Positions 1 through 64,000 of a stretch of DNA of 64,000 nt are shown here, one piece after another. The DNA lies in the NCBI RefSeq assembly GCF_003387075.1, contig NZ_QUMQ01000001.1, positions 5,022,001 to 5,086,000 on the forward strand. The letters are read 5' to 3'. Below the pieces are notes generated by a model, which was not told where the DNA came from, did not search any database, and saw only the letters and a list, made by a program, of their open reading frames with translations. Within the stretch, counting starts at the first letter, position 1. Each line of letters begins with the position of its first letter. The position numbers were made by a program, and so were the translations under genes. The stretch is from Asanoa ferruginea. Its GTDB lineage: Bacteria > Actinomycetota > Actinomycetes > Mycobacteriales > Micromonosporaceae.

Positions 1-65
1 GCCGTCTGCGTGGCCTCGGCGACCAGCAGCGCAAGGCGCTCCTTGGAGAGTTCGCCGGCAGCTGA
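1..65 (+). CDS. mihF: Integration host factor, actinobacterial type, C-terminal end only
   Basis: Only the last 20 codons lie in the window, read from base 3 to the TGA at 63-65. The peptide RLRGLGDQQRKALLGEFAGS matches the conserved C-terminus of actinobacterial IHF, a small basic DNA-binding nucleoid protein. In actinobacteria mihF directly precedes gmk and rpoZ, which is the order seen here. The short visible length limits certainty, but wording and context agree. Confidence 0.8.
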   Translation, partial: RLRGLGDQQRKALLGEFAGS

Positions 66-90
66 CCCGTCCCGCGGGTAGAACGAAGTA

Positions 91-618
91 GTGACCATGC
101 ATGACGAGGCGCGCCCGGCGGCTCGGCTCACGGTCCTGACCGGTCCCTCCGAGGCCGGTCGGGCAGCCGTGGTCCGGCTGGTCCGGGCGCGTTCGCCGTG
201 GGTGCGGATGCCCGTCCTGGTCACCACCCGGCGCCGGCGCGACCACGAGGTCGACGGCGTGCACTACACGTTCGTCGACGAGGCCGCGTTCGACCGCATG
301 GTCGCCGAGCAGGGCCTGATCGAGTCGGCGGCGATCCGCCACCACCGCTACGGCACCCCCCGCCGCCCGGTGGAGGCCTGGCTCGCCGCCGGCGAGCCGG
401 TGCTGGTGTCCATCGACCCCCGCGGGGCTCTGCTCGTCAGCGAGGCGCTGCCGGACACCCGCGTGGTGCTGCTGCTGGCCCCCGGCGACGGGGTGACGGG
501 CGGCGACGGCGTCGCCGCGGCGATCATCAACCATGCCGCCGGGCGTGCTGCCGATGAGCTGGTAGGATTACTCGGTTCGTCATTCCTGACCCCGGCACGA
601 CCGCCGCGCGGCGGTTGA
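91..618 (+). CDS. gmk: Guanylate kinase-like protein, degenerate and probably inactive
   Basis: It sits in the gmk position between mihF and rpoZ. Guanylate kinase transfers phosphate from ATP to GMP. GMP-binding parts remain: TTRRRRDHEVDGVHYTF (residues 45-61), an RYGTP motif and an IDPRGA motif. The P-loop, normally GPSGVGKS/T, reads GPSEAGRAA (residues 18-26), so the phosphate-binding Lys is Arg and the next Ser/Thr is Ala. The LID segment with its conserved arginines is missing: the chain goes from VVLLLAPGDG straight to an AAADEL-like C-terminal helix, giving 175 aa instead of about 190-205. The frame is open throughout. The start may be GTG 91 or ATG 97. Because Gmk is essential, an intact copy should exist elsewhere; that is inference. 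Confidence 0.7.
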   Translation: MTMHDEARPAARLTVLTGPSEAGRAAVVRLVRARSPWVRMPVLVTTRRRRDHEVDGVHYTFVDEAAFDRMVAEQGLIESAAIRHHRYGTPRRPVEAWLAAGEPVLVSIDPRGALLVSEALPDTRVVLLLAPGDGVTGGDGVAAAIINHAAGRAADELVGLLGSSFLTPARPPRGG

Positions 619-639
619 GAACTTTGAGGTTTGTTTTCC

Positions 640-906
640 GTGGGATCCATCGCCACCAACCCTGAAGGCATCACCAACCCGCCGATCGACGAGCTGCTCG
701 AGAAGACCACGTCGAAATACGCGTTGGTCATCTTCGCGGCCAAGCGCGCCCGCCAGGTCAACGCCTACTACAGCCAGCTCGGCGAGGGCCTGCTCGAATA
801 CGTCGGCCCGCTGGTGGAGACCACGCCGCAGGAGAAGCCCCTCTCCATCGCGATGCGGGAGATCAACGCCGGCCTGCTGACGGCCGAGCCGACCGACAAC
901 CCCTAG
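640..906 (+). CDS. rpoZ: DNA-directed RNA polymerase omega subunit
   Basis: This 88-aa protein is the omega subunit, which helps beta-prime fold and assemble into RNA polymerase. The core [20 protein letters not shown] and the [11 protein letters not shown] region are typical of actinobacterial omega. The GTG at 640 is chosen because the family N-terminus begins MGSIA; an upstream in-frame TTG at 631 would add three residues that do not resemble the family. It lies 21 bases after the guanylate kinase-like gene and 3 bases before coaBC, so the three are probably co-transcribed. Confidence 0.93.
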
Positions 907-909
907 GTC

Positions 910-2127
910 ATGACCGCCCGGGTCGTGCTCGGCGTCGGTGGCGGCATCGCCGCCTACAAGGCCGCTGAGCTGCTCCGCCTGTTCACCGAGTCGGGGCACC
1001 GGGTCCGGGTGATCCCCACCGCGTCCGCGCTGCACTTCGTCGGCGCGCCGACCTGGGCCGCGCTGTCCAGGGAACCGGTCGCCGACGACGTGTGGGCCGA
1101 CGCCCACGAGGTGCCACACGTGCGCCTCGGCAAAGAGGCCGATCTGGTGGTGGTGGCTCCGGCCACCGCCGACCTGATCGCCAAGGCGGCCCACGGCCTC
1201 GCCGACGACCTGCTCACCAACACGCTGCTGACCGCGCGCTGCCCGGTCGTGCTGGCGCCGGCGATGCACACCGAGATGTGGGAGCACCCGGCGACGCAGG
1301 CCAACGTCGCGCTGCTGCGCTCCCGCGGCGTCCTGGTCATCGAGCCCGCCAGCGGCCGGCTGACCGGCGCCGACACCGGCAAGGGCCGGCTGCCCGACCC
1401 GGCCGAGATCTTCGCCTTCGCCCGCCGGGTGCTGGCCCGTGGCGGCGCCGCTCCGCAGGACCTCGCCGGCCGCCACGTGGTGGTCACCGCCGGCGGCACC
1501 CGCGAGCCGCTCGACCCGGTGCGCTTCCTGGGCAACCGGTCCTCCGGCAAGCAGGGCTACGCGTTCGCCCGCACCGCCGCCGCGCGCGGCGCCCGGGTCA
1601 CCCTGGTCAGCGCCAACCCGACCCTTCCGCCGCCGGCCGGCGTCGACCTGGTCGTCGTCGGCACCACCGAAGAGCTGCGCAAGGCGACCGTCGAGGCGGC
1701 CGCCGACGCCGACGCCGTGGTGATGGCCGCCGCGCCCGCCGATTTCCGCCCGGCGGTCTACGCTTCGGAAAAGATCAAAAAGGTTCCGGGCGAGGGCCCC
1801 GCGCCGATCGCGCTGGCGCTCAACCCCGACATCGCCGCCGAGCTGGGCGAGCGCAAGCCCGCCGGCCAGGTGCTGGTGGTCTTCGCAGCCGAGACCGTCT
1901 CGACCGAGGCGGCGCTGGCCAACGCGCGGCAAAAACTTGTTGTTAAGAAAGCCGACCTGATCGTCGTCAACCAGGTCGGCACCGATAAAGTCTTCGGGTC
2001 CGACGCCAACACCGCGACGGTGCTGGGCGCCGACGGCTCGGAGACGGTTTTTCCGCCGCAACCTAAGGAAGACCTGGCCGACGCCGTCTGGGATCTGGTA
2101 ACAACACGCTTGACGAGTACGTCTTAA
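910..2127 (+). CDS. coaBC: Bifunctional phosphopantothenoylcysteine decarboxylase / phosphopantothenate-cysteine ligase
   Basis: CoaBC makes 4-phosphopantetheine from phosphopantothenate and cysteine in coenzyme A synthesis. The N-terminal flavoprotein half (about residues 1-180) has GVGGGIAAYKAAEL and the substrate-clamp motif PAMHTEMW near residue 117. The CoaB half (about 190-400) has VVVTAGGTREPLDPVRF, NRSSGKQG and the KIKK loop near residue 289. Its 405 aa is the normal length for the fused enzyme. ATG 910 follows the rpoZ stop by three bases. There are no disrupted motifs. Confidence 0.95.
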   Translation: MTARVVLGVGGGIAAYKAAELLRLFTESGHRVRVIPTASALHFVGAPTWAALSREPVADDVWADAHEVPHVRLGKEADLVVVAPATADLIAKAAHGLADDLLTNTLLTARCPVVLAPAMHTEMWEHPATQANVALLRSRGVLVIEPASGRLTGADTGKGRLPDPAEIFAFARRVLARGGAAPQDLAGRHVVVTAGGTREPLDPVRFLGNRSSGKQGYAFARTAAARGARVTLVSANPTLPPPAGVDLVVVGTTEELRKATVEAAADADAVVMAAAPADFRPAVYASEKIKKVPGEGPAPIALALNPDIAAELGERKPAGQVLVVFAAETVSTEAALANARQKLVVKKADLIVVNQVGTDKVFGSDANTATVLGADGSETVFPPQPKEDLADAVWDLVTTRLTSTS

Positions 2128-2199
2128 CCAGGGTGCCGCCGCAGGAGGCTGTCGGCGTGGCGCACTTTGGGGCCGGACCCGAGTTTTGTGAGGAGCACC

Positions 2200-3396
<1,197 letters not shown>

Positions 3397-3411
3397 GCCG
3401 TTCCTAACTCA

Positions 3412-3450
3412 CGAAAGCGGGCCCACCACACGGTGGGCCCGCTTTCGCGT
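3412..3450 (+). terminator. Rho-independent-type terminator after metK
   Basis: A perfect 16-bp stem runs from CGAAAGCGGGCCCACC (3412-3427) to GGTGGGCCCGCTTTCG (3432-3447) with an ACAC loop, followed by CGTTTGT. It starts 15 bases after the metK stop and marks the end of the mihF-metK transcription block. The short T-tract is usual for GC-rich actinobacteria. Confidence 0.85.
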
Positions 3451-3484
3451 TTGTCGGTTCCACCACGCCGGGTACTCGGAGGGC

Positions 3485-3745
3485 ATGCGCCGGACACGGG
3501 TGGTCATCCTTGCGCTCGGGCTCGTCGCGCTGCTCGCCCTCCTGGCCGGGTCGATCGCCTGGATCGTCGCCGGCGCGACCGGCGTGCTCAACAGCGGCGT
3601 CGGCGCCTACATCGCGACCGGTGGGCTCTCGGTCCTGTCGGGCTACCTGCTCGTCTCTCTCGTCGGCCACCTGCGTGCCGGCCGCCGGCTGTCGCGCCGA
3701 GTCGCGCGGATCAGGCTGCGCGGGAGCGACGCTGGCGTCGAGTGA
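3485..3745 (+). CDS. Small two-helix membrane protein, unknown function
   Basis: This 86-aa protein is not recognised. It has two hydrophobic segments, about residues 6-30 (VILALGLVALLALLAGSIAW) and 41-62, then an Arg-rich tail, suggesting an inner-membrane hairpin with cytoplasmic basic end. A GGAGGG sequence lies just before ATG 3485, but with very short spacing. The next small membrane gene overlaps its stop by GTGA, which supports it as a real translated unit. Confidence 0.55.
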   Translation: MRRTRVVILALGLVALLALLAGSIAWIVAGATGVLNSGVGAYIATGGLSVLSGYLLVSLVGHLRAGRRLSRRVARIRLRGSDAGVE

Positions 3746-3924
3746 ATGTCGCCAGCCTGGTGTTGCTGTCTGCCGGAGCGCTCGCGGACCTCGGTGACCC
3801 GCTGTGGAGCGGCGACCTGGAGTCCTGGCGTGCCGGGCAGGGCACGTCGTGCGCGGTCGCGGCCGTGCTGCTGGCGTTCGCCCTGCTCCGCCCTGCGCAT
3901 GCGGATTCCGATGGTGCGACGTGA
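3742..3924 (+). CDS. Small membrane protein, unknown function
   Basis: A 60-aa product starting at GTG 3742, which overlaps the previous stop (GTGA, 3742-3745), a pattern of translational coupling. It has one short hydrophobic N-terminal stretch (VASLVLLSAGALADLG), a polar middle (DPLWSGDLESW), and a second hydrophobic segment (SCAVAAVLLAFALLRP). No family is recognised. It is probably expressed with its two small neighbours. Confidence 0.4.
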   Translation: MNVASLVLLSAGALADLGDPLWSGDLESWRAGQGTSCAVAAVLLAFALLRPAHADSDGAT

Positions 3925-3935
3925 GGGGGCCTGAC

Positions 3936-4121
3936 GTGCGACAGATTCTGCTTCTCGCGTCCTCCTTGGCCGTCGGGTGGCTCGTCGCCGCGCTGGTGCT
4001 CAGCCTGATCACCGACGACTCCTACGGCGAGGCGCTCGCCGCGATGCTCCCGGTCGTGGTCGTCATGGCCGCCCTGCAGGTGTTCGTCAACCGGCGTGGC
4101 CGCGAGGGCGGCAAGCGGTAG
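3936..4121 (+). CDS. Small two-helix membrane protein, unknown function
   Basis: A 61-aa product from GTG 3936, 11 bases after the previous stop. Two hydrophobic segments (QILLLASSLAVGWLVAALVL and about residues 37-52) surround a short acidic loop SLITDDSYGE, and the tail is basic (NRRGREGGKR). It resembles the many small actinobacterial membrane proteins of unknown role. The 116 bases after it hold no convincing gene or terminator. Confidence 0.45.
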   Translation: MRQILLLASSLAVGWLVAALVLSLITDDSYGEALAAMLPVVVVMAALQVFVNRRGREGGKR

Positions 4122-4237
4122 GCTCCGTCGGCCAGCAGGCGACGAGTCGGGCGAGGTGAGGTTATGCGCGTGCACAGCCTCTTTCCGCATGCCCTGAAAC
4201 GACTCTGACTCAACGCTTGCGAAGGACATCCACGAAA

Positions 4238-5164
4238 ATGCAGCTGTTGGTTCTGGGCGGCACCCGGTTCGTCGGTCGTGCCGTCGTCGACGAGGCGCTC
4301 GCCCTGGGCGCCGAGGTAACGCTGTTCAACCGGGGCCGGACCGCCCCGGATCTTTACCCGCATCTGGAGACCGTGGTGGGCGACCGCACGGCCGACCTGT
4401 CGGCCCTCGCCGGCCGCCGCTTCGACCTGGTCGTCGATTGTGCCGGCTACTACCCGGAGGTCGTCGCGCTGTCGGCGTCGGCGCTGCGGGAATCGGTCGA
4501 CCGCTACGTCTTCGTCTCGTCGGTCTCGGTCTACGCCGACCAGAGCGTCCCGCCGGTGGAGGGCGCCGCGCTGCTCGACGACGATTCCTACGGCGGGCGC
4601 AAGGCCGCCTGTGAGCGGGTCGTGCTCGAGCACTACGGCGACCGCGCGCTGGTTGCCCGGCCTGGCCTGATCGTCGGGCCGCACGACCAGACCGAGCGGT
4701 TCTCCTACTGGCCACGGCGGTTCACCCGCGGCGGGCCGATCCTGGCCCCGGGCGACCCGAGCGATCCGGTCCAGTGGGTCGACGTGCGCGACCTGGCCAC
4801 GTTCCTGGTCGGCAGCACGGCCGCCGGCGTGTTCAACGCCGTCGGGCCGACGGTGCCGATGGCCGACCTGCTCGACGCGTGCCGCGCGGCGACCGGTTCG
4901 GACCAGGAGGTGATCTGGGTGTCCACGGCGGAGTTGCGCGCCGCCGGCGTCGACCCGTGGATGGGCGTACCCCTCTGGATCGCCGATCCGGCCTGGAGTG
5001 CGGCCAACCTGGTGGACGGCAGCTGGGCCCGCGCGGCTGGCCTGGCGAGCCGCTCGGTCGCCGAGACGGTCGCCGATGTCCTCGCGTGGGACCTCGGCCG
5101 GGGCGGCCCGGTCGAGGAACCGCTGTCGCCGGAAGACGAGAACCGGCTGCTCGCCGCGCACTGA
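4238..5164 (+). CDS. NAD(P)-binding epimerase/reductase-like protein (extended SDR)
   Basis: This 308-aa Rossmann-fold protein begins MQLLVLGGTRFVGRAVVDEA with a GGTRFVG nucleotide-binding loop, as in NAD-dependent epimerase/dehydratase-type proteins such as the isoflavone-reductase-like and CSP41-like groups. SSVSVYAD is the strand bearing the catalytic Ser. The usual YxxxK is replaced by YGGRKAACE, which still has Y and K spaced four apart. ATG 4238 is chosen over an in-frame TTG at 4217 because the Rossmann fold begins there and AAGGA lies upstream. Substrate cannot be told. It appears to be a single gene ending in a GC-rich hairpin. Confidence 0.8.
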   Translation: MQLLVLGGTRFVGRAVVDEALALGAEVTLFNRGRTAPDLYPHLETVVGDRTADLSALAGRRFDLVVDCAGYYPEVVALSASALRESVDRYVFVSSVSVYADQSVPPVEGAALLDDDSYGGRKAACERVVLEHYGDRALVARPGLIVGPHDQTERFSYWPRRFTRGGPILAPGDPSDPVQWVDVRDLATFLVGSTAAGVFNAVGPTVPMADLLDACRAATGSDQEVIWVSTAELRAAGVDPWMGVPLWIADPAWSAANLVDGSWARAAGLASRSVAETVADVLAWDLGRGGPVEEPLSPEDENRLLAAH

Positions 5165-5175
5165 CCGGCAACGGA

Positions 5176-5203
5176 GGGCGGGCCCGTTCGCGCGGGCCCG
5201 CCC
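5176..5203 (+). terminator. GC-rich hairpin after the epimerase-like gene
   Basis: GGGCGGGCCCG (5176-5186) pairs perfectly with CGGGCCCGCCC (5193-5203) around a TTCGCG loop, 11 bases after the stop codon. There is no T-tract, so termination strength is uncertain, but the position is right for the end of this transcript. Confidence 0.6.
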
Positions 5204-5330
5204 GTCGGTGGTGCGGCACCGGGCGGCGAGGCTGTCCGATTCCATCGACGGCGAGGAGTGGGATGGCACGGGCGCGGACGCACCGGCGCTGAGGCGTTTG
5301 CCGGCGCCGCGCCGGCGGGTAACCGATGAA

Positions 5331-5552
5331 ATGCGGACGCCCCGGCCACGGACGATCGTTCGGCTCGCGCTCGGCTGGCTCCTCCTCGGGTGGCCGTTCG
5401 CGTTCCTCATGCGGATGGCCCTCAGTGACGACCCGGCCGGAGCCGCGGTGCTCTGGTCGCTGGTGACGGCGGTGATCGGCTTCGGGCTCACGGTTGTGTC
5501 CGATATGTTCCCCGTCCGACCCGCGCGATCGCGGAAGCGCGAAGACCGTTGA
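5331..5552 (+). CDS. Small two-helix membrane protein, unknown function
   Basis: A 73-aa product starting MRTPRPRTIVRLALGWLLLG. It has a basic N-terminus, two hydrophobic segments (about residues 11-25 and 38-56) separated by MRMALSDDPAG, and a basic tail ending KREDR. No family is recognised. It ends 46 bases before the PriA start at 5599 and may share its transcript. Confidence 0.5.
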   Translation: MRTPRPRTIVRLALGWLLLGWPFAFLMRMALSDDPAGAAVLWSLVTAVIGFGLTVVSDMFPVRPARSRKREDR

Positions 5553-5598
5553 GCCGGCGGCCGGGCGGGTCGCCGGCCCGGCGGAGGAAGATGGTGCG

Positions 5599-7572
5599 GT
5601 GCCGAACCGAAGCACCCGCGTCGAGCGGCAGCCCGCAGCCGAGCTGCCGGTCGCGCGCGTCTGCGTTGACGTGCCGTTGCCGCACCTCGACCGGCTCTTC
5701 GACTATCTGGTGCCGGGCGACCTGGACGAGACCGCCCAGCCCGGCACCAGGGTCAAGGTGCGCTTTGCCGGCCAGCTCGTGGACGGCTGGCTGATCGAGC
5801 GGGCCGCCGAGTCGGCCGTGCCCAAGCTGGCCTACCTGGAGAAGCTCGTTTCGGCCGAGCAGGTGCTGACTCCCGAGGTCGCCGAGCTGGCCCGAGCCAT
5901 CGCCGACCGCTACGCGGGCAGCCTCGCCGACGTGCTCCGGCTCGCCGTGCCACCCCGGCATGCCCGCGCCGAGCAGGCCGCGCCGCCCGCGGAGAGCGAC
6001 GACGCGCCACCGCCGGCGCCGGTGGACACCGGCTGGGCCGACTACCAGGCGGGGGAGGGGTTCCTGCGCGCGCTGGCCGAGGGCAAGAACCCCCGCGCCG
6101 TCTGGTCGGCGCTGCCGGGCGAAGACTGGCCGGCGCGGATCGCCGAGGCCGCGGCCGCCACGCTCGCCGCGGGCAAGGCCGTGGTCGCCGTGGTGCCGGA
6201 CGCCCGCGACCTCGACCGCGTCGACAAGGCGCTGACCGACCAGCTCGGCAAGGACCGCCACGTCACGCTCGCCGCCGGGCTCGGCCCGGCCAAGCGCTAC
6301 CGCGCCTTCCTGGCTGCCAGCCGGGGCCAGGTCAGGGTGGTCGCCGGCACGAGAGCCGCCGCGTTCGCCCCCGTGCACGACATCGGCCTGGTGGTGATCT
6401 GGGACGACGGCGACGACCTGCACGCCGAGCCGCGGGCGCCCTACCCGCACGCCCGTGAGGTGCTGCTCACCCGGGCCCAGCGGGCCGGTGCGGCCGCCCT
6501 GGTCGCCGGGCACGCCCGCACCACCGAAGCGCAACTGCTGCTGGAGACCGGGTGGGCCCGCGAGGTGGTGGGCGACCGGGCGACCACGCGGCGGCGTACC
6601 CCCGTCATCACCCCCACCGGCGACGACCCGCAGCTGGCCCGCGATCCGGGCGCCGCGACCGCGCGGCTGCCCAGCCTGGCCTGGGAAGCCGCCCGGGCGG
6701 CGCTCAAGGCCGACGCGCCGGTGCTGGTCCAGGTGCCGCGCCGGGGCTACCTGCCGTCGGTGTCGTGCGCCACGTGCCGCGCGCCGGCCCGCTGCACCGC
6801 CTGCTCCGGGCCGCTCGCGCTGCGCTCCTCGCACGCCGTGCCGGCCTGCCGCTGGTGCGGGCGGGTGGCCGGTGACCACGTCTGCCCACACTGCGGCGCG
6901 CGCGGCCTGCGGGCCTCGGTCACCGGCGCCCGGCGGACCGCCGAGGAGCTGGGGCGGGCCTTCCCGGAGATCCCGGTCCGCACGTCCGGTCGCGACGAGG
7001 TGCTCACCGAGGTGCCGGCCGCGGCCGCTGTCGTGGTCGCCACGCCCGGTGCCGAGCCGGTCGCCGAGGGCGGCTACGGCGCGGTGCTGCTGCTCGACAC
7101 GTGGGCCCTGCTGACCCGGGCCGACCTGCGCGCCGGCGAGGAGGCGCTGCGCCGCTGGATGACGGCGGCGGCCCTGGCCAGGCCGGGTGCCGGGGGTGGC
7201 CGGGTGGTGGTGGTCGCCGACGGCAGCGTGCCGGTGATCCAGGCGCTGCTGCGCTGGGACCCGGGCTGGTATGCCGCCCGTGAGCTGGGCGAACGTCGCG
7301 AGCTGCGGTTTCCGCCGGCGGCCCGGATGACCAGCCTGACCGGCACCGCGGCGGCGGTGGCCGACCTGCTCGCGGCCGTCGAGCTGCCGCCCGACGCCGA
7401 GGTGCTCGGTCCGGTGCCGGCAGACCAGGATCAGGAGCGTTATCTCGTACGCGCCCCGCGCGGTCGCGCCGCCGACGTGGCCACCGCCCTGCACGCCGCG
7501 GCGGGCATGCGCAGCGCCCGCAAAACCCCCCAACCGGTGCGTATCCAGGTCGACGCGACAGACCTCTTCTAG
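5599..7572 (+). CDS. priA: PriA-like primosomal protein N', helicase core degenerate
   Basis: PriA restarts collapsed replication forks. This 657-aa protein keeps the N-terminal 3'-end-binding domain (VARVCVDVPLPHLDRLFDYL) and the zinc-binding insert with eight Cys near residues 390-435 (CATCRAPARCTACSG ... CRWCGRVAGDHVCPHCGARG). The ATPase motifs are eroded: the expected GVTGSGKTEVY Walker A region reads WSALPGEDWPARIAEA, and the DEEH box reads WDDGDD. Loss of the ATPase motifs is a known feature of actinobacterial PriA, so this is lineage-typical, and helicase activity is doubtful. GTG 5599 is chosen for the GGAGGAAG at 5582-5589; upstream codons look non-coding. It heads the priA-def-fmt-rsmB group. 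Confidence 0.9.
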   Translation: MPNRSTRVERQPAAELPVARVCVDVPLPHLDRLFDYLVPGDLDETAQPGTRVKVRFAGQLVDGWLIERAAESAVPKLAYLEKLVSAEQVLTPEVAELARAIADRYAGSLADVLRLAVPPRHARAEQAAPPAESDDAPPPAPVDTGWADYQAGEGFLRALAEGKNPRAVWSALPGEDWPARIAEAAAATLAAGKAVVAVVPDARDLDRVDKALTDQLGKDRHVTLAAGLGPAKRYRAFLAASRGQVRVVAGTRAAAFAPVHDIGLVVIWDDGDDLHAEPRAPYPHAREVLLTRAQRAGAAALVAGHARTTEAQLLLETGWAREVVGDRATTRRRTPVITPTGDDPQLARDPGAATARLPSLAWEAARAALKADAPVLVQVPRRGYLPSVSCATCRAPARCTACSGPLALRSSHAVPACRWCGRVAGDHVCPHCGARGLRASVTGARRTAEELGRAFPEIPVRTSGRDEVLTEVPAAAAVVVATPGAEPVAEGGYGAVLLLDTWALLTRADLRAGEEALRRWMTAAALARPGAGGGRVVVVADGSVPVIQALLRWDPGWYAARELGERRELRFPPAARMTSLTGTAAAVADLLAAVELPPDAEVLGPVPADQDQERYLVRAPRGRAADVATALHAAAGMRSARKTPQPVRIQVDATDLF

Positions 7573-7579
7573 ACCTCCG

Positions 7580-7585
7580 TAGACT
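7580..7585 (+). promoter_or_regulatory. Possible -10 element upstream of def
   Basis: TAGACT in the short gap between priA and def matches the actinobacterial TANNNT -10 pattern. GCGACA at 7555-7560, 19 bases upstream, is a weak -35 match inside the priA end. It would allow def-fmt-rsmB to be transcribed independently of priA. This is a sequence match only. Confidence 0.35.
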
Positions 7586-7639
7586 TGTCGGGATTGCGCC
7601 CGCGTGCCCCGCGCGAGCGACCCGAACGAGGAGTTCCAC

Positions 7640-8194
7640 GTGACCGTCCAGCCCATCCGCCTGTTCGGCGATCCGGTGCTGCGCACCCCCGCTGACCAGG
7701 TCGTCGACTTCGACGCTGAGCTGCGCAAGCTGGTCGCCGACCTGGTGGAGACCATGCAGGAGCAGTCCGGGGCCGGGCTCGCCGCACCGCAGCTCGGTGT
7801 GGGCCTGCGGGTGTTCGCCTTCGACGTCGACGACGTGCTGGGGCACATCGTCAACCCGCAGCTCAGCTTCCCCGACGAGGAGGAGCAGGACGGTCCCGAG
7901 GGGTGCCTGTCAATTCCCGGGATCTACGTCGACACCAAGCGCCGGATGAACGCGGTCGCCACCGGCTTCAACCAGTGGGGCGACCCGATCAAGCTGGTCG
8001 GCACCGGGCTGATGGCGCGCTGCGTGCAGCACGAGACCGATCACCTCGACGGGGTGCTCTTCCTCGACCGGCTCGACTCCGAGGCCCGCAAAGAGGCGAT
8101 GAAGGAAATCCGGCAGGCCGAGTGGTACGACGCCGGCGCCCCACCCGTCGTCAAGACCAGCCCGCACGCCTTCGGCCTGGGCGGGGCACGCTGA
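7640..8194 (+). CDS. def: Peptide deformylase
   Basis: Def removes the formyl group from the N-terminal Met of new proteins, using a metal ion. The three family motifs are intact in the 184-aa product: GAGLAAPQ (about residues 44-51), EGCLS (about 87) and HETDH (about 130), which supply the Cys and two His metal ligands and the catalytic Glu. GTG 7640 is preceded by GAGGAG at 7629-7634; an in-frame start at 7604 would add twelve polar residues. It overlaps fmt at TGATG, fitting coupled production of the two formyl-Met cycle enzymes. Confidence 0.95.
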
Positions 8195-9120
8195 TGCGGC
8201 TGGTCTTCGCCGGCACGCCGGCGGTCGCGCTGCCCGCGCTCGACGCGATCGCGGCTTCGTCCCACGAGCTGCTCGCCGTGGTCACCCGGCCCGACGCGCC
8301 CGCCGGTCGCGGCCGCAACCTGGTCCGGTCGCCCGCCGGGGCGTGGGCCGACGAGCACGGCGTCGAGGTGCTGACCCCGGCCAAGCCGCGCGAGCCCGAG
8401 TTCCAGGAGCGGCTGCGCGACCTGGCACCCGACTGCGTGCCGGTGGTCGCCTACGGCGCCCTGGTGCCCCCGGCAGCCCTGGAGATCCCCCGGCACGGCT
8501 GGGTCAACCTGCACTTCTCGCTGTTGCCGGCGTGGCGGGGCGCCGCACCGGTGCAGCACGCGGTGCTGCACGGCGATGAGATCACCGGAGCCAGCGTGTT
8601 CGAGCTCGAGGCGGGCCTGGACACCGGCCCGGTCTACGGCACGCTCACCGACGAGATCCGGCCCACCGACACCTCCGGCGATCTGCTCGACCGGCTGTCC
8701 GCTTCCGGGGCCGGGCTGCTGGTCGCCGTGCTCGACGCGATCGAGGCGGGCACCGCCCGGGCCGAGCCGCAACCACTCGAGGGGGTGAGTCTCGCGCCGA
8801 AGCTGACCGTCGACGACGCGCAGGTGCGCTGGGACGAGCCGTCGTTCGCCGTCGACCGCCGGATCCGGGCCTGCACGCCGGCGCCCGGCGCGTGGACCAC
8901 CTTCCGGGAGGACCGGGTCAAGCTCGGCCCCGTGCGGCCCGTTGCCAACGGCCCCGCGCTCAAGCCCGGCGACCTGCTGGTCGACCGCACCGGAGTGCTG
9001 GTCGGCACGGCCACGACTCCGGTCGCGCTGGGCGAGGTGCGGGCCGCCGGCAAGCGGGCCATGCCCGCCGCCGACTGGGCACGCGGCGTCCGGGTCGAGT
9101 CGAACGAGCGTTTCGCGTGA
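8194..9120 (+). CDS. fmt: Methionyl-tRNA formyltransferase
   Basis: Fmt adds a formyl group from 10-formyltetrahydrofolate to initiator Met-tRNA. The 308-aa protein starts [19 protein letters not shown] and contains the formyl-transfer signature [18 protein letters not shown] around residues 104-121, with the catalytic Asn and His, and [11 protein letters not shown] carrying the catalytic Asp. The C-terminal OB-type tRNA-binding domain follows (about 205-305). ATG 8194 shares a base with the def stop, and rsmB starts inside the fmt stop (GTGA), so def-fmt-rsmB is one tightly coupled unit. Confidence 0.95.
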
Positions 9121-10778
9121 GCGCCGAAATGCACGGCGGCGCGGATCAGGGCGGCTCGGAGCGTGGCGGTCCGGAGGGTGGCGGCTTCGAAAGCGGCCGT
9201 CCGGAGAGCGGTGGCGCTGACCGCGGCCGTCCGGAGACCGCGAGCGCTGACCGCGGCCGGCCGGAGAGCGGTGGCGCTGACCGTGGGCGTCCGGAGCGGG
9301 GTGGCTTTGACCGTGGGCGGGGCGGTTCTGAGCGTGGTCGCTCGGAGCGCGGTGGCCGGGATCGCGGCGGCTCCGACCGTGGCGGCCGGGAACGAGGCGG
9401 GCCACCGCGAGGGCGGGACGCCGTCGACCCCGCGCGCCAGGCGGCCTATGACGCGGTCGCGGCGGTGCATCGCGATGACGCGTACGCCAACCTGGTCCTG
9501 CCCGGAATGCTCCGGGACCGCGACGTGCGCGGCCGGGACGCGGCGTTCGCCACCGAACTGACCTACGGCACGCTGCGCTCGCGCGGCACGATCGACGCGG
9601 TGCTGACCGTCGCGGCCGGCCGTGAGGTCGACCGGATCGACCCGCCGGCCCGTGACGCGCTGCGCCTGGGCGTCTACCAGATCCTCTACACCCGGGTGCC
9701 GCCGCACGCGGCCGTGTCCTCCACGGTCGACCTGGTCAAGGCCGTCGCGCCGGGTGCCTCGGGCTTCGCCAACGCGGTGCTCCGCGAGGTGGCCAGCCGC
9801 GATCTCGACGCCTGGATCGAGCAGGTGGCGCCGCCGGCCGAGACCGACCCGGTCGGTCACCTGTCGCTGGCCTACAGCCATCCACAATGGATCGTACGGG
9901 CGTTCCAGGAGGCGCTCGGCGGCTCGGTCGACGAGACCACCCGGCTGCTGATCGAAGACAACCAGGCGCCGGGCGTGACCCTGTGCGTACGCCCGGGCCG
10001 TGCCGACGCGGTCGAGTTGGCCGAGGAGATCGGCGGGGCGCCCGGCGCGTTCTCGCCCTACGCGGTCTACCTGCCCGGCGGCGCGCCCGGTGACCTGGCC
10101 GTGATCCGTGACGGCCGGGCGCACGTGCAGGACGAGGGTTCCCAACTGGTCGCCGCCGCGCTGGCCGACGCGCCGATCGACGGCACCGACGAGCGCTGGC
10201 TCGACCTGTGCGCCGGCCCGGGTGGCAAGGCCGGCCTGCTGGCCGCGCTCGCCGCACAGCGCGGCGCGCACCTGACCGCCGTCGAGGTGACCGAGCACCG
10301 GGCCAAACTGGTCTCCCAGGCGGTGGCCGGCTTCCCGGCGACCGTGCTGCACACCGACGGGCGCGACGTCGGCAAGGACCCCGACCTGCCCGAGGAAGGC
10401 TTCGACCGGGTGCTGGTCGACGCGCCGTGCACCGGGCTCGGCGCGCTGCGCCGCCGCCCGGAAGCGCGCTGGCGCCGGCAGCCGAGCGACCTGCCGCCGC
10501 TGACCCGGCTTCAGCGCGAGTTGCTCACCGCGGCACTGCGGGCGGTCCGGCCGGGTGGGTTGGTCGGCTATGTCACCTGCTCGCCGCACACGGTGGAGAC
10601 GCACGTCTCGGTCACCGAGGGCACCCGGCGCTCCGACATCGCGGTCGACTTCGTCGACGCCCGCCCGCTGCTGCCCGCCGGAATGCCGGGCCTGGGAACC
10701 GGCCCGACCGTGCAACTGTGGCCACACCGCCACGGCACCGACGCGATGTTCCTGGCGGTGCTCCGGCGCACTAGTTGA
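9117..10778 (+). CDS. rsmB: 16S rRNA (cytosine-5) methyltransferase RsmB with a long disordered N-terminal extension
   Basis: RsmB methylates a cytosine of 16S rRNA (C967 in E. coli). The 553-aa protein has a NusB-like RNA-binding domain (about residues 104-235) and a Rossmann methyltransferase domain with [32 protein letters not shown] and the second catalytic Cys in GYVTCSP. Residues 1-100 are unusual: a low-complexity tract of Gly, Arg, Glu, Asp and Ser made from units such as [10 protein letters not shown] and ending [15 protein letters not shown]. Related proteins are generally about 450-500 aa with a shorter tail. GTG 9117 overlaps the fmt stop. The extension is open, in frame and keeps actinobacterial third-position GC, so it is likely translated. 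Confidence 0.92.
9129..9420 (+). repeat. Imperfect tandem repeats encoding an Arg/Gly-rich tract
   Basis: About 290 bases of short imperfect direct repeats. The clearest unit is about 30 bases, containing GTCCGGAGAGCGGTGGCGCT, repeated near 9196-9300, followed by shorter GGCGG/GAGCG-type units. They encode the disordered N-terminus of RsmB, so copy-number change in multiples of three would alter protein length without breaking the frame. Confidence 0.75.
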
Positions 10779-10780
10779 CC

Positions 10781-10805
10781 GCCGAAATGCAATTCGGCTT
10801 TGTGT
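10781..10805 (+). terminator. Weak terminator after rsmB
   Basis: GCCGAAATGCAATTCGGC (10781-10798) is nearly a full palindrome: a 6-bp GCCGAA/TTCGGC stem with a six-base loop that can pair partly. It is followed by TTTGTGTG, three bases after the rsmB stop. It is AT-richer than its surroundings and separates the core operon from the accessory island. Confidence 0.5.
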
Positions 10806-10840
10806 GCGACTTCCCTTGCCGGTAATCGGCTTGCGTAACG

Positions 10841-10873
10841 CTACGGACGAAATTCAGGACTTCCAATCCGTAG
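10841..10873. promoter_or_regulatory. Dyad upstream of the first STAND gene
   Basis: CTACGGA (10841-10847) and TCCGTAG (10867-10873) form a 7-bp inverted repeat with a 19-base spacer, 54 bases ahead of the GTG at 10927. The 148-base gap between rsmB and that gene is AT-richer than the coding regions. It could be an operator or part of a leader hairpin; nothing else supports either choice. Confidence 0.3.
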
Positions 10874-10926
10874 CCGGTGGGATACCATGAGTGTTCCTGA
10901 CCCGCGAGCTCAGAAGTGGGTAAACC

Positions 10927-13900
10927 GTGGCTGAAGTCGTGCTGGGTCGAGGTCACCTTGACGGCATGCTCGATGCGCTTCTCGGTATTCCCGCACTCGG
11001 TGACTCCGATGTGCGGGACGCGCGCGTAGAGGACCTGCGGAGATCGTTACGCCGTCCATTGGAGATCCAAAGGCACGACGACGCGAAACGCGATCTTCAA
11101 GCGATTCTCGCCAGCTGTCACGCCTGTTCGGGTGGTCTCAAGACCTTCACGCAGATCATTTTGCGGCACCACCGCGGTGACGAGAGCGCCAAGGCCGCGA
11201 CGCTGGCCCGCGACATCAACGGGCCGATGCTGCTGTCGGCGCCCGACCGCGAGGTGCTCCGCCGCCAACTCGCCGCCGTCCCGATCGGTGACATCGCCGA
11301 CGCGGTCGCCGATGTGGCCGCGCTCGCCGAGATCGACGAGATGCGCTCGTTGCAGACCTGGCGCGACACCGGCAAGGCGATCCGCCTGATGGAACGCCTG
11401 CCGATGAGCAGCGACGGTGTGCCCGCACTGATGACCTTCGTCGGCCGGCTGAGTTCCGCCGTCACCGGCGCGGCCAACGGCGAGCTCGGCAGCTGGCTGG
11501 AGACCGTCGCCGGCGGTCTGGGCGTCGGCCCAGCGACATTGAACGAGCTGCGGATGATCGGCGGCCCGCGGGCCACCGCGACCTCGGCCGCTCCGGAGCC
11601 GTCCACGCTCGCGCTCAACGCCGTGCCGCGCCAGCCGCAGCGTTCCCGGCGTGCTGAAGAAACCGGTTTGATCTGGGGCGGCGTGCCTATTCGCAACCGC
11701 AACTTCACCGGTCGCGACGGCATGTTGGAGCGGCTCGGAGAGGCATTGCGCAACACCTCCAAGGCGTCGGTGCTTCCGCAGACGCTGCACGGCATGGGTG
11801 GTGTCGGCAAAACGCAACTGGTGGTCGAATACGTCTACCGGCACATCGACCAATACGACCTGATCTGGTGGATCGCGGCGGAGCAGCCGTCGAGTGTGCT
11901 CCGGTCGTTGACCGCGCTGGCCGAGCGCCTCGGCCTGGCCACCACCGAAGACCGGCAGCAAAACGCGCGCATCGTCCTCGACGCGCTCGCGGGCGGCGGC
12001 CTGACCTGGTTGCTGGTCTACGACAACGCCGACGACCCCGACACCCTCGACCAGTTCCTGCCGTCGTCGGGTGGCGACGTCATCGTCACCAGCCGCATCC
12101 AGGAATGGGCGGCGGTCGGGCCGGCGATCGAGGTCGACGTCTTCCGCCGCGACGAAAGCGTCGAGCTCCTCCGCAAGCGCACCCGGGACAGCGACGGCAA
12201 CGCGCGCATCCAGGAGCCGGACGCGCGAGCGCTGGCGGAGAAGCTCGGCGACCTGCCCCTGGCCCTCGAGCAGGCCGCGGCGTGGTACCTGGCGACCGCG
12301 ATGCCGATCAAGGAATACATCGAGCTGCTCGACACCCACATCGAGCTGCTCGCCGAGGGCAAGCCGATCAACTACCCGGTCTCGGTGGCCGCGTTCGTGA
12401 CGCTCGCCATGGAGCAGTTGCGCCGTGACTCGCCGGCGACGGCGCAGCTCTTCGAGCTGTTCGCCTACCTCGGCGGTGAGCCGGTCGCGGTGTCGCTGCT
12501 CATCAACGGCAAGGACGCCGACGTCACCGAGCCCCTGCGGAGCATGCTCCGGCAGAAGGTCCAACTCAACCGGGCCGTCCGCGACCTCAACCGGTTCGGC
12601 CTCGCCAAGGTCGACGCGGCACAGCGGATCCAGGTGCACCGGCTGGTGCAGCGGGTGCTGCGCGACACCATGCCCCTCGGGCTGGCGGAGGCCGCGCTGC
12701 GCAACGTCCGCAACATCCTCGTCCAGGCCAGCCCCGGCGACCCCGACGAGAACCCCAACATGGAGTTCCACGCCGACCTGGGTCCGCACATCGACGCCGC
12801 CGACCTCACGAATGCCGACAGCCTCGAGGCCCGCACGGTGGTCGGCGACTACTCCCGCTACCTGTTCATCATCGGTGACTACGCCGGCAGCCAGCGCCTC
12901 GCCGAACGGTCGGTCAACACGTGGGAGAAGGAGACCTTCGACCCCAAGCTCGGGCCCGACGGAGAGATGACGCTGCTGGCCCGCGCGCAGTTGGCCAACG
13001 CGCGGCGCGCCACCGGCGACAGTGCCGGAGCCGCCCCGCTGGCGCTGGACACCTACCACCGGCTCCGCAACAGTCCGCTGCTGGGTCCGAGCCACGAATA
13101 CACGCTGATCACCGGCAACCAGGTCGGTGCCGATCTTCGGATCGCCGGCAAATACCTCGAGGCACTGGCGTTCGACCAGGAGTCCGTCGCGGCGCACCGC
13201 GAAGTCTTCCGGGCCGAAGACGACACCTACACGCTGCGCGCCAAGCTCAATCTGGCGGTGGACTATCGCATGATCGGCAACTTCACCGAGGCGTTCCGGC
13301 TCGACAAGGAGGTCGCCGAATACTGGGAAGACGCCGGTGCCACCGACCGGCGGTCGCTCGAAGCGCAGATGAACATGGGCCGCAGCTACTACGGAATGGG
13401 CGCCTACACGTCCGGTGTCAAGATCATGGAAGACTGGCGGGAGTCCCTCCACTACGTGGTCGGGTCCAACCACCGCCTGGCCCTGCTCGCCGACCGCACG
13501 TTCGGGATCCTGCTGCGCAAGGCCGGCCGGCTCGACGATTCCGCCTCGATGCTGGAAGACACCGAAAAGCGCACGCGGGCCCGATTCGGTGCCAACCACG
13601 AATACACGGTGGCGGCCGCCGTCAGCCTCGCCAACGCGCTGCGCGAGTTGGGCCGGCTCGACGAGGCACAGGCGCTGATCTCCGACGCGCTCGGCCGATA
13701 CAAGTCCGACTTCGGCGAGTTCCACCCGCTGACGCTGGTGGCGACCGTCAACGACGCCATCGTCAAGCGCGCCCTGGGTGAGCTCGACGAAGCGCGCGAG
13801 CTCGACGAACGCTCCTACGCCAAGTTGGCCGAAGTCCTCTCGCCCGACCACCCCTACACGCTGTGCGCCGGCAACTCGGTCGCCACCAACCTCGCGCTCG

Positions 13901-14193
13901 CCGGCGAACGCGCGGCCGCACTGGCCCAGTCCACGTTGATCGTGCAGACCAGCCGGGCGACCTCCGGCGGTGGTGATCCGGCGCGCGACGGCTTCGAGCA
14001 CCCCTACGTGCTGATGCGCGCGATCAACCTGGCACACGACCTGCGCGCGGCCGGATCCGAGGCCGAGGGTGACGCCCTGTTCGCCGAATCGTTCGACGCC
14101 CTCCGCCGGTTCCTGGGGCCGGACCACCACGAGGTGGTCGCCGTCGGCGAAGGGCGTCGCACCGAGGGCGACATCGAGTCGCCCCCCACGTGA
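10927..14193 (+). CDS. STAND NTPase (NB-ARC + TPR) with effector-associated-like N-terminus, FxsT-like
   Basis: This 1,088-aa protein has three parts. Residues 1-85 (MLDALLGIPALGDSDVRDAR ... GGLKTFTQII) resemble the helical effector-associated domain 2 of bacterial conflict systems; this is recognition by eye. After a helical linker, NB-ARC begins at RNRNFTGRDGMLERL (about residue 256), with Walker A GMGGVGKT (289-296), Walker B LLVYDNAD (about 362-369), a VTSR sensor and GDLPLALEQAAA. From about residue 640 there are tetratricopeptide repeats of the kind seen in the FxSxx-COOH system TPR protein (FxsT). The C-terminus is RRTEGDIESPPT. It converges with the HExxH gene with no bases between the two stops. 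GTG 10927 has only a weak upstream GTGGG. Likely a cytosolic sensor or switch; the ligand is unknown. Confidence 0.8.
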   Translation: MAEVVLGRGHLDGMLDALLGIPALGDSDVRDARVEDLRRSLRRPLEIQRHDDAKRDLQAILASCHACSGGLKTFTQIILRHHRGDESAKAATLARDINGPMLLSAPDREVLRRQLAAVPIGDIADAVADVAALAEIDEMRSLQTWRDTGKAIRLMERLPMSSDGVPALMTFVGRLSSAVTGAANGELGSWLETVAGGLGVGPATLNELRMIGGPRATATSAAPEPSTLALNAVPRQPQRSRRAEETGLIWGGVPIRNRNFTGRDGMLERLGEALRNTSKASVLPQTLHGMGGVGKTQLVVEYVYRHIDQYDLIWWIAAEQPSSVLRSLTALAERLGLATTEDRQQNARIVLDALAGGGLTWLLVYDNADDPDTLDQFLPSSGGDVIVTSRIQEWAAVGPAIEVDVFRRDESVELLRKRTRDSDGNARIQEPDARALAEKLGDLPLALEQAAAWYLATAMPIKEYIELLDTHIELLAEGKPINYPVSVAAFVTLAMEQLRRDSPATAQLFELFAYLGGEPVAVSLLINGKDADVTEPLRSMLRQKVQLNRAVRDLNRFGLAKVDAAQRIQVHRLVQRVLRDTMPLGLAEAALRNVRNILVQASPGDPDENPNMEFHADLGPHIDAADLTNADSLEARTVVGDYSRYLFIIGDYAGSQRLAERSVNTWEKETFDPKLGPDGEMTLLARAQLANARRATGDSAGAAPLALDTYHRLRNSPLLGPSHEYTLITGNQVGADLRIAGKYLEALAFDQESVAAHREVFRAEDDTYTLRAKLNLAVDYRMIGNFTEAFRLDKEVAEYWEDAGATDRRSLEAQMNMGRSYYGMGAYTSGVKIMEDWRESLHYVVGSNHRLALLADRTFGILLRKAGRLDDSASMLEDTEKRTRARFGANHEYTVAAAVSLANALRELGRLDEAQALISDALGRYKSDFGEFHPLTLVATVNDAIVKRALGELDEARELDERSYAKLAEVLSPDHPYTLCAGNSVATNLALAGERAAALAQSTLIVQTSRATSGGGDPARDGFEHPYVLMRAINLAHDLRAAGSEAEGDALFAESFDALRRFLGPDHHEVVAVGEGRRTEGDIESPPT

Positions 14194-15477
14194 TCAGTTG
14201 AGGTCGGCGCCGTTGCGTTCCGTCCACTGCCGGCGGATCCGGGCGTTGGCCTCCTCGGCCGCGTGCGCGATGGCCGGCGGCACCGGCTCGGCGAGCAGCG
14301 AGTCGGTCCGGAGTCGCAGTTGACCGACCAGCGCCCGGCCGGCCGGTGTCAGACCGGGCGACTGCTCGATCGACGTCAGGCCCGTGTGCACCTGCATGCG
14401 AGCGGTCGCGAACTGCCGTTGCGCCTCGTCGGTCAGGGCGTCGACCTCGCGCAGCGCGCGCCAGGTGTCGGCCACCCCGACGAACGCGTAGACCCCTTGC
14501 AGCAGACCGGCGAGCGGCCGGGGGTCGACGCGCCACGGCGCGAAGTAGCGGGTCTTGTCGGACGCGTCGCTCATCGGCATGAGGTCGAGCATCGCGCTGA
14601 GCTTCGAATGCTGGAACTCGTGCACGAGGGTGACGGCGAACTCCGCCGCGGAAGGCGGCCGGGTCAACCCGAAAACGCCGAACGCGTGCCGAATCGTCGC
14701 GCTGCGCGCCGAGAGGCCGTCTTCGACCAGCGGCACGAGCGTGCGCAGCCCGGCCCGCAACTCGACCTCCCGTTCGGGCAGGTGCCGGCCGAGCAGATCC
14801 CAGGCTTCCGCGAAGAGCGTCTGCCAGGTGGCGACCTCCGCGGACGGCAGCCGGAGGGCCGGCGGCACGTGATGGCCGTGCCGGTAGGGGTCGACATCGT
14901 CCAACTCCAGCGCGAAGTCGGCGGCGGTGAGCCGGCGGACCGGGAGCCAGCGGGCATCCTCGTGCTCCGCCCGGGCCGACACCTCGACACCGTCGCTGTG
15001 CACCTTGAGCCGGCCGTCGCGCACCCGGAGGACGGCGCGGTAGGCGTCGATCAGCGCGACGCCGAGGCCGGGAACGGAGGCGTGGCCGTCGCGAACCGGG
15101 ATGGTCGCCTCGCCGTCGACACCGGTCGCCGCACCGGCGACCATGGCGAGCGCGGCGAGCTGGGCCGCGTCGGTCCACTGCGGACGACCCTGGAGCGCCG
15201 CCCGCACGGCGATCGCCGCCCAACCACCGACCAGCGGCTTGCCGATCACCTCGGCGAACCGGGCGGGGTCGCTGCGGCGTGCCCGGTCGAGAGCTTCGAC
15301 CACGGCGTCGCGCTCGCTCGCCGGCCCGGGCCAGCGTTCGAGCAGGAAGCCGATGAGCTGGAGGTGCTTGTTCACCTGGGCCGCGCGGAGCGCGTCGATC
15401 GCGGCGGCGCCGCCGCCGCCGGCAGCGAGGCCATCGAAGAGCGACTGCTCCAGCTCGATGACAGCGGTGCTGGTCAT
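14194..15477 (-). CDS. HExxH-type peptide-modifying protein (aKG-HExxH peptide beta-hydroxylase family)
   Basis: The 427-aa protein carries the hallmark HEFQH at residues 286-290 (in TLVHEFQHSKLSAMLDLMP), followed by YFAPWRVDPRPLAGLLQGVY, as in the putative peptide-modification HExxH family found with Fxs RiPP clusters. In many such clusters this domain is fused to FxsB, sometimes inactivated; here it is a separate gene with an intact motif. Members have been linked to 2-oxoglutarate-dependent beta-hydroxylation of peptides, so hydroxylation of FxsA is a reasonable inference. ATG 15477 overlaps the fxsB stop (ATGA); upstream in-frame codons belong to fxsB in another frame. The stop abuts the convergent STAND gene directly. 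Confidence 0.82.
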   Translation of the reverse strand: MTSTAVIELEQSLFDGLAAGGGGAAAIDALRAAQVNKHLQLIGFLLERWPGPASERDAVVEALDRARRSDPARFAEVIGKPLVGGWAAIAVRAALQGRPQWTDAAQLAALAMVAGAATGVDGEATIPVRDGHASVPGLGVALIDAYRAVLRVRDGRLKVHSDGVEVSARAEHEDARWLPVRRLTAADFALELDDVDPYRHGHHVPPALRLPSAEVATWQTLFAEAWDLLGRHLPEREVELRAGLRTLVPLVEDGLSARSATIRHAFGVFGLTRPPSAAEFAVTLVHEFQHSKLSAMLDLMPMSDASDKTRYFAPWRVDPRPLAGLLQGVYAFVGVADTWRALREVDALTDEAQRQFATARMQVHTGLTSIEQSPGLTPAGRALVGQLRLRTDSLLAEPVPPAIAHAAEEANARIRRQWTERNGADLN

Positions 15478-16715
15478 GCCGGTACCTTTCGGGTGAGATG
15501 CGCGATGTCCGCGGTGATCCGACCGCGGATGTGGTCGATGATTCGCGTCAGGTCGGCGCAGTAGACGGACGGGTTGCGGAACCCGGCTCCGGCGCGGTAG
15601 CGGTGCACATAATGGCCGCCACCGCAGACACGCCGGATGGGGCAGCTCGAACACTCGTCACCGAGGGCGGCGAGCCCGATCTGGCGGGCGATCACCCCGG
15701 GGTCGTCGAGCACGGCGTCAAGCGAGTCGCGCCGGATGTCGAGGCCGGTGGCGGCCGCGCCCGGGTAGGCCGACTTCAACGCGTCGACCTGCTCGATCGC
15801 CCCGTCGGTTTCGACGACGACCAGGGCGGCCGGGCTCAGCCCGATCTGCTCCGAGGTGCCCTTCCCGCCGAGCAGCAGGACGATCACGTCTTCGAAGAAC
15901 TGGATCCGCGGTGGTTCCGGGTCCGCGTACCAGCATTCGAACGCCTCGACCAGCCAGTCGCCGTAGGGCGTGGCGCGGTCGTCCGGGCGGGGCGGCGGGT
16001 GTTCCCAGTTGGCGTGCGGCAGCAGGAAGTTGATCAATGGGGGATCGAAGGCGCGCAGCGTGCGGTAGGTCGCGACCGGGTCGGTGGTCGCCGACACCGT
16101 GCACAGCAGACCGCCGTAGTTGGCCCGGTTCTCCTCCTGCCGCAGCAGGTCGAGTGCGGTCGCGACGCGGTCGAAGGTGCCTCGGCCGGCGTGCGTCACC
16201 CGCTGAGCGTCATGGTCGGCCTTGGTGCCGTCGACGCTGACACCGACCTTGACCCGGTGAGCGCGCAGGTGGGCCATCATCTTCGCGCCGAGCAGGACGC
16301 CGTTGGTCTGCACACCGATCTGTAGGTCGCATTCCGCGTCGAGCGCCGTGCGCAGGTCGGACGCGAGCTCGCCGAGTCGGGCACCCAGCAACAGCGGTTC
16401 GCCGCCGTGCAGGATCACCCGGAGGGCGGGCATCCGGTGTTGCCGGACGTGCTGGCGCAGCTTGTCAACCGTGGCCTGCCAGATCTCCGCCGGCATCACG
16501 GCTGGCCGGTCGTGCCAGCTCTGGTCCTCGTGCTGGTAGACGTAGCAGTAGGTGCAGGCCAGGTTGCAGCGCTGGTGCACCTTGACGATCACGTCGCGCA
16601 CCGGAACGGGGCGCCAGCCGGCGCCCCGCAACGGTGTCACATCCAGCTCCCGATACGGCCAGGCTGCCCGTTCCCGCTGCTCGGCGCGAACCGTGGCAAC
16701 GGCCGCCGGGATCAT
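15474..16715 (-). CDS. fxsB: FxsB-type radical SAM/SPASM cyclophane-forming peptide maturase
   Basis: A 413-aa radical SAM enzyme. The [4Fe-4S]/SAM motif is C50-N-L-A-C54-T-Y-C57, preceded by VIVKVHQRCNLAC. A SPASM-like C-terminal cluster region has C355, C358, C364 and C386 (CSSCPIRRVCGGGHYVHRYR ... YCADL). HGGEPLLLG and QTNGVLL are typical of peptide maturases. FxsB enzymes join an aromatic ring carbon to the beta-carbon of a residue two positions later, giving a three-residue cyclophane; the substrate is presumably the adjacent precursor. ATG 16715 overlaps the fxsA stop (ATGA), and its own stop overlaps the HExxH gene start. There is no fused HExxH domain. Confidence 0.9.
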   Translation of the reverse strand: MIPAAVATVRAEQRERAAWPYRELDVTPLRGAGWRPVPVRDVIVKVHQRCNLACTYCYVYQHEDQSWHDRPAVMPAEIWQATVDKLRQHVRQHRMPALRVILHGGEPLLLGARLGELASDLRTALDAECDLQIGVQTNGVLLGAKMMAHLRAHRVKVGVSVDGTKADHDAQRVTHAGRGTFDRVATALDLLRQEENRANYGGLLCTVSATTDPVATYRTLRAFDPPLINFLLPHANWEHPPPRPDDRATPYGDWLVEAFECWYADPEPPRIQFFEDVIVLLLGGKGTSEQIGLSPAALVVVETDGAIEQVDALKSAYPGAAATGLDIRRDSLDAVLDDPGVIARQIGLAALGDECSSCPIRRVCGGGHYVHRYRAGAGFRNPSVYCADLTRIIDHIRGRITADIAHLTRKVPA

Positions 16716-16909
16716 GAGACGAAGGAGCTGAACGCCGAAATGACCCCGTCGGGGTCGTCGAGGCTGTTCACCAGCCGCCGCATCGAAAGGGCAAGAGCAG
16801 GGTCCGCGCCGCTGGTCGCGAGTTCCGAGATCGGCAGACCGGAAACTTCAGCGAGCGGCGCCCACTGATCCCCGTCGGTGCCCGTGTCTTGCAGCGGCTT
16901 ACTCACCAT
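16712..16909 (-). CDS. fxsA: FxsA-type RiPP precursor peptide
   Basis: A 65-aa peptide directly upstream of fxsB. The leader-like body (WAPLAEVSGLPISELATSGA, then LALSMRRLVNSLDDPDG) resembles FxSxx-COOH precursors. The C-terminus is VISAFSSFVS. The family rule is Phe-x-Ser-x-x-COOH; here FSSFV fits, but one more Ser follows, so the end is FxSFxS and both aromatic residues have Ser two positions later. ATG 16909 has GGGAG at 16914-16918. The last sense codon TCA and the TGA stop supply the fxsB ATG. There is no Cys, so thioether chemistry is excluded. Confidence 0.85.
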   Translation of the reverse strand: MVSKPLQDTGTDGDQWAPLAEVSGLPISELATSGADPALALSMRRLVNSLDDPDGVISAFSSFVS

Positions 16910-17045
16910 TGAAGGCTCCCTATACCGACAAAAGTCATTAAAACGGACAGTTCAGTCACAGACTGAGACTCGAAAAGTATGACGAGTGAGCAGGTGCTGA
17001 CGTAGCTAGACAAGCGGCGGTTTACAGAATTTTACGGCCTACTTG
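16910..17045 (-). promoter_or_regulatory. AT-rich gap between the second STAND gene and fxsA
   Basis: This 136-base gap is far richer in A and T than its surroundings and lies directly upstream of fxsA on the minus strand. It holds a 6-bp TCAGTC/GACTGA hairpin with a three-base loop (plus strand 16952-16966); on the transcript this is followed by runs of U (GTTTTAATGACTTTT). It could be an attenuator or terminator between the NTPase gene and the RiPP genes, or a promoter region for fxsA. A TATAGG at 16919-16924 (minus) is too close to the start for an ordinary leader. Confidence 0.4.
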
Positions 17046-20000
17046 TCATGCGGACGGGGGTTCAATGGTGCACTCGATCCGGCGACCATTGACAACGTGG
17101 CCCGCCATGGCATGGCCCCGGCCGAGTTCCCGGTGCACCGCCGACAAGACCGACTCCCGGAGGTCGGCCGCCTCGTCGACCCGGCCGTCCGCCGCCAGGT
17201 CGAGCGCCAGGTTGGCACCGATGGCCAGCGAATCCGGGTGATCCGCGCCTTGCGACTCACAAGCCCTGGCGTACGCGCTGGCAGACAGCGCGCGTGCGGC
17301 CGGCGCGTGGTGCCCACCGGCCAACGCGTAGTCGGTCGCCAGGTTGGCGGTCGCGGCGATGGTCGACGGGTGGCCGTCACCGAGGCGGTCGCGCAGCGCC
17401 TCGCTGGCCGCGGCGTCGAACTGCTGCGCCTGGAGCCGATAGCCCTGTGCCCGCCGGATGGCCGCGAAGTTGACCTTTGCCGCGAGGGTCAGCGGATGGC
17501 GCGACCCGAACGTGCGGCTGTAGGCCGCGACGGCGTCGTGCGCGTAGGCGTCGGCCTCCTGGAGGTCACCCTGCAACCGAAGAGTGTTCGCATAACTGAA
17601 CGCGGCCGCCAGCGTGTATTCGTGGTCGGGACCGAACGCGGCATGACATTCGCGGTAATGCTCCTTGAGCTGCACGAGCGAGTCGGCCAACTCGCCGAGG
17701 CCACGCTGAGCCAGGCCCAGCGTGCGGCGCAGGAGCAGCGCGCCGCGGTCGACCTGGCCGGGCAGCGAACGGCCGGATCCCGCGTACACCGTTTGCAGTT
17801 CCAATAGCTGTGCCCAACGGCCGAGACCGTAGAGGTCTTCGGCGAGCGCGTTGACCGACAGGTGGGTGCGCCAGTCGTCGGCGCCGAAATGACGCAGATT
17901 CGCGGCGAGTGCCACCCGGTCGGTATTTTCCGCCCGCGCGAACTCGCCCATGTGCCGAAGGCTCACCGCGAAATTGTGGCGCCGGGTGGCGGTGCTCGGA
18001 TCGTCGTCGCCGTATCTGCGTTCCCAGCGTTCGAGAGTGGCCGAGTCGATCTCTTTCGCCCGGCGGTATTCGCCGGCCAGGCGCAGGTCCGACGCATGAC
18101 TCGAGGACAGCCTGAGGGTCAATGGATGGTCTTCGCCGTAGGCCGGGTCGAATCGCAATCGACTCATCGCGTCTGCCATGCGATCGCGGGCCGCCTGATA
18201 ATCGCCCAGCGCGCGCAGCGCGTTAGCCCATTCGTGGGTCGCCTTCAGCACGAGTTCGGCACCGGGACCGAGGCCCGGCGCTTCGCGCCACACCGTGACC
18301 GCTGACTCCGCCACGTCGCGCGCGCCCGCGTAGTCACCGATCACATAGCGGTATCTGATCTGGTGGTAAACGGTGAGCAACACCTTCGGCGAGTCGGACT
18401 GGATCAGCTCCGCCGGCAGGACGTGGGCGGCGATCTCCCGGTGCATGCCGCTGGAGGCCACATCGTTGGGTTCGCCCTGGCCCGCGGCGGCGAGCACCTC
18501 ATGAGCGTTGCGCCGGGCGCGGCCGAGCGCCTCCTCGGACAACACGTCGCGAAGCGCGTGCCGGGTGATCGGCTGCACTTCGACCCGCTGGTCGCCGTGG
18601 AGTCGCGCCAATCCGTATTGCTGGACCGAGCGCAGCGCCCTGAGCAGTTCGAGGGGGTCGCCGACCGCGCGGCGCAGGGCGGCCGTCACGTCGCCGACGC
18701 GACCCTGCCGCAACAGCGCGATCGCGACGGGCTCGGAACCGAACCAGGCGAACATCTCCAGGACCAGCATCGCGGACGGGTTGGCCGAGCCGAACTTGTC
18801 GAGCGCGACCTTGATGACGGGCAGCACGCCGGGGGAGCCCTCGAGCCGCTCTTTCAACTCGATCCACGACAGTCCCGGTCCCTGCCGCAACGCCGCGATG
18901 TGTTCCAGGGCCAGCGGCAACCGGCCGATCTGATCGAGAAGCTCCCGGGCCTGAACCTCGCTGAGCGAGACGTCGCGCTTGCGGAGGAAGGCCACCGCCT
19001 CGTCCACAGTGAAGTCCGGCACCTCGATGCCGCTGCTGGTGTTCTCGCGGCCGAGTGCCGGGTCGCGGGTGGTCACGATCACGTGGCCGCCGAAGGTCGG
19101 CATCAGCTGCCGCACTTCCTCGTCGCTCACCCCGTCGAAGACCAGCAGGTAGGGGGTCGGCTGCGACTCGAGTTGGCTGATCACGCCGTCGATGGTCTGG
19201 TCGGCGCTCTGCCCCTGCCGCGAGCCGAGCCGCTCCGCGAGGTCGAGCAGCGACCGGCGGGCATGCTCCAGCTGGTCGGCCTGTATCCACCAGATCACCA
19301 GGTGCTCGTGGCGGTAGCGCTCGACGTATTCCCGTGCGAGCTGGGTCTTGCCGACCCCGCTGAGCCCGTGGAGCACCACCGGCGCGTGCGGGTTCTCCTG
19401 TAGTTCCCGGTGCATCCGGTCGAGCAGCGCGGCCCGGCCGGTGAACATGCTGTCGCGGTCGGGCAGCCCACCGACGATCCGCTCCACCGACGACAGCGGC
19501 ACGGGCTCGATCTGCGTGCGCAACACCTCGTCGGGCCGGATGGCGACGCGCTCCGGTGGCGACGGCATCCGCACCTGGACGGGCTCGGAGCGGATCTGCG
19601 GTCGCGGCCCGGGGATGGGCGCGCGGGCGATCGACTCGGCGGGGCGGGCGACCGCGGCCGCCCGCGCGTTGATCCACAGTGGCTTGAAGCGGCGTTCGAG
19701 GTCGCGCTCGCTGTCGTCGAGTTCGGCGCGCACCTTCAGCGCGAAGACGATCGAGCGGACCTTTTCCCAGGCGGGCGGTGGGCCGCCGTGCAACAGGGCG
19801 GCCACTGTCTGGTGTGAAACGCTTTCGAAACGCTTGGGCAGCGCCGAGATGTCCTTGCTGATGAGCCGCGCGGCCGGTTGGCCGGCCAGGTCATAGAGCT
19901 CATGCAGGACTGCGACGAACTCGCGCAGCGGACCGTCCGGCAACGCATCCGACGCCGGTAACCGGATCGCCAAGCAGCACACTCCGACGGGTGTATAGCG

Positions 20001-20072
20001 TTGCCAAGTTGCGTTGAACAAGCTTGACATGCGGTGTCGCTCGCGAACAACCGGGTGCCCGCGAGAATTCAT
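17046..20072 (-). CDS. STAND NTPase (HTH-like N-terminus + NB-ARC + TPR)
   Basis: This 1,008-aa protein begins with a region common in actinobacterial HTH-type proteins (about residues 46-125: LREFVAVLHELYDLAGQPAA ... VSHQTVAALLHG). NB-ARC follows: DSMFTGRAALLDRM, Walker A GLSGVGKT (236-243), Walker B YLLVFDGVSD and VTTRD. From about residue 560 are TPRs, and the C-terminus is RRIECTIEPPSA, echoing the end of the first STAND protein. It lies upstream of fxsA on the same strand, 136 bases away, and is divergent from the third STAND gene. ATG 20072 has AAGGA two bases upstream; ATG 20030 (MSSLFNATW) is an alternative. It may sense a cue and control expression or action of the RiPP system; that is inference. 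Confidence 0.8.
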   Translation of the reverse strand: MNSRGHPVVRERHRMSSLFNATWQRYTPVGVCCLAIRLPASDALPDGPLREFVAVLHELYDLAGQPAARLISKDISALPKRFESVSHQTVAALLHGGPPPAWEKVRSIVFALKVRAELDDSERDLERRFKPLWINARAAAVARPAESIARAPIPGPRPQIRSEPVQVRMPSPPERVAIRPDEVLRTQIEPVPLSSVERIVGGLPDRDSMFTGRAALLDRMHRELQENPHAPVVLHGLSGVGKTQLAREYVERYRHEHLVIWWIQADQLEHARRSLLDLAERLGSRQGQSADQTIDGVISQLESQPTPYLLVFDGVSDEEVRQLMPTFGGHVIVTTRDPALGRENTSSGIEVPDFTVDEAVAFLRKRDVSLSEVQARELLDQIGRLPLALEHIAALRQGPGLSWIELKERLEGSPGVLPVIKVALDKFGSANPSAMLVLEMFAWFGSEPVAIALLRQGRVGDVTAALRRAVGDPLELLRALRSVQQYGLARLHGDQRVEVQPITRHALRDVLSEEALGRARRNAHEVLAAAGQGEPNDVASSGMHREIAAHVLPAELIQSDSPKVLLTVYHQIRYRYVIGDYAGARDVAESAVTVWREAPGLGPGAELVLKATHEWANALRALGDYQAARDRMADAMSRLRFDPAYGEDHPLTLRLSSSHASDLRLAGEYRRAKEIDSATLERWERRYGDDDPSTATRRHNFAVSLRHMGEFARAENTDRVALAANLRHFGADDWRTHLSVNALAEDLYGLGRWAQLLELQTVYAGSGRSLPGQVDRGALLLRRTLGLAQRGLGELADSLVQLKEHYRECHAAFGPDHEYTLAAAFSYANTLRLQGDLQEADAYAHDAVAAYSRTFGSRHPLTLAAKVNFAAIRRAQGYRLQAQQFDAAASEALRDRLGDGHPSTIAATANLATDYALAGGHHAPAARALSASAYARACESQGADHPDSLAIGANLALDLAADGRVDEAADLRESVLSAVHRELGRGHAMAGHVVNGRRIECTIEPPSA

Positions 20073-20165
20073 GATCCTTTGGTCGCCGTCAACTTCTGGA
20101 TGGACAGTCCCGTAAAGCGTGATTCACTGGGTAGTGACGCCAGCCCACCCCCGAAATGAGCGTCG
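20073..20165. promoter_or_regulatory. Divergent promoter region between two STAND genes
   Basis: This 93-base gap separates two divergently transcribed NTPase genes and must hold the promoters for both. No pair of clear -35/-10 boxes stands out; GGGTAGTGACG near 20133-20143 contains a possible TAGTGA. The plus-strand start at 20166 lacks a convincing Shine-Dalgarno sequence. Confidence 0.4.
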
Positions 20166-23100
20166 ATGACCAACAGTCGGCACGGCACGGTGATCACCTT
20201 CTACTCATTCACCGGCGGCACCGGTCGCACGATGGCCCTGGCCAATGTCGCCTGGATCCTGGCGGCGAATGGGCATCGCGTTCTGGTCGCCGACTGGCAC
20301 TTCGAGTCACCCGGTCTCCATCGCTATTTCCGGCCGTTCATCCGATCCGAGGACATCGACCACGCCCCGGGCGTTACCGATCTGATTCGCGGATATGAGT
20401 TGGAAGTCATGCGCGCGGGTGGCCCGCTGCCACAACCCGACCTCGAACGCCTCGCTGACGTCACATCGCACGCGATCCCGCTCGACTGGGAGTTTCCCGG
20501 CGACGGTTGCCTACATCTGCTTCCGACCGGCAGCCAGGATCGCAACTATGTCGCGATCATCGGTGCGACAGGTTGGGACGAGTTCTACGAGCGGCGCGAC
20601 GGCGGCCGGTTCTTCGACGTCCTGCGTGACACGATGCGCGGCGAATACGACTACGCGCTGATCGACAGCCCCAACGGGTGGAACGAACTGGCCGACATCT
20701 GCGCGATCCAGCTTCCGGACGTGCTGGTCAGTTGCTTCCCGCTCAGCCATCAGGGCATCGAGGGCGCGGTCGCGTCCGCGTCCGCCGTGCGTTTCCACCA
20801 CGCGGAACGGGAGATCCGGGTCCTGCCGGTGCCGACCAGGGTTGACCTCGGCGAGCAGGAGAAGGCCCAGATCGGCCGCCAGGTCGCCCGGCAACGACTG
20901 GCGGGTCTGCCGAAGGGCATGCCGGAGCGCGAGCGCGATGTCTACTGGCGATCGGTCGAAGTGCCGCACTGTCCCTATTACTCGTTCGAGGAGGTGCTGG
21001 CTCCGTTCGGCGACCGGCCCGACATGCCGTCTCCTCTGCTCAGCGCCTACGAGTCGATCGCACGGTTCGCCAGCGACGGGGTCGTCGAGCGGCTGCCGCC
21101 GATGAACGAGTTCGTCCGGGCCCGCACGCTCGGCCTCTTCACCCGCCGGGCCGCCGTGGCCGAGGAGAACGTGGCGCTGTCCTACGCTCCCGCGGATCAG
21201 GCCTGGGCCGAGTGGGTGGAGCGGTTGCTGACGGCGGCCGGGATCCGGGTGCACGACGTCCCCGAGGGCACGGCCGAGGCGACCCCGTTGCACGCCCGCC
21301 TGATGGTGATCGTTTCGGCGACCAGTGCCGAAGGCCAGGCCGCCCTGGTCGCCCGCGACGACCGGGGCGCGTTCGCCGTCTACGTCGACGTCGTTCCGCC
21401 GTTGCCGGCGTTCGAGCTCGACGCCTCCGCGTTCGTCGCCGGGCTCAGCGCCGACGAGGCGATCGAGCGGCTGCTGCGCCTTGTCGGGCACGTGGGCATC
21501 GGTGCCGACCTCGACGCCGCGAAGCTGGGCGTGCGGTTTCCGGGCACCGACCGCGAGGTTGTCGGCCTGCCCGTGCGCAACCCGCGCTTCACCGGCCGCG
21601 AGCACGAGCTCCGCCAACTCCGCGCCCACCTGCGCGCACACAGCGGCGACGGGCTGCCCTGGCCGGTGCCGGTGGTGCTGCGCGGCATGGGCGGTGTCGG
21701 CAAGTCCGAGATCGCGCTGGAGTACGCGCACCGGTTCGCGGCGTCCTACGACGTCGTCTGGTGGCTCGACGACGACGCCAAGCCCCTCGACACCGCGCCA
21801 CTGGGCCCGTCGAGGGTCGGCAGCGCCTACCCCCGGTGGCTCGTGGTCTGCGACCACGCCGAAGACCTCGAACGAGTGGTCCAGCGGTTGCCGGCCGGCG
21901 CCGGGCACCTGCTGCTGACCTCGCGCGACACCCCCTGGCAGGACCTGGTGCACGCGCTGTCGATCGACGTCCTGCCGCGGGCTGCGAGCCTGCGGTTGCT
22001 CCAGACCTACCTGCCGACGATCGAACCCGAGCAGGCGATGTCGCTCGCGGCGGCCGTCGGCGACCTGCCGCTGGCGCTGTGCGCCGCCGGCGACTGGCTC
22101 GCGTCCACCGGCACCGGGGTCGACGACTACGTGCGGCAGGTCCGGCGCGACGGTGTGTCCAGCGTGGAGCACACCTGGTCACAGTCGCTCGCACGGCTGC
22201 GCGACGACCATCCACCGGGATTCCACCTGCTCGCGCATCTCTCGACGCTCGCGCCGGAGATCGGCCTCGACATCGTCTACGCCGACGAGTTCGCGACCGC
22301 GCTCGCCGGGGTCAACCCGGCCACCGCCACCCGGCCCTACCGGGCCTTGCTCGTGCAGCAGATCAGCCGGCTGGCGCTGCTCCGGCTCGACGTCGGGCAC
22401 CGCGCGATCCACGTCCACCCGCTGCTCCAGCACCTGGTGCGCGGCGAGGTCTCCGCCTCCGACCTCGACGAGATCCGCCATCGCATGCACGGTGTGCTGG
22501 CGGCGCTGCGCCCGACGGCCGGCCCGGAAGATCCGGCGTCCTGGCCGCGGCTGGGGCTGCTCTGGCCGCACCTCGAGCATTGCGCCGCGGCCGACTGTGG
22601 CGACGAGACCACCCGCGAGCTGCTGCTCGATCAGGTCCGGCACGCCTGGCTCAGCGGCGAGCTCAGCGACGGCCAGGCGCTGGCGTCCCGGATCGGCGCG
22701 TCCTGGCTCGACGGTGGCGCCGACGGGTTGCGACGGCAGTCGCTCCGGCTGCGCCACATGCTCGCCGGCCTCATCCGGGAGCAGGGCGGGTTCGAGCCGG
22801 CGTACGCGCTCGACCAGGAGGTGCTGGCCCAACAGGGGCAGCTCGTCGGAGCCGACCACCCGGACGTGTTCGAGACGACCGGTGGCGTGGCGGCCGACCT
22901 CCGCGCGCTCGGCCGCTACGCCGCCGCGGTCGCGCTCGACGAGCGGAATGTCGCCGCCAGCACGGCGGCCCTGGGCCCCGACCATCCGGCCACGCTCACC
23001 GCCCGGTCCGGCCTGGCCTGCTCCGAACGGCTCGCGGGCAACGTGCGGGCCGCGGGCGACGGCGACCAGGAGGTCTACGAGCGCCGCCGGGCCATCCTCG

Positions 23101-23900
23101 GCGACCACCACCCCCGAACCCTGAGGTCGGGCGGTGCGCTCGGGCGCGACCTGCGCGAACGCGGGGAATACCGGAGCTCGGTCGCACTGCTGAGGGCCGT
23201 CCGGGCCGCCACGGAGGAGACCTTCGGCCCCGACCGGGTGCCCACCCTGCTCGCCTCGGCCAACCTGGCCGTCTCGCTGCGCTGCGCCGGGCTCGCCGAA
23301 CTCGCCGCGCCGCTCCTGGAGGAGGCCTACGAGCAGCTCAACGAGCGGCTCGGCCCCAACAGCCCCTACACGCTGGCGTGCCGACACAGCCGGGCGACCA
23401 ACCTGGTGGCGCTCGAGCAACTGCCGAGCGCCGCCGCCGAACTCGAGCACGTTCAGCTCCGCTACGAAGGCGAGCTCGGGCCGCGCCATCCTTATGCGCT
23501 CGCCTGTGCCAGCAACCGGGCGGTGGCCAGCCGCATCACCGGCGACCTCGGGTTCGCCCGTTCGCTCAGCGACGAGGCCGCACAGGGGATGCGCGAGGTG
23601 CTCGGACCCGACCATCCACACGCGCTCGCCGTACGCATGAATCTCGCGATCCTCCGTGCCGAGGAGGGCGACCTGCCGGCCGCGCGCGAGCTGGCCCGGG
23701 CCGTGGCCGCCGACACCGCCAGAGTCCTCGGTGCCGACCACCCCGACACGCTGCGCGGCCAGGTCAACCTGGCGCTGATGACCGGCCCCGATGACGCCCT
23801 CGACCGGCTCGAAGCGACCCTCGGCCCCAAGCATCCCTCCGTCCGTGCCGCCCGGGAGCGGCGCTACGTCCACCGCACCCTCGATCCCCACCTGTTCTGA
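20166..23900 (+). CDS. FxsT-type multidomain STAND NTPase: MinD-like + TIR-like + NB-ARC + TPR
   Basis: This 1,244-aa protein has the architecture of the FxSxx-COOH system TPR protein. Residues 8-230 are a MinD/ParA-like ATPase (VITFYSFTGGTGRTMALANV, LVADWHFESPGLHRYF, DYALIDSPNG, FPLSHQGIEGA). Its deviant Walker A, normally KGGTGRT, reads TGGTGRT at residues 16-22, so the signature Lys is lost. About 325-440 is TIR-like (VALSYAPADQAWAEWVERLL). NB-ARC starts at RNPRFTGREHELRQL (about 470), with Walker A GMGGVGKS (507-514) and LVVCDHAED about 45 residues later, a shortened spacing. TPRs fill about 840-1235. It ends RRYVHRTLDPHLF. The hydrolase gene begins two bases after its stop. Confidence 0.85.
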   Translation: MTNSRHGTVITFYSFTGGTGRTMALANVAWILAANGHRVLVADWHFESPGLHRYFRPFIRSEDIDHAPGVTDLIRGYELEVMRAGGPLPQPDLERLADVTSHAIPLDWEFPGDGCLHLLPTGSQDRNYVAIIGATGWDEFYERRDGGRFFDVLRDTMRGEYDYALIDSPNGWNELADICAIQLPDVLVSCFPLSHQGIEGAVASASAVRFHHAEREIRVLPVPTRVDLGEQEKAQIGRQVARQRLAGLPKGMPERERDVYWRSVEVPHCPYYSFEEVLAPFGDRPDMPSPLLSAYESIARFASDGVVERLPPMNEFVRARTLGLFTRRAAVAEENVALSYAPADQAWAEWVERLLTAAGIRVHDVPEGTAEATPLHARLMVIVSATSAEGQAALVARDDRGAFAVYVDVVPPLPAFELDASAFVAGLSADEAIERLLRLVGHVGIGADLDAAKLGVRFPGTDREVVGLPVRNPRFTGREHELRQLRAHLRAHSGDGLPWPVPVVLRGMGGVGKSEIALEYAHRFAASYDVVWWLDDDAKPLDTAPLGPSRVGSAYPRWLVVCDHAEDLERVVQRLPAGAGHLLLTSRDTPWQDLVHALSIDVLPRAASLRLLQTYLPTIEPEQAMSLAAAVGDLPLALCAAGDWLASTGTGVDDYVRQVRRDGVSSVEHTWSQSLARLRDDHPPGFHLLAHLSTLAPEIGLDIVYADEFATALAGVNPATATRPYRALLVQQISRLALLRLDVGHRAIHVHPLLQHLVRGEVSASDLDEIRHRMHGVLAALRPTAGPEDPASWPRLGLLWPHLEHCAAADCGDETTRELLLDQVRHAWLSGELSDGQALASRIGASWLDGGADGLRRQSLRLRHMLAGLIREQGGFEPAYALDQEVLAQQGQLVGADHPDVFETTGGVAADLRALGRYAAAVALDERNVAASTAALGPDHPATLTARSGLACSERLAGNVRAAGDGDQEVYERRRAILGDHHPRTLRSGGALGRDLRERGEYRSSVALLRAVRAATEETFGPDRVPTLLASANLAVSLRCAGLAELAAPLLEEAYEQLNERLGPNSPYTLACRHSRATNLVALEQLPSAAAELEHVQLRYEGELGPRHPYALACASNRAVASRITGDLGFARSLSDEAAQGMREVLGPDHPHALAVRMNLAILRAEEGDLPAARELARAVAADTARVLGADHPDTLRGQVNLALMTGPDDALDRLEATLGPKHPSVRAARERRYVHRTLDPHLF

Positions 23901-23902
23901 CC

Positions 23903-24811
23903 GTGACAGCTCCGGTGCAGGCCTGGGACGGGCGCAGGCTGCAGGTGGACGTGTCCGGCGACGAGCGCGGGCGCCCGGTGTTCCTGCTGCACGGCACGCC
24001 GGGCAGCCGGGTCGGGCCCAAGCCGCGGGCCAGCGTGCTCTACCGGTTGGGTGTCCGGCTCATCTGCTACGACCGGCCCGGCTACGGAGGCTCCGAGCGG
24101 GACCCCGGCCGCACCGTCGCCGACGCCGCCCAGGACATCGAGGCGATCGCCGACCAGCTCGACATCGAACGGTTCGCCGTGGTCGGTCGCTCCGGCGGCG
24201 GGCCGCACGCGCTGGCGGCCGCCGCACTGTTGCCCGAACGGGTCACCGGTGCCGCCGTCCTGGTCGGCCTGGCCCCGGCGAACGCCCACGGCCTCGACTG
24301 GTTCCAGGGCATGACCGACGCCAACGTGAGCGGCTACCGGATGGCCAGCACCGACCGGCAGAAACTGGTCGAGCGGCTGCGGCTGCGCGCCGACCGGGCC
24401 CGGCGCGATCCCCATCAGCTCGTCGACGACCTGCGGAGCCAGATGACCGACCCCGACCTGCGGGTGGTGGGAGACTTCGCGATCCGCCGGCTGCTGGCGC
24501 AGACCTACTCGGAGGCCTTGCGGCCCGGCCCGTACGGGTGGATCGACGACGTGCTGGCGCTGCGTACCCAATGGGGCTTCCGGCCCGAATACATCCGACC
24601 GCCGGTGCTGTTGTGGCACGGCGCAGACGACAACTTCTCCCCGGCGAGCCACACCCGGTGGCTCGCCGCCCGCATTCCGCGCGCCGACGTGCGGGTGCAG
24701 GCGCAGACGGCGCATTTCGGGGCCATGCAGGTGCTCCCGGAGATGCTGGCCTGGTTGGTCGACGCCGCGGCGGGCCGCGCGCGCACCGTCCCGGCGGGAA
24801 GCACGGTGTGA
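23903..24811 (+). CDS. Alpha/beta hydrolase
   Basis: A 302-aa alpha/beta-hydrolase. The oxyanion HGTPGS motif is near residue 32, the nucleophile elbow GRSGGG is at about 95-100, the acid is in HGADDNFSP (about 236) and the His in QTAHFGAM (about 272), so the triad looks complete. There is no signal peptide, so it acts in the cytosol. The substrate (ester, amide or other) is not evident. GTG 23903 follows the FxsT-type gene by two bases and the next gene overlaps its stop (GTGA), so it is part of a three-gene operon. It could be an effector or a peptidase of the RiPP/STAND system; that is inference. Confidence 0.85.
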   Translation: MTAPVQAWDGRRLQVDVSGDERGRPVFLLHGTPGSRVGPKPRASVLYRLGVRLICYDRPGYGGSERDPGRTVADAAQDIEAIADQLDIERFAVVGRSGGGPHALAAAALLPERVTGAAVLVGLAPANAHGLDWFQGMTDANVSGYRMASTDRQKLVERLRLRADRARRDPHQLVDDLRSQMTDPDLRVVGDFAIRRLLAQTYSEALRPGPYGWIDDVLALRTQWGFRPEYIRPPVLLWHGADDNFSPASHTRWLAARIPRADVRVQAQTAHFGAMQVLPEMLAWLVDAAAGRARTVPAGSTV

Positions 24812-26751
24812 AGGGTGAGTCGGTTATACGACCAGCGGAGCGGATTGTGCTTCGCGGACGGGCGGCGACGATGGTCAACGTGGACAGACTGACCCGGCTC
24901 TCGGCCTTCTTCGCGTCCCCGAGAGGGCACCGGGTGCGGCTGGGACTCGCGGTCGTCGCCGCCGTGGCCGCGGTGATCCTGGTGCAACCCCGCTGGTGGG
25001 GCCGGGTCGCGCTGGCGGTCGGCGGGTTCCTCGTCGCGATCTGGCCCGTGGTGCTGCTGCTGTTGGTGGCGGCCCTGCTCGCGGGCCTGTGGTGGCTCGG
25101 TCGCCCGCCGCCGGCGCGGCGCCGGCAACGCCCCGCGGGCGCGCGCCTGCCGCTGTTCGTCCACGTTGGGCTGTTGCTCGTGCTGGCGCTGGTTGTCGCG
25201 GTGCTGGTCGGGTTCCTCTTGTGGCAGGCGTTCGGCCGTCCGGACGTGGGCAACCCGGTGCCCACGCCCCTGCCGACGGGGACCCCGGTGGTGGGGTCGG
25301 GGCGGTGGACGACCCAGAACACCCTCGACGCCCTGAAGATCGTGCTGTCGATCGTCGGCGGCCTGGGTGCGGTCGTCGCGCTGACCGTTGCCTACCGCCG
25401 CCAGCAGCACGGCGAGGCGGCCGAATACCGCGAGGACACGCGGCTCTTCACGGAACGGTTCGCGAAGGCCGCCGAACTGCTCGGCGACACCCAGGCCGCA
25501 GTGCGCCTGGCCGGTGTCTACGCGATGGCGGCCCTCGCCGACGACTGGGCCGACGGCCGGCAGTCGTGCATCGACGTGCTGTGCGCCTACCTGCGCATGC
25601 CGCACACCGCACCGGCGCCGCCGGGGGAGCCCGACGCCCACCCCGGCCCGGCACCGAGCCGCGACCCGCGGGACGAACGCGAGGTCCGGCACACCGTGCT
25701 GCGGCTGGTCCGCGACCACCTGCGCCTGCCGGTCGACCGGGACGCCAGCTGGCACGGACACTCCTTCGACTTCACCGGCGCGCTCTTCGACGGTGGTGAC
25801 CTCAGTGGCATCACCCTCGACGGCACGACCCAGCTCAACTTCGCGGGAGCGACGTTCGCCGACGGTCGGATGTCGTTCGTGGCGGCGGACTTCGCCGGCG
25901 GTGCCGTGTTCTTCGAGGGTGCGCGGTTCGCCGGCGGCCGGGTGTCCTTCGGCGCCGCGCGGTTCGCCGGCAGCGACGTGGATTTCACCACAGCCCGATT
26001 CTCCGGCGGTGACGTCGCGTTCGAGCACGCGGAGTTCGTCGGTGGCGCCCTGTCCTTCGAACGCGCGGAGGTCTCCGCCGGCGCCATCTCCTTCGAAGAG
26101 GCGGAATTCTCCGGCGGCGATATCTCCTTTCAGCAGGTCGAATACTCCGGCGGGAAGGTGTCGTTCGCCCGGGCGGCGTTCTCCGGACCGACCGTCGACC
26201 TTTCGCGGGCCCGGTTCTCCGGCTGTGCGGTGTCGTTCGAGGAGGCGCGGCTCTTCGAAGGCGAGATCTCGCTCGAGCAGGCCGAGTTCTCCGACGGGGA
26301 GGTTTCCTTCGTGGGCGCCATGTTGGTCGGGGGCGCCGTGTCCTTTCGCCGGGCGACGTTCGCCGGCGGCGAGGTCTACTTCGAAGGTGCCCGCTTCACG
26401 GCCAGTGCCGCGTCCTTCCAGCAGGCCGCCTTCTCCGGCGGCGAGGTCTCGTTCCGGGAGGCGGCCTTCGAGGGCGGTGCGGTCTCGTTCCTCGACGCGG
26501 TCTTCGCGAGCGGCAAGGTGTCCTTCGCGGGTGCGGAGTTCTCGGCCGGCGAGGTCTCGTTCGCCGGTGCCGAGTTCGCCGGTGGCGAGGTGTCGTTCCT
26601 CGATGCCGAGTTCTCCGGCGGTGCCGTCGTCCTCGAGGGGTCGGTGGTCACCGATGACGTCGCCGACAGCGGGCCGCTGTTCGACCCCAACCTGGCCGAC
26701 AGCCCGCCGCCCGGCCTGCGGCTGCCCGCTGCGGCCCGAGCGGCTAGTTGA
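24808..26751 (+). CDS. Membrane protein with pentapeptide-type 12-residue repeats
   Basis: A 647-aa protein of the actinobacterial pentapeptide-repeat membrane type. The N-terminus has about four hydrophobic segments (roughly residues 45-62, 66-95, 115-142 and 175-195). A conserved helical segment follows (YREDTRLFTERFAKAAELLG ... VRLAGVYAMAALADDW ... CIDVLCAYLR), then 22 repeats of the form FxGGxVSFxxAx (about residues 350-613), predicted to form a beta-helix. GTG 24808 overlaps the hydrolase stop; ATG 24871 is an alternative start. The stop overlaps the convergent lipoprotein gene by eight bases. Function is unknown; translational coupling places it in the STAND operon. Confidence 0.8.
   Translation: MKGESVIRPAERIVLRGRAATMVNVDRLTRLSAFFASPRGHRVRLGLAVVAAVAAVILVQPRWWGRVALAVGGFLVAIWPVVLLLLVAALLAGLWWLGRPPPARRRQRPAGARLPLFVHVGLLLVLALVVAVLVGFLLWQAFGRPDVGNPVPTPLPTGTPVVGSGRWTTQNTLDALKIVLSIVGGLGAVVALTVAYRRQQHGEAAEYREDTRLFTERFAKAAELLGDTQAAVRLAGVYAMAALADDWADGRQSCIDVLCAYLRMPHTAPAPPGEPDAHPGPAPSRDPRDEREVRHTVLRLVRDHLRLPVDRDASWHGHSFDFTGALFDGGDLSGITLDGTTQLNFAGATFADGRMSFVAADFAGGAVFFEGARFAGGRVSFGAARFAGSDVDFTTARFSGGDVAFEHAEFVGGALSFERAEVSAGAISFEEAEFSGGDISFQQVEYSGGKVSFARAAFSGPTVDLSRARFSGCAVSFEEARLFEGEISLEQAEFSDGEVSFVGAMLVGGAVSFRRATFAGGEVYFEGARFTASAASFQQAAFSGGEVSFREAAFEGGAVSFLDAVFASGKVSFAGAEFSAGEVSFAGAEFAGGEVSFLDAEFSGGAVVLEGSVVTDDVADSGPLFDPNLADSPPPGLRLPAAARAAS
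25855..26646 (+). repeat. 22 tandem 36-bp units coding for the 12-residue repeat
   Basis: 792 bases divide into 22 units of 36 bases, each coding F-x-G-G-x-V-S-F-x-x-A-x or a close variant (for example FAGGRVSFGAAR, FSGGEVSFREAA, FAGGEVSFLDAE). The protein pattern is stricter than the DNA pattern: codons differ between units, so the array is under protein-level selection and was not freshly amplified. Confidence 0.85.
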
Positions 26752-27628
26752 CCGGGAGCAGGCTGGTGCCGCCGCCCTTGATCGAGCGGGTGAAGGTGCG
26801 GCCGCTGTCCCAGGAGAAGCACTTCACGCCGCGGTTGCCCTGGTCCCACTCTTCGGTGGTGGGGTAGTAGTAGATCGTGCCGGTGCGGGCACCGAGGTTG
26901 TCGTCCTTGGGCAGCTTGGCGTAGGTCGCGACGAGGTCGAGGCAGGCCTTGTGGATGGTCTCGTCGTCGGCGAGGAAGGTCTTGTAGGACTTCTCCGGTG
27001 CCGAGTAGATGCCGACGAACTCGCTGCGGTGTGACTTCGTGCAGGCGACCGGGGTCATCTCCTGCACGAGTTCTTTTTCGATCTTCGGCGTGAAGCAGCC
27101 GTAGCGCAGCGCGGAGGTCTTGGCGAGCGCGCCCTTCAGCGAGCCGTCCCGCGACGCCATGCTGTCGTCGTCGAGGGAGCGGGTCTCGGCGAGGTCGCAG
27201 CGATACCAGCGGGAACCGCCCTGCCACGCCTCCGGGGCCGGCAGCACCAGGCCCAGGCTGAGCCGGGCCGTGCGCCAGTCGCCGCCGAGGAAGGTGCTGG
27301 CCTTGGCACTGCATTCGGCGTACGCCGTCTGGTAGCTCTTTTCGCCGGAGACCGGCGGCTTGCCGCCCGCGGTGTCGAACGCTCCGACATGGACCGTTTC
27401 GGTCACGTGCGTGGTGGCGCAGTCGACCGGCGCGTAGGCGGCCAGGTAGCCGGACTCGACCGCCGAGCTGTGACAGACCTCGTTGTCGGGGACGAACGGC
27501 TTCGGCTCGCTCATCGGCCGCCAGTCGTCGCTGATGTCGCCGTCGACGCCGGCGGGGTTGCTGCCGCAGCCGGTCAACGCCAGGGTTGCCACGAGGCCCG
27601 CGAGGCCCACCGCCCACCAGCGTCGCAT
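26744..27628 (-). CDS. Septum formation family lipoprotein
   Basis: A 294-aa exported lipoprotein: signal sequence MRRWWAVGLAGLVATLALTG with lipobox LTGC (Cys21). The mature part has repeated Cys-containing blocks (EVCHSSAV, VDCATTHVTETVHVG and VACTKSHRSEFVGIYSAP), the two-copy layout of the actinobacterial septum-formation family. It should sit on the outer face of the cytoplasmic membrane. It converges with the repeat protein, overlapping by eight bases. A direct role in septation is inferred from the family name only. Confidence 0.8.
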   Translation of the reverse strand: MRRWWAVGLAGLVATLALTGCGSNPAGVDGDISDDWRPMSEPKPFVPDNEVCHSSAVESGYLAAYAPVDCATTHVTETVHVGAFDTAGGKPPVSGEKSYQTAYAECSAKASTFLGGDWRTARLSLGLVLPAPEAWQGGSRWYRCDLAETRSLDDDSMASRDGSLKGALAKTSALRYGCFTPKIEKELVQEMTPVACTKSHRSEFVGIYSAPEKSYKTFLADDETIHKACLDLVATYAKLPKDDNLGARTGTIYYYPTTEEWDQGNRGVKCFSWDSGRTFTRSIKGGGTSLLPVN

Positions 27629-27685
27629 CCATCCCTCCCCAGGGCCGGGTTGAGGGCAACCCTACGGGGATCGGGCCCGGCTTCG

Positions 27686-27699
27686 TACACTGGCCCGTG
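27686..27699 (+). promoter_or_regulatory. Leaderless-type promoter -10 for rpe
   Basis: TACACT (27686-27691) is followed after seven bases by the GTG start of rpe at 27699, and there is no Shine-Dalgarno sequence. This TANNNT-N6-8-start pattern marks leaderless transcripts in actinobacteria. Confidence 0.55.
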
Positions 27700-28379
27700 T
27701 GACCCGACCGTCGCCGATCGTGGCGCCCAGCATCCTCGCGGCTGACTTCGCCCATCTCGCTGACGAGGTACGCCTTGTCGAGCAGGAGGCGGACTGGTTG
27801 CACATCGACGTCATGGACAACCATTTCGTGCCCAATCTGACAATTGGGTTGCCGGTTGTCCAGAGTCTGCGCCCGATCACGCAGCTCCCGTTCGATGTCC
27901 ACCTGATGATCGACGAACCGCGGCGGTGGGCACCGGCCTATGCCGACGCCGGCGCCTACAACGTCACCTTCCACGTCGAGGCCTGCGACAACCCGGTCGC
28001 GCTGGCCAAGGACCTGCGCGCCGCTGGTGCCAAGGCCGGCCTGGCGATCGACCGCGACACCCCGATCGAGCCATATCTGGAGCTGCTGCCCAGCTTCGAC
28101 ACGCTGCTGGTGATGACGATCAAGGCCGGGTTCGGTGGCCAGCGGTTCCTGCCCGCGCTGCTGGAGAAGGTCCGCCTGGCACGCACCGCCCGGGAGAGCG
28201 GCCACCTCGAGTTGCGCATCGAGGTCGACGGCGGGATCGCCGACGACACGATCGAGCAGGCGGCGCAGGCCGGTGCCGACGCGTTCGTCGCCGGCACCGC
28301 GGTCTATGGCGCCGACGACCCCGCCGCGGCCATCCGCCGGTTGCGCGCCCTCGCCGCGAGTGGTGTAGTCGGGCACTGA
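27699..28379 (+). CDS. rpe: Ribulose-phosphate 3-epimerase
   Basis: Rpe interconverts ribulose 5-phosphate and xylulose 5-phosphate in the pentose phosphate pathway; ribulose 5-phosphate also feeds the nearby riboflavin genes. The 226-aa TIM barrel has APSILAADFAHL, DWLHIDVMDNHFVPNLTIG with catalytic Asp and metal-binding His residues, VHLMI, MTIKAGFGGQRF and the phosphate-binding VDGGI. The stop shares a base with the next gene's start. The gene order rpe then riboflavin operon is common in actinobacteria. Confidence 0.95.
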   Translation: MTRPSPIVAPSILAADFAHLADEVRLVEQEADWLHIDVMDNHFVPNLTIGLPVVQSLRPITQLPFDVHLMIDEPRRWAPAYADAGAYNVTFHVEACDNPVALAKDLRAAGAKAGLAIDRDTPIEPYLELLPSFDTLLVMTIKAGFGGQRFLPALLEKVRLARTARESGHLELRIEVDGGIADDTIEQAAQAGADAFVAGTAVYGADDPAAAIRRLRALAASGVVGH

Positions 28380-29356
28380 TGAGCGAACGCACCGAGGTCG
28401 CGCTGGAGGCCGCCAACCGGCTGGGCCTCGTGCTGATCGTCGACGACGACGACGACATCGCCCGGTTCGTCGGCATCAGCCTCAAGCTGCACGGCTTCGA
28501 GGTGATGCACGCCCGCGACGGCGTCGAGGCGCTGGAGCTGATCGAGCGGATCAAGCCCGACCTGTGCGTGGTCGACCTGATGATGCCGCGGATCGACGGC
28601 GTCGAGCTGACCCGGCGGCTGCGGGCCAACCCGATGACGGCCGCGCTGCCGATCATCATGCTGACCGCGAAGGGCCTGACCGTCGACAAGGTCTTCGGCC
28701 TGACCGCGGGCGCCGACGACTACATGGTCAAGCCGTTCGACACGTCGGAACTGGTCGCCCGGGTCGAGTCGACGTTGCGCCGCAACCGCGAATACCGGGA
28801 GGTCTCGCCGCTGACCGGGCTGCCCGGCAACACCCGGATCAGCCGGGAGATCACCGACCGGGTCCGCGGCGGCACCGACTACGCGGTCGCCTACATCGAC
28901 ATCGACCGGTTCAAGAGCGTCAACGACGTCTACGGGTTCGGTCGGGGCGACGAGTTCATCGGCGCGCTGGCCCGCAGCCTGCACCGGGCGGTGACGGTCG
29001 CCGGGATGCCGCCCGCGTTCCTCGGCCACATCGGTGGCGACGACTTCGTGATCGTCTGCGCGCCGCACCAGGTCCGGCCACTCTCCGAGAAGGCCGTGCT
29101 CGACTTCGAGAAGACCACCGACGGGTTGTACGACGAGCGCGACGCCGCCCGTGGCTACGTCGAGGTGCGCGACCGGCGCAACAACATCCAGCGGGCCGCC
29201 CTGGTGACGCTGTCGATCGGGGTGGCGCTGTCCAGCGGCGAGCGGCGGTTCAGCGATCCCCGCGAGATCATCGCGCTGGCCAACGAGATGAAGGGCGTGG
29301 CCAAGAGCCAGCCCGGCTCATACGTGGCCGTCGACCGCCGGCTGTCCGCACCCTGA
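28379..29356 (+). CDS. Response regulator with C-terminal GGDEF-like domain (GGDDF)
   Basis: A 325-aa protein with a receiver domain (residues 17-130) followed by a GGDEF-like domain. The receiver has the acidic cluster DDDDD (22-26), phosphoacceptor D66 in VVDLMMP and K118 in MVKPF. The diguanylate cyclase domain has YIDIDRFKSVND and, in place of GG(D/E)EF, GGDDF at 219-223, with the catalytic Glu changed to Asp; the LTGLP motif is present. No clear inhibitory RxxD site precedes it. Cyclase activity is therefore uncertain. It starts at the rpe stop (TGATG), so it is probably co-transcribed with rpe. No partner histidine kinase is visible. Confidence 0.85.
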   Translation: MSERTEVALEAANRLGLVLIVDDDDDIARFVGISLKLHGFEVMHARDGVEALELIERIKPDLCVVDLMMPRIDGVELTRRLRANPMTAALPIIMLTAKGLTVDKVFGLTAGADDYMVKPFDTSELVARVESTLRRNREYREVSPLTGLPGNTRISREITDRVRGGTDYAVAYIDIDRFKSVNDVYGFGRGDEFIGALARSLHRAVTVAGMPPAFLGHIGGDDFVIVCAPHQVRPLSEKAVLDFEKTTDGLYDERDAARGYVEVRDRRNNIQRAALVTLSIGVALSSGERRFSDPREIIALANEMKGVAKSQPGSYVAVDRRLSAP

Positions 29357-29446
29357 CCGGTTCGTCCGTTTCTTGGGCTCGGTGTGAGGTAGGTCGCCTC
29401 ACGATCGCTGTTCCGCGGATTGCGTGTAAGACTTAGTTACCCACCA

Positions 29447-29620
29447 CGCGCTGGCGGGACTCGGTGAAATTCCGAACCGGCGGTGATCCGGGGGCCTGGC
29501 CCTTGGTAAGCCCGCGACCCGACCGAAGGCACCTCTTCGGGCGGTGGACCTGGTGAGAATCCGGGGCCGACGGTTGGGCGCCCTCACGGCACCCAGACAG
29601 TCCGGATGGGAGACAGCGCG
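29447..29620 (+). ncRNA. FMN riboswitch (RFN element)
   Basis: The conserved RFN core is clear: GGTGAAATTCCGAACCGGCGGTGAT, GGTAAGCCCGCGACC, GGTGGACCTGGTGAGAATCCGGGGCCGACGGT and AGTCCGGATGGGAGA, in that order. CGCGCTG (29447-29453) pairs with CAGCGCG (29614-29620) as the closing P1 stem. It lies 127 bases ahead of ribD and should repress the riboflavin operon when FMN binds. The whole 29357-29747 leader has no other gene. Confidence 0.95.
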
Positions 29621-29708
29621 AGGGCGGACGGCCGCGCCGTTGTCTGGCGCCGTCGTCGGGACGGTTGTTCGTTGCCGTTCCGAGCCCCCTCACGCATGCC
29701 TCCTTTCG

Positions 29709-29736
29709 CCCGCGCCGCGTGCACACGGCGAACGGG
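29709..29736 (+). promoter_or_regulatory. Hairpin next to the ribD ribosome binding site
   Basis: CCCGCGCCG (29709-29717) pairs with CGGCG and CGGG (29726-29736, AA bulge), ending directly before the AAGG of the ribD Shine-Dalgarno region. It could be part of the riboswitch expression platform, controlling ribosome access. No U-tract follows, so a terminator is less likely. Confidence 0.35.
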
Positions 29737-29747
29737 AAGGAACGGGC

Positions 29748-30815
29748 ATGGCGAGCGGCGGCGTCTCCATCGACGAGGCGATGCGACGCGCGATTGCGCT
29801 TGGCGCACGCGGGCTCGGCACCACCAGTCCCAACCCCATCGTGGGTTGCGTCCTGCTCGATGCCGCCGGTGAGGTGGTCGGCGAAGGCTTCCACGCCTAC
29901 GCCGGCGGCCCGCACGCCGAGATCGTCGCGCTCGCGCAGGCCGGCAACCGGGCCCGCGGCGGCACCGCGGTCGTCACCCTGGAACCCTGCAACCACACCG
30001 GCCGCACCGGCCCCTGCACCCGCGCCCTGATCAACGCGGGCGTGGCCAAGGTCGTCGTCGGCGTCGCCGACCCCGACCCGGTCGCCCGGGGCGGCGCCGA
30101 GACGCTGCGGGCCGCCGGCGTCGAGGTGCGGATGGGTGTCCGCGAAGACGAGGCCGAGGCCGGCAACATCGCCTGGCTGACCAGCGTGCGCCGGGGCTGG
30201 CCCTACGTGGTCTGGAAATACGCCGCCACCCTCGACGGTCGGTCCGCCGCCGCCGACGGCACCAGCATGTGGATCACCTCCGAGGCCGCGCGCACCGACG
30301 TGCACGGGCTGCGCTGCGCCAGCGACGCCGTGCTGGTCGGCGTCGGCACCGTGCTCGCCGACGACCCGCGGCTGACGGCCCGCAACCTGCGCGACGGCTC
30401 GCTGGCGATCCGCCAGCCGCTGCGGGTCGTGGTCGACAGCCACGGGCGTACCCCCGCTGGTGCCAAGATCCGCGACAACGCCGCCGCCACCTGGGTGGCG
30501 ACCGCGGCCGAGGTCGGCACCGGTCCCGACGGCAAGGTCGACCTCCAGGCGCTGCTCGCGGCGCTGCACGTGCGCGGCGTCCGCTCGGTGCTGCTGGAGG
30601 GCGGCCCCCGGCTGGCCGGCGCGTTCCTCGCCGCCGGGCTGGTCGACAAGGTGATCGGGTACGTCGCGCCGAAGCTGCTCGGCGCCGGCCCGTCGGCGCT
30701 CGCCGACGCGGGCGTCTCGACCATCGCCGAGGTCATCGACCTCGAACTCACCGACGTCACGCGGGTCGGCCCTGACCTGCGGTTCACCGCTGTGCCACGC
30801 AAGAAGGAGGGCTGA
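29748..30815 (+). CDS. ribD: Bifunctional riboflavin biosynthesis deaminase/reductase
   Basis: RibD deaminates the pyrimidine product of GTP cyclohydrolase II and then reduces its ribose side chain. The 355-aa protein has the deaminase zinc site (GGPHAEIVAL and LEPCNHTGRTGPCT, about residues 48-90) and the C-terminal reductase (about 150-350) with VWKYAATLDGRSAA and LLEGGPRLAGAF. ATG 29748 is preceded by GGGAAGGA. It is the first gene of ribD-ribE-ribBA-ribH under the FMN riboswitch. Confidence 0.95.
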   Translation: MASGGVSIDEAMRRAIALGARGLGTTSPNPIVGCVLLDAAGEVVGEGFHAYAGGPHAEIVALAQAGNRARGGTAVVTLEPCNHTGRTGPCTRALINAGVAKVVVGVADPDPVARGGAETLRAAGVEVRMGVREDEAEAGNIAWLTSVRRGWPYVVWKYAATLDGRSAAADGTSMWITSEAARTDVHGLRCASDAVLVGVGTVLADDPRLTARNLRDGSLAIRQPLRVVVDSHGRTPAGAKIRDNAAATWVATAAEVGTGPDGKVDLQALLAALHVRGVRSVLLEGGPRLAGAFLAAGLVDKVIGYVAPKLLGAGPSALADAGVSTIAEVIDLELTDVTRVGPDLRFTAVPRKKEG

Positions 30816-30820
30816 CCCGC

Positions 30821-31417
30821 ATGTTCACCGGCATCATCGAGGAGCTCGGCGAAATGGTCGGCTGGACGGCCACCGGCGACGACTCCGGCCTGATCGCCAT
30901 CCGCGGCAAGACCGTCGTCGACGACCTCGGGCACGGCGACTCGATCTCGGTCAACGGCGTCTGCCTGACCGCGGTCGAGATCTCCTCCGACGGGTTCACG
31001 GCCGACGTGATGGGTGAGACCCTCCGGCGCTCGTCGCTCGGCGAGCTCAAGCCCGGCGACCCGGTCAACCTGGAACGGGCGGCCAAGCTCGACAGCCGGC
31101 TCGGCGGCCACCTCGTGCAGGGGCACGTCGACGGCGTCGCCCGGATCACCGCCCGGGAGCCCGCCGAACAGTGGACCACCGTGCGGTTCGAGCTGCCGGC
31201 GGCGATCCGCCGGTATGTGGTGGAGAAGGGTTCGATCACCGTCGACGGTGTCTCGCTGACGGTCATGGAAGCGGGTGACGACACGTTCGCGGTGGGGCTG
31301 ATCCCGACCACGCTCGGTCTCACCACGCTCGGTCACAAGCAGGTCGGCGACCTGGTCAACCTCGAGGTCGACATCATCGCCAAATACGTGGAACGACTTC
31401 TTGGGAAGAGGTCATGA
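30821..31417 (+). CDS. ribE: Riboflavin synthase, alpha chain
   Basis: This enzyme dismutates two molecules of 6,7-dimethyl-8-ribityllumazine to riboflavin. The 198-aa chain starts [11 protein letters not shown] and shows the two-fold internal repeat of lumazine-binding domains ([13 protein letters not shown] in the first half, [14 protein letters not shown] in the second). It begins five bases after ribD and overlaps ribBA by ATGA. Confidence 0.95.
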
Positions 31418-32646
31418 CGCTGTCAACTGTCGAAGAGGCCGTCGCCGCGATCGCGGCGGGCCGGCCGGTCGTGGTCGTCGACGACGAAGACCGGGAGAAC
31501 GAGGGCGACCTGATCTTCGCCGCCGAGATGGCGACGCCGGAACTGCTCGCGTTCACCGTCCGCTACACGTCGGGCTACATCTGCGCGCCGGTCACCGAGG
31601 AAGACGCCGACCGGCTCGAGCTCCCGCCGATGTACCACACCAACCAGGACCGGCGCGGCACCGCCTACACGGTGACGGTCGATGCCCGCGAGGGCGTGAC
31701 CACCGGCATCTCGGCCGCCGACCGGGCACACACGATCCGGCTGCTGGCCTCGGCCGACACGACCGCCGGCGACCTGTCCCGCCCCGGCCACGTGGTGCCG
31801 CTGCGGGCCAAGGCCGGCGGCGTGCTGCGCCGCCCCGGCCACACCGAGGCCGCGATCGACCTGGCCGAGCTCGCCGGGCTACGCCCCGCCGGGGTGCTCT
31901 GCGAGCTGGTCAACGACGACGGCACCATGATGCGCCTGCCCGACCTGGAGAAGTTCGCGGCCGAACACGGCCTGGTGCTGATCTCGATCGCCGACCTGAT
32001 CGCCTACCGGCGCCACCACGAGAAGCAGGTCGAGCGGGTCGTCGAGACGCGCATCCCGACCGAGCACGGCGTGTTCACCGCGGTGGGCTACCGCGCGGCG
32101 CACGACGGCGCCGAGCACGTGGCGATGGTCTACGGCGACCTCGCCGACGGCGCCGACGTGCTGGTCCGGGTGCACTCCGAGTGCCTGACCGGCGACGTGC
32201 TGGGCTCGCTGCGCTGCGACTGCGGCCCGCAGCTCAACGCGGCACTGGCCCGGGTGGCGGCCGAGGGCCGCGGCGTCGTGCTCTACATGCGCGGCCACGA
32301 GGGCCGGGGGATCGGCCTCCTGCACAAGCTCCAGGCCTACCAACTCCAGGACCTGGGTCGCGACACCGTCGACGCCAACCTCGACCTGGGGCTGCCGGCC
32401 GACGCCCGCGACTACGGCACGGGTGCGCAGATCCTCTACGACCTGGGCGTGCGCTCGATGCGCCTGCTGACCAACAACCCGGCCAAGCGGGCCGGCCTCG
32501 AGGGCTACGGGCTGACCATCACGGGCCGCGAGGGCCTGCCGATCCGCCCGCACCCCGAGAACGTCCGCTACCTGCGCACCAAGCGCGACCGGATGGGACA
32601 CCTGCTCGACGCCCTCGACGACGTCGACCTTGCGGAAGGATTCTGA
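31414..32646 (+). CDS. ribBA: Bifunctional 3,4-dihydroxy-2-butanone 4-phosphate synthase / GTP cyclohydrolase II
   Basis: The 410-aa fusion makes both precursors of the lumazine step. The RibB half (residues 1-200) has [17 protein letters not shown] and the RPGHVVPL region. The RibA half (about 205-405) has the zinc motif [20 protein letters not shown] and the catalytic [13 protein letters not shown] 31414 overlaps the ribE stop and its own stop shares a base with the ribH start, so the operon is fully coupled. Confidence 0.95.
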
Positions 32647-33113
32647 TGGCTGGTTTCGGCGAACCCGCGGTGGCCGCTGTCGACGCCTCGGGCCTGACGG
32701 TCGGCATCGTGGCGGCCCGCTGGCACAACGAGCTGACCGACCACATGGTCGACCGCGCGGTGGCCGCGGCCAAGGCGTCGGCGGTGGCCGACGTGGCGGT
32801 GGCCCGAGTGGCCGGCTCGGTGGAGATCCCGGTGGTCGCACAGGCGCTGGCGAAGAAATACGACGTGGTGGTCGCCCTCGGCGTGGTCATCCGCGGCTCG
32901 ACGGCACACTTCGACTACGTCTGCCAGTCGGTGACCGAGGGCCTGACCCGGGTCGCGCTCGACTCGGGCAAGCCGGTCGCGCACGGCGTGCTCACCGTCA
33001 ACACGCTGGAGCAGGCGCAGGACCGCGCCGGCCTGCCCGGCTCCGCGGAAGACAAGGGCTACGCCGCGACGCTGGCCGCCCTCGACGCCGCCCTGGCCAT
33101 CCGGGCCATCTAA
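32646..33113 (+). CDS. ribH: 6,7-dimethyl-8-ribityllumazine synthase
   Basis: RibH condenses the pyrimidine and butanone phosphate precursors to lumazine. The 155-aa product has IVAARWHNELTDHMVDRA, GSVEIPVVAQALA and the catalytic-His segment GSTAHFDYVCQSVTEGL. ATG 32646 overlaps the ribBA stop (TGATG). It is the last gene of the riboflavin operon and converges with the MOSC-domain gene, overlapping by four bases. Confidence 0.95.
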   Translation: MAGFGEPAVAAVDASGLTVGIVAARWHNELTDHMVDRAVAAAKASAVADVAVARVAGSVEIPVVAQALAKKYDVVVALGVVIRGSTAHFDYVCQSVTEGLTRVALDSGKPVAHGVLTVNTLEQAQDRAGLPGSAEDKGYAATLAALDAALAIRAI

Positions 33114-34806
33114 AGGTCGAGCACCACCGCGTCACGGGGGCGCGAGCAGCAGATGAGGGCGTCGCCCGGGCCCGGTGGCTCCAGCGGGTCCGGGTCGTAG
33201 TCGAGGTCGCCGGAGAGCAGCGCCGTCTCGCAGGTGTGGCAGACGCCGGTGCGGCACGACCAGCGGGTCGGCACGTCGCACGACTCGGCCAACTCCAGCA
33301 GCGAGCCCCGGTCGTCGGACCACGGGACGGTCAGGCCGCTGCGCGCGAACGTGACCGCCGGGCCGGTGCCGGGCGGGCCCTCCGGCGGGTGCGGCTTCTT
33401 GCGGGTCGCGTCGGTCACGCCCGGGTTGATCGCCGAGCGGGAGGCGAACAGTTCCCGGCGTACCCGATCGGGCTTCATCCCCGAATCGACCAGCCCGCTC
33501 GCGATGTCGTCCATGAAGGACTCCGGACCGCAGATGTAGGCGTCGGCCTCCAGCGGCGCGCCCAGCCCGTCGAGCACGGCGGGCGTCAGCCGGGTGTCGA
33601 CCGAGTAGAAGATGTGCTCCTTCGCGTTGCGCAGCGTGGCCAGCAGGTCGCGAACCTCGCCCGCGAACGCGTGGTGGCTCGCATCGTGCGCGGTGTGGAT
33701 CCACCAGACCTCGCGCGGGTCGTGGTCGGCGGCCAACCGGTGCAGCATCGCCAGCACCGGCGTCACCCCGATGCCCGCCGAGATCAGCAGGATCGGGTCG
33801 GTGCCGTCGGTCAGCACGAACTCGCCCCGGGCCGGCGCCACGTCGAGCGTCCCGCCGGCCGTCAGCGAGCCCTGCAGATAAGGGCTCACAGCGCCGTGCG
33901 CCTCGCCCTTCACGCTGATCCGGTAGGCGGCCGGGTCGAAGTGGTCGGACAGCGAGTAGGACCGCACCGGAGCCGGGTTGCCCGCGGGCGCGACCTTCAA
34001 CGTCAGGTATTGGCCGGCCTGCGGCTTCGGCAGCGGCTGGCCGTCGGTGGGCGCCAGGTAGATCGACGTGATCGACGCCGTCTCGGGGACCACCCGGTCG
34101 ACCCGCAACGGCCGGAAGCCGCGCCACGCCGGCTCCTTGCCCACCGGGATCGGGGCGAGCCCGCCGCCACCGGCCAGCACCTCCTTGAACGACGCCACCC
34201 AGCCCGGGCTGAGCGCCGGGATGTCGAGCGCCGCGCGGATCCGGTCGTGGTCGGGGTTGGGCAGGTAGAGCAGGGCGTCGATCTCGGCGACGGTCACCTC
34301 GTGCGGGCCGACCCGGGTGCGGACGATCTCGTCGCCCGCGCCGACCTCGCCCTCGGTGATCACCCGCAGGTAGAAGCCGGGCCGGTGGTGGCCGACCAGC
34401 AGCGCGGGCAGTTGCGGCTCGCCGAGCCGCAGGCCGACCCGGAAGCAGGTGACCCGCGGCTGGGTGACCTCGAACTCGGCGTCGCCGATCCGGTAGCGGT
34501 CACCGATGTGCACCTCGTCGTCGGCCAGCCCGTCGACGGTGAAGTTCTCGCCGAACGCGCCGTACCCCCGAGGTCTTTGGAAAAATGCTTCGACCAATGG
34601 GTGTACGAGTCGGTCTGGTAGACCAGCACCGCCCGCATCTCACCGCCGTGCCCGTCCTTGTCGCCCTGGCCGTCACCGTCGATGTTGAGCCGGCGCACCA
34701 TCCGCCGCCCGTCCACCGGGGCCTTCCACACTCCCGTGTAGACGGTGTGCCCGTGCCACGGGACGTTCTTCGGCATCCCGACGTTGAGCGAGAGCAGGGT
34801 CGCCAT
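33110..34806 (-). pseudogene. MOSC + ferredoxin reductase-type oxidoreductase gene, split by a one-base frameshift
   Basis: The N-terminus starts at ATG 34806 (GGAAGG upstream): MATLLSLNVGMPKNVPWHGH ... HGGEMRAVLVYQTDSY, the start of a MOSC domain. Near plus-strand 34565-34569 (five C, five G in the message) the frame changes by one base, after which GYGAFGENFTVDGLADDEVH continues the same MOSC domain. One extra G would restore a single protein of about 565 aa. Downstream are an FAD-binding segment (RSYSLSD), an NAD segment (GIGVTPVLAML) and a C-terminal plant-type [2Fe-2S] site (CRTGVCHTC plus ICCS). It resembles fused YiiM-like/ferredoxin-NADP reductase-type proteins. It may be a true pseudogene or a sequencing indel. 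Confidence 0.8.
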
Positions 34807-34943
34807 GGTCGTCCTTCCGTCGCATGAGCAGCCGGCGCCACCAGCCGCCTTCCCCCGGCCGGCCGAGGTATACCGGCGGCAGCGGACCGAAGGCCGGCGT
34901 CACCGACTCCGGGCCTTCCGGGAGTCGCCTCTCGTCACACATG

Positions 34944-35660
34944 TCACACCAGCGGCTCTCCGCCGTCGATACCCAGCGACACCCCGGTCAGGAAGGTGTT
35001 GGTGAGGGCGAAGACGACGGCATCGGCGACGTCCTCCGGCGTGCCGATCCGGCGGGCCGGGTTGGCGTTGCCCCGGGTGGCGAACAGGGCGGCCTTCTTC
35101 TCCGCGCCGAGCGCGTCGTAGGCGCCGCTGTCGATCGTGCCGGGGGAGACCGCGTTGACCCGGATCGGCGCGAGTTCCACCGACAGCGAGCGGATCACGG
35201 CGTCGACGGCACCGTTGGTGGCCGCGACGGCGAGCATGCCGGCGGCCGGCTTGACCGCGGTCGCGCCCGAGAAGAACAGGAACGAGCCGTCGGCCGGCAT
35301 CCGCGTGGCGAAGTGCTTGGCCAGCAGGATCGCGCCGACCGCCTTGGTGCGCAGCGACAGCGTCACCACGTCGGGGTCGAGGTCGCCGACCGCGCCGCGG
35401 GCCCGGGCCGAGGCGGTGGAGACGACGTGGTCGACGCCGCCGAGCCGCTCGGCCAGCGCGGCGACGCTCGCCTCGTCGGTCACGTCGACGGACTCGGCCA
35501 CGATGCCCGGATCGTCGTAGGCCTCCGCGAGCGCGCCGGCGTCGCGACCGGCCGCGACCACGGACCCGCCGGCCTCGCGTACGGCGAAGGTGATGGCTCG
35601 GGCGATCCCGCCGGGCCGCCCGATCACCAGCACGGTCCGCTCTTTCAGGGTGGCGGTCAT
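34944..35660 (-). CDS. Short-chain dehydrogenase/reductase-like protein lacking the YxxxK pair
   Basis: A 238-aa SDR-fold protein. The nucleotide loop is VLVIGRPGGIARAI, the D of VDVTDEA follows, and the C-terminal VNAVSPGTIDSG and GVSLGIDGGE are typical. At the active site, the FFSGATAV strand has the Ser, but the helix that should carry YxxxK reads GMLAVAATNGAVDAV, with no Tyr or Lys at those places. A normal SDR redox reaction is therefore doubtful. ATG 35660 lies shortly after the DUF427 gene stop, and both may share one transcript. Confidence 0.78.
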   Translation of the reverse strand: MTATLKERTVLVIGRPGGIARAITFAVREAGGSVVAAGRDAGALAEAYDDPGIVAESVDVTDEASVAALAERLGGVDHVVSTASARARGAVGDLDPDVVTLSLRTKAVGAILLAKHFATRMPADGSFLFFSGATAVKPAAGMLAVAATNGAVDAVIRSLSVELAPIRVNAVSPGTIDSGAYDALGAEKKAALFATRGNANPARRIGTPEDVADAVVFALTNTFLTGVSLGIDGGEPLV

Positions 35661-35679
35661 GGTCGTGCTCCTCTCTGTG

Positions 35680-36543
35680 CTATGTGGACTTCAGGATCTC
35701 GGCGGGGTCCAGGCCGCGGTCGACGCCGTGCGGCACCACGGTCTGCCCCGGTTCGAGGGCGAGCCGCTTGCCGTCGAGCAGCACCTCGATCAGGTCCGGC
35801 TCGAACGAGACCAGGCCGTCGATCAGTCGCACCTCGGGCCAGGCCTCGCGGTAGGACCAGGCCGCCCGCTTGCGGTCGCCGATGTCGTAGTAGCTGGCCA
35901 GCCCCTTGTAGGGGCAGAAGGTCTGTCCCTCGACCGGGTGGAGCGCGTCGGGGTCGACGTCGTTGCGGGGCACATACCAGCGCGGTGCGAAGCCCGACTC
36001 GTAGAGCGCCAGCGGCCGCTTCGTGTCGGCGACCACCCGGTCGCCGTCGCGCACGACCAACCGCCGGGAGGTCCGCCGGACGTCGATCCGGTGGTAGGGG
36101 TCGGCGGCGTGCCCGACGATCCGCTCGTCTTCCTCGTAGAACGCGTCCATCGGCCGCCAGGCGAACGCGACCCGGTCGCGCAGGTCGCTCGCGTGGTCGG
36201 GGAGGTCGGTGAACCGCCACGCGGCCCGCGGCGCGACCTGGTCGCCGCCGTGCACCGTGTACCACCCCGTTGGGCCCAGGTCGTGGTGCTCGGTCACCCG
36301 GTCGGTCGGCTCCAGCACGCCGCCCGCGATCGCGGCCAGCGGGAAGTAGGCCACCGGATAGCGGGCCGGCTCGTGCAGCAGCACGACCTCGTCGCTGTCG
36401 GCGATCCACTCGCCGCCGAACCGCACCCGCATCCGCCGGCGCAACCGCTCGGCGAACAGCAGCCGCGGCGGAAGGGGATCGGGAACCAGGAACCGGCCTT
36501 CCGGCTGGGCTGAGAGCGGCCCCTGCTGCCATGCGAGTCCCAT
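35680..36543 (-). CDS. DUF427 domain-containing protein (two copies)
   Basis: The 287-aa protein contains two copies of the small beta-rich DUF427 domain: the first around residues 37-130 (RVRFGGEWIADSDEVVLLHE ... GWYTVHGGD) and the second around 150-250 (IDVRRTSRRLVVRDGDRVVA ... TFCPYKGLASYYDIGDRKRA). Its biochemical role is not established. ATG 36543 has GGGAGGTG just upstream. It is divergent from the CGNR regulator, with a 117-base shared control region containing three operator-like sequences. Confidence 0.85.
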   Translation of the reverse strand: MGLAWQQGPLSAQPEGRFLVPDPLPPRLLFAERLRRRMRVRFGGEWIADSDEVVLLHEPARYPVAYFPLAAIAGGVLEPTDRVTEHHDLGPTGWYTVHGGDQVAPRAAWRFTDLPDHASDLRDRVAFAWRPMDAFYEEDERIVGHAADPYHRIDVRRTSRRLVVRDGDRVVADTKRPLALYESGFAPRWYVPRNDVDPDALHPVEGQTFCPYKGLASYYDIGDRKRAAWSYREAWPEVRLIDGLVSFEPDLIEVLLDGKRLALEPGQTVVPHGVDRGLDPAEILKST

Positions 36544-36562
36544 CGGGCACCTCCCTCTCGAT

Positions 36563-36572
36563 CTAATGGATA
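36563..36572 (+). promoter_or_regulatory. Operator-like half-site A (CTAATGGATA)
   Basis: CTAATGGATA repeats the core of site C in the same direction and lies 20 bases ahead of the DUF427 start. With sites B and C it makes three copies of TAATGGA in 88 bases. Confidence 0.45.
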
Positions 36573-36585
36573 AGTCGACGCTATT

Positions 36586-36599
36586 TCCATTAGGTGAGA
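36586..36599 (-). promoter_or_regulatory. Operator-like site B (inverted copy)
   Basis: TCCATTAGGTGAGA is the exact reverse complement of site C (14 of 14 bases), 35 bases away. It is a probable regulator-binding site in the DUF427/CGNR control region. Confidence 0.55.
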
Positions 36600-36634
36600 G
36601 CGCGCAAGCGGTTCTGGAAAAAAACTCGCGATTG

Positions 36635-36654
36635 TCTCACCTAATGGATAGGGT
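36635..36654 (+). promoter_or_regulatory. Operator-like site C overlapping the -10 of the CGNR gene
   Basis: TCTCACCTAATGGA (36635-36648) runs directly into TAGGGT (36649-36654), a -10-like element six bases from the GTG at 36661. A protein bound here would block initiation of a leaderless transcript, suggesting autoregulation by the CGNR protein. Confidence 0.55.
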
Positions 36655-36660
36655 GGTGGG

Positions 36661-37254
36661 GTGAGCATAAGCCTGGCCGACGTCCAGCGCGCCGGCTTCC
36701 CGATGGGCGGCGAGCCGCTGGTGGCGCTCGACCTGGTCGACACCAAGATGCTCGTGACCGACCCGCCCACCGACCTGATCGCCGACCCCACGACGGCGCA
36801 GGCCTGGTGGCGCCTCCAGGCCAGCCGACTACCCGGCGGCCCGGCGCCCGACCTCCCGGCCACCCGGCGGCTGCGCACCGCGATCCGCGACCTCTTCGAC
36901 GCCCATCTCGAGCACCGCGAGCCCGAAGCCGGCTCGCTCGACGACGTCAACGCGGCCGCGTCGGCCGTTCCGACCAGCCTGCGGCTCGCCCCGACCGGCG
37001 CCGGCTATCGCGAAGAGGTCCGCTGGCACACCGAGCAGGGCGGCAACGCGGCGCTCGCGGCCACCGCCCGCGGCGCCATCGAGCTGCTCGCCGACCCGAC
37101 CCGGCTGGCCCGGCTGCGGCGCTGCGCCAACCCCAACTGCTCGATGCTCTTCCTCGCCGAGACCACCCGCCGCCAGTGGTGCACCCCCAACATCTGCGGC
37201 AACCGCACCCGGGTCGCCCGCCACTACCGGCGCGCCCACCCGACCACCGACTGA
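36661..37254 (+). CDS. CGNR zinc-finger (ABATE-type) putative regulator
   Basis: A 197-aa protein with an N-terminal stress-associated ABATE-type domain (ALDLVDTKMLVTDPPTDLIA, then an LRTAIRDLFDAHL helix) and a C-terminal CGNR zinc finger: RRCANPNCSMLFLAETTRRQ, then WCTPNICGNRTRVARHYRR, with four Cys. This family is thought to act as transcription regulators. GTG 36661 has no Shine-Dalgarno and sits six bases after a TAGGGT -10, so the transcript is probably leaderless. It is divergent from the DUF427-SDR pair, its likely targets. Confidence 0.85.
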   Translation: MSISLADVQRAGFPMGGEPLVALDLVDTKMLVTDPPTDLIADPTTAQAWWRLQASRLPGGPAPDLPATRRLRTAIRDLFDAHLEHREPEAGSLDDVNAAASAVPTSLRLAPTGAGYREEVRWHTEQGGNAALAATARGAIELLADPTRLARLRRCANPNCSMLFLAETTRRQWCTPNICGNRTRVARHYRRAHPTTD

Positions 37255-37272
37255 CGCGGCGCGCGGTCGGTG

Positions 37273-37761
37273 CTAGGCGGACTCGGCCGTCGCGGCCGCG
37301 GCCTGGTGAGCGGCGAACAGCTCGCGGAGGGCGCGGACGCCGGCCAGGGCGTATTCCTTGTCGACGACCTGGAGCGCGATGATCGTGACCAGCTCGTCGT
37401 CGTGGAGCTCGGCGCCGGCGAACGAGACGCCGCGCTCGAAGCGGATCGCGCGGACGACCTCCCAGGGGAGGTCGTAGGAGCCGATCACGTTGCGGATCCG
37501 GATGCCCTTCGCGTCGGCGTCGACCCGGGGGCGCAGGAACAGCAGGATGCCGGCCGCGAACGCGATGCCCAGGCCGATCATCGCCGTCTGGTCGCCACGC
37601 TGGAAGACGGCCTCGCCCTCACCGGTCGAGCCGGTGAGGCCGAAGCTGACGGCGGTGAAGACGATCACGATCGCGGCGGCCGCACCGATCGCGACCTTGC
37701 GCGCCCGCTGCGGGCGGAACGTCACGGTGCCGGTCACGGAGGGCACAGCAGCACTGGTCAC
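37273..37761 (-). CDS. PH-domain (bPH-type) membrane protein
   Basis: A 162-aa protein with two membrane segments (about residues 23-42 and 58-77) followed by a bacterial PH-like domain: RPRVDADAKGIRIRNVIGSY, DLPWEVVRAIRFERGVSFA, and VTIIALQVVDKEYALAGVRAL. Similar proteins are found beside hisG in actinobacteria. GTG 37761 (MTSAAVPSVTG) is preferred to an in-frame TTG at 37791. It follows hisG on the same strand by about 36 bases. Function is unknown. Confidence 0.8.
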   Translation of the reverse strand: MTSAAVPSVTGTVTFRPQRARKVAIGAAAAIVIVFTAVSFGLTGSTGEGEAVFQRGDQTAMIGLGIAFAAGILLFLRPRVDADAKGIRIRNVIGSYDLPWEVVRAIRFERGVSFAGAELHDDELVTIIALQVVDKEYALAGVRALRELFAAHQAAAATAESA

Positions 37762-37797
37762 GGCAGCCCAGTCTGCCACAGCGGGCGACAAGGCCGG

Positions 37798-38640
37798 TCA
37801 GAGGCGACAGTTGTGAATGCCGGTGACCAGGATGGCGCGGGCGCCCAGGTCGTACAACTCATCCATGATCTTGTGCACGTCGGTGCGCAGCACCATCGCC
37901 TGGACCGCCACCCAGCCCTCGCGGTGCAGCGGTGAGACGGTCGGCGACTCGATGCCCGGCGTCAGCGCGGTCGCCTGCTCGAGCAGGTCGGCCCGCACGT
38001 CGTAGGCGAGCATCACGTAGCGGCGGGCGACGAGGACGCCCTGGAGACGGCGGACGAGTTGGGCGACCGGCGCCGACGCGACCGAGTCCCGACCGATCAG
38101 CAGCGCCGACGAGGTCAGGATCGGGTCGCCGACCACGGCGAGCCCGGCCTGGCGCAGGGTGGCGCCGGTCTGCACGACGTCGGCGACCACGTCGGCCACC
38201 CCGAGCCGCACCGCGTTCTCGACCGCGCCGTCGAGCCGGATCACCTCGGCCTCGATGCCGTTGTGGGCCAGGTAGCGGTTGACCACACCGGGGAACGAGG
38301 TGGCCACCCGGCGGCCGGCGATCTGCTCGACCGTGGTCAGCGTCGCCGGTGCCGCGGCGAACCGGAAGCTGGCGCCGGCGAAGTCGAGGTCGAGCAGTTC
38401 GTCGGCCGGGCTGCCGGCGTCGACCAACAGGTCGCGGCCGGTGATGCCGAGGTCGAGGTCGCCGGAGCCGACGTAAGTGGCGATGTCGCGCGGGCGCAGG
38501 TAGAAGAACTCGACGTCGTTGGACTCGTCGCGGCAGACCAGGTCACGCTCGTCGGTGCGCTGGCGGTAGCCCGCCTCGCGCAGCATCTCGGCGGCCGGAC
38601 GGGACAGGGTGCCCTTGTTGGGCACGGCGATGCGCAGCAT
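37798..38640 (-). CDS. hisG: ATP phosphoribosyltransferase (long form)
   Basis: HisG catalyses the first step of histidine synthesis, joining ATP and PRPP. The 280-aa length with a C-terminal regulatory ACT-like domain marks the long, hexameric form, which is feedback-inhibited by histidine. Motifs include MLRIAVPNKGTLSRPAAEML, GSGDLDLGITGRDLL and the PRPP-binding DGAVENAVRLGVADVVADVV. It starts 47 bases after the hisE stop and is co-directional, a usual actinobacterial pair. Confidence 0.95.
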   Translation of the reverse strand: MLRIAVPNKGTLSRPAAEMLREAGYRQRTDERDLVCRDESNDVEFFYLRPRDIATYVGSGDLDLGITGRDLLVDAGSPADELLDLDFAGASFRFAAAPATLTTVEQIAGRRVATSFPGVVNRYLAHNGIEAEVIRLDGAVENAVRLGVADVVADVVQTGATLRQAGLAVVGDPILTSSALLIGRDSVASAPVAQLVRRLQGVLVARRYVMLAYDVRADLLEQATALTPGIESPTVSPLHREGWVAVQAMVLRTDVHKIMDELYDLGARAILVTGIHNCRL

Positions 38641-38687
38641 TTCGGGGATCTCCTCTGAAAGACGTCAACCGGTGAGCGGAGGCGGGC

Positions 38688-38951
38688 TCACAGATGTCGG
38701 TAGACGTCTTCCAGCTTCAGACCGCTGGCCAGCATCAGCACCTGGGCCTGGTAGAGCAGCTGCGAGATCTCCTCGGCGGCCCGCTCCGGACCCTCGTGCT
38801 CGGCGGCCATCCACGCCTCGGCCGCCTCCTCGACGACCTTCTTGCCGATCGCGTGCACCCCGCGCTCGAGCGCGGCGACGGTGCCCGAGCCCGGGGTGCC
38901 GGCCTCGGCCTTCGCCTGCAACTCGGCGAAGAGCTCCTCGAACGTCTTCAC
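38688..38951 (-). CDS. hisE: Phosphoribosyl-ATP pyrophosphohydrolase
   Basis: HisE removes pyrophosphate from phosphoribosyl-ATP, the second histidine step. The 87-aa all-helical product has [36 protein letters not shown] and [22 protein letters not shown] 38951 gives the family start MKTFEELF; an in-frame codon at 38963 would add four residues (MDGC). It is directly upstream of hisG. Confidence 0.95.
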
Positions 38952-38998
38952 GCAGCCATCCAACCAGGCACCGGCCCGGCCGCCGAACCCGCCCGGCG

Positions 38999-39871
38999 TT
39001 ATTCGACCCGCACGACGTGGTCGTCGACACCGCCGTCGACCGTCACTGTCAGCACGTAGTCGCCGGGCGCGACCACCGCTGTGAGTTGCGCCTCACGCTG
39101 TGCGGGGCTGCCGCCGGACAGGGTCAGCTGCTCGTCGGACACGACCCGACCGGCGCTGGTGCGGATCACCAGGCGGCACCGGCCGGCGAAGCCCGCGACG
39201 TGCACCTTGAGGGTTCTGACGACGTCGCCGTGCTGCGGGTTGATCAGCCAGACGGGCGCCAGCGTCTCGACCGCCGCCGCTCGGTGCAGCACCGACCCCG
39301 AGCCGATCCGGACCCCCTTCAGCCCGCTGACCGCGGTCACCGTCCAGACCAGTTGCTGTGCGGCGATCGGCGTGGGCGGGGTCGCGCCGCCGAGGTCGAC
39401 GGTGGCCACGTCACCCGTGACGGTGACGCCGCGGACCGCGACGCCGGCCGGCCAGGCGCTGGCGTAGTCGGGGTCGGCGGGCACGCCGGCGAACATCAGG
39501 CCCAGCGCGGCGCGCACCTGGTCGGCGGCCGCGCCGGTCGCCGGCGCGGCCCGGTGGAACTCGCGGACCAGCCGGTCGCCGCGGTCCGGGCCGACGTAGT
39601 AGACCGCGAGCAGCCGCTCGGGTGAGGCCGGCGGCTCGGTCGTGGTGGCCGGCGGCGCCGGCGGTGCCGGGGGTGGTGCGTCGAGGACGAAGACCGCCGC
39701 GGTCGCCGCGGCCGCCGCGACGGCCAGGCCGCCGCCGATCCAGGCCTTGACCGCGAATCGGGCGCGCCGCCGCCCGGTGCGCGCCCGGATCGTGGCCAGC
39801 GCGTCGGGCCGCACGTCGACCGTGGCCGCCTCGGCGTCGAGGGCGCGGCGGATGACGTCGTCGATGGTCAT
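38999..39871 (-). CDS. Membrane protein with GerMN and Gmad2 domains, probable sigma-factor partner
   Basis: A 290-aa protein: a short cytoplasmic region ([20 protein letters not shown]), one membrane segment (about residues 44-64), a Pro/Thr linker, a GerMN domain (about 80-190: [40 protein letters not shown]) and a Gmad2-type immunoglobulin-like domain (about 195-290: [20 protein letters not shown] ... [12 protein letters not shown]). These extracytoplasmic domains occur in spore germination and envelope proteins. It starts in the sigma factor stop (TGATG), so it is probably the sigma factor's membrane-bound regulator or sensor; that role is inferred from context. Confidence 0.8.
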
Positions 39872-40389
39872 CACGGCCGCTCCACGGTCAGGCGCAGGGC
39901 GGCGACGCCCCGCGACAGGTGGCTCTTGACCGCACCGCGGCTGACGCCCATCGCCTCGGCCATCTGTGCCTCGGACAGGTCGGCGTAGTAGCGCAGCACG
40001 ATCGCCTCCCGCTGGCGGGCCGGCAGCCCGCGGACCGCGGTCACCACCGCCGCCTGGGTGAGCAGGTCGAGGGCGCCGGCCTCGGCGCTCGGCACGTCGG
40101 GCGGCGGGTGGCTGGCGGCCAGGTGCGCGTCGACCACCTTGCGGTGGCGCAGCGCCGACCGGCAGCCGTTGACCACGGTGACCCGCAGGTAGGCCAGCGC
40201 CTTGTCGGTGTCGCGGAGGCGGTGCCAGCGGGCGTGCAGCCGCACGTAGGCGTCCTGGACGATCTCCTCCGCCAGGCCGCGTTCGTGCAGCAGCAGGCTG
40301 GCCAGCCGGACCATCGGCCGGTAGTGCGCGCCGAAGAGATGGGTGACCGCCTGGTCGGCGTCCCATTCGGGGTCGGGTCCGTCGCGCAT
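39871..40389 (-). CDS. ECF-type RNA polymerase sigma factor
   Basis: A 172-aa ECF sigma factor with region 2 (HLFGAHYRPMVRLASLLLHE, GLAEEIVQDAYVRLHARW) and region 4 (LPARQREAIVLRYYADLSEA, MAEAMGVSRGAVKSHLSRGV). It resembles the SigE-like ECF group common in actinobacteria. ATG 40389 is chosen because CGGAG precedes it; a GTG at 40425 would add twelve unconserved residues. It is divergent from the ABC importer genes across 173 bases with no other gene. Confidence 0.9.
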   Translation of the reverse strand: MRDGPDPEWDADQAVTHLFGAHYRPMVRLASLLLHERGLAEEIVQDAYVRLHARWHRLRDTDKALAYLRVTVVNGCRSALRHRKVVDAHLAASHPPPDVPSAEAGALDLLTQAAVVTAVRGLPARQREAIVLRYYADLSEAQMAEAMGVSRGAVKSHLSRGVAALRLTVERP

Positions 40390-40562
40390 GAAGCTCCGGG
40401 GACGCGCCACTGTGTCGGCTCGCACAGCAGGATGACGCGCGGGCCTCGGTTCCGGTTTACCGCCTGCCAGGAACGGGCGCCATGGGTCGAATGTCCAAAT
40501 TCCCGACCAGTGTGATAGGGAACTCGATGGACGTACACCGTTCCATCTCTAAGCTGTCCCAC

Positions 40563-41429
40563 ATGTCCAGGCGAGCTACCCCCCTCGTGGTCGCGGTCGC
40601 GGCCGCCCTCATCACCACTCTCGCGGCCTGCGCGCCCGAGGAGACGCCGGCGGCGGCGCCGTCGGGGTCGGCGGGCCCGTCCTGCACAAAGGACTCCCTG
40701 CAGACCGAGACCGCCGGCAAGCTGACGATCGCCACCGACGATCCCGGCTACGAGCCGTGGGTGGTCGACAACAAGCCCGAGTCCGGCGAGGGCTTCGAGT
40801 CGGCCGTCGCCTACGCGGTCGCGGAGCAACTCGGCTACGCCAAGACCGACGTGGCGTGGACCCGGGTCACCTTCAACAACGCGATCGCGCCCGGCCCGAA
40901 GGCCTTCGACTTCGACATCAACCAGTTCTCGGTCACGCCCGAGCGGCAGCAGGCGGTCGACTTCTCGTCGCCCTACTACCTCGTGCGGCAGACCGTGATC
41001 TCGCTGAAGTCCTCGAAGATCGCCAACGCCAAGTCGATCGCAGACCTGCGCGCCGCGAAGTTGGGCGCCCAGGTCGGCACGACGAGCTACCAGGCGGTCA
41101 ACGAGCTGATCAAGCCGAGCACCCAGCCGCAGGTTTACAACACCAACGAAGACGCCAAGAAGGCCCTCGAAAACGGCCAGATCGACGGCCTGGTCGTCGA
41201 CCTGCCCACGGCGTTCTACATGACCGGCGCCGAGCTGACCGACGGCAAGATCGTCGGGCAGTTGCCGCAGGTCGGCACGCCGGAGACGTTCGGCCTGTTG
41301 CTCGACAAGGGCTCGCCGCTGACCAACTGCGTGAGCCAGGCCGTCGACAAGCTCCGCGACGGCGGCCAGCTCGCCGAGCTGGAGAAGAAGTGGCTCGCCG
41401 ACACGGCGGGCGCGCCCGAACTGTCGTGA
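40563..41429 (+). CDS. ABC transporter substrate-binding lipoprotein, polar amino acid type
   Basis: A 288-aa lipoprotein with signal sequence and lipobox LAAC (Cys23). The mature part is an amino-acid-binding fold: GKLTIATDDPGYEPWVVDN, GFESAVAYAVAEQLGY, FDFDINQFSVTPERQQAVDF, DFSSPYYLVRQTVISLKS, LGAQVGTTSYQAVNEL. ATG 40563 is chosen so that the signal peptide has normal length; upstream in-frame ATGs would add 27 residues. The ligand cannot be fixed by eye (Gln, Glu, Arg or similar). The permease gene overlaps its stop. Confidence 0.88.
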   Translation: MSRRATPLVVAVAAALITTLAACAPEETPAAAPSGSAGPSCTKDSLQTETAGKLTIATDDPGYEPWVVDNKPESGEGFESAVAYAVAEQLGYAKTDVAWTRVTFNNAIAPGPKAFDFDINQFSVTPERQQAVDFSSPYYLVRQTVISLKSSKIANAKSIADLRAAKLGAQVGTTSYQAVNELIKPSTQPQVYNTNEDAKKALENGQIDGLVVDLPTAFYMTGAELTDGKIVGQLPQVGTPETFGLLLDKGSPLTNCVSQAVDKLRDGGQLAELEKKWLADTAGAPELS

Positions 41430-42289
41430 CCCAGCCGGTCTCCGCGGTCCGACAGGACCGGCCGCTTTCAGCGGTCCAGCAGGATCGGATCGCCTGGCGG
41501 CGCCGCCAGACGATCCGATCGATCCTGGTCGCGGCCGGCTCCACCGCGGTGCTCGGCGCGCTGCTGGTCTTCGCGGTCACCGGCGCGCCCGGCTGGGACC
41601 GGGTCCGCCAGTCGTTCCTCGACCCGTCGATCGCCGTCGACTCGCTGCCCGACATCCTGCGCGGGCTGTGGCTCAACATCCGGCTGCTGTTCTTCTGCGC
41701 GCTCGGCTCGCTGGGGCTGGGCCTGGTGATCGCGCTGCTGCGTACCCTCCGCGGTCCGGTCTTCTTCCCGGTCCGCGCCCTGGCGGTCAGCTACACCTAC
41801 ACGTTCCGCGGCCTGCCCCTGATCATCGTGATCTACGTGCTCACCCTGGGCGTGCCGGGCCTGCGCCTGCAGGGGATGCCGTCGGTGCTGGTGCTCGGCG
41901 GGGCGGCACTGGTGCTGACCTACTCGGGCTACATCGCCGAGGTGTTCCGCGCCGGCATCGAGTCGGTGCACCCGAGCCAGGTCGCGGCGGCCCGCTCGCT
42001 CGGCCTGTCCTACCGGCAGGCGATGCGCCACGTGGTGCTGCCGCAGGCGGTCCGCCGGGTGGCGCCGCCGCTGCTCAACGACACGGTCGCGCTCCAGAAG
42101 GACGTCGGCCTGGTCTCGCTCGCGGGCCCGATCGATGCGGTCCGCGCCGCGCAGATCTCGACGGCCGAACACTTCAACTACACGCCCTACATCGTCGCGG
42201 GGGTGCTCTTCGTGCTGCTCGCCATTCCGCTGATCGCGGTCACCGACTGGGTGACCCTGCGCGCCGCCCGCCGGCAGGCCGGCCAATGA
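41426..42289 (+). CDS. Amino acid ABC transporter permease
   Basis: A 287-aa permease of the His/Glu/Gln family with about five to six membrane segments. The cytoplasmic EAA-type loop reads AARSLGLSYRQAMRHVVLPQ (about residues 190-209), and TYTFRGLPLIIVIY is characteristic. The N-terminus holds a short duplication, SAVRQDRP then SAVQQDRI. GTG 41426 overlaps the SBP stop (GTGA) and the ATPase start overlaps its own stop. A 38-bp near-palindrome lies within codons 20-32. Confidence 0.9.
   Translation: MTQPVSAVRQDRPLSAVQQDRIAWRRRQTIRSILVAAGSTAVLGALLVFAVTGAPGWDRVRQSFLDPSIAVDSLPDILRGLWLNIRLLFFCALGSLGLGLVIALLRTLRGPVFFPVRALAVSYTYTFRGLPLIIVIYVLTLGVPGLRLQGMPSVLVLGGAALVLTYSGYIAEVFRAGIESVHPSQVAAARSLGLSYRQAMRHVVLPQAVRRVAPPLLNDTVALQKDVGLVSLAGPIDAVRAAQISTAEHFNYTPYIVAGVLFVLLAIPLIAVTDWVTLRAARRQAGQ
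41483..41520. repeat. 38-bp near-perfect palindrome inside the permease gene
   Basis: The centre CTGGCGGCGCCGCCAG (41494-41509) is a perfect 16-bp palindrome. After one mismatch (41493/41510) ten further base pairs match on each side (GATCGGATCG at 41483-41492 against CGATCCGATC at 41511-41520). Total: 38 bases with one mismatched pair. It is unlike the GC hairpins that mark gene ends here, because it lies in coding sequence near a translation start. Confidence 0.85.
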
Positions 42290-43023
42290 CCGCCGTGCTC
42301 TCCTGCCGGGGCGTCCGCAAGGTCTTCGGGTCGTCGGTGGTGCTCGACGGGCTGGATCTCGACGTGGCCGAGCACGAGGTGGTGGCGCTGATCGGCGCGT
42401 CCGGCTCGGGCAAGTCGACCCTGCTGCGCTGCGTCAACCTGCTGGAGGAACTCGACGACGGCACGATCCACCTGGACGGTTCGCACATCACCGATCCGAG
42501 GATCAACCCCGATCTCGTACGCCGGAAGATCGGCATCGTCTTCCAGGCCTACAACCTGTTCCCGCACCTGTCGGTCCTCGACAACATCACCCTCGCGCCG
42601 GTGCGCGTCCACAAGCGCCCTCGCGCGGAGGCCCGCGAGCAGGCGCTGGCGCTGCTGGCCCGGATCGGCCTGGCCGACAAGGCCGACGCCTATCCGGACC
42701 GGCTCTCCGGCGGGCAACAGCAACGGGTCGCGATCGTCCGCGCGCTGGTCAACTCGCCGCGGCTGTTGCTGCTCGACGAGGTCACGTCGGCCCTCGACCC
42801 GGAGCTGGTCGGCGAGGTGCTCGACCTGATCCGCGACCTCAAGAACGACGGCATGACCATGGTGCTGGCCACGCACGAGATGAGCTTCGCGCGCCAGGTG
42901 GCCGACCGGGTCTGCTTCCTCGACGCGGGCCGGATCCTCGAGCAGGGCCCACCCGACCAGGTCTTCGACGAGCCGGCCGAGGCCCGCACCCAACAGTTCC
43001 TCCGCCGCCTCAGCGCGGCGTAA
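42286..43023 (+). CDS. Amino acid ABC transporter ATP-binding protein
   Basis: A 245-aa ABC ATPase, complete: Walker A GASGSGKST, Q-loop VFQAYNLFPHLSV, signature LSGGQQQRVAIVRAL, Walker B LLLLDEVTSALDPEL and the H-loop His in LATHEMSFA. Such ATPases power polar amino acid uptake. ATG 42286 overlaps the permease stop, so SBP, permease and ATPase form one coupled operon. Confidence 0.93.
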   Translation: MTAVLSCRGVRKVFGSSVVLDGLDLDVAEHEVVALIGASGSGKSTLLRCVNLLEELDDGTIHLDGSHITDPRINPDLVRRKIGIVFQAYNLFPHLSVLDNITLAPVRVHKRPRAEAREQALALLARIGLADKADAYPDRLSGGQQQRVAIVRALVNSPRLLLLDEVTSALDPELVGEVLDLIRDLKNDGMTMVLATHEMSFARQVADRVCFLDAGRILEQGPPDQVFDEPAEARTQQFLRRLSAA

Positions 43024-43051
43024 TCATACGACTACTCTCCGTGCGATATAA

Positions 43052-43083
43052 CCGAGTTTGTCTCCAATGAGGAGAGATCTCGG
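43052..43083 (+). promoter_or_regulatory. Leader hairpin with duplicated Shine-Dalgarno sequence
   Basis: CCGAG (43052-43056) and CTCGG (43079-43083) pair, as do TCTCC (43061-43065) and GGAGA (43071-43075). The hairpin hides one GAGGAGAGA (43069-43077), while a second identical copy (43092-43100) sits free before the GTG at 43102. This could affect translation of the collagen-like protein; evidence is structural only. Confidence 0.35.
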
Positions 43084-43101
43084 CTTTCATCGAGGAGAGA
43101 C

Positions 43102-43677
43102 GTGGAACCAGTTACCAAACGTCGGGTGCGGCGCGCGCTCGGCGTGACCGGTGTCGCCGCCGCCGTCGTGTTGGCCTTCGGCGGGTTCGCGCAGGCCGAC
43201 ACCGAAAAGGCGGCCGGCACCATCTACGCCTGCGTCAACAACCGGACCGGCGACGTGCGTATCCCCAACCCGTTCAACGGCGGTGGCCAGCGCTGCAACA
43301 AGGGCGAGCGGTGGGTGGTCTGGAACGTGCAGGGACCCCGCGGCCCGCAGGGAGAGCGCGGCGCTCCCGGACCGCGCGGGCCCGCCGGGCCGGCCGGGCC
43401 GGCCGGCCTCACCGGTGTCGGCCAGTCCGTTCCCAACAGCGGTAGCATCCCGGCGAACTCCTCGGATACGCCGGTCACCGCCAACTGTCCGGCCGGCATG
43501 GTCGCCACCGGCGGCGGGTTCCTGGAGAACAGCAACTTCGTGCGGGTGCTCGCCAGCCGGCCCAATCCGCAGAGCGGCGCCGGCCCTTTCACCGGCTGGA
43601 CGGTGAATTTCGCCAACTCGAGCGGCCAGGTGGGCACGGGCAGCGCCTACGTGCTCTGCTACACCGCACCTAGCTGA
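43102..43677 (+). CDS. Secreted collagen-like repeat protein
   Basis: A 191-aa exported protein. The basic N-terminus and hydrophobic core (VAAAVVLAFGGFAQA) form a signal peptide, likely cut after AQA (residue 32). After a Cys-containing segment (YACVNNRTGDVRI ... QRCNKGERWVVWN) residues 78-105 are Gly-X-Y triplets (GPRGPQGERGAPGPRG ...), about nine in number. A C-terminal domain follows (NCPAGMVATGGGFLENSNFV ... AYVLCYTAPS). Short collagen-like tracts with such a head domain occur in actinobacterial secreted proteins. GTG 43102 has GAGGAGA directly upstream. It has its own terminator. Confidence 0.85.
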   Translation: MEPVTKRRVRRALGVTGVAAAVVLAFGGFAQADTEKAAGTIYACVNNRTGDVRIPNPFNGGGQRCNKGERWVVWNVQGPRGPQGERGAPGPRGPAGPAGPAGLTGVGQSVPNSGSIPANSSDTPVTANCPAGMVATGGGFLENSNFVRVLASRPNPQSGAGPFTGWTVNFANSSGQVGTGSAYVLCYTAPS

Positions 43678-43689
43678 TCCGAGAACAAC

Positions 43690-43728
43690 AAAAAGGGGGC
43701 GTCACCAACCGGTGGCGTCCCCTTGTCC
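43690..43728 (+). terminator. Terminator after the collagen-like gene
   Basis: GGGGGCGTCACC (43695-43706) pairs with GGTGGCGTCCCC (43711-43722) over 12 positions, two being G-U, with an AACC loop. A run of A precedes it and TTGTCCTT follows, so it may work in both directions. Confidence 0.75.
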
Positions 43729-43844
43729 TTCTCAACTATATCCACGCGTCAACCTCGGCGAATCGGCCCGGGTGCTGATTTTCTGGCTCAGAACCGCCCA
43801 TATGCTCGCCGGAGCCAATCCAGCACGGAACCCGGGGGAGCATC

Positions 43845-46097
43845 GTGCCCGCAGGCAGAACGCAGGAGATCGCGGCCGAGCAGCGCGTCGTCGATCGGGT
43901 CTACGAGCGGCTCGAGGAGTTGCGGGCGCAGGCCAGGGCGCTCGAAGGCGAAGGACATGGGCGGGCGAGCGGCAACACCGCCGTCGGTCTGGTCGAGCGT
44001 GACGCGATCGTGCACCGTGCCGCCGTGCGGCTGCACGAACTCGACACCGAGGAAGAAGGCCTGGTGTTCGGCCGGCTCGACTTCGACGACGGCGAGATCT
44101 ACCACATTGGACGGTTGGGGGTACGCGACGGCCACGAGCCGTTGCTCGTCGACTGGCGCGCACCCGCCGCGGCGCCGTTCTACCGGGCCACCGCCGGCGA
44201 CCCGCTCGGTGTGGTGCGCCGGCGGGTCATCTTCTGCCGCGGCCAGGCGGTGGTCGACCTCGACGACGACGTGCTCACGCCCGACGCGGTCGGCGACCTG
44301 CGGGTGCTCGGCGAAGGGGCGCTGCTGGCCGCGCTGCGCCGCTCGCGCGGCCCGCACATGCGCGACATCGTCACCACCATCCAGCGGGAGCAGGACGAGG
44401 CGATCCGCGCACCCGCCCGCGGCGTCACGCTGATCACCGGCGGCCCGGGCACCGGCAAGACCCAGGTCGCGCTGCACCGGGCGGCCTACCTGCTCTACAC
44501 CGACCGCGGCCGGTTCACCGGCGGGCGCATCCTGGTGGTCGGGCCGTCGACGGTGTTCACCAGCTACATCGGCCGGGTGCTGCCGTCGCTCGGCGAAGAC
44601 AGCGTGCACCTGCGCGCCATCGGCGAACTCGTCGACGGCGTGACCGCCACCCGCCGCGACCGCGCGGAGGTCGCCGAGATCAAGGGCAGCGAGCGGATGC
44701 TCGGCGTGCTGGTCGAGCTGATGTGGCAGACGCCGCCAACGGCACCGGACCGACTGCGCCTGGTGTACGCCGGCCAGGTGCTCACCCTCGACGCGGCCGA
44801 CCTGTCGGCGGCCCGCACCCGGGTGCGCGAACGCTGCCAAGCGGCCGGCACCCCGCCCAACGGCGCCCGACCGGAAGCCGTCGCGGCGTTGGCGGCCGCC
44901 CTCTGGACGAAGGTCGACGGCGCGCACCTCGACCCGGAACTGTTCGCCGACGAGGTCGCCGAGCGCGGCGAGTTCGAACGGTTCCTGCGCGCCTGGTGGC
45001 CGCCGCTGACACCGCCGCTGGTGCTGGCCTGGCTCGCCGACCCGGCCCGGGCGGTCGGGGTCGACAACGCGGAAGCGCTGGCCGCGTCCTACCGGGGCGA
45101 CTGGTCTGTCGACGACGTACCCCTGCTCGACGAACTGGCCGAACTGCTCGGCACACCACCGAAGCCGCCCAGGGCGCCCGAGCCCGAATGGCGGCTGCGC
45201 GAGCTGACCAGCGGCCCGCGGCTGGTGGAGACGTTCGTGCTGAGCTGCGGGCTGCGTGACGGGTGGGAGCTCTACGCGCCCGGGCTCGCGACGCCGATCG
45301 CGGTGGCCGGGCCGGCGATCGACAACGACGCCTACGGTGTCGCGCAGCGCTGGGCGGAGGCGATCATCCTTCGCGAGGGGCAACGGGTGGTGGGCTGGCA
45401 GGACGGCTTCGACCCGCACGGCGAGGAGGGCTACGTGCCGCTGCTGGCCGACCCGCTGCCCGTCCAGGAGCCCGACGACGCGCCCGTCGAGGACCGCTAC
45501 CTGCACGTGATCCTCGACGAGGCACAGGACCTGTCGCCGATGGAGTGCCGGGTGATCGCGCGGCGGGCGGCGTACGCGTCGATGACGGTTGTCGGCGACC
45601 TCGGGCAGGCGACGCACCCGCTGGCCAGTGACTCGTGGCCGGAACTGCTGGCCCGGCTGGGCAAGCGCGAGGTGCGGGAGTTGGACCTGCGCACGGGATA
45701 TCGGGTGCCGCAGCGGATCGCCGACTTCGCGGCCCGGGCGCTCACGCCGGGTATCGAGCCGACCCGGTCCTACCAGCCGGGCGGCGCGCTGTCGGTGCGC
45801 GCGGTCGACGATCTGGTCGGCGCGGTGCGCGAGGCGGTGCGGCAGGCACCGGCCGGCGCCACGGTCGCCGTCATCGCCACTGACGAGCTGGCCGGGTCAC
45901 TCGACCTGCCGGGGGTGACGGTGCTGCCGGCCAGCCTGGTCAAGGGCCTCGAGTTCGACCACGTGATCGTCGTGGAGCCGGCCGACATCGTGGCCGCCGA
46001 GCCGCGCGGCATGAACCGGTTGTATGTGGCGCTGACCCGCGCGGTCGCGGGCTTGGTCGTGCTGCACCGCAAGCCGTTGCCGGCGCGGCTCCGCTAA
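43845..46097 (+). CDS. HelD/HelR-type RNA polymerase-associated ATPase (UvrD-like superfamily 1)
   Basis: A 750-aa SF1-type ATPase. The N-terminus is a charged coiled-coil (EQRVVDRVYERLEELRAQAR), followed by a segment shared by HelD-like proteins (RLDFDDGEIYHIGRLGVRDG, PLLVDWRAPAAAPFYRAT). Walker A GGPGTGKT is near residue 198, Walker B VILDEAQDLSPME near 553, and LRTGYRVP, KGLEFDHVIVVEP and NRLYVALTRA are C-terminal helicase motifs. HelD-like proteins remove stalled RNA polymerase from DNA; the HelR branch protects against rifamycins. The branch cannot be fixed by eye. GTG 43845 has GGGGGAG upstream. It converges with the PNPOx gene, overlapping by four bases. Confidence 0.87.
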   Translation: MPAGRTQEIAAEQRVVDRVYERLEELRAQARALEGEGHGRASGNTAVGLVERDAIVHRAAVRLHELDTEEEGLVFGRLDFDDGEIYHIGRLGVRDGHEPLLVDWRAPAAAPFYRATAGDPLGVVRRRVIFCRGQAVVDLDDDVLTPDAVGDLRVLGEGALLAALRRSRGPHMRDIVTTIQREQDEAIRAPARGVTLITGGPGTGKTQVALHRAAYLLYTDRGRFTGGRILVVGPSTVFTSYIGRVLPSLGEDSVHLRAIGELVDGVTATRRDRAEVAEIKGSERMLGVLVELMWQTPPTAPDRLRLVYAGQVLTLDAADLSAARTRVRERCQAAGTPPNGARPEAVAALAAALWTKVDGAHLDPELFADEVAERGEFERFLRAWWPPLTPPLVLAWLADPARAVGVDNAEALAASYRGDWSVDDVPLLDELAELLGTPPKPPRAPEPEWRLRELTSGPRLVETFVLSCGLRDGWELYAPGLATPIAVAGPAIDNDAYGVAQRWAEAIILREGQRVVGWQDGFDPHGEEGYVPLLADPLPVQEPDDAPVEDRYLHVILDEAQDLSPMECRVIARRAAYASMTVVGDLGQATHPLASDSWPELLARLGKREVRELDLRTGYRVPQRIADFAARALTPGIEPTRSYQPGGALSVRAVDDLVGAVREAVRQAPAGATVAVIATDELAGSLDLPGVTVLPASLVKGLEFDHVIVVEPADIVAAEPRGMNRLYVALTRAVAGLVVLHRKPLPARLR

Positions 46098-46573
46098 GGC
46101 TCGACCCGCTGCCGGGAGTCGATGCCGGTGCCGTAATCCGGGTCGCGGCCCGGCACGTGCAGGTCGTGGTTGGTCGCCACGGCCAGGTAGAGGCGCAGGT
46201 CGGTGTCGGCGGCGAAGTCGTCGGGCGTGAACGCCTTCGCGCCCGGCGCCGGCCGGGCGAACGCCTCGGCACAGCGCCGGGGCAACTCGTCGTCGGGCAC
46301 CTGAGCGGCCCGCGCATCGACGTAGACCGCGCGCCCCTCGCCGATCGCCGCGGTCGAGTCGAAGATGACGATGGCGACGTCGGGCCGCTCGGCGACGTTG
46401 ACCGAGTGGTGCGCCAACGGCGACGAGACCCAGTAGAACTCGCGGTAGCCGACGTGGGTGAAGTAGACCGGCGACACCCGCGGCTTGTGGTCGGGCCCGG
46501 TGGTGCCGAGCGTCAGGTAACGATTGCCGTCGATGACCCGCCGGGCCCGGTCGTTGAGCTCCTCGGCCGCCAC
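46094..46573 (-). CDS. Pyridoxamine 5-phosphate oxidase-fold protein
   Basis: A 159-aa split-barrel flavin-type protein: LNDRARRVIDGNRYLTLGTT, KPRVSPVYFTHVGYREFYWV, HHSVNVAERPDVAIVIFDST, GEGRAVYVDARAAQVPD. Such proteins bind FMN, F420 or heme, and the cofactor is not evident. GTG 46573 is chosen because GGGAGGGG lies about seven bases upstream; a GTG at 46579 is too close to it. It follows the LtrA gene on the same strand by 43 bases. Confidence 0.82.
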   Translation of the reverse strand: MAAEELNDRARRVIDGNRYLTLGTTGPDHKPRVSPVYFTHVGYREFYWVSSPLAHHSVNVAERPDVAIVIFDSTAAIGEGRAVYVDARAAQVPDDELPRRCAEAFARPAPGAKAFTPDDFAADTDLRLYLAVATNHDLHVPGRDPDYGTGIDSRQRVEP

Positions 46574-46616
46574 AGCCACCCCTCCCGTAGCAGAAGAGCG
46601 CCCATCCTCGCACGGG

Positions 46617-47773
46617 TCAGGCCGGCTCGGGGACCCGCGCGCCGCGCCGGAGGTTGAGCAGGACGTGCGCCACCGCGACACCGAGGATCGCCAGCAGCGC
46701 CCACAGCGGGTCGGCCGGGCCGACGGCGGCGATGACGGCCAGCAGCGCCACGAGCCCGGTGCGCCCGACGACCAGCGAGTTGGCCCACGGCACCCGTTGC
46801 AGCAGCGTGAGCAGGTTGAGGCCGAGCAGGTAGAGGACGAGCCCGCTCGCGGCGATCACCCGTGCGGCCGTCTGTTGCGCTGCGCCGGCCGCCCACAGGA
46901 CGGTGAGCTGGGCGCCGACGCCGATGCCGACACGCCCAGCACGATCGGGAAATGCCCGTAGGCGAAGACGGTCGCCGCGTTCCACCCGCTGCTCGGCGGC
47001 TTGAGCGCGGCGGCGCGCAGCGCCCAGGCCCGCCGGTCGAAATAGCCCCACCACACCGCGCAGGCGAGCAGGGCCGTGCAGAGCACCGCCGCGATCGGGC
47101 GCGGGCCCCACCGGGTGACGGCGTCGGCGGCCAGGCCGCCGGTGGTGATGATCGACTCGCCGAGCACGATGATGAAGAAGGCCGCGAACCGGTCGGCGAG
47201 ATGGTCGGCGTCGACGGGCAGCAGGCCGACCCGCCGCTCGATCAGCACCGAGGTCGCCAGGTCGATCAGCACCGCGACCGACCAGATCCCCAGACGCACG
47301 CCGGGCGGCAGCGGCGCTCCCGCGGCCCACAGCACCACGGCGGAGCTGAAGCCGAGCACGTACCCGCTGGCCTGTTCGCGGGCCCGGCTCTCGGAGCGCC
47401 AGGCCCGCGCGTAGAGGCCGATCAAAATCAACCGGATGAAGATGTACGAGAGGCCGAGCACCATCGTCCCCGAACCGGGCACGCGGGTCAGGCTGAGCCC
47501 GAGCGCGCCCATCCCGATGGCCGCGGCCAGCACCGACGCGCGGTGCACCGGGTCGTCGACGGTGTAGCGGTTGTCGTAGAACGTGAACCCGTTCCAGCCC
47601 CACCACAGCGGCACGAAGACCAGGGCCAGCACGCCGGCGCCGTGCCAGGTCGGGTCGAGCCGCAGCAGGCGGGCGGCCTGGGACACCGCGACGGCGACGA
47701 CCAGATCGAAGAAGAGCTCCAGCGACGTGGACCGCCGCGCCGCGTCGCCGAACAGGACCGGGCCCGGCACCAT
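46617..47773 (-). pseudogene. Low temperature requirement A (LtrA) family membrane protein, interrupted by a frameshift
   Basis: The first part (RRSTSLELFFDLVVAVAVSQ, LWWGWNGFTFYDNRY, FFIIVLGESIITTGG, WWGYFDRRAW) is a multi-pass LtrA-family membrane protein. Near plus-strand 46930 the frame shifts by one base: AYGHFPIVLGV should continue into VGIGVGAQLTVLWAAGAAQQ, but that lies in the next frame and runs on to the stop at 46617. Without correction the protein ends early at 46856. One extra base would give an uninterrupted product. It is either a pseudogene or a sequencing deletion. The start may be ATG 47773 or GTG 47833. Function of the family is unclear. Confidence 0.78.
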
Positions 47774-47866
47774 CGTCACGTTACTTGGTGTTCGTCCGGC
47801 TATGATCGGATACCCGATCTTCGCGTACGCCACTCATCCGCGGTGCCGGCGTGGTGTCATGAGGGC

Positions 47867-49750
47867 TTGACGGCGGCCGAGCTTCGACGGAGCGCGGGCC
47901 CCGCCGGCGGTGTGCTGGCCAGGCCCTGGCTGTGGCTACTCCTGGGGATCTTCGTCGCCGCGACCATCGTGATCCTGACCGGGCCGGCTCCGGCGATCAC
48001 CTCCTGGGTCACCCAGGCCGTGTGCTTCGCCGTCTTCGCGGTGCTGTCCTGGCAACTGGCGAACAGCCGGCGCTCGTCGCCTCGCGCGCGCCGGTTCTGG
48101 CGGGCGGCCGCGGTCAGCGGCGTCATATTCGTGGCGGGCGCGGCGTTGCGGGCGATCGACGTGGCGGTCGACCCCGGACTACACAGCACCGCCTGGACGG
48201 CGCCGACGGCGCTGGTCACGATCGGTTCGGCGTGGCTGCTGGCCTTCATCTTCATCTGCGTCGAACGCGACGGACCGCCGCAGCGCGACCTGTGGATCGA
48301 CGCGGGCACCGTCGTGGTGGCGGCGGCGGTCTTCATCTGGACGATCGCGCTGACCGGTGCGCTCGGCGCCGAGAAGCCGGAGCAGAAGGTCTGGACCGCG
48401 GTCGGGGCGATCATCCTGCTGGTCTCCGCCTTCGCCGTCACCCACCTGCTGGTCACCGGGACCGCACCGTTCCCGGTCCTGGCCGGCGTCGCCATCGGTG
48501 CGGCCGCTGCCCTGCACGGGCTCGAACGCGCCCTCAACCCGCAGGTCATGAACGCCGACGACGCGGAGTGGGTGCTGGTGATCCGGCTGCTGCCGGCGTT
48601 GCTGCTGGCCGCCGCGCCATGCCTGGCGGAGCTGGGAGCCGTCCGGCCGGCGCTCAGCCGGCGCAGCGCCGGCTTCGTCGCACCGCTCGTCGCGCTCGGC
48701 ACCACGCAGGTGCTGCTCATCGCGCAACTTTCCGACGAGGGCCTGGACGCGCGGAGCTGGGGCACCGCCATGGGCACGGTGATCATCGCCGGCCTGATCA
48801 TCCTGCGGCAGGACGGGCTGCTGGTGCAGAACGCCCGGCTGGTCGGCCGCCTCGATCGGACCGTCGACGAGGTCGGCCGGCGGGAGCGGTGGTTCCGGTC
48901 GCTGGTCGAGCACGCCTCGGACATCACGATGGTCCTCGACGGCCACGGCGTCATCACCTACGTGACGCCGGCCCTGCGGCCGATGCTCGGGCAGGAGCCG
49001 GCGGCGGCGGTCGGGCAGCCGGTGGCCGCGGCGCTGCGGCCGGTCGACGCCGAGCGGCTCGAGGCGCTGCTCGCGTCGGTGATGGCCGGCCGGATGGTGA
49101 CCGCGACCGACGAGTTGGAGGTACGCCGGGCCGACGGCGCCCGCCGCTGGCTGGAGGTGATCGCGACCGGCCGCCTCAAGGACCCGGCGGTCGTCGGTCT
49201 GGTGCTCAACATCCGCGACGTCTCCGACACCGTTGCGCTGCGGGAGCGGCTCTGGCACGACGCGAGCCACGACCCGCTGACCGGGCTGGCCAACCGCACC
49301 CTGTTCAACGAGCGTGCCGAGGCGCTGCGCGAACCCGCCGCCCGCGGCCGGGGCAGTGCGGTGCTGCTGCTCGACCTCGACCAGTTCAAAGACGTCAACG
49401 ACGAGTTCGGGCACCCGGCCGGCGACGAGTTGCTGCGCATCGCCGCGCGGCGGATCGAGCACAGCGTGCGGCCGGCGGACACGGTCGCCCGGCTCGGCGG
49501 CGACGAGTTCAGCGTGATCCTGGTCGACACGACCGAGGCGGCGGCGGCCGACACCGCCCGCCGGATCGTCGACGCCCTGGCTCGGCCGGTGTCGATCGAC
49601 GACCACGTCCTGCGCCCGGCCGCCAGCGTGGGCGTCGCGGTCAGTGTCGACAAGCCGATCGAGGCCCTGCTGCGCGACGCCGACGAGGCCATGTATGCCG
49701 CCAAACGGCACGGCTCGGGCGCCGAACTGTTCCACGAGCACCTCCGCTAG
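47867..49750 (+). CDS. Membrane-bound PAS-GGDEF protein, probable diguanylate cyclase
   Basis: A 627-aa protein with an N-terminal membrane region of about eight to nine hydrophobic segments (WLWLLLGIFVAATIVILTG onward to about residue 320), a PAS domain (VEHASDITMVLDGHGVITYV, then RRWLEVIATGRLKD) and a GGDEF domain (DPLTGLANRTLFNE, LLLDLDQFKDVNDEFGH, ARLGGDEFSVIL). The catalytic motif is canonical, so it should make cyclic di-GMP in response to a membrane or cytosolic signal. There is no EAL domain. The start is uncertain; TTG 47867 with GAGGG upstream places the first helix at the N-terminus. Confidence 0.85.
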   Translation: MTAAELRRSAGPAGGVLARPWLWLLLGIFVAATIVILTGPAPAITSWVTQAVCFAVFAVLSWQLANSRRSSPRARRFWRAAAVSGVIFVAGAALRAIDVAVDPGLHSTAWTAPTALVTIGSAWLLAFIFICVERDGPPQRDLWIDAGTVVVAAAVFIWTIALTGALGAEKPEQKVWTAVGAIILLVSAFAVTHLLVTGTAPFPVLAGVAIGAAAALHGLERALNPQVMNADDAEWVLVIRLLPALLLAAAPCLAELGAVRPALSRRSAGFVAPLVALGTTQVLLIAQLSDEGLDARSWGTAMGTVIIAGLIILRQDGLLVQNARLVGRLDRTVDEVGRRERWFRSLVEHASDITMVLDGHGVITYVTPALRPMLGQEPAAAVGQPVAAALRPVDAERLEALLASVMAGRMVTATDELEVRRADGARRWLEVIATGRLKDPAVVGLVLNIRDVSDTVALRERLWHDASHDPLTGLANRTLFNERAEALREPAARGRGSAVLLLDLDQFKDVNDEFGHPAGDELLRIAARRIEHSVRPADTVARLGGDEFSVILVDTTEAAAADTARRIVDALARPVSIDDHVLRPAASVGVAVSVDKPIEALLRDADEAMYAAKRHGSGAELFHEHLR

Positions 49751-49809
49751 CGCGGCACTGGCCGAACGGGGGAATCGACGGTTGTCGCCGGCCCGTAGGT
49801 TCTCCTGCC

Positions 49810-50739
49810 ATGACCATGATCACCGCCGATGCGCGGCTGTCGCGTCCGCCGCGGCCGGCGTCGGTGACCGTCGCGTTCTGGCTCCAGGTCGGTGCTGTCG
49901 GGTTGCTGCTCGCCCTGATCGGGGTGCTGGTGGCGCACGCGATCTACTTCGACGACCAGATCTCCCGTGCCGTCGCCCTCGTCCCTGACGCGGATCCGCT
50001 CGAGGTCAGCGACGAGCGTTCGGGCAACCTCTACGGCGCCGTCGTGCCCGGCGCGCTGTTGCTGCTGATGGCGGTCTGGCTGGCGGTGACCGCGGTGCCG
50101 ATGCGCCGGGGCCGCAACGTCGCCCGGATCCTGGTGTTCGTCGGCGCGGGCGCCCACGCGCTGGTCTGCCTCGCGCCGTGCGCCGCCGGCTTCATGGCCA
50201 TCCCGTTCCTCATCGGCGGCATTTCCGAGGCGGCACCCGACGACGTGCCAATGGACGGCGTGCCGTGGGAGGAGTCGCGGTTCCTCGAGACGCTCTACGG
50301 GCAGACGACGTCCTTCGACGACGCCTTCTTCGGCGGCATCGCCATCGGCACCGGGCTCGAACTGCTGCTGGTGATCACGATCGCGATCCTGATCGCGGTC
50401 CCGCCGGCCCACCGCTACTTCGTGCCGCGACCACCCACCCCGGCCTGGCCGGCCGGCTACGCCGGCTACCCGCCTATGGCCGGTTACGCCGGCGTGCCGC
50501 CGCTGGCCGGCTACGCCGGATATGCGCCCGGCGCTGGCTATGCCGGTTACCCACCCGCAGGCGGCTACGCCGGCCACCCCGAATCGGGGCCGCAGCCGTG
50601 GCCGGGTGGGCCTGGCTGGCCGGCGCCGCCGTACCCCGGACCGTTCGTGATCTGCCCCGACCCGGCCGCTCACGTCACGCCGCCGGCGGCGCCAGGCGAG
50701 GGGCCGCGGCCGGAGGGTGACCCTCCGGCACCGGTGTGA
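49810..50739 (+). CDS. Membrane protein with Gly-Tyr-Ala-Gly-rich C-terminal tail
   Basis: A 309-aa protein with four hydrophobic segments (about residues 22-45, 75-93, 103-133 and 180-200), followed by a disordered tail with tandem GYAGYPP-like units: AGYAGYPPMAGYAG, LAGYAGYAPGAGYAG, PAGGYAGHP, then PWPGGPGWPAPPYPG. The fold is not recognised. Such tails occur on many actinobacterial membrane proteins and may aid clustering; that is inference. ATG 49810 follows the PAS-GGDEF gene by 59 bases. Confidence 0.7.
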   Translation: MTMITADARLSRPPRPASVTVAFWLQVGAVGLLLALIGVLVAHAIYFDDQISRAVALVPDADPLEVSDERSGNLYGAVVPGALLLLMAVWLAVTAVPMRRGRNVARILVFVGAGAHALVCLAPCAAGFMAIPFLIGGISEAAPDDVPMDGVPWEESRFLETLYGQTTSFDDAFFGGIAIGTGLELLLVITIAILIAVPPAHRYFVPRPPTPAWPAGYAGYPPMAGYAGVPPLAGYAGYAPGAGYAGYPPAGGYAGHPESGPQPWPGGPGWPAPPYPGPFVICPDPAAHVTPPAAPGEGPRPEGDPPAPV

Positions 50740-50947
50740 GCCGTGCCCGTTTCGCGGGGTGGCGCCCGACCTGGTAACGTTGTGGTCGTCGACCATGCTG
50801 TCCGCGCGTTCGCGCGTGGGTGGCGGTGAAGCGGAGCGCCTGCTCCCACCCGAGCCTCGATCAAGAGCGCCGGGTCCGGTCACCGGAAACAGAGCCTATG
50901 GGTTCTGGTCCGGGAGCGCACGCGTGAGCGTGCCGGCCGGTCGAGCG

Positions 50948-50985
50948 GGCCCTGGCATGCGCCGGGGCCTTCTGCTTCTCCTCGG
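50948..50985 (+). terminator. Attenuator-like hairpin in the infC leader
   Basis: GGCCCTGGC (50948-50956) pairs with GCCGGGGCC (50961-50969; one G-U pair), loop ATGC, followed by the pyrimidine-rich TTCTGCTTCTCCTC. It is in the 297-base gap between the previous gene and infC, 68 bases before the probable start, where a regulatory terminator would control infC-rpmI-rplT. The rest of the gap holds no gene. Confidence 0.5.
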
Positions 50986-51036
50986 TTGGCGCACAGGCTG
51001 CGACCGCAGCAACAGGCATGGCAACGAGGAGGCCTC

Positions 51037-51666
51037 ATCAGCGTCGAACCACGCGTCAACGAGCAGATCCGGGCACGAGAGGTCCGACTGGTCGGTCCTG
51101 AAGGCGAGCAGGTGGGCATCGTCCCGCTGGAGCGCGCACTTCAGCTGGCGGCGGATGTAGACCTGGACCTGGTCGAGGTTGCGCCGATGGCGCGCCCGCC
51201 GGTGTGCAAGCTCATGGACTTCGGCAAGTTCAAGTACGAGAGCGCACTGAAGGCACGCGAAGCACGGCGAAACCAGCAACAGACGGTCATCAAGGAAATG
51301 AAGCTCCGCCCGAAGATCGACCCGCACGACTACGAGACCAAAAAGGGTCACGTGGTGCGGTTCCTCAAGGCCGGAGACAAAGTCAAAGTCACGATCATGT
51401 TCCGTGGTCGCGAGCAGAGCCGTCCGGAGCTTGGCTACCGCCTGCTGCGCCGGCTCGAGTCGGAGATCTCGGAACTGGGATATGTCGAAGCCGCCCCCAA
51501 GCAGGACGGCCGCAACATGATCATGGTGTTGGCCCCGCATCGGGCCACCAAGGCCGCGGCAGTGGCCGCGAACACCAAGGCGCCCTCGGCGCGCGAACAG
51601 CGCGCTGAAGAGAACGAGGCCGCCGAGGCCACCACGGCCGGGCCCGCCGGAAATCCCGGCGAGTAA
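51037..51666 (+). CDS. infC: Translation initiation factor IF-3
   Basis: IF-3 binds the 30S subunit and checks start-codon pairing. The 209-aa product has [60 protein letters not shown] and [20 protein letters not shown], with an actinobacterial charged C-terminal tail. No ATG, GTG or well-placed TTG fits the conserved start. AGGAGG (51027-51032) lies four bases before ATC 51037, where the family sequence ([11 protein letters not shown]) begins. An AUC start would allow IF-3 to limit its own translation, as the AUU start does in E. coli. The alternative is a TTG at 50986 without a ribosome site. Confidence 0.9.
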
Positions 51667-51687
51667 CAGGGGAGAAGACGTAACAAG

Positions 51688-51882
51688 ATGCCGAAGATGA
51701 AGAGCCACACCGGTACGGGCAAGCGCGTCCGTGTCACCGGCGGCGGCAAGATCGTGCACGAGCCCGCCGGTAAGCGGCACAAGCTCGAGGGCAAGTCCTC
51801 GACCCGCACCCGTCGGCTGTCCGGCACCGAAGAGATTTCGAAGGCCGACACCAAGCGCATCAAGAAGCTGCTCGGGCGCTGA
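51688..51882 (+). CDS. rpmI: Ribosomal protein bL35
   Basis: The 64-aa protein [20 protein letters not shown] is a standard bL35, rich in Lys and Arg, of the large ribosomal subunit. It lies 21 bases after infC and 30 before rplT, the universal infC-rpmI-rplT order. Confidence 0.97.
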
Positions 51883-51912
51883 CGCGCGCCACCGACCGAA
51901 GGAGAACAATCG

Positions 51913-52305
51913 ATGGCACGCGTCAAGCGGGCGGCGAACGCCCAGAAGAAGCGCCGCACAGTCCTCGAAAGCGCGAGTGGATACCGCGGCCAGCGCTCCC
52001 GGCTTTACCGCAAGGCCAAGGAGCAGATGCTGCACTCGATGCAGTACGCCTACCGCGACCGGCGCGACCGCAAGGGTGACTTCCGCCAGCTGTGGATCAC
52101 CCGGATCAACGCGGCGTCCCGCGCGAACGGCATGACCTACAACCGGCTGATCCAGGGCCTCAAGCTGTCCGGGATCGAGGTCGACCGCAAGATCCTGGCC
52201 GACCTGGCCGTCCACGACGAGGCCGCCTTCGCGGCGATCGTCGAGGTCGCCAAGGCCGCCGTCGCAGCCGAGGGCACCGGTGGCGCCCCGGCCAAGGCCG
52301 CCTGA
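51913..52305 (+). CDS. rplT: Ribosomal protein bL20
   Basis: A 130-aa bL20: [40 protein letters not shown], and the C-terminal RNA-binding [20 protein letters not shown]. It binds 23S rRNA early in 50S assembly. GGAGAA precedes ATG 51913. It is the last ribosomal gene of the infC operon; a methyltransferase follows. Confidence 0.97.
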
Positions 52306-52315
52306 AGCCGAGCGG

Positions 52316-54239
<1,924 letters not shown>

Positions 54240-56735
54240 ATGCGGGTCGGACTGTCCTGGCTGCGCGAACACGTCGACCTGCCGGCCGACATCTCCGCCG
54301 ACGACATCGAGCGGGCCCTGGTCGGGCTGGGCATCGAGGTCGAGTCCATTGTCGACCTCCGCCGGTCGGTGACCGGCGGGCTGGTGGTCGGCCGGGTGCT
54401 GACCGTCGAGGAGCTGACCGGCTTCAAGAAGCCGATCCGGTTCTGCACGGTCGACGTGGGCCAGGCCAACGGCACCGGCGCGCCGCAGGAGATCGTCTGT
54501 GGCGCCAGCAACTTCGCGCCCGGCGACCTGGTCGTGGTGATCCTGCCCGGCGGCGTGCTGCCCGGCGGCTTCGAGATCGGCGCCCGCAAGACCTACGGCC
54601 ACATGTCGGCCGGCATGATCACCTCGGCCCGCGAGCTGGGGCTCGGCGACGACCACGACGGCATCATCGTGCTGCCGGCCGACACCGCCGCGGCGCCCGG
54701 CGACGACGCGCGCCCGCTGGTCGGGCTCGACGACGTCGTGGTCGAGGTCGAGATCACCCCCGACCGGGGGTACGCGATGTCGGTCCGCGGCATCGCCAGC
54801 GAGCTGGCGCTGGCCGTCGGCGTTCCGTTCCGTGACCCGGCCCTGGTGCCGGCGCCCGGCGCGACCGCCGAGCCGGCCTACCCGGTCGACGTGCGCGACC
54901 CGGTCGGCTGTGACCGGTTCGCCGGCCGCGCGGTCCGCGGCGTCGACCCGGCCGCGGCGACGCCCGCGTTCATCGTCCGCCGGCTCACCCAGGCCGGCAT
55001 CCGCACGATCTCGCTGCCGGTCGACATCACCAACTACCTGATGCTCGAGTTCGGCCAGCCGATGCACGCGTTCGACCTCGACCGCGTGCGCGGCCCGCTG
55101 GTGGTCCGCCGGGCCACGCCGGGCGAGAAGCTGACGACGCTCGACGGCATCGCCCGCACGCTCGACGCCGAAGACATGGTCATCTGCGACGACACCGGCC
55201 CGATCTCGCTGGCGGCGGTCATGGGCGGCGAGACCAGCGAGGTGCACCCGGGCACCACCGACGTGCTCTTCGAGGCGGCGCACTGGGACCCGGTGATGGT
55301 CGGCCGCACCGCCCGCCGGCACAAGCTGTTCAGCGAGGCGGCCAAGCGCTGGGAACGCGGCGTCGACCCGGCGCTGCCGCTGGTCGCGCTCGCCCGGGCC
55401 GTCGACCTGATGACCACCTACGGCGGCGGCACGGTCGGCGACGAGATCCTCGACATCAACGCGGTCCAGCCGGCCAGGCCGGTCGAGATGGCCGTCGACC
55501 TGCCCACCCGCCGCGTCGGCGTCGCCTACGAGCCGGCCCGGGTGGTCGCCCTGCTCGAAGCCGTCGGCTGCACGGTCACCCTCGACGGCGACCGGGTGTC
55601 CGCCGTGCCGCCGACCTGGCGGCCCGACCTCACCGACCCGGCCGACCTGGTCGAAGAGGTGGTCCGGCTCGACGGCTACGACAAGGTGCCGGGGCGGCTG
55701 CCGCTCGCACCCGCCGGTCGCGGCCTGACCGACGCGCAGCGCCGGCGCCGCTCGGTGGCCCGCGCGCTGGCCGAGACCGGCCACGTCGAGGTGCTGTCCT
55801 ACCCGTTCGTGGGCACGGCCGCGCTCGACGCGCTCGGCATCCCCGACGACGACCCGCGGCGGGCCCTGGTGCGGCTGGCCAACCCGCTCTCCGACGAAGA
55901 GCCCTACCTGCGCACGACGCTGCTGCCGCCGCTGCTGGCCACGCTGCGCCGCAACGTCGGCCGGGGCGCCCGCGACCTCGCGCTCTACGAGGTCGGCGTG
56001 GTGTTCCAGGCCCGCACCGGCGCCGGCGCGCCGCCCGTCATGGGCGTCGACGACCGGCCGGCCGACTCGGTCTTCGCCGCCGCCGACGCGGTGGTGCCCG
56101 AGCAGCCGTGGCACGTCGCCGTGGTGCTGGCCGGCGAGGCCGAACCGACCGGCTGGTGGGGCGGCGGCCGCCCGGCGAGCTGGTCCGACGCGGTCGAGTC
56201 GGCCCGCACGGTGCTCGACACCGCCGGCATCCCGGCCGCCCGGGTGACCGTGCGGTCGGCCGCGGTGGCGCCCTGGCACCCCGGCCGGTGTGCCGAGATC
56301 GCGGTCGACGACGTGGTGGTCGGCTGGGCCGGTGAGCTGCACCCGGCCGTGGTGACCGCGCTCGACCTGCCCAAGCGCACCGCCGCGGTGGAGCTCGACC
56401 TCGACGCGGTCCCGGCGGCTCCGGTCGCACCGGCGCCGCGGGTCTCCGGCTTCCCGCCGGCCCTGATCGACGTCGCGCTCGTCGTCGGCGACGGCGTGCC
56501 GGCCGCCGACGTGCAGCAGGCGATCGCCGAGGGCGCGGGCGAGTTGCTCGAGTCGGTGCGCCTGTTCGACGTCTACGCCTCCGAGCAGCTCGGTGCCGGG
56601 CGCAAGTCGTTGGCCTACAAGCTGACCTTCCGCGCGCCCGACCGCACGCTGACCGTCGAGGAAGCGGTCGCGGCCCGCGACGCGGCGGTCGCCGAGGCGG
56701 CCAACCGGTTCGGCGCCACGCTGCGCGGCGCCTGA
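54240..56735 (+). CDS. pheT: Phenylalanyl-tRNA synthetase beta subunit
   Basis: An 831-aa beta subunit. The N-terminal MRVGLSWLREHVDLPADISA is followed by the OB-type tRNA-binding domain (about 40-150: GGLVVGRVLTVEE, IVCGASNFAPGDLVVV), the B3/B4 editing module (about 210-390: ISLPVDITNYLMLEFGQPMH), the B5 and synthetase-like core, and the C-terminal anticodon-binding FDX-ACB domain (about 740-831). ATG 54240 follows the pheS stop directly. All domains are present. It ends at a strong terminator. Confidence 0.96.
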   Translation: MRVGLSWLREHVDLPADISADDIERALVGLGIEVESIVDLRRSVTGGLVVGRVLTVEELTGFKKPIRFCTVDVGQANGTGAPQEIVCGASNFAPGDLVVVILPGGVLPGGFEIGARKTYGHMSAGMITSARELGLGDDHDGIIVLPADTAAAPGDDARPLVGLDDVVVEVEITPDRGYAMSVRGIASELALAVGVPFRDPALVPAPGATAEPAYPVDVRDPVGCDRFAGRAVRGVDPAAATPAFIVRRLTQAGIRTISLPVDITNYLMLEFGQPMHAFDLDRVRGPLVVRRATPGEKLTTLDGIARTLDAEDMVICDDTGPISLAAVMGGETSEVHPGTTDVLFEAAHWDPVMVGRTARRHKLFSEAAKRWERGVDPALPLVALARAVDLMTTYGGGTVGDEILDINAVQPARPVEMAVDLPTRRVGVAYEPARVVALLEAVGCTVTLDGDRVSAVPPTWRPDLTDPADLVEEVVRLDGYDKVPGRLPLAPAGRGLTDAQRRRRSVARALAETGHVEVLSYPFVGTAALDALGIPDDDPRRALVRLANPLSDEEPYLRTTLLPPLLATLRRNVGRGARDLALYEVGVVFQARTGAGAPPVMGVDDRPADSVFAAADAVVPEQPWHVAVVLAGEAEPTGWWGGGRPASWSDAVESARTVLDTAGIPAARVTVRSAAVAPWHPGRCAEIAVDDVVVGWAGELHPAVVTALDLPKRTAAVELDLDAVPAAPVAPAPRVSGFPPALIDVALVVGDGVPAADVQQAIAEGAGELLESVRLFDVYASEQLGAGRKSLAYKLTFRAPDRTLTVEEAVAARDAAVAEAANRFGATLRGA

Positions 56736-56752
56736 CCGCTTCTTCCGTTAGT

Positions 56753-56799
56753 CGCAACGGCCGCCGGGACCACGTGTCCCGGCGGCCGTTGCGTGTCTG
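56753..56799 (+). terminator. Terminator after pheT
   Basis: CGCAACGGCCGCCGGGAC (56753-56770) pairs with GTCCCGGCGGCCGTTGCG (56776-56793), a perfect 18-bp stem with loop CACGT, followed by TGTCTG. It begins 17 bases after the pheT stop and is one of the strongest hairpins in the window. Confidence 0.88.
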
Positions 56800-56821
56800 C
56801 GGCTCCGGCACGAAAGAGGGA

Positions 56822-56851
56822 TTGGACCGCCCTCTCACGTTCGGCTAGCCT
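56822..56851 (+). promoter_or_regulatory. Promoter of the glycan gene cluster
   Basis: TTGGAC (56822-56827) and TAGCCT (56846-56851) are separated by 18 bases, close to the actinobacterial housekeeping sigma consensus. They sit 57 bases before the GTG of the nucleotide-sugar dehydrogenase and just after the pheT terminator. Confidence 0.65.
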
Positions 56852-56908
56852 GCGTTGGTTGTCGATCCGAATGGCGTGCCATCGTCCACAACACTCACGG
56901 GAGATCAC

Positions 56909-58111
56909 GTGGCTTCTGCCAATGAGTTCGATGTAGACGTTTGTGTCGTCGGTGGATGCGGCCGGGTCGGCCTGCCGCTCGGCATCGCGCTCGCGTCCCG
57001 TGGTCTGTCCGTTGTGCTCTACGACATCAACGCCGACGCCGTCGACGTGGTCAACTCCGGCACGTTGCCGTTCGCCGAGGAAGGCGCCGCCGGCGTGCTG
57101 ACCGACGTGGTCGAGGCCGGGCGCCTGCGCGCGACCACCGACCCGGCCAGCGTCGGCTCGGCGGAAAACCTGGTGGTGGTCGTCGGCACCCCGGTCGACG
57201 AGCACCTCAACCCCGACCTCGACGCGGTGCCGCGGGCGCTGGAGCGCTGCGCCGAGCACCTGCGCGACGGCCAGCTCGTGGTGCTGCGCAGCACGGTCTA
57301 CCCCGGTGTCACCGCGCTGACCGAGAAGCTGCTGGCCAGCAAGGGGCTCGGCGTCGACGTGGCGTTCTGCCCCGAGCGGATCGCCGAGGGCAAGGCGATG
57401 ACGGAGCTGTTCGAGCTGCCGCAGATCGTCGCCGCCCGCACCCCGGTCGCGCTGGCCCGGGCCGAGGCGCTGTTCCGCCGGCTGACCACCCGGATCGTGC
57501 CGCTCGAGCCCGAAGAGGCCGAGCTGGCGAAGCTGTTCACCAACACCTGGCGCTACATCAAGTTCGCGACGGCCAACCAGTTCTGGATGATGGCCAATGA
57601 CTTCGGGCTCGACTTCGCGCGGATCCGGCACGCGATCGCGTTCGACTATCCGCGTGCGGCCGACATCCCGATGCCGGGCTTCGCGGCGGGGCCGTGCCTA
57701 TTCAAGGACACGATGCAGCTCGCCGCGTTCAACCGCAACAACTTCGTGCTCGGCCACTCGGCGATGCTGATCAACGAGGGGCTGCCGCTCTACCTGGTCT
57801 CCCGCCTGGAGGAGCGCTTCAACCTCGGCGAGCTGACCGTCGGCATCCTGGGCATGGCGTTCAAGGGCGGCAGCGACGACCCGCGGGAGAGCCTGGCCTA
57901 CAAGCTACGCAAGATCCTGACGCTGAAGACCCGCGAGACGCTGTGCACCGACCCGCACATCGTCGACGACCGGTTCACCCCGCTCGACGAGGTGCTCAAA
58001 CGGGCCGACCTGCTGGTCATCGCGTCGCCACACGCCGAATACGCCGCGCTCGACACCGACCTGCCGGTGGTCGACATGTGGGGGCTGACGGGGCAGGGCG
58101 TGCGGGTATGA
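56909..58111 (+). CDS. UDP-glucose/UDP-ManNAc dehydrogenase family protein
   Basis: A 400-aa enzyme of the family that oxidises nucleotide sugars to uronic acids with NAD. The Rossmann loop is VCVVGGCGRVGLPLGIALAS; LVVLRSTVYPGVT and VAFCPERIAEGKAM are conserved; the thioester-forming Cys is in GFAAGPCLFKDTMQL; TVGILGMAFKGGSDDPRESL starts the C-terminal domain. The substrate (UDP-Glc, UDP-ManNAc or other) is not certain. GTG 56909 has GGGAG upstream. It overlaps the GT2 gene by ATGA and begins a glycan cluster. Confidence 0.88.
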   Translation: MASANEFDVDVCVVGGCGRVGLPLGIALASRGLSVVLYDINADAVDVVNSGTLPFAEEGAAGVLTDVVEAGRLRATTDPASVGSAENLVVVVGTPVDEHLNPDLDAVPRALERCAEHLRDGQLVVLRSTVYPGVTALTEKLLASKGLGVDVAFCPERIAEGKAMTELFELPQIVAARTPVALARAEALFRRLTTRIVPLEPEEAELAKLFTNTWRYIKFATANQFWMMANDFGLDFARIRHAIAFDYPRAADIPMPGFAAGPCLFKDTMQLAAFNRNNFVLGHSAMLINEGLPLYLVSRLEERFNLGELTVGILGMAFKGGSDDPRESLAYKLRKILTLKTRETLCTDPHIVDDRFTPLDEVLKRADLLVIASPHAEYAALDTDLPVVDMWGLTGQGVRV

Positions 58112-58881
58112 CGCCCCGCGTGACTGTCGTCATCCCGGTCTACAACGAGGGCGACACCATCACCCGTTGCCTCGACCGGATCCTGCGCGAGGTGCTGCTG
58201 CCCGCCGAGGTGCTCGTGGTGCACGACATGCCCGACGACACGACCGTGCCGTTCGCGCAGGCGGTCGGCCGGCTCGACCCGCGGGTCCGCACCGTGCTCA
58301 ACACCTACGGCCGCGGCCCGGCCAACGCGATCCGGTTCGGCATCGACGCGGCGCAGGCGCCCGTCGTGGTGGTCACCATGGCCGACGGCTGTGACGACCC
58401 ACGGCAGATCGACGAGCTGGCCCGGCTGGTCGACCGCGGCGTGGTCGTCGCGGCTGCGTCCCGCTACATGCCCGGCGGCCAGCAGGTCGGTGGGCCGCGG
58501 CTCAAGCGGATGATGTCGAAGTGGGCCGGGCGCACCCTGCACCTGTTCGCCCGGGCCGGCACCCGCGACGCGACCAACAGCTTCAAGGCCTACGACACGG
58601 CGTTCGTCCGCGAGGTCGGCATCGAGTCGCGCACCGGGTTCGAGATCGGCCTGGAGCTGACCGCGAAGGCCACCCGGCTGCGCCGGCCGGTCGCCGAGAT
58701 CCCGACGATCTGGCTCGACCGCCAGCTCGGCGAGTCCCGCTTCGACCTGGGCCGGTTCTTGCCCGGCTACCTGCGCTGGTATTTCTTCACCTACGGCCGC
58801 CGGCTGTCCCCGGAGCGGCTCGCCGCCAAGGTCCCGGCCCAACGCGTCCCGGCACAAGCTGACTTCCAGAAAACCCGATAG
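58108..58881 (+). CDS. Glycosyltransferase family 2
   Basis: A 257-aa GT2-type enzyme: VTVVIPVYNEGDTITRCLDR, NTYGRGPANAIRFGIDAAQA, and the metal-binding region VVVTMADGCDDPRQIDEL. SRYMPGGQQVGGPRLKRMMS and DATNSFKAYD resemble dolichyl-phosphate sugar-type transferases. There is no large membrane domain, only a weak C-terminal hydrophobic stretch. ATG 58108 overlaps the dehydrogenase stop. Donor and acceptor are unknown; it probably works in the same glycan pathway as its neighbours. Confidence 0.87.
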   Translation: MTPRVTVVIPVYNEGDTITRCLDRILREVLLPAEVLVVHDMPDDTTVPFAQAVGRLDPRVRTVLNTYGRGPANAIRFGIDAAQAPVVVVTMADGCDDPRQIDELARLVDRGVVVAAASRYMPGGQQVGGPRLKRMMSKWAGRTLHLFARAGTRDATNSFKAYDTAFVREVGIESRTGFEIGLELTAKATRLRRPVAEIPTIWLDRQLGESRFDLGRFLPGYLRWYFFTYGRRLSPERLAAKVPAQRVPAQADFQKTR

Positions 58882-58888
58882 GAGAGCA

Positions 58889-59914
58889 GTGGCAAAGGTC
58901 CTGGTTACCGGTTCGGCCGGGTTCATCGGCGGATATGTGGTCGAGGAGCTGCTCGGCCGCGGTCACGAGGTGGTCGGCCTCGACAACTTCTCGAAGTACG
59001 GCCCGGTGTCGCACAGCTACGACGACCACCCGCGCTACCACTTCGTCGAGGGCGACGCGCGCGACGTCGACCTGGTGACCAAGCTGCTCGCCGACTGCGA
59101 CCATTTCATCGCCGGTGCCGCGATGATCGGCGGGATCTCCTACTTCCACGCCTACGCCTACGACCTGCTGGCCACCAACGAGCGGATCATGGCGGCCTCG
59201 TGTGACGCGGCGATCGCGGCCCACCGCGACGGCAAGCTCAAGAAGGTCACCTACATGTCGTCGTCGATGGTGTTCGAGTCGACGACGACCTGGCCGAGCA
59301 AGGAGGGCGACGAGCGCAACGTGCCGCCGCCGCTGTCGTCCTACGGTTTCCAGAAGCTGGCCGTGGAATATTACGCAAAGGCCGCCTGGGACCAATACCA
59401 CCTGCCCTACACGATCGTGCGGCCGTTCAACTGTGTCGGCGTCGGTGAGGGCCGCGCCCTCGGCGAGGCCGAGGTGCTCTCCGGCAATGTGAAGCTGGCC
59501 ATGTCGCACGTCGTTCCCGACCTGGTGCAGAAGATCGTCAAGGGCCAGGACCCGCTGCACATCCTCGGCTCCGGCGACCAGGTCCGGCACTACACCTACG
59601 GCGGTGACCTGGCCCGCGGCATCGTCGTCGCGATGGAGCACGAGGCCGCCACCAACAACGACTTCAACCTGTCGACCGCCGAGTCGACCACCGTGCTCGC
59701 CCTGGCCGAGGTGATCTGGCGCAAGATCAAGGGCCCCGACGTGCCCTTCCAGATCATTTCCGACGACCCCTTCGAGTACGACGTGCAGAAGCGGGTCCCC
59801 GACGTCACCAAGGCCCGCGAGGTCCTCGGATTCGAAGCCACGACGAGCCTCGACACGATGCTCGACGAGGTCATCCCCTGGGTGACCCAGGCCGTGCACG
59901 ACGGCCGGTTGTGA
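58889..59914 (+). CDS. NAD-dependent epimerase/dehydratase (nucleotide-sugar type)
   Basis: A 341-aa extended SDR. The loop VTGSAGFIGGYVVEELLGRG binds NAD; the Ser is in TYMSSSMVFES and the YxxxK in SSYGFQKLAVEYYAK; RPFNCVGVGEGRALG is typical of UDP-sugar enzymes. It is intact, unlike the other two SDR-like proteins in the window. GTG 58889 has GGAGAG just upstream and lies seven bases after the GT2 gene. The product sugar is unknown. Confidence 0.88.
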   Translation: MAKVLVTGSAGFIGGYVVEELLGRGHEVVGLDNFSKYGPVSHSYDDHPRYHFVEGDARDVDLVTKLLADCDHFIAGAAMIGGISYFHAYAYDLLATNERIMAASCDAAIAAHRDGKLKKVTYMSSSMVFESTTTWPSKEGDERNVPPPLSSYGFQKLAVEYYAKAAWDQYHLPYTIVRPFNCVGVGEGRALGEAEVLSGNVKLAMSHVVPDLVQKIVKGQDPLHILGSGDQVRHYTYGGDLARGIVVAMEHEAATNNDFNLSTAESTTVLALAEVIWRKIKGPDVPFQIISDDPFEYDVQKRVPDVTKAREVLGFEATTSLDTMLDEVIPWVTQAVHDGRL

Positions 59915-59921
59915 GCCTGAC

Positions 59922-59934
59922 TAACCTCGGCGCG
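59922..59934 (+). promoter_or_regulatory. Leaderless-type promoter -10 for the membrane glycosyltransferase-like gene
   Basis: TAACCT (59922-59927) is six bases ahead of GTG 59934, with no Shine-Dalgarno, matching the leaderless pattern seen elsewhere in the window. Confidence 0.5.
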
Positions 59935-61514
59935 TGACTGCCGCAACCCAGGACCGGTTCGGGCGGGTTCGGCTCCGGCTGCTCGAAGCGCTGGCGCCGC
60001 TCGCGCTGGTCGCCGCCACGCTGGCCATCCACGACGTGCCGGCGGCCCTGCGGCCGCCCTACTGGCTCGACGAGGCGTGGGTGGCCGCCTCGGTCCGGTT
60101 CCCGATCAGCGACCTGCCGGTGGTCACCAGTTCGACACCGCTCGGCTGGACCGCGCTGTTGCGCCTCGTGCCCGGTTTCGACCGACTGCGACTGCTGCCG
60201 ATCGCCTTCCTGGTGCTCTCGGTGCTGGCCGGCTACGCGCTGGCGGCGGTGGTGCGCTGGCCGTCGCGGGCCCACCGGATCGGCGCCGGCCTGGTCACCG
60301 GCCTCGCCGTCGCCCTGCTTCCCGCCCAACAGGTGCGCCACGACCTCAAGCAATACACCGCGGACGCGGCGGTCGCGCTGCTCCTGCTGGTCGTCGCGGG
60401 ACTGGTCGAGGCCGGTGGCTATCCGCGGCAGCGGCTCGCCCTGCTGCTGGCGACGGCGAGCGCCGGGATGCTGGTCAGCCACACGACCGTCCTGGTGGGC
60501 GGCTGTGTGGTCGGCGGTCTGCTGGTCGCCGCGCTGGCCCGCGGGCTACGGCGGCAGGCGGTCGAGGTCGCGGTCACCGGTGCGCTGATGCTGGCCGTGT
60601 TCGTCGCCGGCTACGCCGGGCTGGACCGCCGCGGCAACAACGGCGCCATGGACAGCTATTGGCAGGACTTCTTCCCGTCGGTCGGTCACCTGCCCGGCTT
60701 CCTCGGCGACCGGCTGACCGACCTGCGGCCCTACCTCGGCGTCCCCTGGCCGGTGCTGCTCCTGCTGGCCGCCGCCGGCGTGGTCACCGTCGCCCGGTTG
60801 GGCCGCCCGGCGCTGGCCTGTGGTGCCGCCTTCCTGCTTCCCGCGGCCGTGCTGGCCGGGTTGGCCCACCAGTACCCGCTGCTCGACCTGCGCACCTCAC
60901 ACTTCCTGCTGGTCTGCCTGACCGCCTTCGCGACCCTCGGTGTCGCCGGCCTCGCCACGGCGGCCGGCGGCCTGCTCGCCCGCCGATCCCGGGCCGGCGG
61001 GGCGGTCGTCGCCGCCGTCCTGGCCGCCGCGGTGCTCGGCGGCTACGTCTGGGCGACCGCCGACTGGTTGCGCTTCGGCGGCACCGACCCGGCGCTCGGC
61101 ACGCGCAGTCCGGCGCTGACCGAAGACGTGCGCGACCCGGCCGCCTACGTCTGGGCCCATCGGCACCCGGGCGACGTCGTGTTGGTCAGCGGCTCGGCGG
61201 CGTTCGGGTTCGCGGACTACTGGCCGGAACGACCCGGACACCGGCCCGACCCCGCCACCGCGGTGGGCTGGCAGCCGACCTACGCCGACCCCGCGATCGT
61301 GGTGAGCCCGGGGCGCGACCCGGCCGCGATCCACGCCGGCCTGCTCGAGGCGACCGGGTTGGCCGCGAAGTCGGGCCCCGGCGCGGTCGTCTGGCTGATC
61401 CGTTCCCACCAGTCCGGCGAAGAGAAGGTGGCCTGGAAGGCCGAACTCGCGACGTTGACCGCGCGGTCGACGCCGTCCGGGCCGGAGCCCGCGGTGCGGA
61501 TCGAGGCCTGGTAG
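59934..61514 (+). CDS. Multi-pass membrane protein, glycosyltransferase-C-like
   Basis: A 526-aa protein with about ten hydrophobic segments up to residue 380 and a soluble C-terminal part. PPYWLDEAWVAASVRFPISD near residue 41 has the Asp-Glu pair in the first loop, typical of GT-C mannosyltransferase-like proteins that use lipid-linked sugars, and DLKQYTADAAVALLLL (about residue 137) follows. The C-terminal segment (VRDPAAYVWAHRHPGDVVLV) resembles the extracytoplasmic part of such proteins. GTG 59934 appears to be leaderless. Activity is inferred from the motif and the cluster. Confidence 0.72.
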   Translation: MTAATQDRFGRVRLRLLEALAPLALVAATLAIHDVPAALRPPYWLDEAWVAASVRFPISDLPVVTSSTPLGWTALLRLVPGFDRLRLLPIAFLVLSVLAGYALAAVVRWPSRAHRIGAGLVTGLAVALLPAQQVRHDLKQYTADAAVALLLLVVAGLVEAGGYPRQRLALLLATASAGMLVSHTTVLVGGCVVGGLLVAALARGLRRQAVEVAVTGALMLAVFVAGYAGLDRRGNNGAMDSYWQDFFPSVGHLPGFLGDRLTDLRPYLGVPWPVLLLLAAAGVVTVARLGRPALACGAAFLLPAAVLAGLAHQYPLLDLRTSHFLLVCLTAFATLGVAGLATAAGGLLARRSRAGGAVVAAVLAAAVLGGYVWATADWLRFGGTDPALGTRSPALTEDVRDPAAYVWAHRHPGDVVLVSGSAAFGFADYWPERPGHRPDPATAVGWQPTYADPAIVVSPGRDPAAIHAGLLEATGLAAKSGPGAVVWLIRSHQSGEEKVAWKAELATLTARSTPSGPEPAVRIEAW

Positions 61515-61519
61515 CCAGG

Positions 61520-62197
61520 TCAGTCGGGCCGGCGGGCGACCACGAACATCTGCCGGCCGAGCACCCGCCAGGCCGGCCGCAGCCGCAGGTAGGCGCGGAC
61601 GAACGCCGGGCGCACCGGCACCGGCGAGTCCTTCACGGTGTAGGGCAGGAAGCGGGGGATCACCTCGTCGACCTCGAAGCCGGCCAGCCGCAGCCCCTCG
61701 ACCAGGCTCACGTGCGTCAGCGGCAGGTGATGGTCGAAATAGTCCCAGTAGCGCTGGCCGACGAACCGCAGGTTGGGCATCAGCACCAGGAGCCGGCCGC
61801 CCGGCCGCAGGATCCGCCGGGTCTCGCCGAGGGTGCGCAGCAGCGCACGCTTGTCGGGCAGGTGCTCGAAGAAGTTGGAGGTGAACACGACGTCGACGCT
61901 GCCGTCGCCAATCTGCGGCATGTCGTCGCTCGGCGCGACCACCACGTCGGCGTCGACGGCGAACTTCGGGGTGTCGGGATTGAGGTCGACCGCGATCTTC
62001 CGCTTGGCGCGGATCGCGTTGCTGAACTCGCAGGTGCCCGCGGCGAGATCGACGACCGTGTCGTCGGGACCGACGTAGCGGTCGAAGAAGCCGCGGCAGA
62101 GTGCCTCCCAGAGCACCCGTTTGCTCTCCAGTTCGACGGCGTCGAAGCGGTCGTCATAGAGCTTGGCCAGCTCGTCGCCGGATAGGTCGGTCGCCAT
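61520..62197 (-). CDS. Class I SAM-dependent methyltransferase
   Basis: A 225-aa methyltransferase of the type-11 group: motif I VVDLAAGTCEFSNAI, DLNPD, VDVVFTSNFFEHLPDKRALL and RILRPGGRLLVLMPNLRFVG. The C-terminus is basic and hydrophobic (RAYLRLRPAWRVLGRQMFVV). Its place in a glycan cluster suggests a sugar or lipid-linked acceptor, which is inference. It is the only minus-strand gene of the cluster; ATG 62197 lies seven bases after a TACAGT -10 (62205-62210 on the plus strand as ACTGTA), so it looks leaderless. Confidence 0.85.
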   Translation of the reverse strand: MATDLSGDELAKLYDDRFDAVELESKRVLWEALCRGFFDRYVGPDDTVVDLAAGTCEFSNAIRAKRKIAVDLNPDTPKFAVDADVVVAPSDDMPQIGDGSVDVVFTSNFFEHLPDKRALLRTLGETRRILRPGGRLLVLMPNLRFVGQRYWDYFDHHLPLTHVSLVEGLRLAGFEVDEVIPRFLPYTVKDSPVPVRPAFVRAYLRLRPAWRVLGRQMFVVARRPD

Positions 62198-62204
62198 TCG
62201 GGAA

Positions 62205-62210
62205 ACTGTA
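62205..62210 (-). promoter_or_regulatory. Leaderless-type -10 for the methyltransferase gene
   Basis: On the minus strand TACAGT is followed by seven bases and then ATG 62197. No Shine-Dalgarno sequence is present. Confidence 0.5.
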
Positions 62211-62272
62211 GTGGCCGTGGATGACCTTCGATCGGCGAGGAGCCCGGGTCCGCGCGCCGCGCCCGATTCGCG

Positions 62273-62287
62273 TATGGTCCGGCGCTG
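62273..62287 (+). promoter_or_regulatory. Leaderless-type -10 for the second membrane protein of the glycan cluster
   Basis: TATGGT (62273-62278) lies eight bases before GTG 62287. It is divergent from the methyltransferase promoter across less than 100 bases. Confidence 0.45.
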
Positions 62288-63657
62288 TGACCGTCGACCA
62301 ACGGGTCAGCGGGCCGCAGGAGCCTCCGGTGCGGGCACCGCGGCGGTTCGCGGCGACGCTCTTCCCCGAGCCGGCCACGGCCGCCGACCCTCGGCACTGG
62401 CCGGTCTGGCTCGCCGTCCTTCTCGGCGGTGGCCTCTACCTGGCCTGGCGCACCCCGGGCGTGGGTGCCTGGGACACGGTCTGGGCCGAAGACGGTGCCA
62501 ACTTCCTCAACGACGCGGCCAACCGGTCGGTCGTCGATGCGATCACCAACACCCTCAACGGCTACTTCGGTGTCTACAACCGATTGGTGGCCGAGGTGGT
62601 GACCACCTTCCCGGTCTCGTGGTGGGCGGTGGTCAACACCCTGCTGGCGGTCGGCAGCACGCTCGGCCTCGCCGCGATCGTCTACCAGTGCTCCGCCGGC
62701 TTCCTGCCGCACCGCGCGCTGCGGCTGTTCGTGGCCGCGCCGGTCGTGCTCCAGTGGGTCGCCAACGGCGAGGCCGTCAACAACAACGCCACGCTCCAGT
62801 TCCCGATGCTCTACGCGCTGTTCTGGATCCTGCTGGCGGTCCCGCGCGGCCGGTTCGGCCGGATCGGCGCGCCGGTCGCGGCCGGGCTGATCGCCCTGAC
62901 CACCACCCTTGCCGTCGTGTTCGTTCCGCTGGCGCTGGTGCGGGCCGCCGTCCGCCGCGACCGGTCCGGCATCGCCACCGCCGCGACGCTGGTCGGTGCC
63001 ATCGCGATCCAACTCGTCGCGCTCGCCTCCGGCAAGGCCGACCGGGGTGACATCGGCGGGACCCGCCTGGACCTGACGTGGATCGGCAAGTCGGTGTTCG
63101 AACGGTTGCTGCCGCAGTCGTTCTTCGGCGAGCGGTGGATCGCACACCCGGTCGCCGCCGTGCCAAACCATCCGTGGCTGATCGCGGCTGCCCTGGTGCC
63201 GCTGCTCGCCGCCGGAGTCGTCGCGCTGCTGCGGTTCCGGCGGTCGCCGGCCGAGGGCCCGTCGATCCCGCTCGCCGCGCTGGCGCTGCTGCACGCCGTC
63301 GGCCTCTACAGCGCCGAGCTGATCGTGTTGGGCCGGGTGCCCAACCGCTACCTGGTCGCGCCGTCGATGCTGATCGTCGTCGCGGTCGTCGCGCTGCTGA
63401 AGCCGCGGGCGGGCGCCCGGTTGGCCGGGTGGGCACCCCTGGCGGCCGTCGGCGCGTTGCTCGCGGTGACCTCGATCGCCAACTACCGGGTCGACCACCA
63501 GACGCGTACGCCATTGACGCCGAGCTGGTCGGCCCAGGTCGACGCCGGACGGAGCGGGTGCCGGGCCGATCCCTCCGCGTTTGAGGCGATATTGTTGTCG
63601 GGTCCACGCGGGGCTCCTTACGGGCAGGTGCACATTCCATGCGACCGGCTGCGTTGA
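62287..63657 (+). CDS. Multi-pass membrane protein of the glycan cluster
   Basis: A 456-aa protein with about nine to ten hydrophobic segments. After the first helix (WPVWLAVLLGGGLYLAWRT) comes WDTVWAEDGANFLNDAA, an acidic first-loop motif reminiscent of GT-C enzymes. YFGVYNRLVAEVVTTFP and VNNNATLQFPMLYALFWILL are further features. No exact family is recognised. GTG 62287 is preferred to an in-frame ATG at 62221 because a TATGGT -10 lies eight bases before it. The next gene starts inside its 3 end. Confidence 0.7.
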   Translation: MTVDQRVSGPQEPPVRAPRRFAATLFPEPATAADPRHWPVWLAVLLGGGLYLAWRTPGVGAWDTVWAEDGANFLNDAANRSVVDAITNTLNGYFGVYNRLVAEVVTTFPVSWWAVVNTLLAVGSTLGLAAIVYQCSAGFLPHRALRLFVAAPVVLQWVANGEAVNNNATLQFPMLYALFWILLAVPRGRFGRIGAPVAAGLIALTTTLAVVFVPLALVRAAVRRDRSGIATAATLVGAIAIQLVALASGKADRGDIGGTRLDLTWIGKSVFERLLPQSFFGERWIAHPVAAVPNHPWLIAAALVPLLAAGVVALLRFRRSPAEGPSIPLAALALLHAVGLYSAELIVLGRVPNRYLVAPSMLIVVAVVALLKPRAGARLAGWAPLAAVGALLAVTSIANYRVDHQTRTPLTPSWSAQVDAGRSGCRADPSAFEAILLSGPRGAPYGQVHIPCDRLR

Positions 63658-64000
63658 CCACGTCAACCGAGGAAGTCCGCGAGTCAGCCGAGGCCGGTGC
63701 ACCACCGGCCGCTCGGCTGGGCCGGCTCGTCGACCGGGTCGCGCTGGCCGCGGTCGTGCTCTTCGCGTTGGTCGGCATCGGCACCCCGCTGCTCGGCCTG
63801 ACCACCTTCGCCAACACCGACCTGCTGGTGGCCAGCAGCCCCTACGCCGGCGCCGGCCTGTCGCAGCCGAGCGTCACGAGCTACATCGCCAACGACATCG
63901 TCGCCTCGGTGCTGCCCGGCACGTCGTTGTTCGCCGAGCAGCTCAAGGCGGGCCACCTGGCCGCGTGGAACCCCTACGTCGGTGGCGGCGGCGTGCTCGG
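63639..64000 (+). CDS. YfhO-like membrane protein, cut by the window end
   Basis: An open frame from ATG 63639, overlapping the previous gene by 19 bases, runs off the window. The first 120 residues have a polar N-terminus, one hydrophobic segment (VALAAVVLFALVGIGTPLLG), and a loop with DIVASVLPGTSLFAEQLKAG followed by HLAAWNPYVGGGG. A WNPY...G motif after the first helix is typical of YfhO-like and related lipid-linked glycosylation proteins. The assignment is tentative. Confidence 0.6.
   Translation, partial: MRPAALTTSTEEVRESAEAGAPPAARLGRLVDRVALAAVVLFALVGIGTPLLGLTTFANTDLLVASSPYAGAGLSQPSVTSYIANDIVASVLPGTSLFAEQLKAGHLAAWNPYVGGGGVL

What the first reader, a model, noticed from the sequence alone, without database searches (positions are those of the whole stretch)
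10927..26751. Fxs-type RiPP system surrounded by three different STAND NTPases
Seen: precursor, radical SAM/SPASM enzyme and HExxH protein in a coupled minus-strand operon, with NB-ARC/TPR proteins of 1,088, 1,008 and 1,244 aa around them and an alpha/beta hydrolase plus a repeat membrane protein attached to the third. Known: FxsB-type enzymes form three-residue cyclophanes, and NB-ARC/TPR proteins with MinD, TIR or effector-associated domains occur in bacterial conflict systems. Inferred: the peptide is a signal or ligand read by the NTPases. Having three receptors with three N-terminal types at one locus suggests several outputs.
Basis: partly seen in the sequence, partly recalled or inferred. 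Interest (0 to 1): 0.85.

Follow-up and report, generated by a model that had tools for sequence, protein, structure and literature searches.

The report
Modified-peptide locus with three receptor-like NTPases
A soil actinomycete carries, as one inserted block, genes that make a small modified peptide together with three immune-receptor-like switch proteins; the gene kit is a known but untested type, and the unusual part is that two receptor modules that relatives keep apart sit here around one peptide operon.

Summary
In detail: a coupled FxsA/FxsB/HExxH operon, and three NB-ARC/TPR proteins that all pass the NCBIfam cut-off for the "FxSxx-COOH system TPR protein". The kind is published (Kaur et al. 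2020), with a predicted peptide toxin or signal. New here: (1) the eight genes are one 15.97-kb block between rsmB and a septum-formation gene; the site is empty in 3 of 5 congeners. (2) It is composite: the first two NTPases co-vary with each other and with FxsB over nine loci, while the third belongs to a clade whose 8 distinct loci all carry the alpha/beta hydrolase. (3) Near-identical peptide cores (FQSFAS-ER/-GR) go with the first module in one genome and the second in another. (4) An MFS gene lies near FxsB in 1 of 72 loci with the NTPase against 9 of 17 without, so the peptide probably acts inside the cell. Against a fixed three-receptor system: of 43 FxsB loci only the window shows three NTPases. 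Usual partners (EAD2 effector, FxsC) were not found in this genome.

The parts
10771..10781 (+). left copy of 11-bp direct repeat CTAGTTGACCG at the end of rsmB (left edge of the inserted block)
   Evidence: single copy in the empty sites of G088 and G052 (G072 differs at one base); no match in 100 shuffles. At least 8 bp must be doubled if both flanking genes are to stay intact
10927..14193 (+). FxsT-1 (P0001): EAD2 + VMAP-M0 + NB-ARC + TPR, 1,088 aa
   Evidence: NF040586 829 bits; EAD2 38.0 and VMAP-M0 35.1 bits; nearest row in the tree is 69% identical and lies at the same site in congener G101
14194..15477 (-). HExxH protein (predicted alpha-ketoglutarate-dependent peptide beta-hydroxylase), 427 aa from the coupled ATG
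   Evidence: TIGR04267 159 bits; HEFQH motif; PDB 22nu 206.9 bits, ChlH 8s5f 38.9 bits
15474..16715 (-). FxsB radical SAM/SPASM maturase of the cyclophane-forming family, 413 aa
   Evidence: TIGR04269 443 bits; CNLACTYC motif; PDB 9gm3 ChlB radical SAM domain 229 bits
16712..16909 (-). FxsA precursor, 65 aa, C-terminal FSSFVS (tandem FxSFxS); core codons 16715-16732
   Evidence: TIGR04268 20.0 bits, below the cut-off of 28
17046..20072 (-). FxsT-2 (P0004): helical HTH-like N-terminus + NB-ARC + TPR, 1,008 aa
   Evidence: NF040586 652 bits; N-terminal model pLDDT 83; XRE-type HTH proteins among the top of a non-significant Foldseek list, best E 0.82
20166..23900 (+). FxsT-3 (P0005): degenerate MinD-like (SFTGGTGRT) + degenerate TIR-like + STAND + TPR, 1,244 aa
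   Evidence: NF040586 686 bits, NF047398 97.8 bits, TIR_2 29.0 bits, P-loop comparison, alignment A2
23903..24811 (+). alpha/beta hydrolase with conserved Ser-Asp-His, 2 nt after FxsT-3
   Evidence: PF00561 82.8 bits; alignment A3 with S97, D243 and H271 invariant in 8 rows
24871..26751 (+). pentapeptide-repeat membrane protein, 626 aa from the likely ATG
   Evidence: PF13576 81.3 bits; sequence
26744..26754 (+). right copy of the direct repeat CTAGTTGACCG at the end of the septum-formation gene
8892..10778 (+). left flanking gene rsmB (not part of the system; true start probably further in)
   Evidence: NCBIfam RsmB models, best 253.7 bits, below their cut-offs; PF01189, PF01029
26744..27628 (-). 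right flanking gene, septum-formation family lipoprotein (not part of the system)
   Evidence: PF13845 170.8 bits

Best explanation
A mobile, composite member of the standalone FxSxx-type peptide-processing/STAND conflict systems. Shown by sequence: FxsA, FxsB and the HExxH protein are one coupled operon; three FxsT STAND proteins (NB-ARC plus kinesin-light-chain-like TPRs) flank it; the block sits where three congeners have nothing. Inferred: FxsB cross-links one or both F-x-S units of the C-terminal FSSFVS and the HExxH enzyme hydroxylates it; the modified peptide stays in the cell and is bound by the FxsT TPR grooves, setting the NTPase switch, so that a disturbance (infection or stress) that changes peptide level or modification lets the STAND protein oligomerise. 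Outputs inferred: FxsT-1 by EAD2/VMAP-M0 adaptor contacts, FxsT-2 by an HTH-like domain (perhaps DNA contact), FxsT-3 by the alpha/beta hydrolase found with its whole clade. FxsT-1 and FxsT-2 are an old pair with this operon; FxsT-3 plus hydrolase is a second receptor module that joined it.
For: Family membership of the core parts (precursor below cut-off). Linkage 36 of 43 FxsB genes, about 0.5 expected. Empty sites in 3 of 5 congeners and a terminal repeat. Distances among the FxsT-2-type, the partner-FxsT and the FxsB rows agree over nine loci (Mantel r 0.90, 0.91, 0.80). The hydrolase is in the 9 loci of the FxsT-3 clade (8 distinct, L033 and L174 being one genome) and was not found in the other 99 of 108 loci. 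Same peptide core (SAFQSFASER in L036, SAFQSFASGR in L033) with different receptor modules. MFS cluster within 5 kb of FxsB in 1 of 72 FxsT loci against 9 of 17 FxsT-less loci, and no exporter family among the hits of the eight genes. TPRs resemble kinesin light chain. In another locus, L196, an FxsT with EAD2 + VMAP-M0 lies near a nucleoside-phosphorylase protein with EAD2, as the adaptor model predicts.
Against: No experiment. Nothing shows that FxsT binds FxsA. EAD2 has one match in this genome, FxsT-1 itself. FxsC, the TIR partner in the 7 other distinct loci of the FxsT-3 clade, was not found in this genome, with hits in G052 and G018 in the same call. 40 of 110 FxsT have neither FxsB nor HExxH within 12 kb, though 28 of these are among the 38 lowest-scoring. 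The HTH-like fold has no significant structural match. Two more FxsT loci (L051, L075) have the MFS gene just beyond 5 kb, making 3 of 72 against 9 of 17 without the distance limit. Kaur et al. 2020 propose a toxin or amplifying signal instead of a resident ligand, and read the HExxH protein as a peptidase. Related genomes recur in the rows (6 of the 9 MFS loci without FxsT are Nocardia, two from one strain), so the Mantel and Fisher values overstate independence.
Confidence: 0.45

Rival explanations
1. The peptide is a secreted toxin or an alarm signal to kin cells, and the NTPases are its immunity or receiving parts or separate amplifiers (the published prediction of Kaur et al. 2020 is of this kind).
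For: [quoted passage not shown] HExxH enzymes can cleave a C-terminal tetrapeptide oxidatively (PMC12636437, passages seen), which could release a short product.
Against: No exporter family among the hits of the eight inserted genes. An MFS gene sits near FxsB mainly where FxsT is absent (9 of 17 against 1 of 72, or 3 of 72 without the distance limit), which suggests that export and FxsT are alternative fates.
Confidence: 0.25
2. Only FxsT-1 and FxsT-2 belong with this FxsABH operon; FxsT-3, the hydrolase and the pentapeptide protein are a decayed second system that came to rest at the same insertion site.
For: FxsT-3 lies on the opposite strand in its own operon; its clade elsewhere has its own enzymes; its MinD and TIR-like domains are degenerate and FxsC was not found.
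Against: In L033, L035 and L038 FxsT-3-type receptors stand beside an FxsB that groups with the window's (support 94) and, in L033, an almost identical peptide core, so cross-talk is plausible. The FxsT-3 NB-ARC P-loop (GMGGVGKS), the TPRs and the hydrolase triad look intact.
Confidence: 0.25
3. The STAND proteins are transcriptional or developmental regulators of sporulation or morphology in a filamentous actinomycete, and the peptide is a cell-state cofactor, with no role in conflict.
For: FxsT-2 has an HTH-like N-terminus, the right-hand neighbour gene is of a septum-formation family, and the genome has 84 matches to the FxSxx_TPR model, most below cut-off, so NB-ARC/TPR proteins are common in it.
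Against: The block is a patchy insertion absent in three congeners, the flanking gene is present without it, and relatives sit near conflict-system effectors: PNP-EAD2, trypsin-VMAP, CATRA-PNP, PNP-bDLD3.
Confidence: 0.1

Closest known systems
Standalone peptide-processing systems with AP-ATPase/TPR proteins (Kaur, Burroughs, Iyer, Aravind 2020, eLife e52696)
   Same: Small FxSxx-type precursor, HExxH (then called metallopeptidase) gene, radical SAM-SPASM gene, and a TPR STAND protein with an inactive MinD/ParA-like domain (passages seen)
   Different: Three STAND proteins of three N-terminal types at one locus; alpha/beta hydrolase tied to the MinD-type one; no MoxR, vWA or VMAP gene among the eight
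NCBIfam FxSxx-COOH system (TIGR04268, TIGR04269, TIGR04267, NF040586, NF040588/TIGR04276)
   Same: FxsB, HExxH and all three TPR proteins exceed curated cut-offs
   Different: Precursor below its cut-off (20 against 28 bits) with a tandem FxSFxS end; FxsC not found in the genome
ChlB/ChlH fused radical SAM-HExxH cyclophane and beta-hydroxylation enzymes
   Same: Best PDB matches by sequence: 9gm3 (ChlB radical SAM domain) 229 bits for FxsB; for the HExxH protein 22nu (titled 'Radical SAM core domain-containing protein') 206.9 bits and 8s5f (ChlH) 38.9 bits; chemistry as cited in PMC12636437 (passages seen)
   Different: Two separate proteins here; substrate core FSSFVS; I saw no description of STAND proteins with ChlB/ChlH in what I read
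Kinesin light chain TPR domains (works like, not member)
   Same: The TPRs of FxsT-1 match engineered TPR proteins and KLC1/KLC2 structures; KLC grooves bind short peptide motifs (recalled)
   Different: Weak similarity (best KLC E 6e-6), no evidence of common function
RRNPP quorum receptors (works like, recalled)
   Same: A TPR protein read by a short peptide
   Different: No STAND NTPase, and the pheromone is exported and re-imported (recalled)

Membership tests
FxSxx-COOH system (NCBIfam) | FxsB radical SAM/SPASM maturase above cut-off | tested here: met
   TIGR04269 443 bits, cut-off 370
FxSxx-COOH system (NCBIfam) | FxSxx-COOH precursor above the cut-off of TIGR04268 | tested here: inconclusive
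   20.0 bits against 28, so the cut-off itself is not met; second of 48 lax matches in the genome; directly coupled to fxsB; F-x-S present but as FSSFVS
FxSxx-COOH system (NCBIfam) | FxSxx system TPR protein (NF040586) | tested here: met
   829, 652 and 686 bits, cut-off 300
FxSxx-COOH system (NCBIfam) | aKG-HExxH protein (TIGR04267) | tested here: met
   159 bits, cut-off 40
FxSxx-COOH system (NCBIfam) | FxsC TIR-like protein (found in 19 of the 102 loci clustered, so not treated as defining) | tested here: not met
   no hit in the genome; hits in G052 (2 over the cut-off, 2 just under) and G018 (under) in the same call; frequency
Standalone peptide-processing/AP-ATPase system (Kaur 2020) | HExxH gene + small precursor + radical SAM (FxSxx type) + TPR AP-ATPase, one with inactive MinD/ParA-like domain | tested here: met
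   (P-loop SFTGGTGRT lacks both lysines of KGGxGKT, motif recalled)
VMAP ternary system (Kaur 2020) | MoxR ATPase, vWA protein and VMAP protein at the locus | tested here: not met
   none among the family hits of the eight inserted genes; no VMAP-C hit in the genome (which had no positive control)
Cyclophane-containing RiPP (triceptide) | aromatic residue cross-linked to the residue two places on | not testable with these tools
   only the motif F-x-S (twice) is seen
alpha-ketoglutarate HExxH hydroxylase | hydroxylation of the precursor | not testable with these tools
   motif HEFQH present
Known anti-phage defence system (PADLOC) | match to a defence-system model that describes the system | tested here: not met
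   seven proteins scanned (FxsA not): only viperin hits for FxsB and PDC-M28B hits for FxsT-3 around its KGGVGR domain; that PDC models stand for untested candidates is recalled
TIR NADase | catalytic Glu in the TIR domain of FxsT-3 | tested here: not met
   alignment A2 has no invariant Glu among its 12 invariant columns in 7 sequences (that TIR NADases need one is recalled); the model is a Rossmann-like fold with TIR proteins among weak matches

The most novel reading that the evidence does not exclude
One cyclophane peptide, kept inside the cell, is the shared ligand or safety catch of three different NLR-like STAND switches with three outputs, and the receptor modules are interchangeable around one peptide operon: a bacterial receptor network with a single genetically encoded modified ligand.
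Probability: 0.25. Interest if true: 0.85.

Novelty: new variant of a known kind. Interest (0 to 1): 0.5.

Why it matters
What the FxSxx peptides do is, in the papers I could find, only predicted. This locus, with its relatives L036 and L033, gives a natural experiment: nearly the same peptide core with the two-receptor module (L036), with the MinD-type module (L033), or, with a like core, both (window). That makes the question 'is the modified peptide the ligand of the STAND proteins?' directly testable by swapping genes. If so, it would be a case in which a RiPP works as an internal ligand of NLR-like proteins and not as an exported natural product.

Tried and rejected
Rejected: (a) a constant three-NTPase system (one of 43 FxsB genes; no other of 108 loci has three intact ones, L046 showing three hits because one gene is in pieces). 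(b) One precursor per receptor as a rule: loci with two FxsT have two precursors in 9 cases, one in 8 and none found in 2; a relaxed search of the insert found no second precursor. (c) FxsT-3 as a TIR NADase. (d) EAD2 recruitment of a partner from elsewhere in this genome. (e) A novel class of precursor in HExxH-only loci: the NLGxGPPGRxD ends that I found fit the 'RxD type' of Kaur et al. 2020. (f) A transposon or integrase as carrier: none among the family hits of the eight genes; the 11-bp repeat may be a target duplication or just the 8 bp by which the two flanking genes overlap plus three chance bases.

Led nowhere: Foldseek on the FxsT-2 N-terminus (no significant hit) and on the TIR-like region (two E-values under 0.001, both to one Listeria protein, then many Rossmann-like folds). 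Promoter/terminator scan of 16500-20400: one promoter-like site, no terminator. Paper searches for FxsB, FxsT and FxSxx found no dedicated study. The wider searches listed further papers on cyclophane RiPPs and conflict systems that I did not open; I looked into three: PMC7159879 and PMC12636437 (passages seen) and PMC8195603 (six terms, no hit).

Rows dropped or limits: the FxsT count of 110 takes single stretches over the cut-off; matches that pass only when pieces are added were left out, and one search scored at most 13 candidates a genome (G042 reached that), so FxsT numbers are lower bounds. One search adds three sub-cut-off FxsB rows that one search does not. L174 (same genome as L033) and L164-L168 were left out of the neighbour clustering, and L174. 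Two of 107 FxsT cores were too short for the tree. The FxsB tree used 38 rows from chosen loci, not all. In the Mantel test the partner of FxsT-2 in each locus was taken by position; the tree leaves the base of that 25-row group unresolved, so the partners are not shown to be one clade. 8 of the 13 PNP/VMAP cluster members were scanned. Of the 22 HExxH-only sites I inspected 13 (12 fetched, the own-genome one). Loci reach 10 kb at most, and the best 80 of 128 were kept. One search used hand-tallied counts (42 FxsB in place of 43); one search recounted (43, 110) and gave the same 0.53. The FxsA profile was seeded with the window's own precursor, so its score there is circular.

Full report
What is there. 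The finding's coordinates (10927-26751) are almost exactly one block of eight genes. On the minus strand FxsA (16712-16909), FxsB (15474-16715) and the HExxH protein (14194-15477) are linked by two ATGA stop/start overlaps. FxsT-2 (17046-20072, -) ends 136 nt upstream of FxsA on the same strand. FxsT-1 (10927-14193, +) converges on the operon. FxsT-3 (20166-23900, +) points away and is followed after 2 nt by an alpha/beta hydrolase and then by a pentapeptide-repeat membrane protein. NCBIfam places FxsB at 443 bits (cut-off 370), the HExxH protein at 159 (40) and the three NTPases at 829, 652 and 686 (300) in the families of the 'FxSxx-COOH system'; the precursor reaches only 20.0 of 28. So all three NTPases are members of one named family, not unrelated neighbours.

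N-termini. FxsT-1 has EAD2 and VMAP-M0. FxsT-2 has no Pfam family there; ten aligned sequences share 18 invariant positions; the model is helical (pLDDT 83), and XRE-type helix-turn-helix proteins are among the top of a list without significant E-values, so 'HTH-like' is a lead only. FxsT-3 has a KGGVGR-type MinD-like domain whose P-loop reads SFTGGTGRT, where its clade mates read SYKGGTGRT, so that both lysines of the usual motif (recalled) are gone, and a TIR-like region without an invariant Glu in the alignment.

An inserted block. The organism is probably an Asanoa: same-genus genome G052 has a contig of exactly the length of the A. ishikariensis contig of L033 (3,023,953 bases). Of five same-genus genomes, three (G088, G052, G072) have rsmB and the septum-formation gene directly abutting; G101 holds a single FxsT-1 relative (69% identical, no match to the EAD2/VMAP-M0 part) at this spot; G018 holds about 16 kb of other genes, metabolic by eye. 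The site is therefore a hotspot with mixed cargo. Both ends of the block read CTAGTTGACCG (10771-10781, 26744-26754), with no match in 100 shuffles. Because the two flanking genes overlap by 8 bp in the empty sites, some of this duplication is needed for both to survive.

Linkage. In 61 genomes of the family, 36 of 43 FxsB genes over the cut-off have an FxsT within 12 kb: 24 with one, 11 with two, one (the window) with three, 7 with none; about 0.5 are expected by random placement. By genome, 29 have both, 1 FxsB only, 8 FxsT only and 23 neither. Conversely, of 110 FxsT, 39 are near FxsB and HExxH, 10 near FxsB only, 21 near HExxH only, 40 near neither; 28 of these 40 are among the 38 lowest-scoring. 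Of 61 HExxH matches 51 are near an FxsT, 22 of them without FxsB. FxsT numbers are lower bounds (at most 13 candidates scored a genome, pieces left out). The 13 inspected loci of the HExxH-only kind (12 fetched plus L143 of the own genome) each have a gene with the same leader; in 7 of the 13 the C-terminus ends in R-x-D or a like form, which fits the RxD type of Kaur et al.. Thus FxsT often goes with a modified-peptide operon in general, and FxsB is one option.

Two modules. In the FxsT tree (105 rows) FxsT-1 groups with L166, L173, L036 and L031; FxsT-2 with L036 and L031; FxsT-3 with L033/L174, L035, L038 and L169, then L084, L094 and L110. L031 and L036 have the window's order FxsT-2, FxsA, FxsB, HExxH, FxsT-1 without FxsT-3. 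L033, L035 and L038 have FxsT-3, FxsA, FxsB, HExxH and the hydrolase without FxsT-1 or FxsT-2. Over nine loci that carry FxsT-2 and a second, non-HTH FxsT, distances in the two receptor sets correlate at r 0.90, and with FxsB at 0.91 and 0.80 (20,000 permutations, p 5e-5 to 1.1e-3); shared descent of the genomes contributes to this, and the base of the partner group is unresolved. The hydrolase occurs in the 9 loci of the FxsT-3 clade (8 distinct) and was not found in the other 99 of 108 loci, with Ser, Asp and His invariant in 8 aligned rows. The FxsC TIR cluster is in the 7 other distinct loci of that clade (one cluster member, L056, passes the FxsC cut-offs) but FxsC was not found in this genome. 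The window FxsB groups with L036, L031 and L033/L035/L038 (support 94, not starred). So the window joins two modules that its relatives keep apart.

The peptide. The window, L031, L033 and L036 share a tandem FxSFxS end: FSSFVS, FGSFVSDS, FQSFASGR, FQSFASER. L036 and L033 have nearly the same core with different receptors, which is the strongest hint that one peptide type can serve both. ChlB is called a 'multiple cyclophane synthase' in a title that I saw only in a reference list, so two rings per peptide are conceivable. The best PDB matches are the ChlB radical SAM domain for FxsB, and 22nu (titled 'Radical SAM core domain-containing protein') and ChlH for the HExxH protein. The once-assumed peptidase is an alpha-ketoglutarate-dependent hydroxylase in ChlH, where it needs a preinstalled cyclophane, and related enzymes can also cut backbones (PMC12636437, passages seen); the HExxH-only loci above show that FxsB is not always at hand.

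Inside or outside? Of 89 FxsB loci, the MFS cluster lies within 5 kb of FxsB in 1 of 72 with FxsT and in 9 of 17 without (Fisher p 3.5e-7; 1 of 63 against 5 of 11 in loci with full flanks). Without the distance limit it is 3 of 72 against 9 of 17 (p 6e-6). Of the nine, six are Nocardia and two of these one strain, so these are not independent events, and only one cluster member was checked against families (MFS-type, below cut-off). An ABC-ATPase cluster shows a weaker tilt the same way (3 of 72 against 4 of 17, p 0.023). Together with the lack of an exporter family among the hits of the eight genes this favours a peptide that acts in the cell where FxsT is present.

Mechanism. FxsT proteins have an intact NB-ARC P-loop (GMGGVGKT, GLSGVGKT, GMGGVGKS), and the TPRs of FxsT-1 resemble kinesin light chain, whose grooves bind short peptides (recalled). 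The simplest reading is that the modified FxsA tail sits in the TPR groove and sets the switch; whether it holds it off or turns it on is open. For outputs, relatives show conflict-system proteins near FxsT: in L196 an EAD2 + VMAP-M0 FxsT near a nucleoside phosphorylase-EAD2 protein, and PNP-bDLD3, CATRA-PNP, trypsin-VMAP, PNP-VMAP and EAD2-VMAP elsewhere. In the window's genome EAD2 has one match, FxsT-1, and VMAP-C none (no positive control), so FxsT-1's output is unexplained; the hydrolase is the best candidate output for FxsT-3.

Status. Kaur et al. 2020 already described this kind, including standalone systems with an inactive MinD domain, and predicted a toxin or signal. The window is a new variant: composite, with three receptors and one detected precursor. 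I found no experimental study of FxSxx function in the listings and passages seen; the library lacks most subscription journals.

Noticed in passing
own genome G000:C1:1907070-1912198 (L143:7011-12322): A second FxsT (1,235 aa) with a precursor-like gene (ends FYGFQNMMVAGRMEDPESP) and a divergent HExxH gene, but no FxsB over the cut-off; a P-loop protein beside it recurs in five other loci (among them L195 and L199), and a vWA-like protein lies further on (by eye).
   Followed up: partly
G018:C5 (L167), between rsmB and the septum-formation gene: The same chromosomal spot carries about 16 kb of genes that look metabolic by eye (ABC transporter, amidohydrolases, E1-type dehydrogenase) in a congener; a like set (by eye) stands beside an FxsB locus in L173.
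   Followed up: partly
L050, L052, L057, L068, L074, L081, L087, L172, L175: FxsB loci without detected FxsT that carry an MFS-type transporter, six of the nine from Nocardia: possibly the exporting, natural-product branch of the family.
   Followed up: partly
L032, L034, L037, L040, L170: Relatives of the window's two-receptor module whose precursors have YAAH- or YAAF-type cores in place of F-x-S, two precursors in each locus.
   Followed up: no
L044, L049, L051, L053, L055, L063, L071, L073, L075, L085, L091: Loci with FxsT proteins of very short N-terminus are accompanied by a second large P-loop protein family (cluster of 12 ORFs in 11 loci) that looks by eye like another STAND NTPase.
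   Followed up: no
L103:4864-5865 and seven other loci: A gene family whose member in L103 (333 aa) has no NCBIfam match recurs in 8 loci, most with MinD-type FxsT of one clade.
   Followed up: no

Follow-up and report, generated by a model that had tools for sequence, protein, structure and literature searches.

Precursors of the FxSxx-COOH family end in Phe-x-Ser, exactly two further residues and the carboxyl terminus. The window analyzed here, the whole 64,000-nucleotide stretch of Asanoa ferruginea DNA, encodes a precursor that ends in FSSFVS, where two F-x-S units adjoin, and the question is whether the radical SAM enzyme encoded beside it makes one ring or two. Our preferred reading of the sequence comparisons is that the peptide probably receives one Phe60-Ser62 cyclophane and ends in a variable tail, a second ring being possible and not required.

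A variant precursor in an FxSxx operon

The features on which the analysis rests are as follows (window coordinates).

10927..14193, plus strand: convergent gene with EAD2, VMAP-M0, NB-ARC and TPR (NF040586, 829 bits)
14194..15477, minus strand: separate HExxH-type alpha-ketoglutarate peptide hydroxylase, 427 aa (TIGR04267, 160 bits, cut-off 40)
15474..16715, minus strand: fxsB, radical SAM/SPASM cyclophane synthase family, 413 aa (TIGR04269, 443 bits, cut-off 370)
16712..16715, minus strand: ATGA, 4 bases, shared by the fxsA stop and the fxsB start
16712..16909, minus strand: fxsA-like precursor, 65 aa, C-terminus ISAFSSFVS
16715..16723, minus strand: second F-x-S, Phe63-Val64-Ser65-COOH, variable tail and optional second site
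16724..16732, minus strand: first F-x-S, Phe60-Ser61-Ser62, predicted cyclophane site
16916..16921, minus strand: AGGGAG, by sequence reading the likely ribosome-binding site of fxsA, 5' of its ATG
17046..20072, minus strand: FxSxx-system NB-ARC/TPR protein, upstream (NF040586, 652 bits, cut-off 300; NB-ARC, TPR)
20166..23900, plus strand: divergent gene, KGGVGR/ParA-like with TIR-like, STAND NTPase and TPR parts (NF040586, 686 bits; NF047398, 98 bits; domains TIR_2, nSTAND_NTPase5, TPR)

The precursor gene starts with ATG at 16909. On the minus strand, positions 16741-16712 read ATT TCG GCG TTC AGC TCC TTC GTC TCA TGA (I S A F S S F V S stop), so the FSSFVS ending and its doubled F-x-S, which an earlier note on this DNA had pointed out, are borne out. 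The same holds for its claim that the TCA codon supplies the A of the overlapping fxsB start: the fxsB ATG consists of the A of TCA, the last fxsA codon, and the TG of the TGA stop. It had also been right to read the locus as FxsA, FxsB and HExxH enzyme. FxsB scores above the TIGR04269 cut-off and has both the CxxxCxxC and the SPASM cysteines, which align with those of ChlB (PDB 9gm3, 229 bits) as CNLACTYC and CSSC...C...C. The HExxH gene scores above the TIGR04267 cut-off and is intact, its HEFQH aligning with HEFQH of PDB 22nu and HEHRH of ChlH (8s5f). Its start is most likely at 15477, as against the mechanically listed ORF 14194-15654; it overlaps the fxsB stop by a second ATGA (15474-15477), and the last residue of FxsB is Ala (GCA). 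PDB 22nu and 22ob, whose only label is 'Radical SAM core domain-containing protein', align with the HExxH enzyme (14194-15477) along nearly its entire length (207 bits) and appear to be a solved HExxH part of its family.

The precursor thus lies in full system context, beside FxsB at 443 bits, the HExxH enzyme at 160 bits and TPR genes at 652-829 bits. Each of the FxsB, HExxH and TPR genes passes its model, and the locus is an FxSxx system. The window genome (9.07 Mb, single contig) holds one copy of this FxsA and one FxsB over the cut-off.

Between 10927 and 23900 a single precursor is flanked by three different genes that score as FxSxx-system TPR genes, and their N-terminal parts differ: none is recognized in one, KGGVGR/ParA occurs with TIR in another and EAD2 with VMAP-M0 in the third. 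The HExxH gene and the convergent gene end on adjacent bases (14193/14194), which leaves no space for a terminator between them. A comparison with an anti-phage library returned weak matches only, to general radical SAM (viperin) and ParA-like proteins.

The precursor itself falls outside the standard family model. It scores 20 bits against TIGR04268 (cut-off 28), compared with 51 bits for a canonical FNSAF precursor, and it does not have the TIGR04268 ending: three residues follow its first F-x-S and none follows the second. Among eight related precursors from its clade (see below), seven were also below the cut-off (13-25 bits) and one reached 31.9. The window FxsA aligns nearly gap-free with the fxsB-adjacent precursors of relatives. 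These comparisons indicate that it is a variant outside TIGR04268 that works like an FxSxx precursor.

A clade of precursors with long tails

We collected 80 fxsB neighbourhoods from GTDB genomes, added 30 loci with fused FxsB-HExxH enzymes, and searched genomes of the family (355) and of the class (395), one per species, for precursors with an alignment of the nearest relatives. On the FxsB tree the window falls in a clade of 29 rows (SH-aLRT 99-100) in which every precursor extends past FxSxx and every tail, counted from the first Phe, has at least six residues. The class-wide search of 395 genomes found no further member, its next best match (L149) being another branch, and the clade therefore looks confined to Micromonosporaceae.

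The precursors have tails of two kinds. Canonical ones end in FxSxx-COOH, as in FNSAL, FQSSI and FGSSI. The second kind, to which the window belongs, has ...DDPDGVISAF with at least five residues after it. Its tails include FQSFASGR, FQSFASER, FGSFVSDS, FASFVSTD, FTSFISEA, FQSFTSA, FQSFTSS, FQSFTSAS and FQSYASS; FESFVET, FGSFVTED, FGSFVAED, FGSFITED, FSSFIDEP, FSSFIDKS, FSSFIASP and FSSFLDES; and FQSAVS, FGSAIQPED, FGSAFPED, FSSLTPPPNP, FQSVTPDV and FQNYAFQNLAS. An FQSFTS ending with the register and end of the window tail occurs in three genomes. An aromatic residue at position 4 and Ser at position 6 are found together in 13 of the 27 distinct clade tails. Aligning the FxsA C-termini, the check that had been proposed for this ending, thus establishes that F-x-S/N plus a second aromatic-x-Ser recurs in relatives and is no one-off. 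The tail comparison and the counts led us to reject chance as the cause of the clade's tail pattern.

Exactly eight residues make up 15 of the 27 distinct clade tails, and six residues 5 of them. The sister of the window on the FxsB tree is the FSSFIDEP/FSSFIASP group (support 91-93). Since clade tails run past FxSxx, usually to eight residues, the window tail is more likely an eight-residue tail minus two, judged from these sequences, than FxSxx plus one. The 'one extra Ser' of the earlier note accordingly describes the ending against the FxSxx-COOH rule only; compared with the closest relatives, whose tails usually have eight residues, the tail is short by two.

Several further precursors were noted at related loci. 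In L007 (1507-1683, precursor and tail), and identically in L119, a 15-base tandem duplication gives AFQNY-AFQNL-AS; in L007 the duplicated five-codon unit, GCCTTCCAAAACTAC-GCCTTCCAGAACTTA, encodes two F-x-N units. These are intact and five residues apart, and the FxsB of L007 is the one most like the window's (63%). By its sequence the L007 precursor would be a natural two-site substrate. Two Actinoplanes precursors outside the clade (L034:5802-5975 and L058:5772-5993) end in FTNFVS-COOH, near the window's FSSFVS; on their distant FxsB branch this is apparent convergence. In many Streptomyces loci (L060, L061, L064, L066, L067, and likewise L070, L074, L076, L079, L082) the ORF that precedes fxsB has the C-terminus ...HYEDAP or ...YYEDAP-COOH, which amounts to a Tyr-x-Asp core in place of F-x-S; YxdB is reported to cross-link this kind of pair (PMC11002830). 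His replaces Phe in the precursors AAHSTSV, AAHSQAV, AAHNTTASNTTARK and AAHSSSS of L010, L015 and L257; those of L010 and L015 share their loci with an FxsB 56-57% identical to the window's.

Conservation of the two F-x-S units

We placed 75 FxsB-linked precursors on the FxsB tree and counted changes along it; all change counts are minimum numbers, and the trees come from rapid searches in which several forks have weak support. Tails were read off by pattern matching, with L152, L164 and L247 excluded from the counts. The aromatic residue at position 1 is present in 75/75 precursors with no change, and Ser/Asn at position 3 in 73/75 with one change (two His-x-Thr peptides). An aromatic at position 4 occurs in 41/75, with at least 12 changes, and Ser at position 6 in 21 of the 52 tails long enough to have it, again with at least 12. 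Two contiguous rings would lead one to expect that selection keeps both aromatic-x-Ser units across relatives, which is not the pattern seen. Because the aromatic and Ser of the second unit are less constrained than those of the first, the second F-x-S does not look obligatory, and the contrast between 0 and 1 changes at positions 1 and 3 and 12 each for the second aromatic and Ser6 favours one obligatory ring. The changes in the second unit lower the chance of a second ring in this species.

Individual branches illustrate this lability. In the sister group of the window FSSF[IL] is shared, with Asp or Ala at position 6. Inside the FQSFTS group, FQSAVS-COOH (L136) has lost the second Phe and kept the terminal Ser. 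Among the precursors of fused FxsB-HExxH enzymes, 5 of 30 end in FGSFI or FSSFI, and L040 and L044 end in FNNYV and FNNFM, with an aromatic at position 4 and no residue 6. Because the aromatic is kept where the peptide stops at residue 5 (FGSFI, FSSFI, FNNYV, FNNFM, FNNFI), it would appear to have a role independent of a second ring, perhaps packing in the enzyme.

The proposed modification

We infer the chemistry, the ring count and the order of steps as follows. The gene product would be a ribosomal FxSxx-type peptide precursor of a variant clade, with a tail past the FxSxx-COOH end. FxsB would bind its N-terminal part and join the Phe60 ring to the Ser62 beta-carbon, giving one three-residue cyclophane (-2 H); by analogy with MscB, the link may run from Phe C4 to Ser C-beta. 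The separate HExxH enzyme would then probably hydroxylate a residue (+16 Da). Phe63-Val64-Ser65 would be a hydrophobic, variable C-terminal tail that resembles a second site, and it would end at Ser65 because the stop codon is part of the ATGA by which fxsA and fxsB are coupled. A second ring would not be required for function in the clade.

The strongest competitor is that FxsB cross-links both F-x-S units into two contiguous three-residue cyclophanes (-4 H), the second site being facultative. An aromatic-x-S/N-aromatic-x-S motif is present in 18 of the 75 rows, including the FTNFVS-COOH precursors; these rows lie in different parts of the FxsB tree, also outside the clade. The precursor beside the FxsB most like the window's (63%) carries the tandem AFQNY-AFQNL unit. 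Ser is more frequent at position 6 than at positions 7-8 (14/27 versus 7/40; Fisher p 0.006, with kinship ignored). Among six informative tree-independent pairs, loss of the second aromatic is accompanied by loss of Ser6 more often than the reverse (about 2-3 as against 0.2-0.5), numbers far too small for significance. This enrichment and these pairs are what a second ring would predict, and to that extent they speak against a single one; so, by analogy, does the closest solved relative, ChlB, which going by the title of a cited paper is one enzyme that makes several rings. Against two rings stand the 12 changes each in the second aromatic and Ser6, the absence of the second site from the window's sister group, the position of the second-site Ser as the C-terminal residue in the window, and the position 4 aromatics of peptides in which residue 6 does not exist. 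We regard two rings as rather unlikely. The more specific idea that one FxsB makes adjacent rings, the second on the C-terminal Ser, and that clade members turn this ring on or off through changes at residues 4 and 6 of a free tail is likewise unlikely in our estimate.

The suggestion in the earlier note that both units could be cross-linked therefore survives in part: the double motif recurs in relatives, but conservation favours one obligatory ring. The note had said that many homologues with the same extra residue and proven single rings would count against it; homologues with the extra residue do exist, which bears out half of this objection.

It had further suggested that the last codon, TCA for Ser, may persist because of translational coupling rather than chemistry, as it supplies the A of the fxsB ATG. 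The ATGA overlap is present, a clear ribosome-binding site was not seen just 5' of fxsB, and in a set of 32 related loci the precursor ends in Ser in 9 of 15 with a possible 4-base overlap versus 4 of 17 without (p 0.07, on sequences that share ancestry). However, ATGA needs just a codon that ends in A (GTGA, one that ends in G); Val64 as GTA or GTG could serve, the residue at the window's own fxsB/HExxH junction is Ala, and in relatives with the overlap Arg, Glu, Thr, Val and Pro are also found in last place. Ser6 is moreover internal, where it would be useless for coupling, in FASGR, FVSDS, FVSTD, FISEA, FTSA and FTSS. The junctions with other final residues and the internal Ser6 leave the proposal unsupported, and on these grounds we discarded the idea that coupling alone accounts for the Ser; a codon kept for coupling with no chemical role is very unlikely. 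Since Ser is last more often where the overlap is possible, coupling may have favoured the choice of TCA/TCG without explaining the residue.

It is also highly improbable that the residues after the ring serve as a follower, to be hydroxylated or cleaved off by the HExxH enzyme or a protease, on the model of PflC and PosC, whose oxidative action is at a C-terminal ARMD. HExxH enzymes that cleave the peptide backbone oxidatively are known (PMC12636437) and most clade members have a separate HExxH gene, but such enzymes also accompany tail-less precursors (FNSAL or another FxSxx end), and a conserved motif comparable to ARMD is absent from the tail. That the second unit alone is cross-linked, the window having lost the last two residues of a textbook FxSxx-COOH tail (FASGR, FVSDS, FASER), is scarcely credible: the 15 of 27 distinct tails with exactly eight residues do put this unit in the FxSxx-COOH register, but position 6 varies in the clade among Ser, Thr, Ala, Asp, Glu, Pro and Gln, and position 3 is invariably Ser/Asn.

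The clade is of interest as a group of FxSxx-like precursors, so far from Micromonosporaceae, that the standard family model mostly misses. FSSFVS, FQSFTS, FQSAVS, FSSFIDEP, FSSFI and FQNYAFQNLAS form a natural series for the question of one or two rings, and the same series probes what FxsB needs after the ring. If the second ring forms, short tail changes could add adjacent rings; otherwise the FxSxx-COOH rule is less strict than the name implies.

Comparison with known systems

The window precursor resembles the TIGR04268 FxSxx-COOH peptides in its homologous N-terminal part, in a conserved F-x-S near the C-terminus and in adjoining FxsB, HExxH and FxSxx TPR genes. It differs in having three residues after F-x-S, not two, and, like most of its clade, in scoring below the model's cut-off.

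We take MscB to belong to the FxsB family. The MscA/MscB triceptide likewise involves a SPASM radical SAM enzyme and a link from Phe to Ser at i+2, reported as Phe C4 to Ser C-beta (PMC11002830); the window peptide, predicted from sequence, differs in having a further aromatic and a Ser beyond the ring site. Its motif and enzyme family make it a candidate for the triceptide class, in which a C-C cyclophane connects an aromatic to the beta-carbon of residue i+2.

Among solved enzymes, ChlB and ChlH of Chlorogloeopsis (9gm3, 8s5f) offer the nearest comparison. ChlB, which a title cited in PMC12636437 calls a multiple cyclophane synthase, is the closest solved radical SAM relative (229 bits), and ChlH is a relative of the window HExxH enzyme (39 bits). 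The window FxsB, in contrast, is an actinobacterial FxSxx enzyme, and the likeness covers the enzymes, not the ChlA peptide.

At the level of the locus, the window corresponds to the modules for FxSxx peptide processing that Kaur et al. 2020 (PMC7159879) describe as coupled to AP-ATPase/TPR conflict systems. Common to both are a precursor, a radical SAM-SPASM enzyme, an HExxH zincin-like gene, NB-ARC/TPR proteins, a ParA/MinD-like fusion and an EAD2/VMAP-M0 protein, all in close proximity. The window differs in that a MoxR or vWA gene was not recognized among the neighbours scanned. The HExxH protein was read as a peptidase in PMC7159879 and as a hydroxylase in later work (PMC12636437), and the peptide of the AP-ATPase conflict modules has been suggested to be a toxin or signal (PMC7159879).
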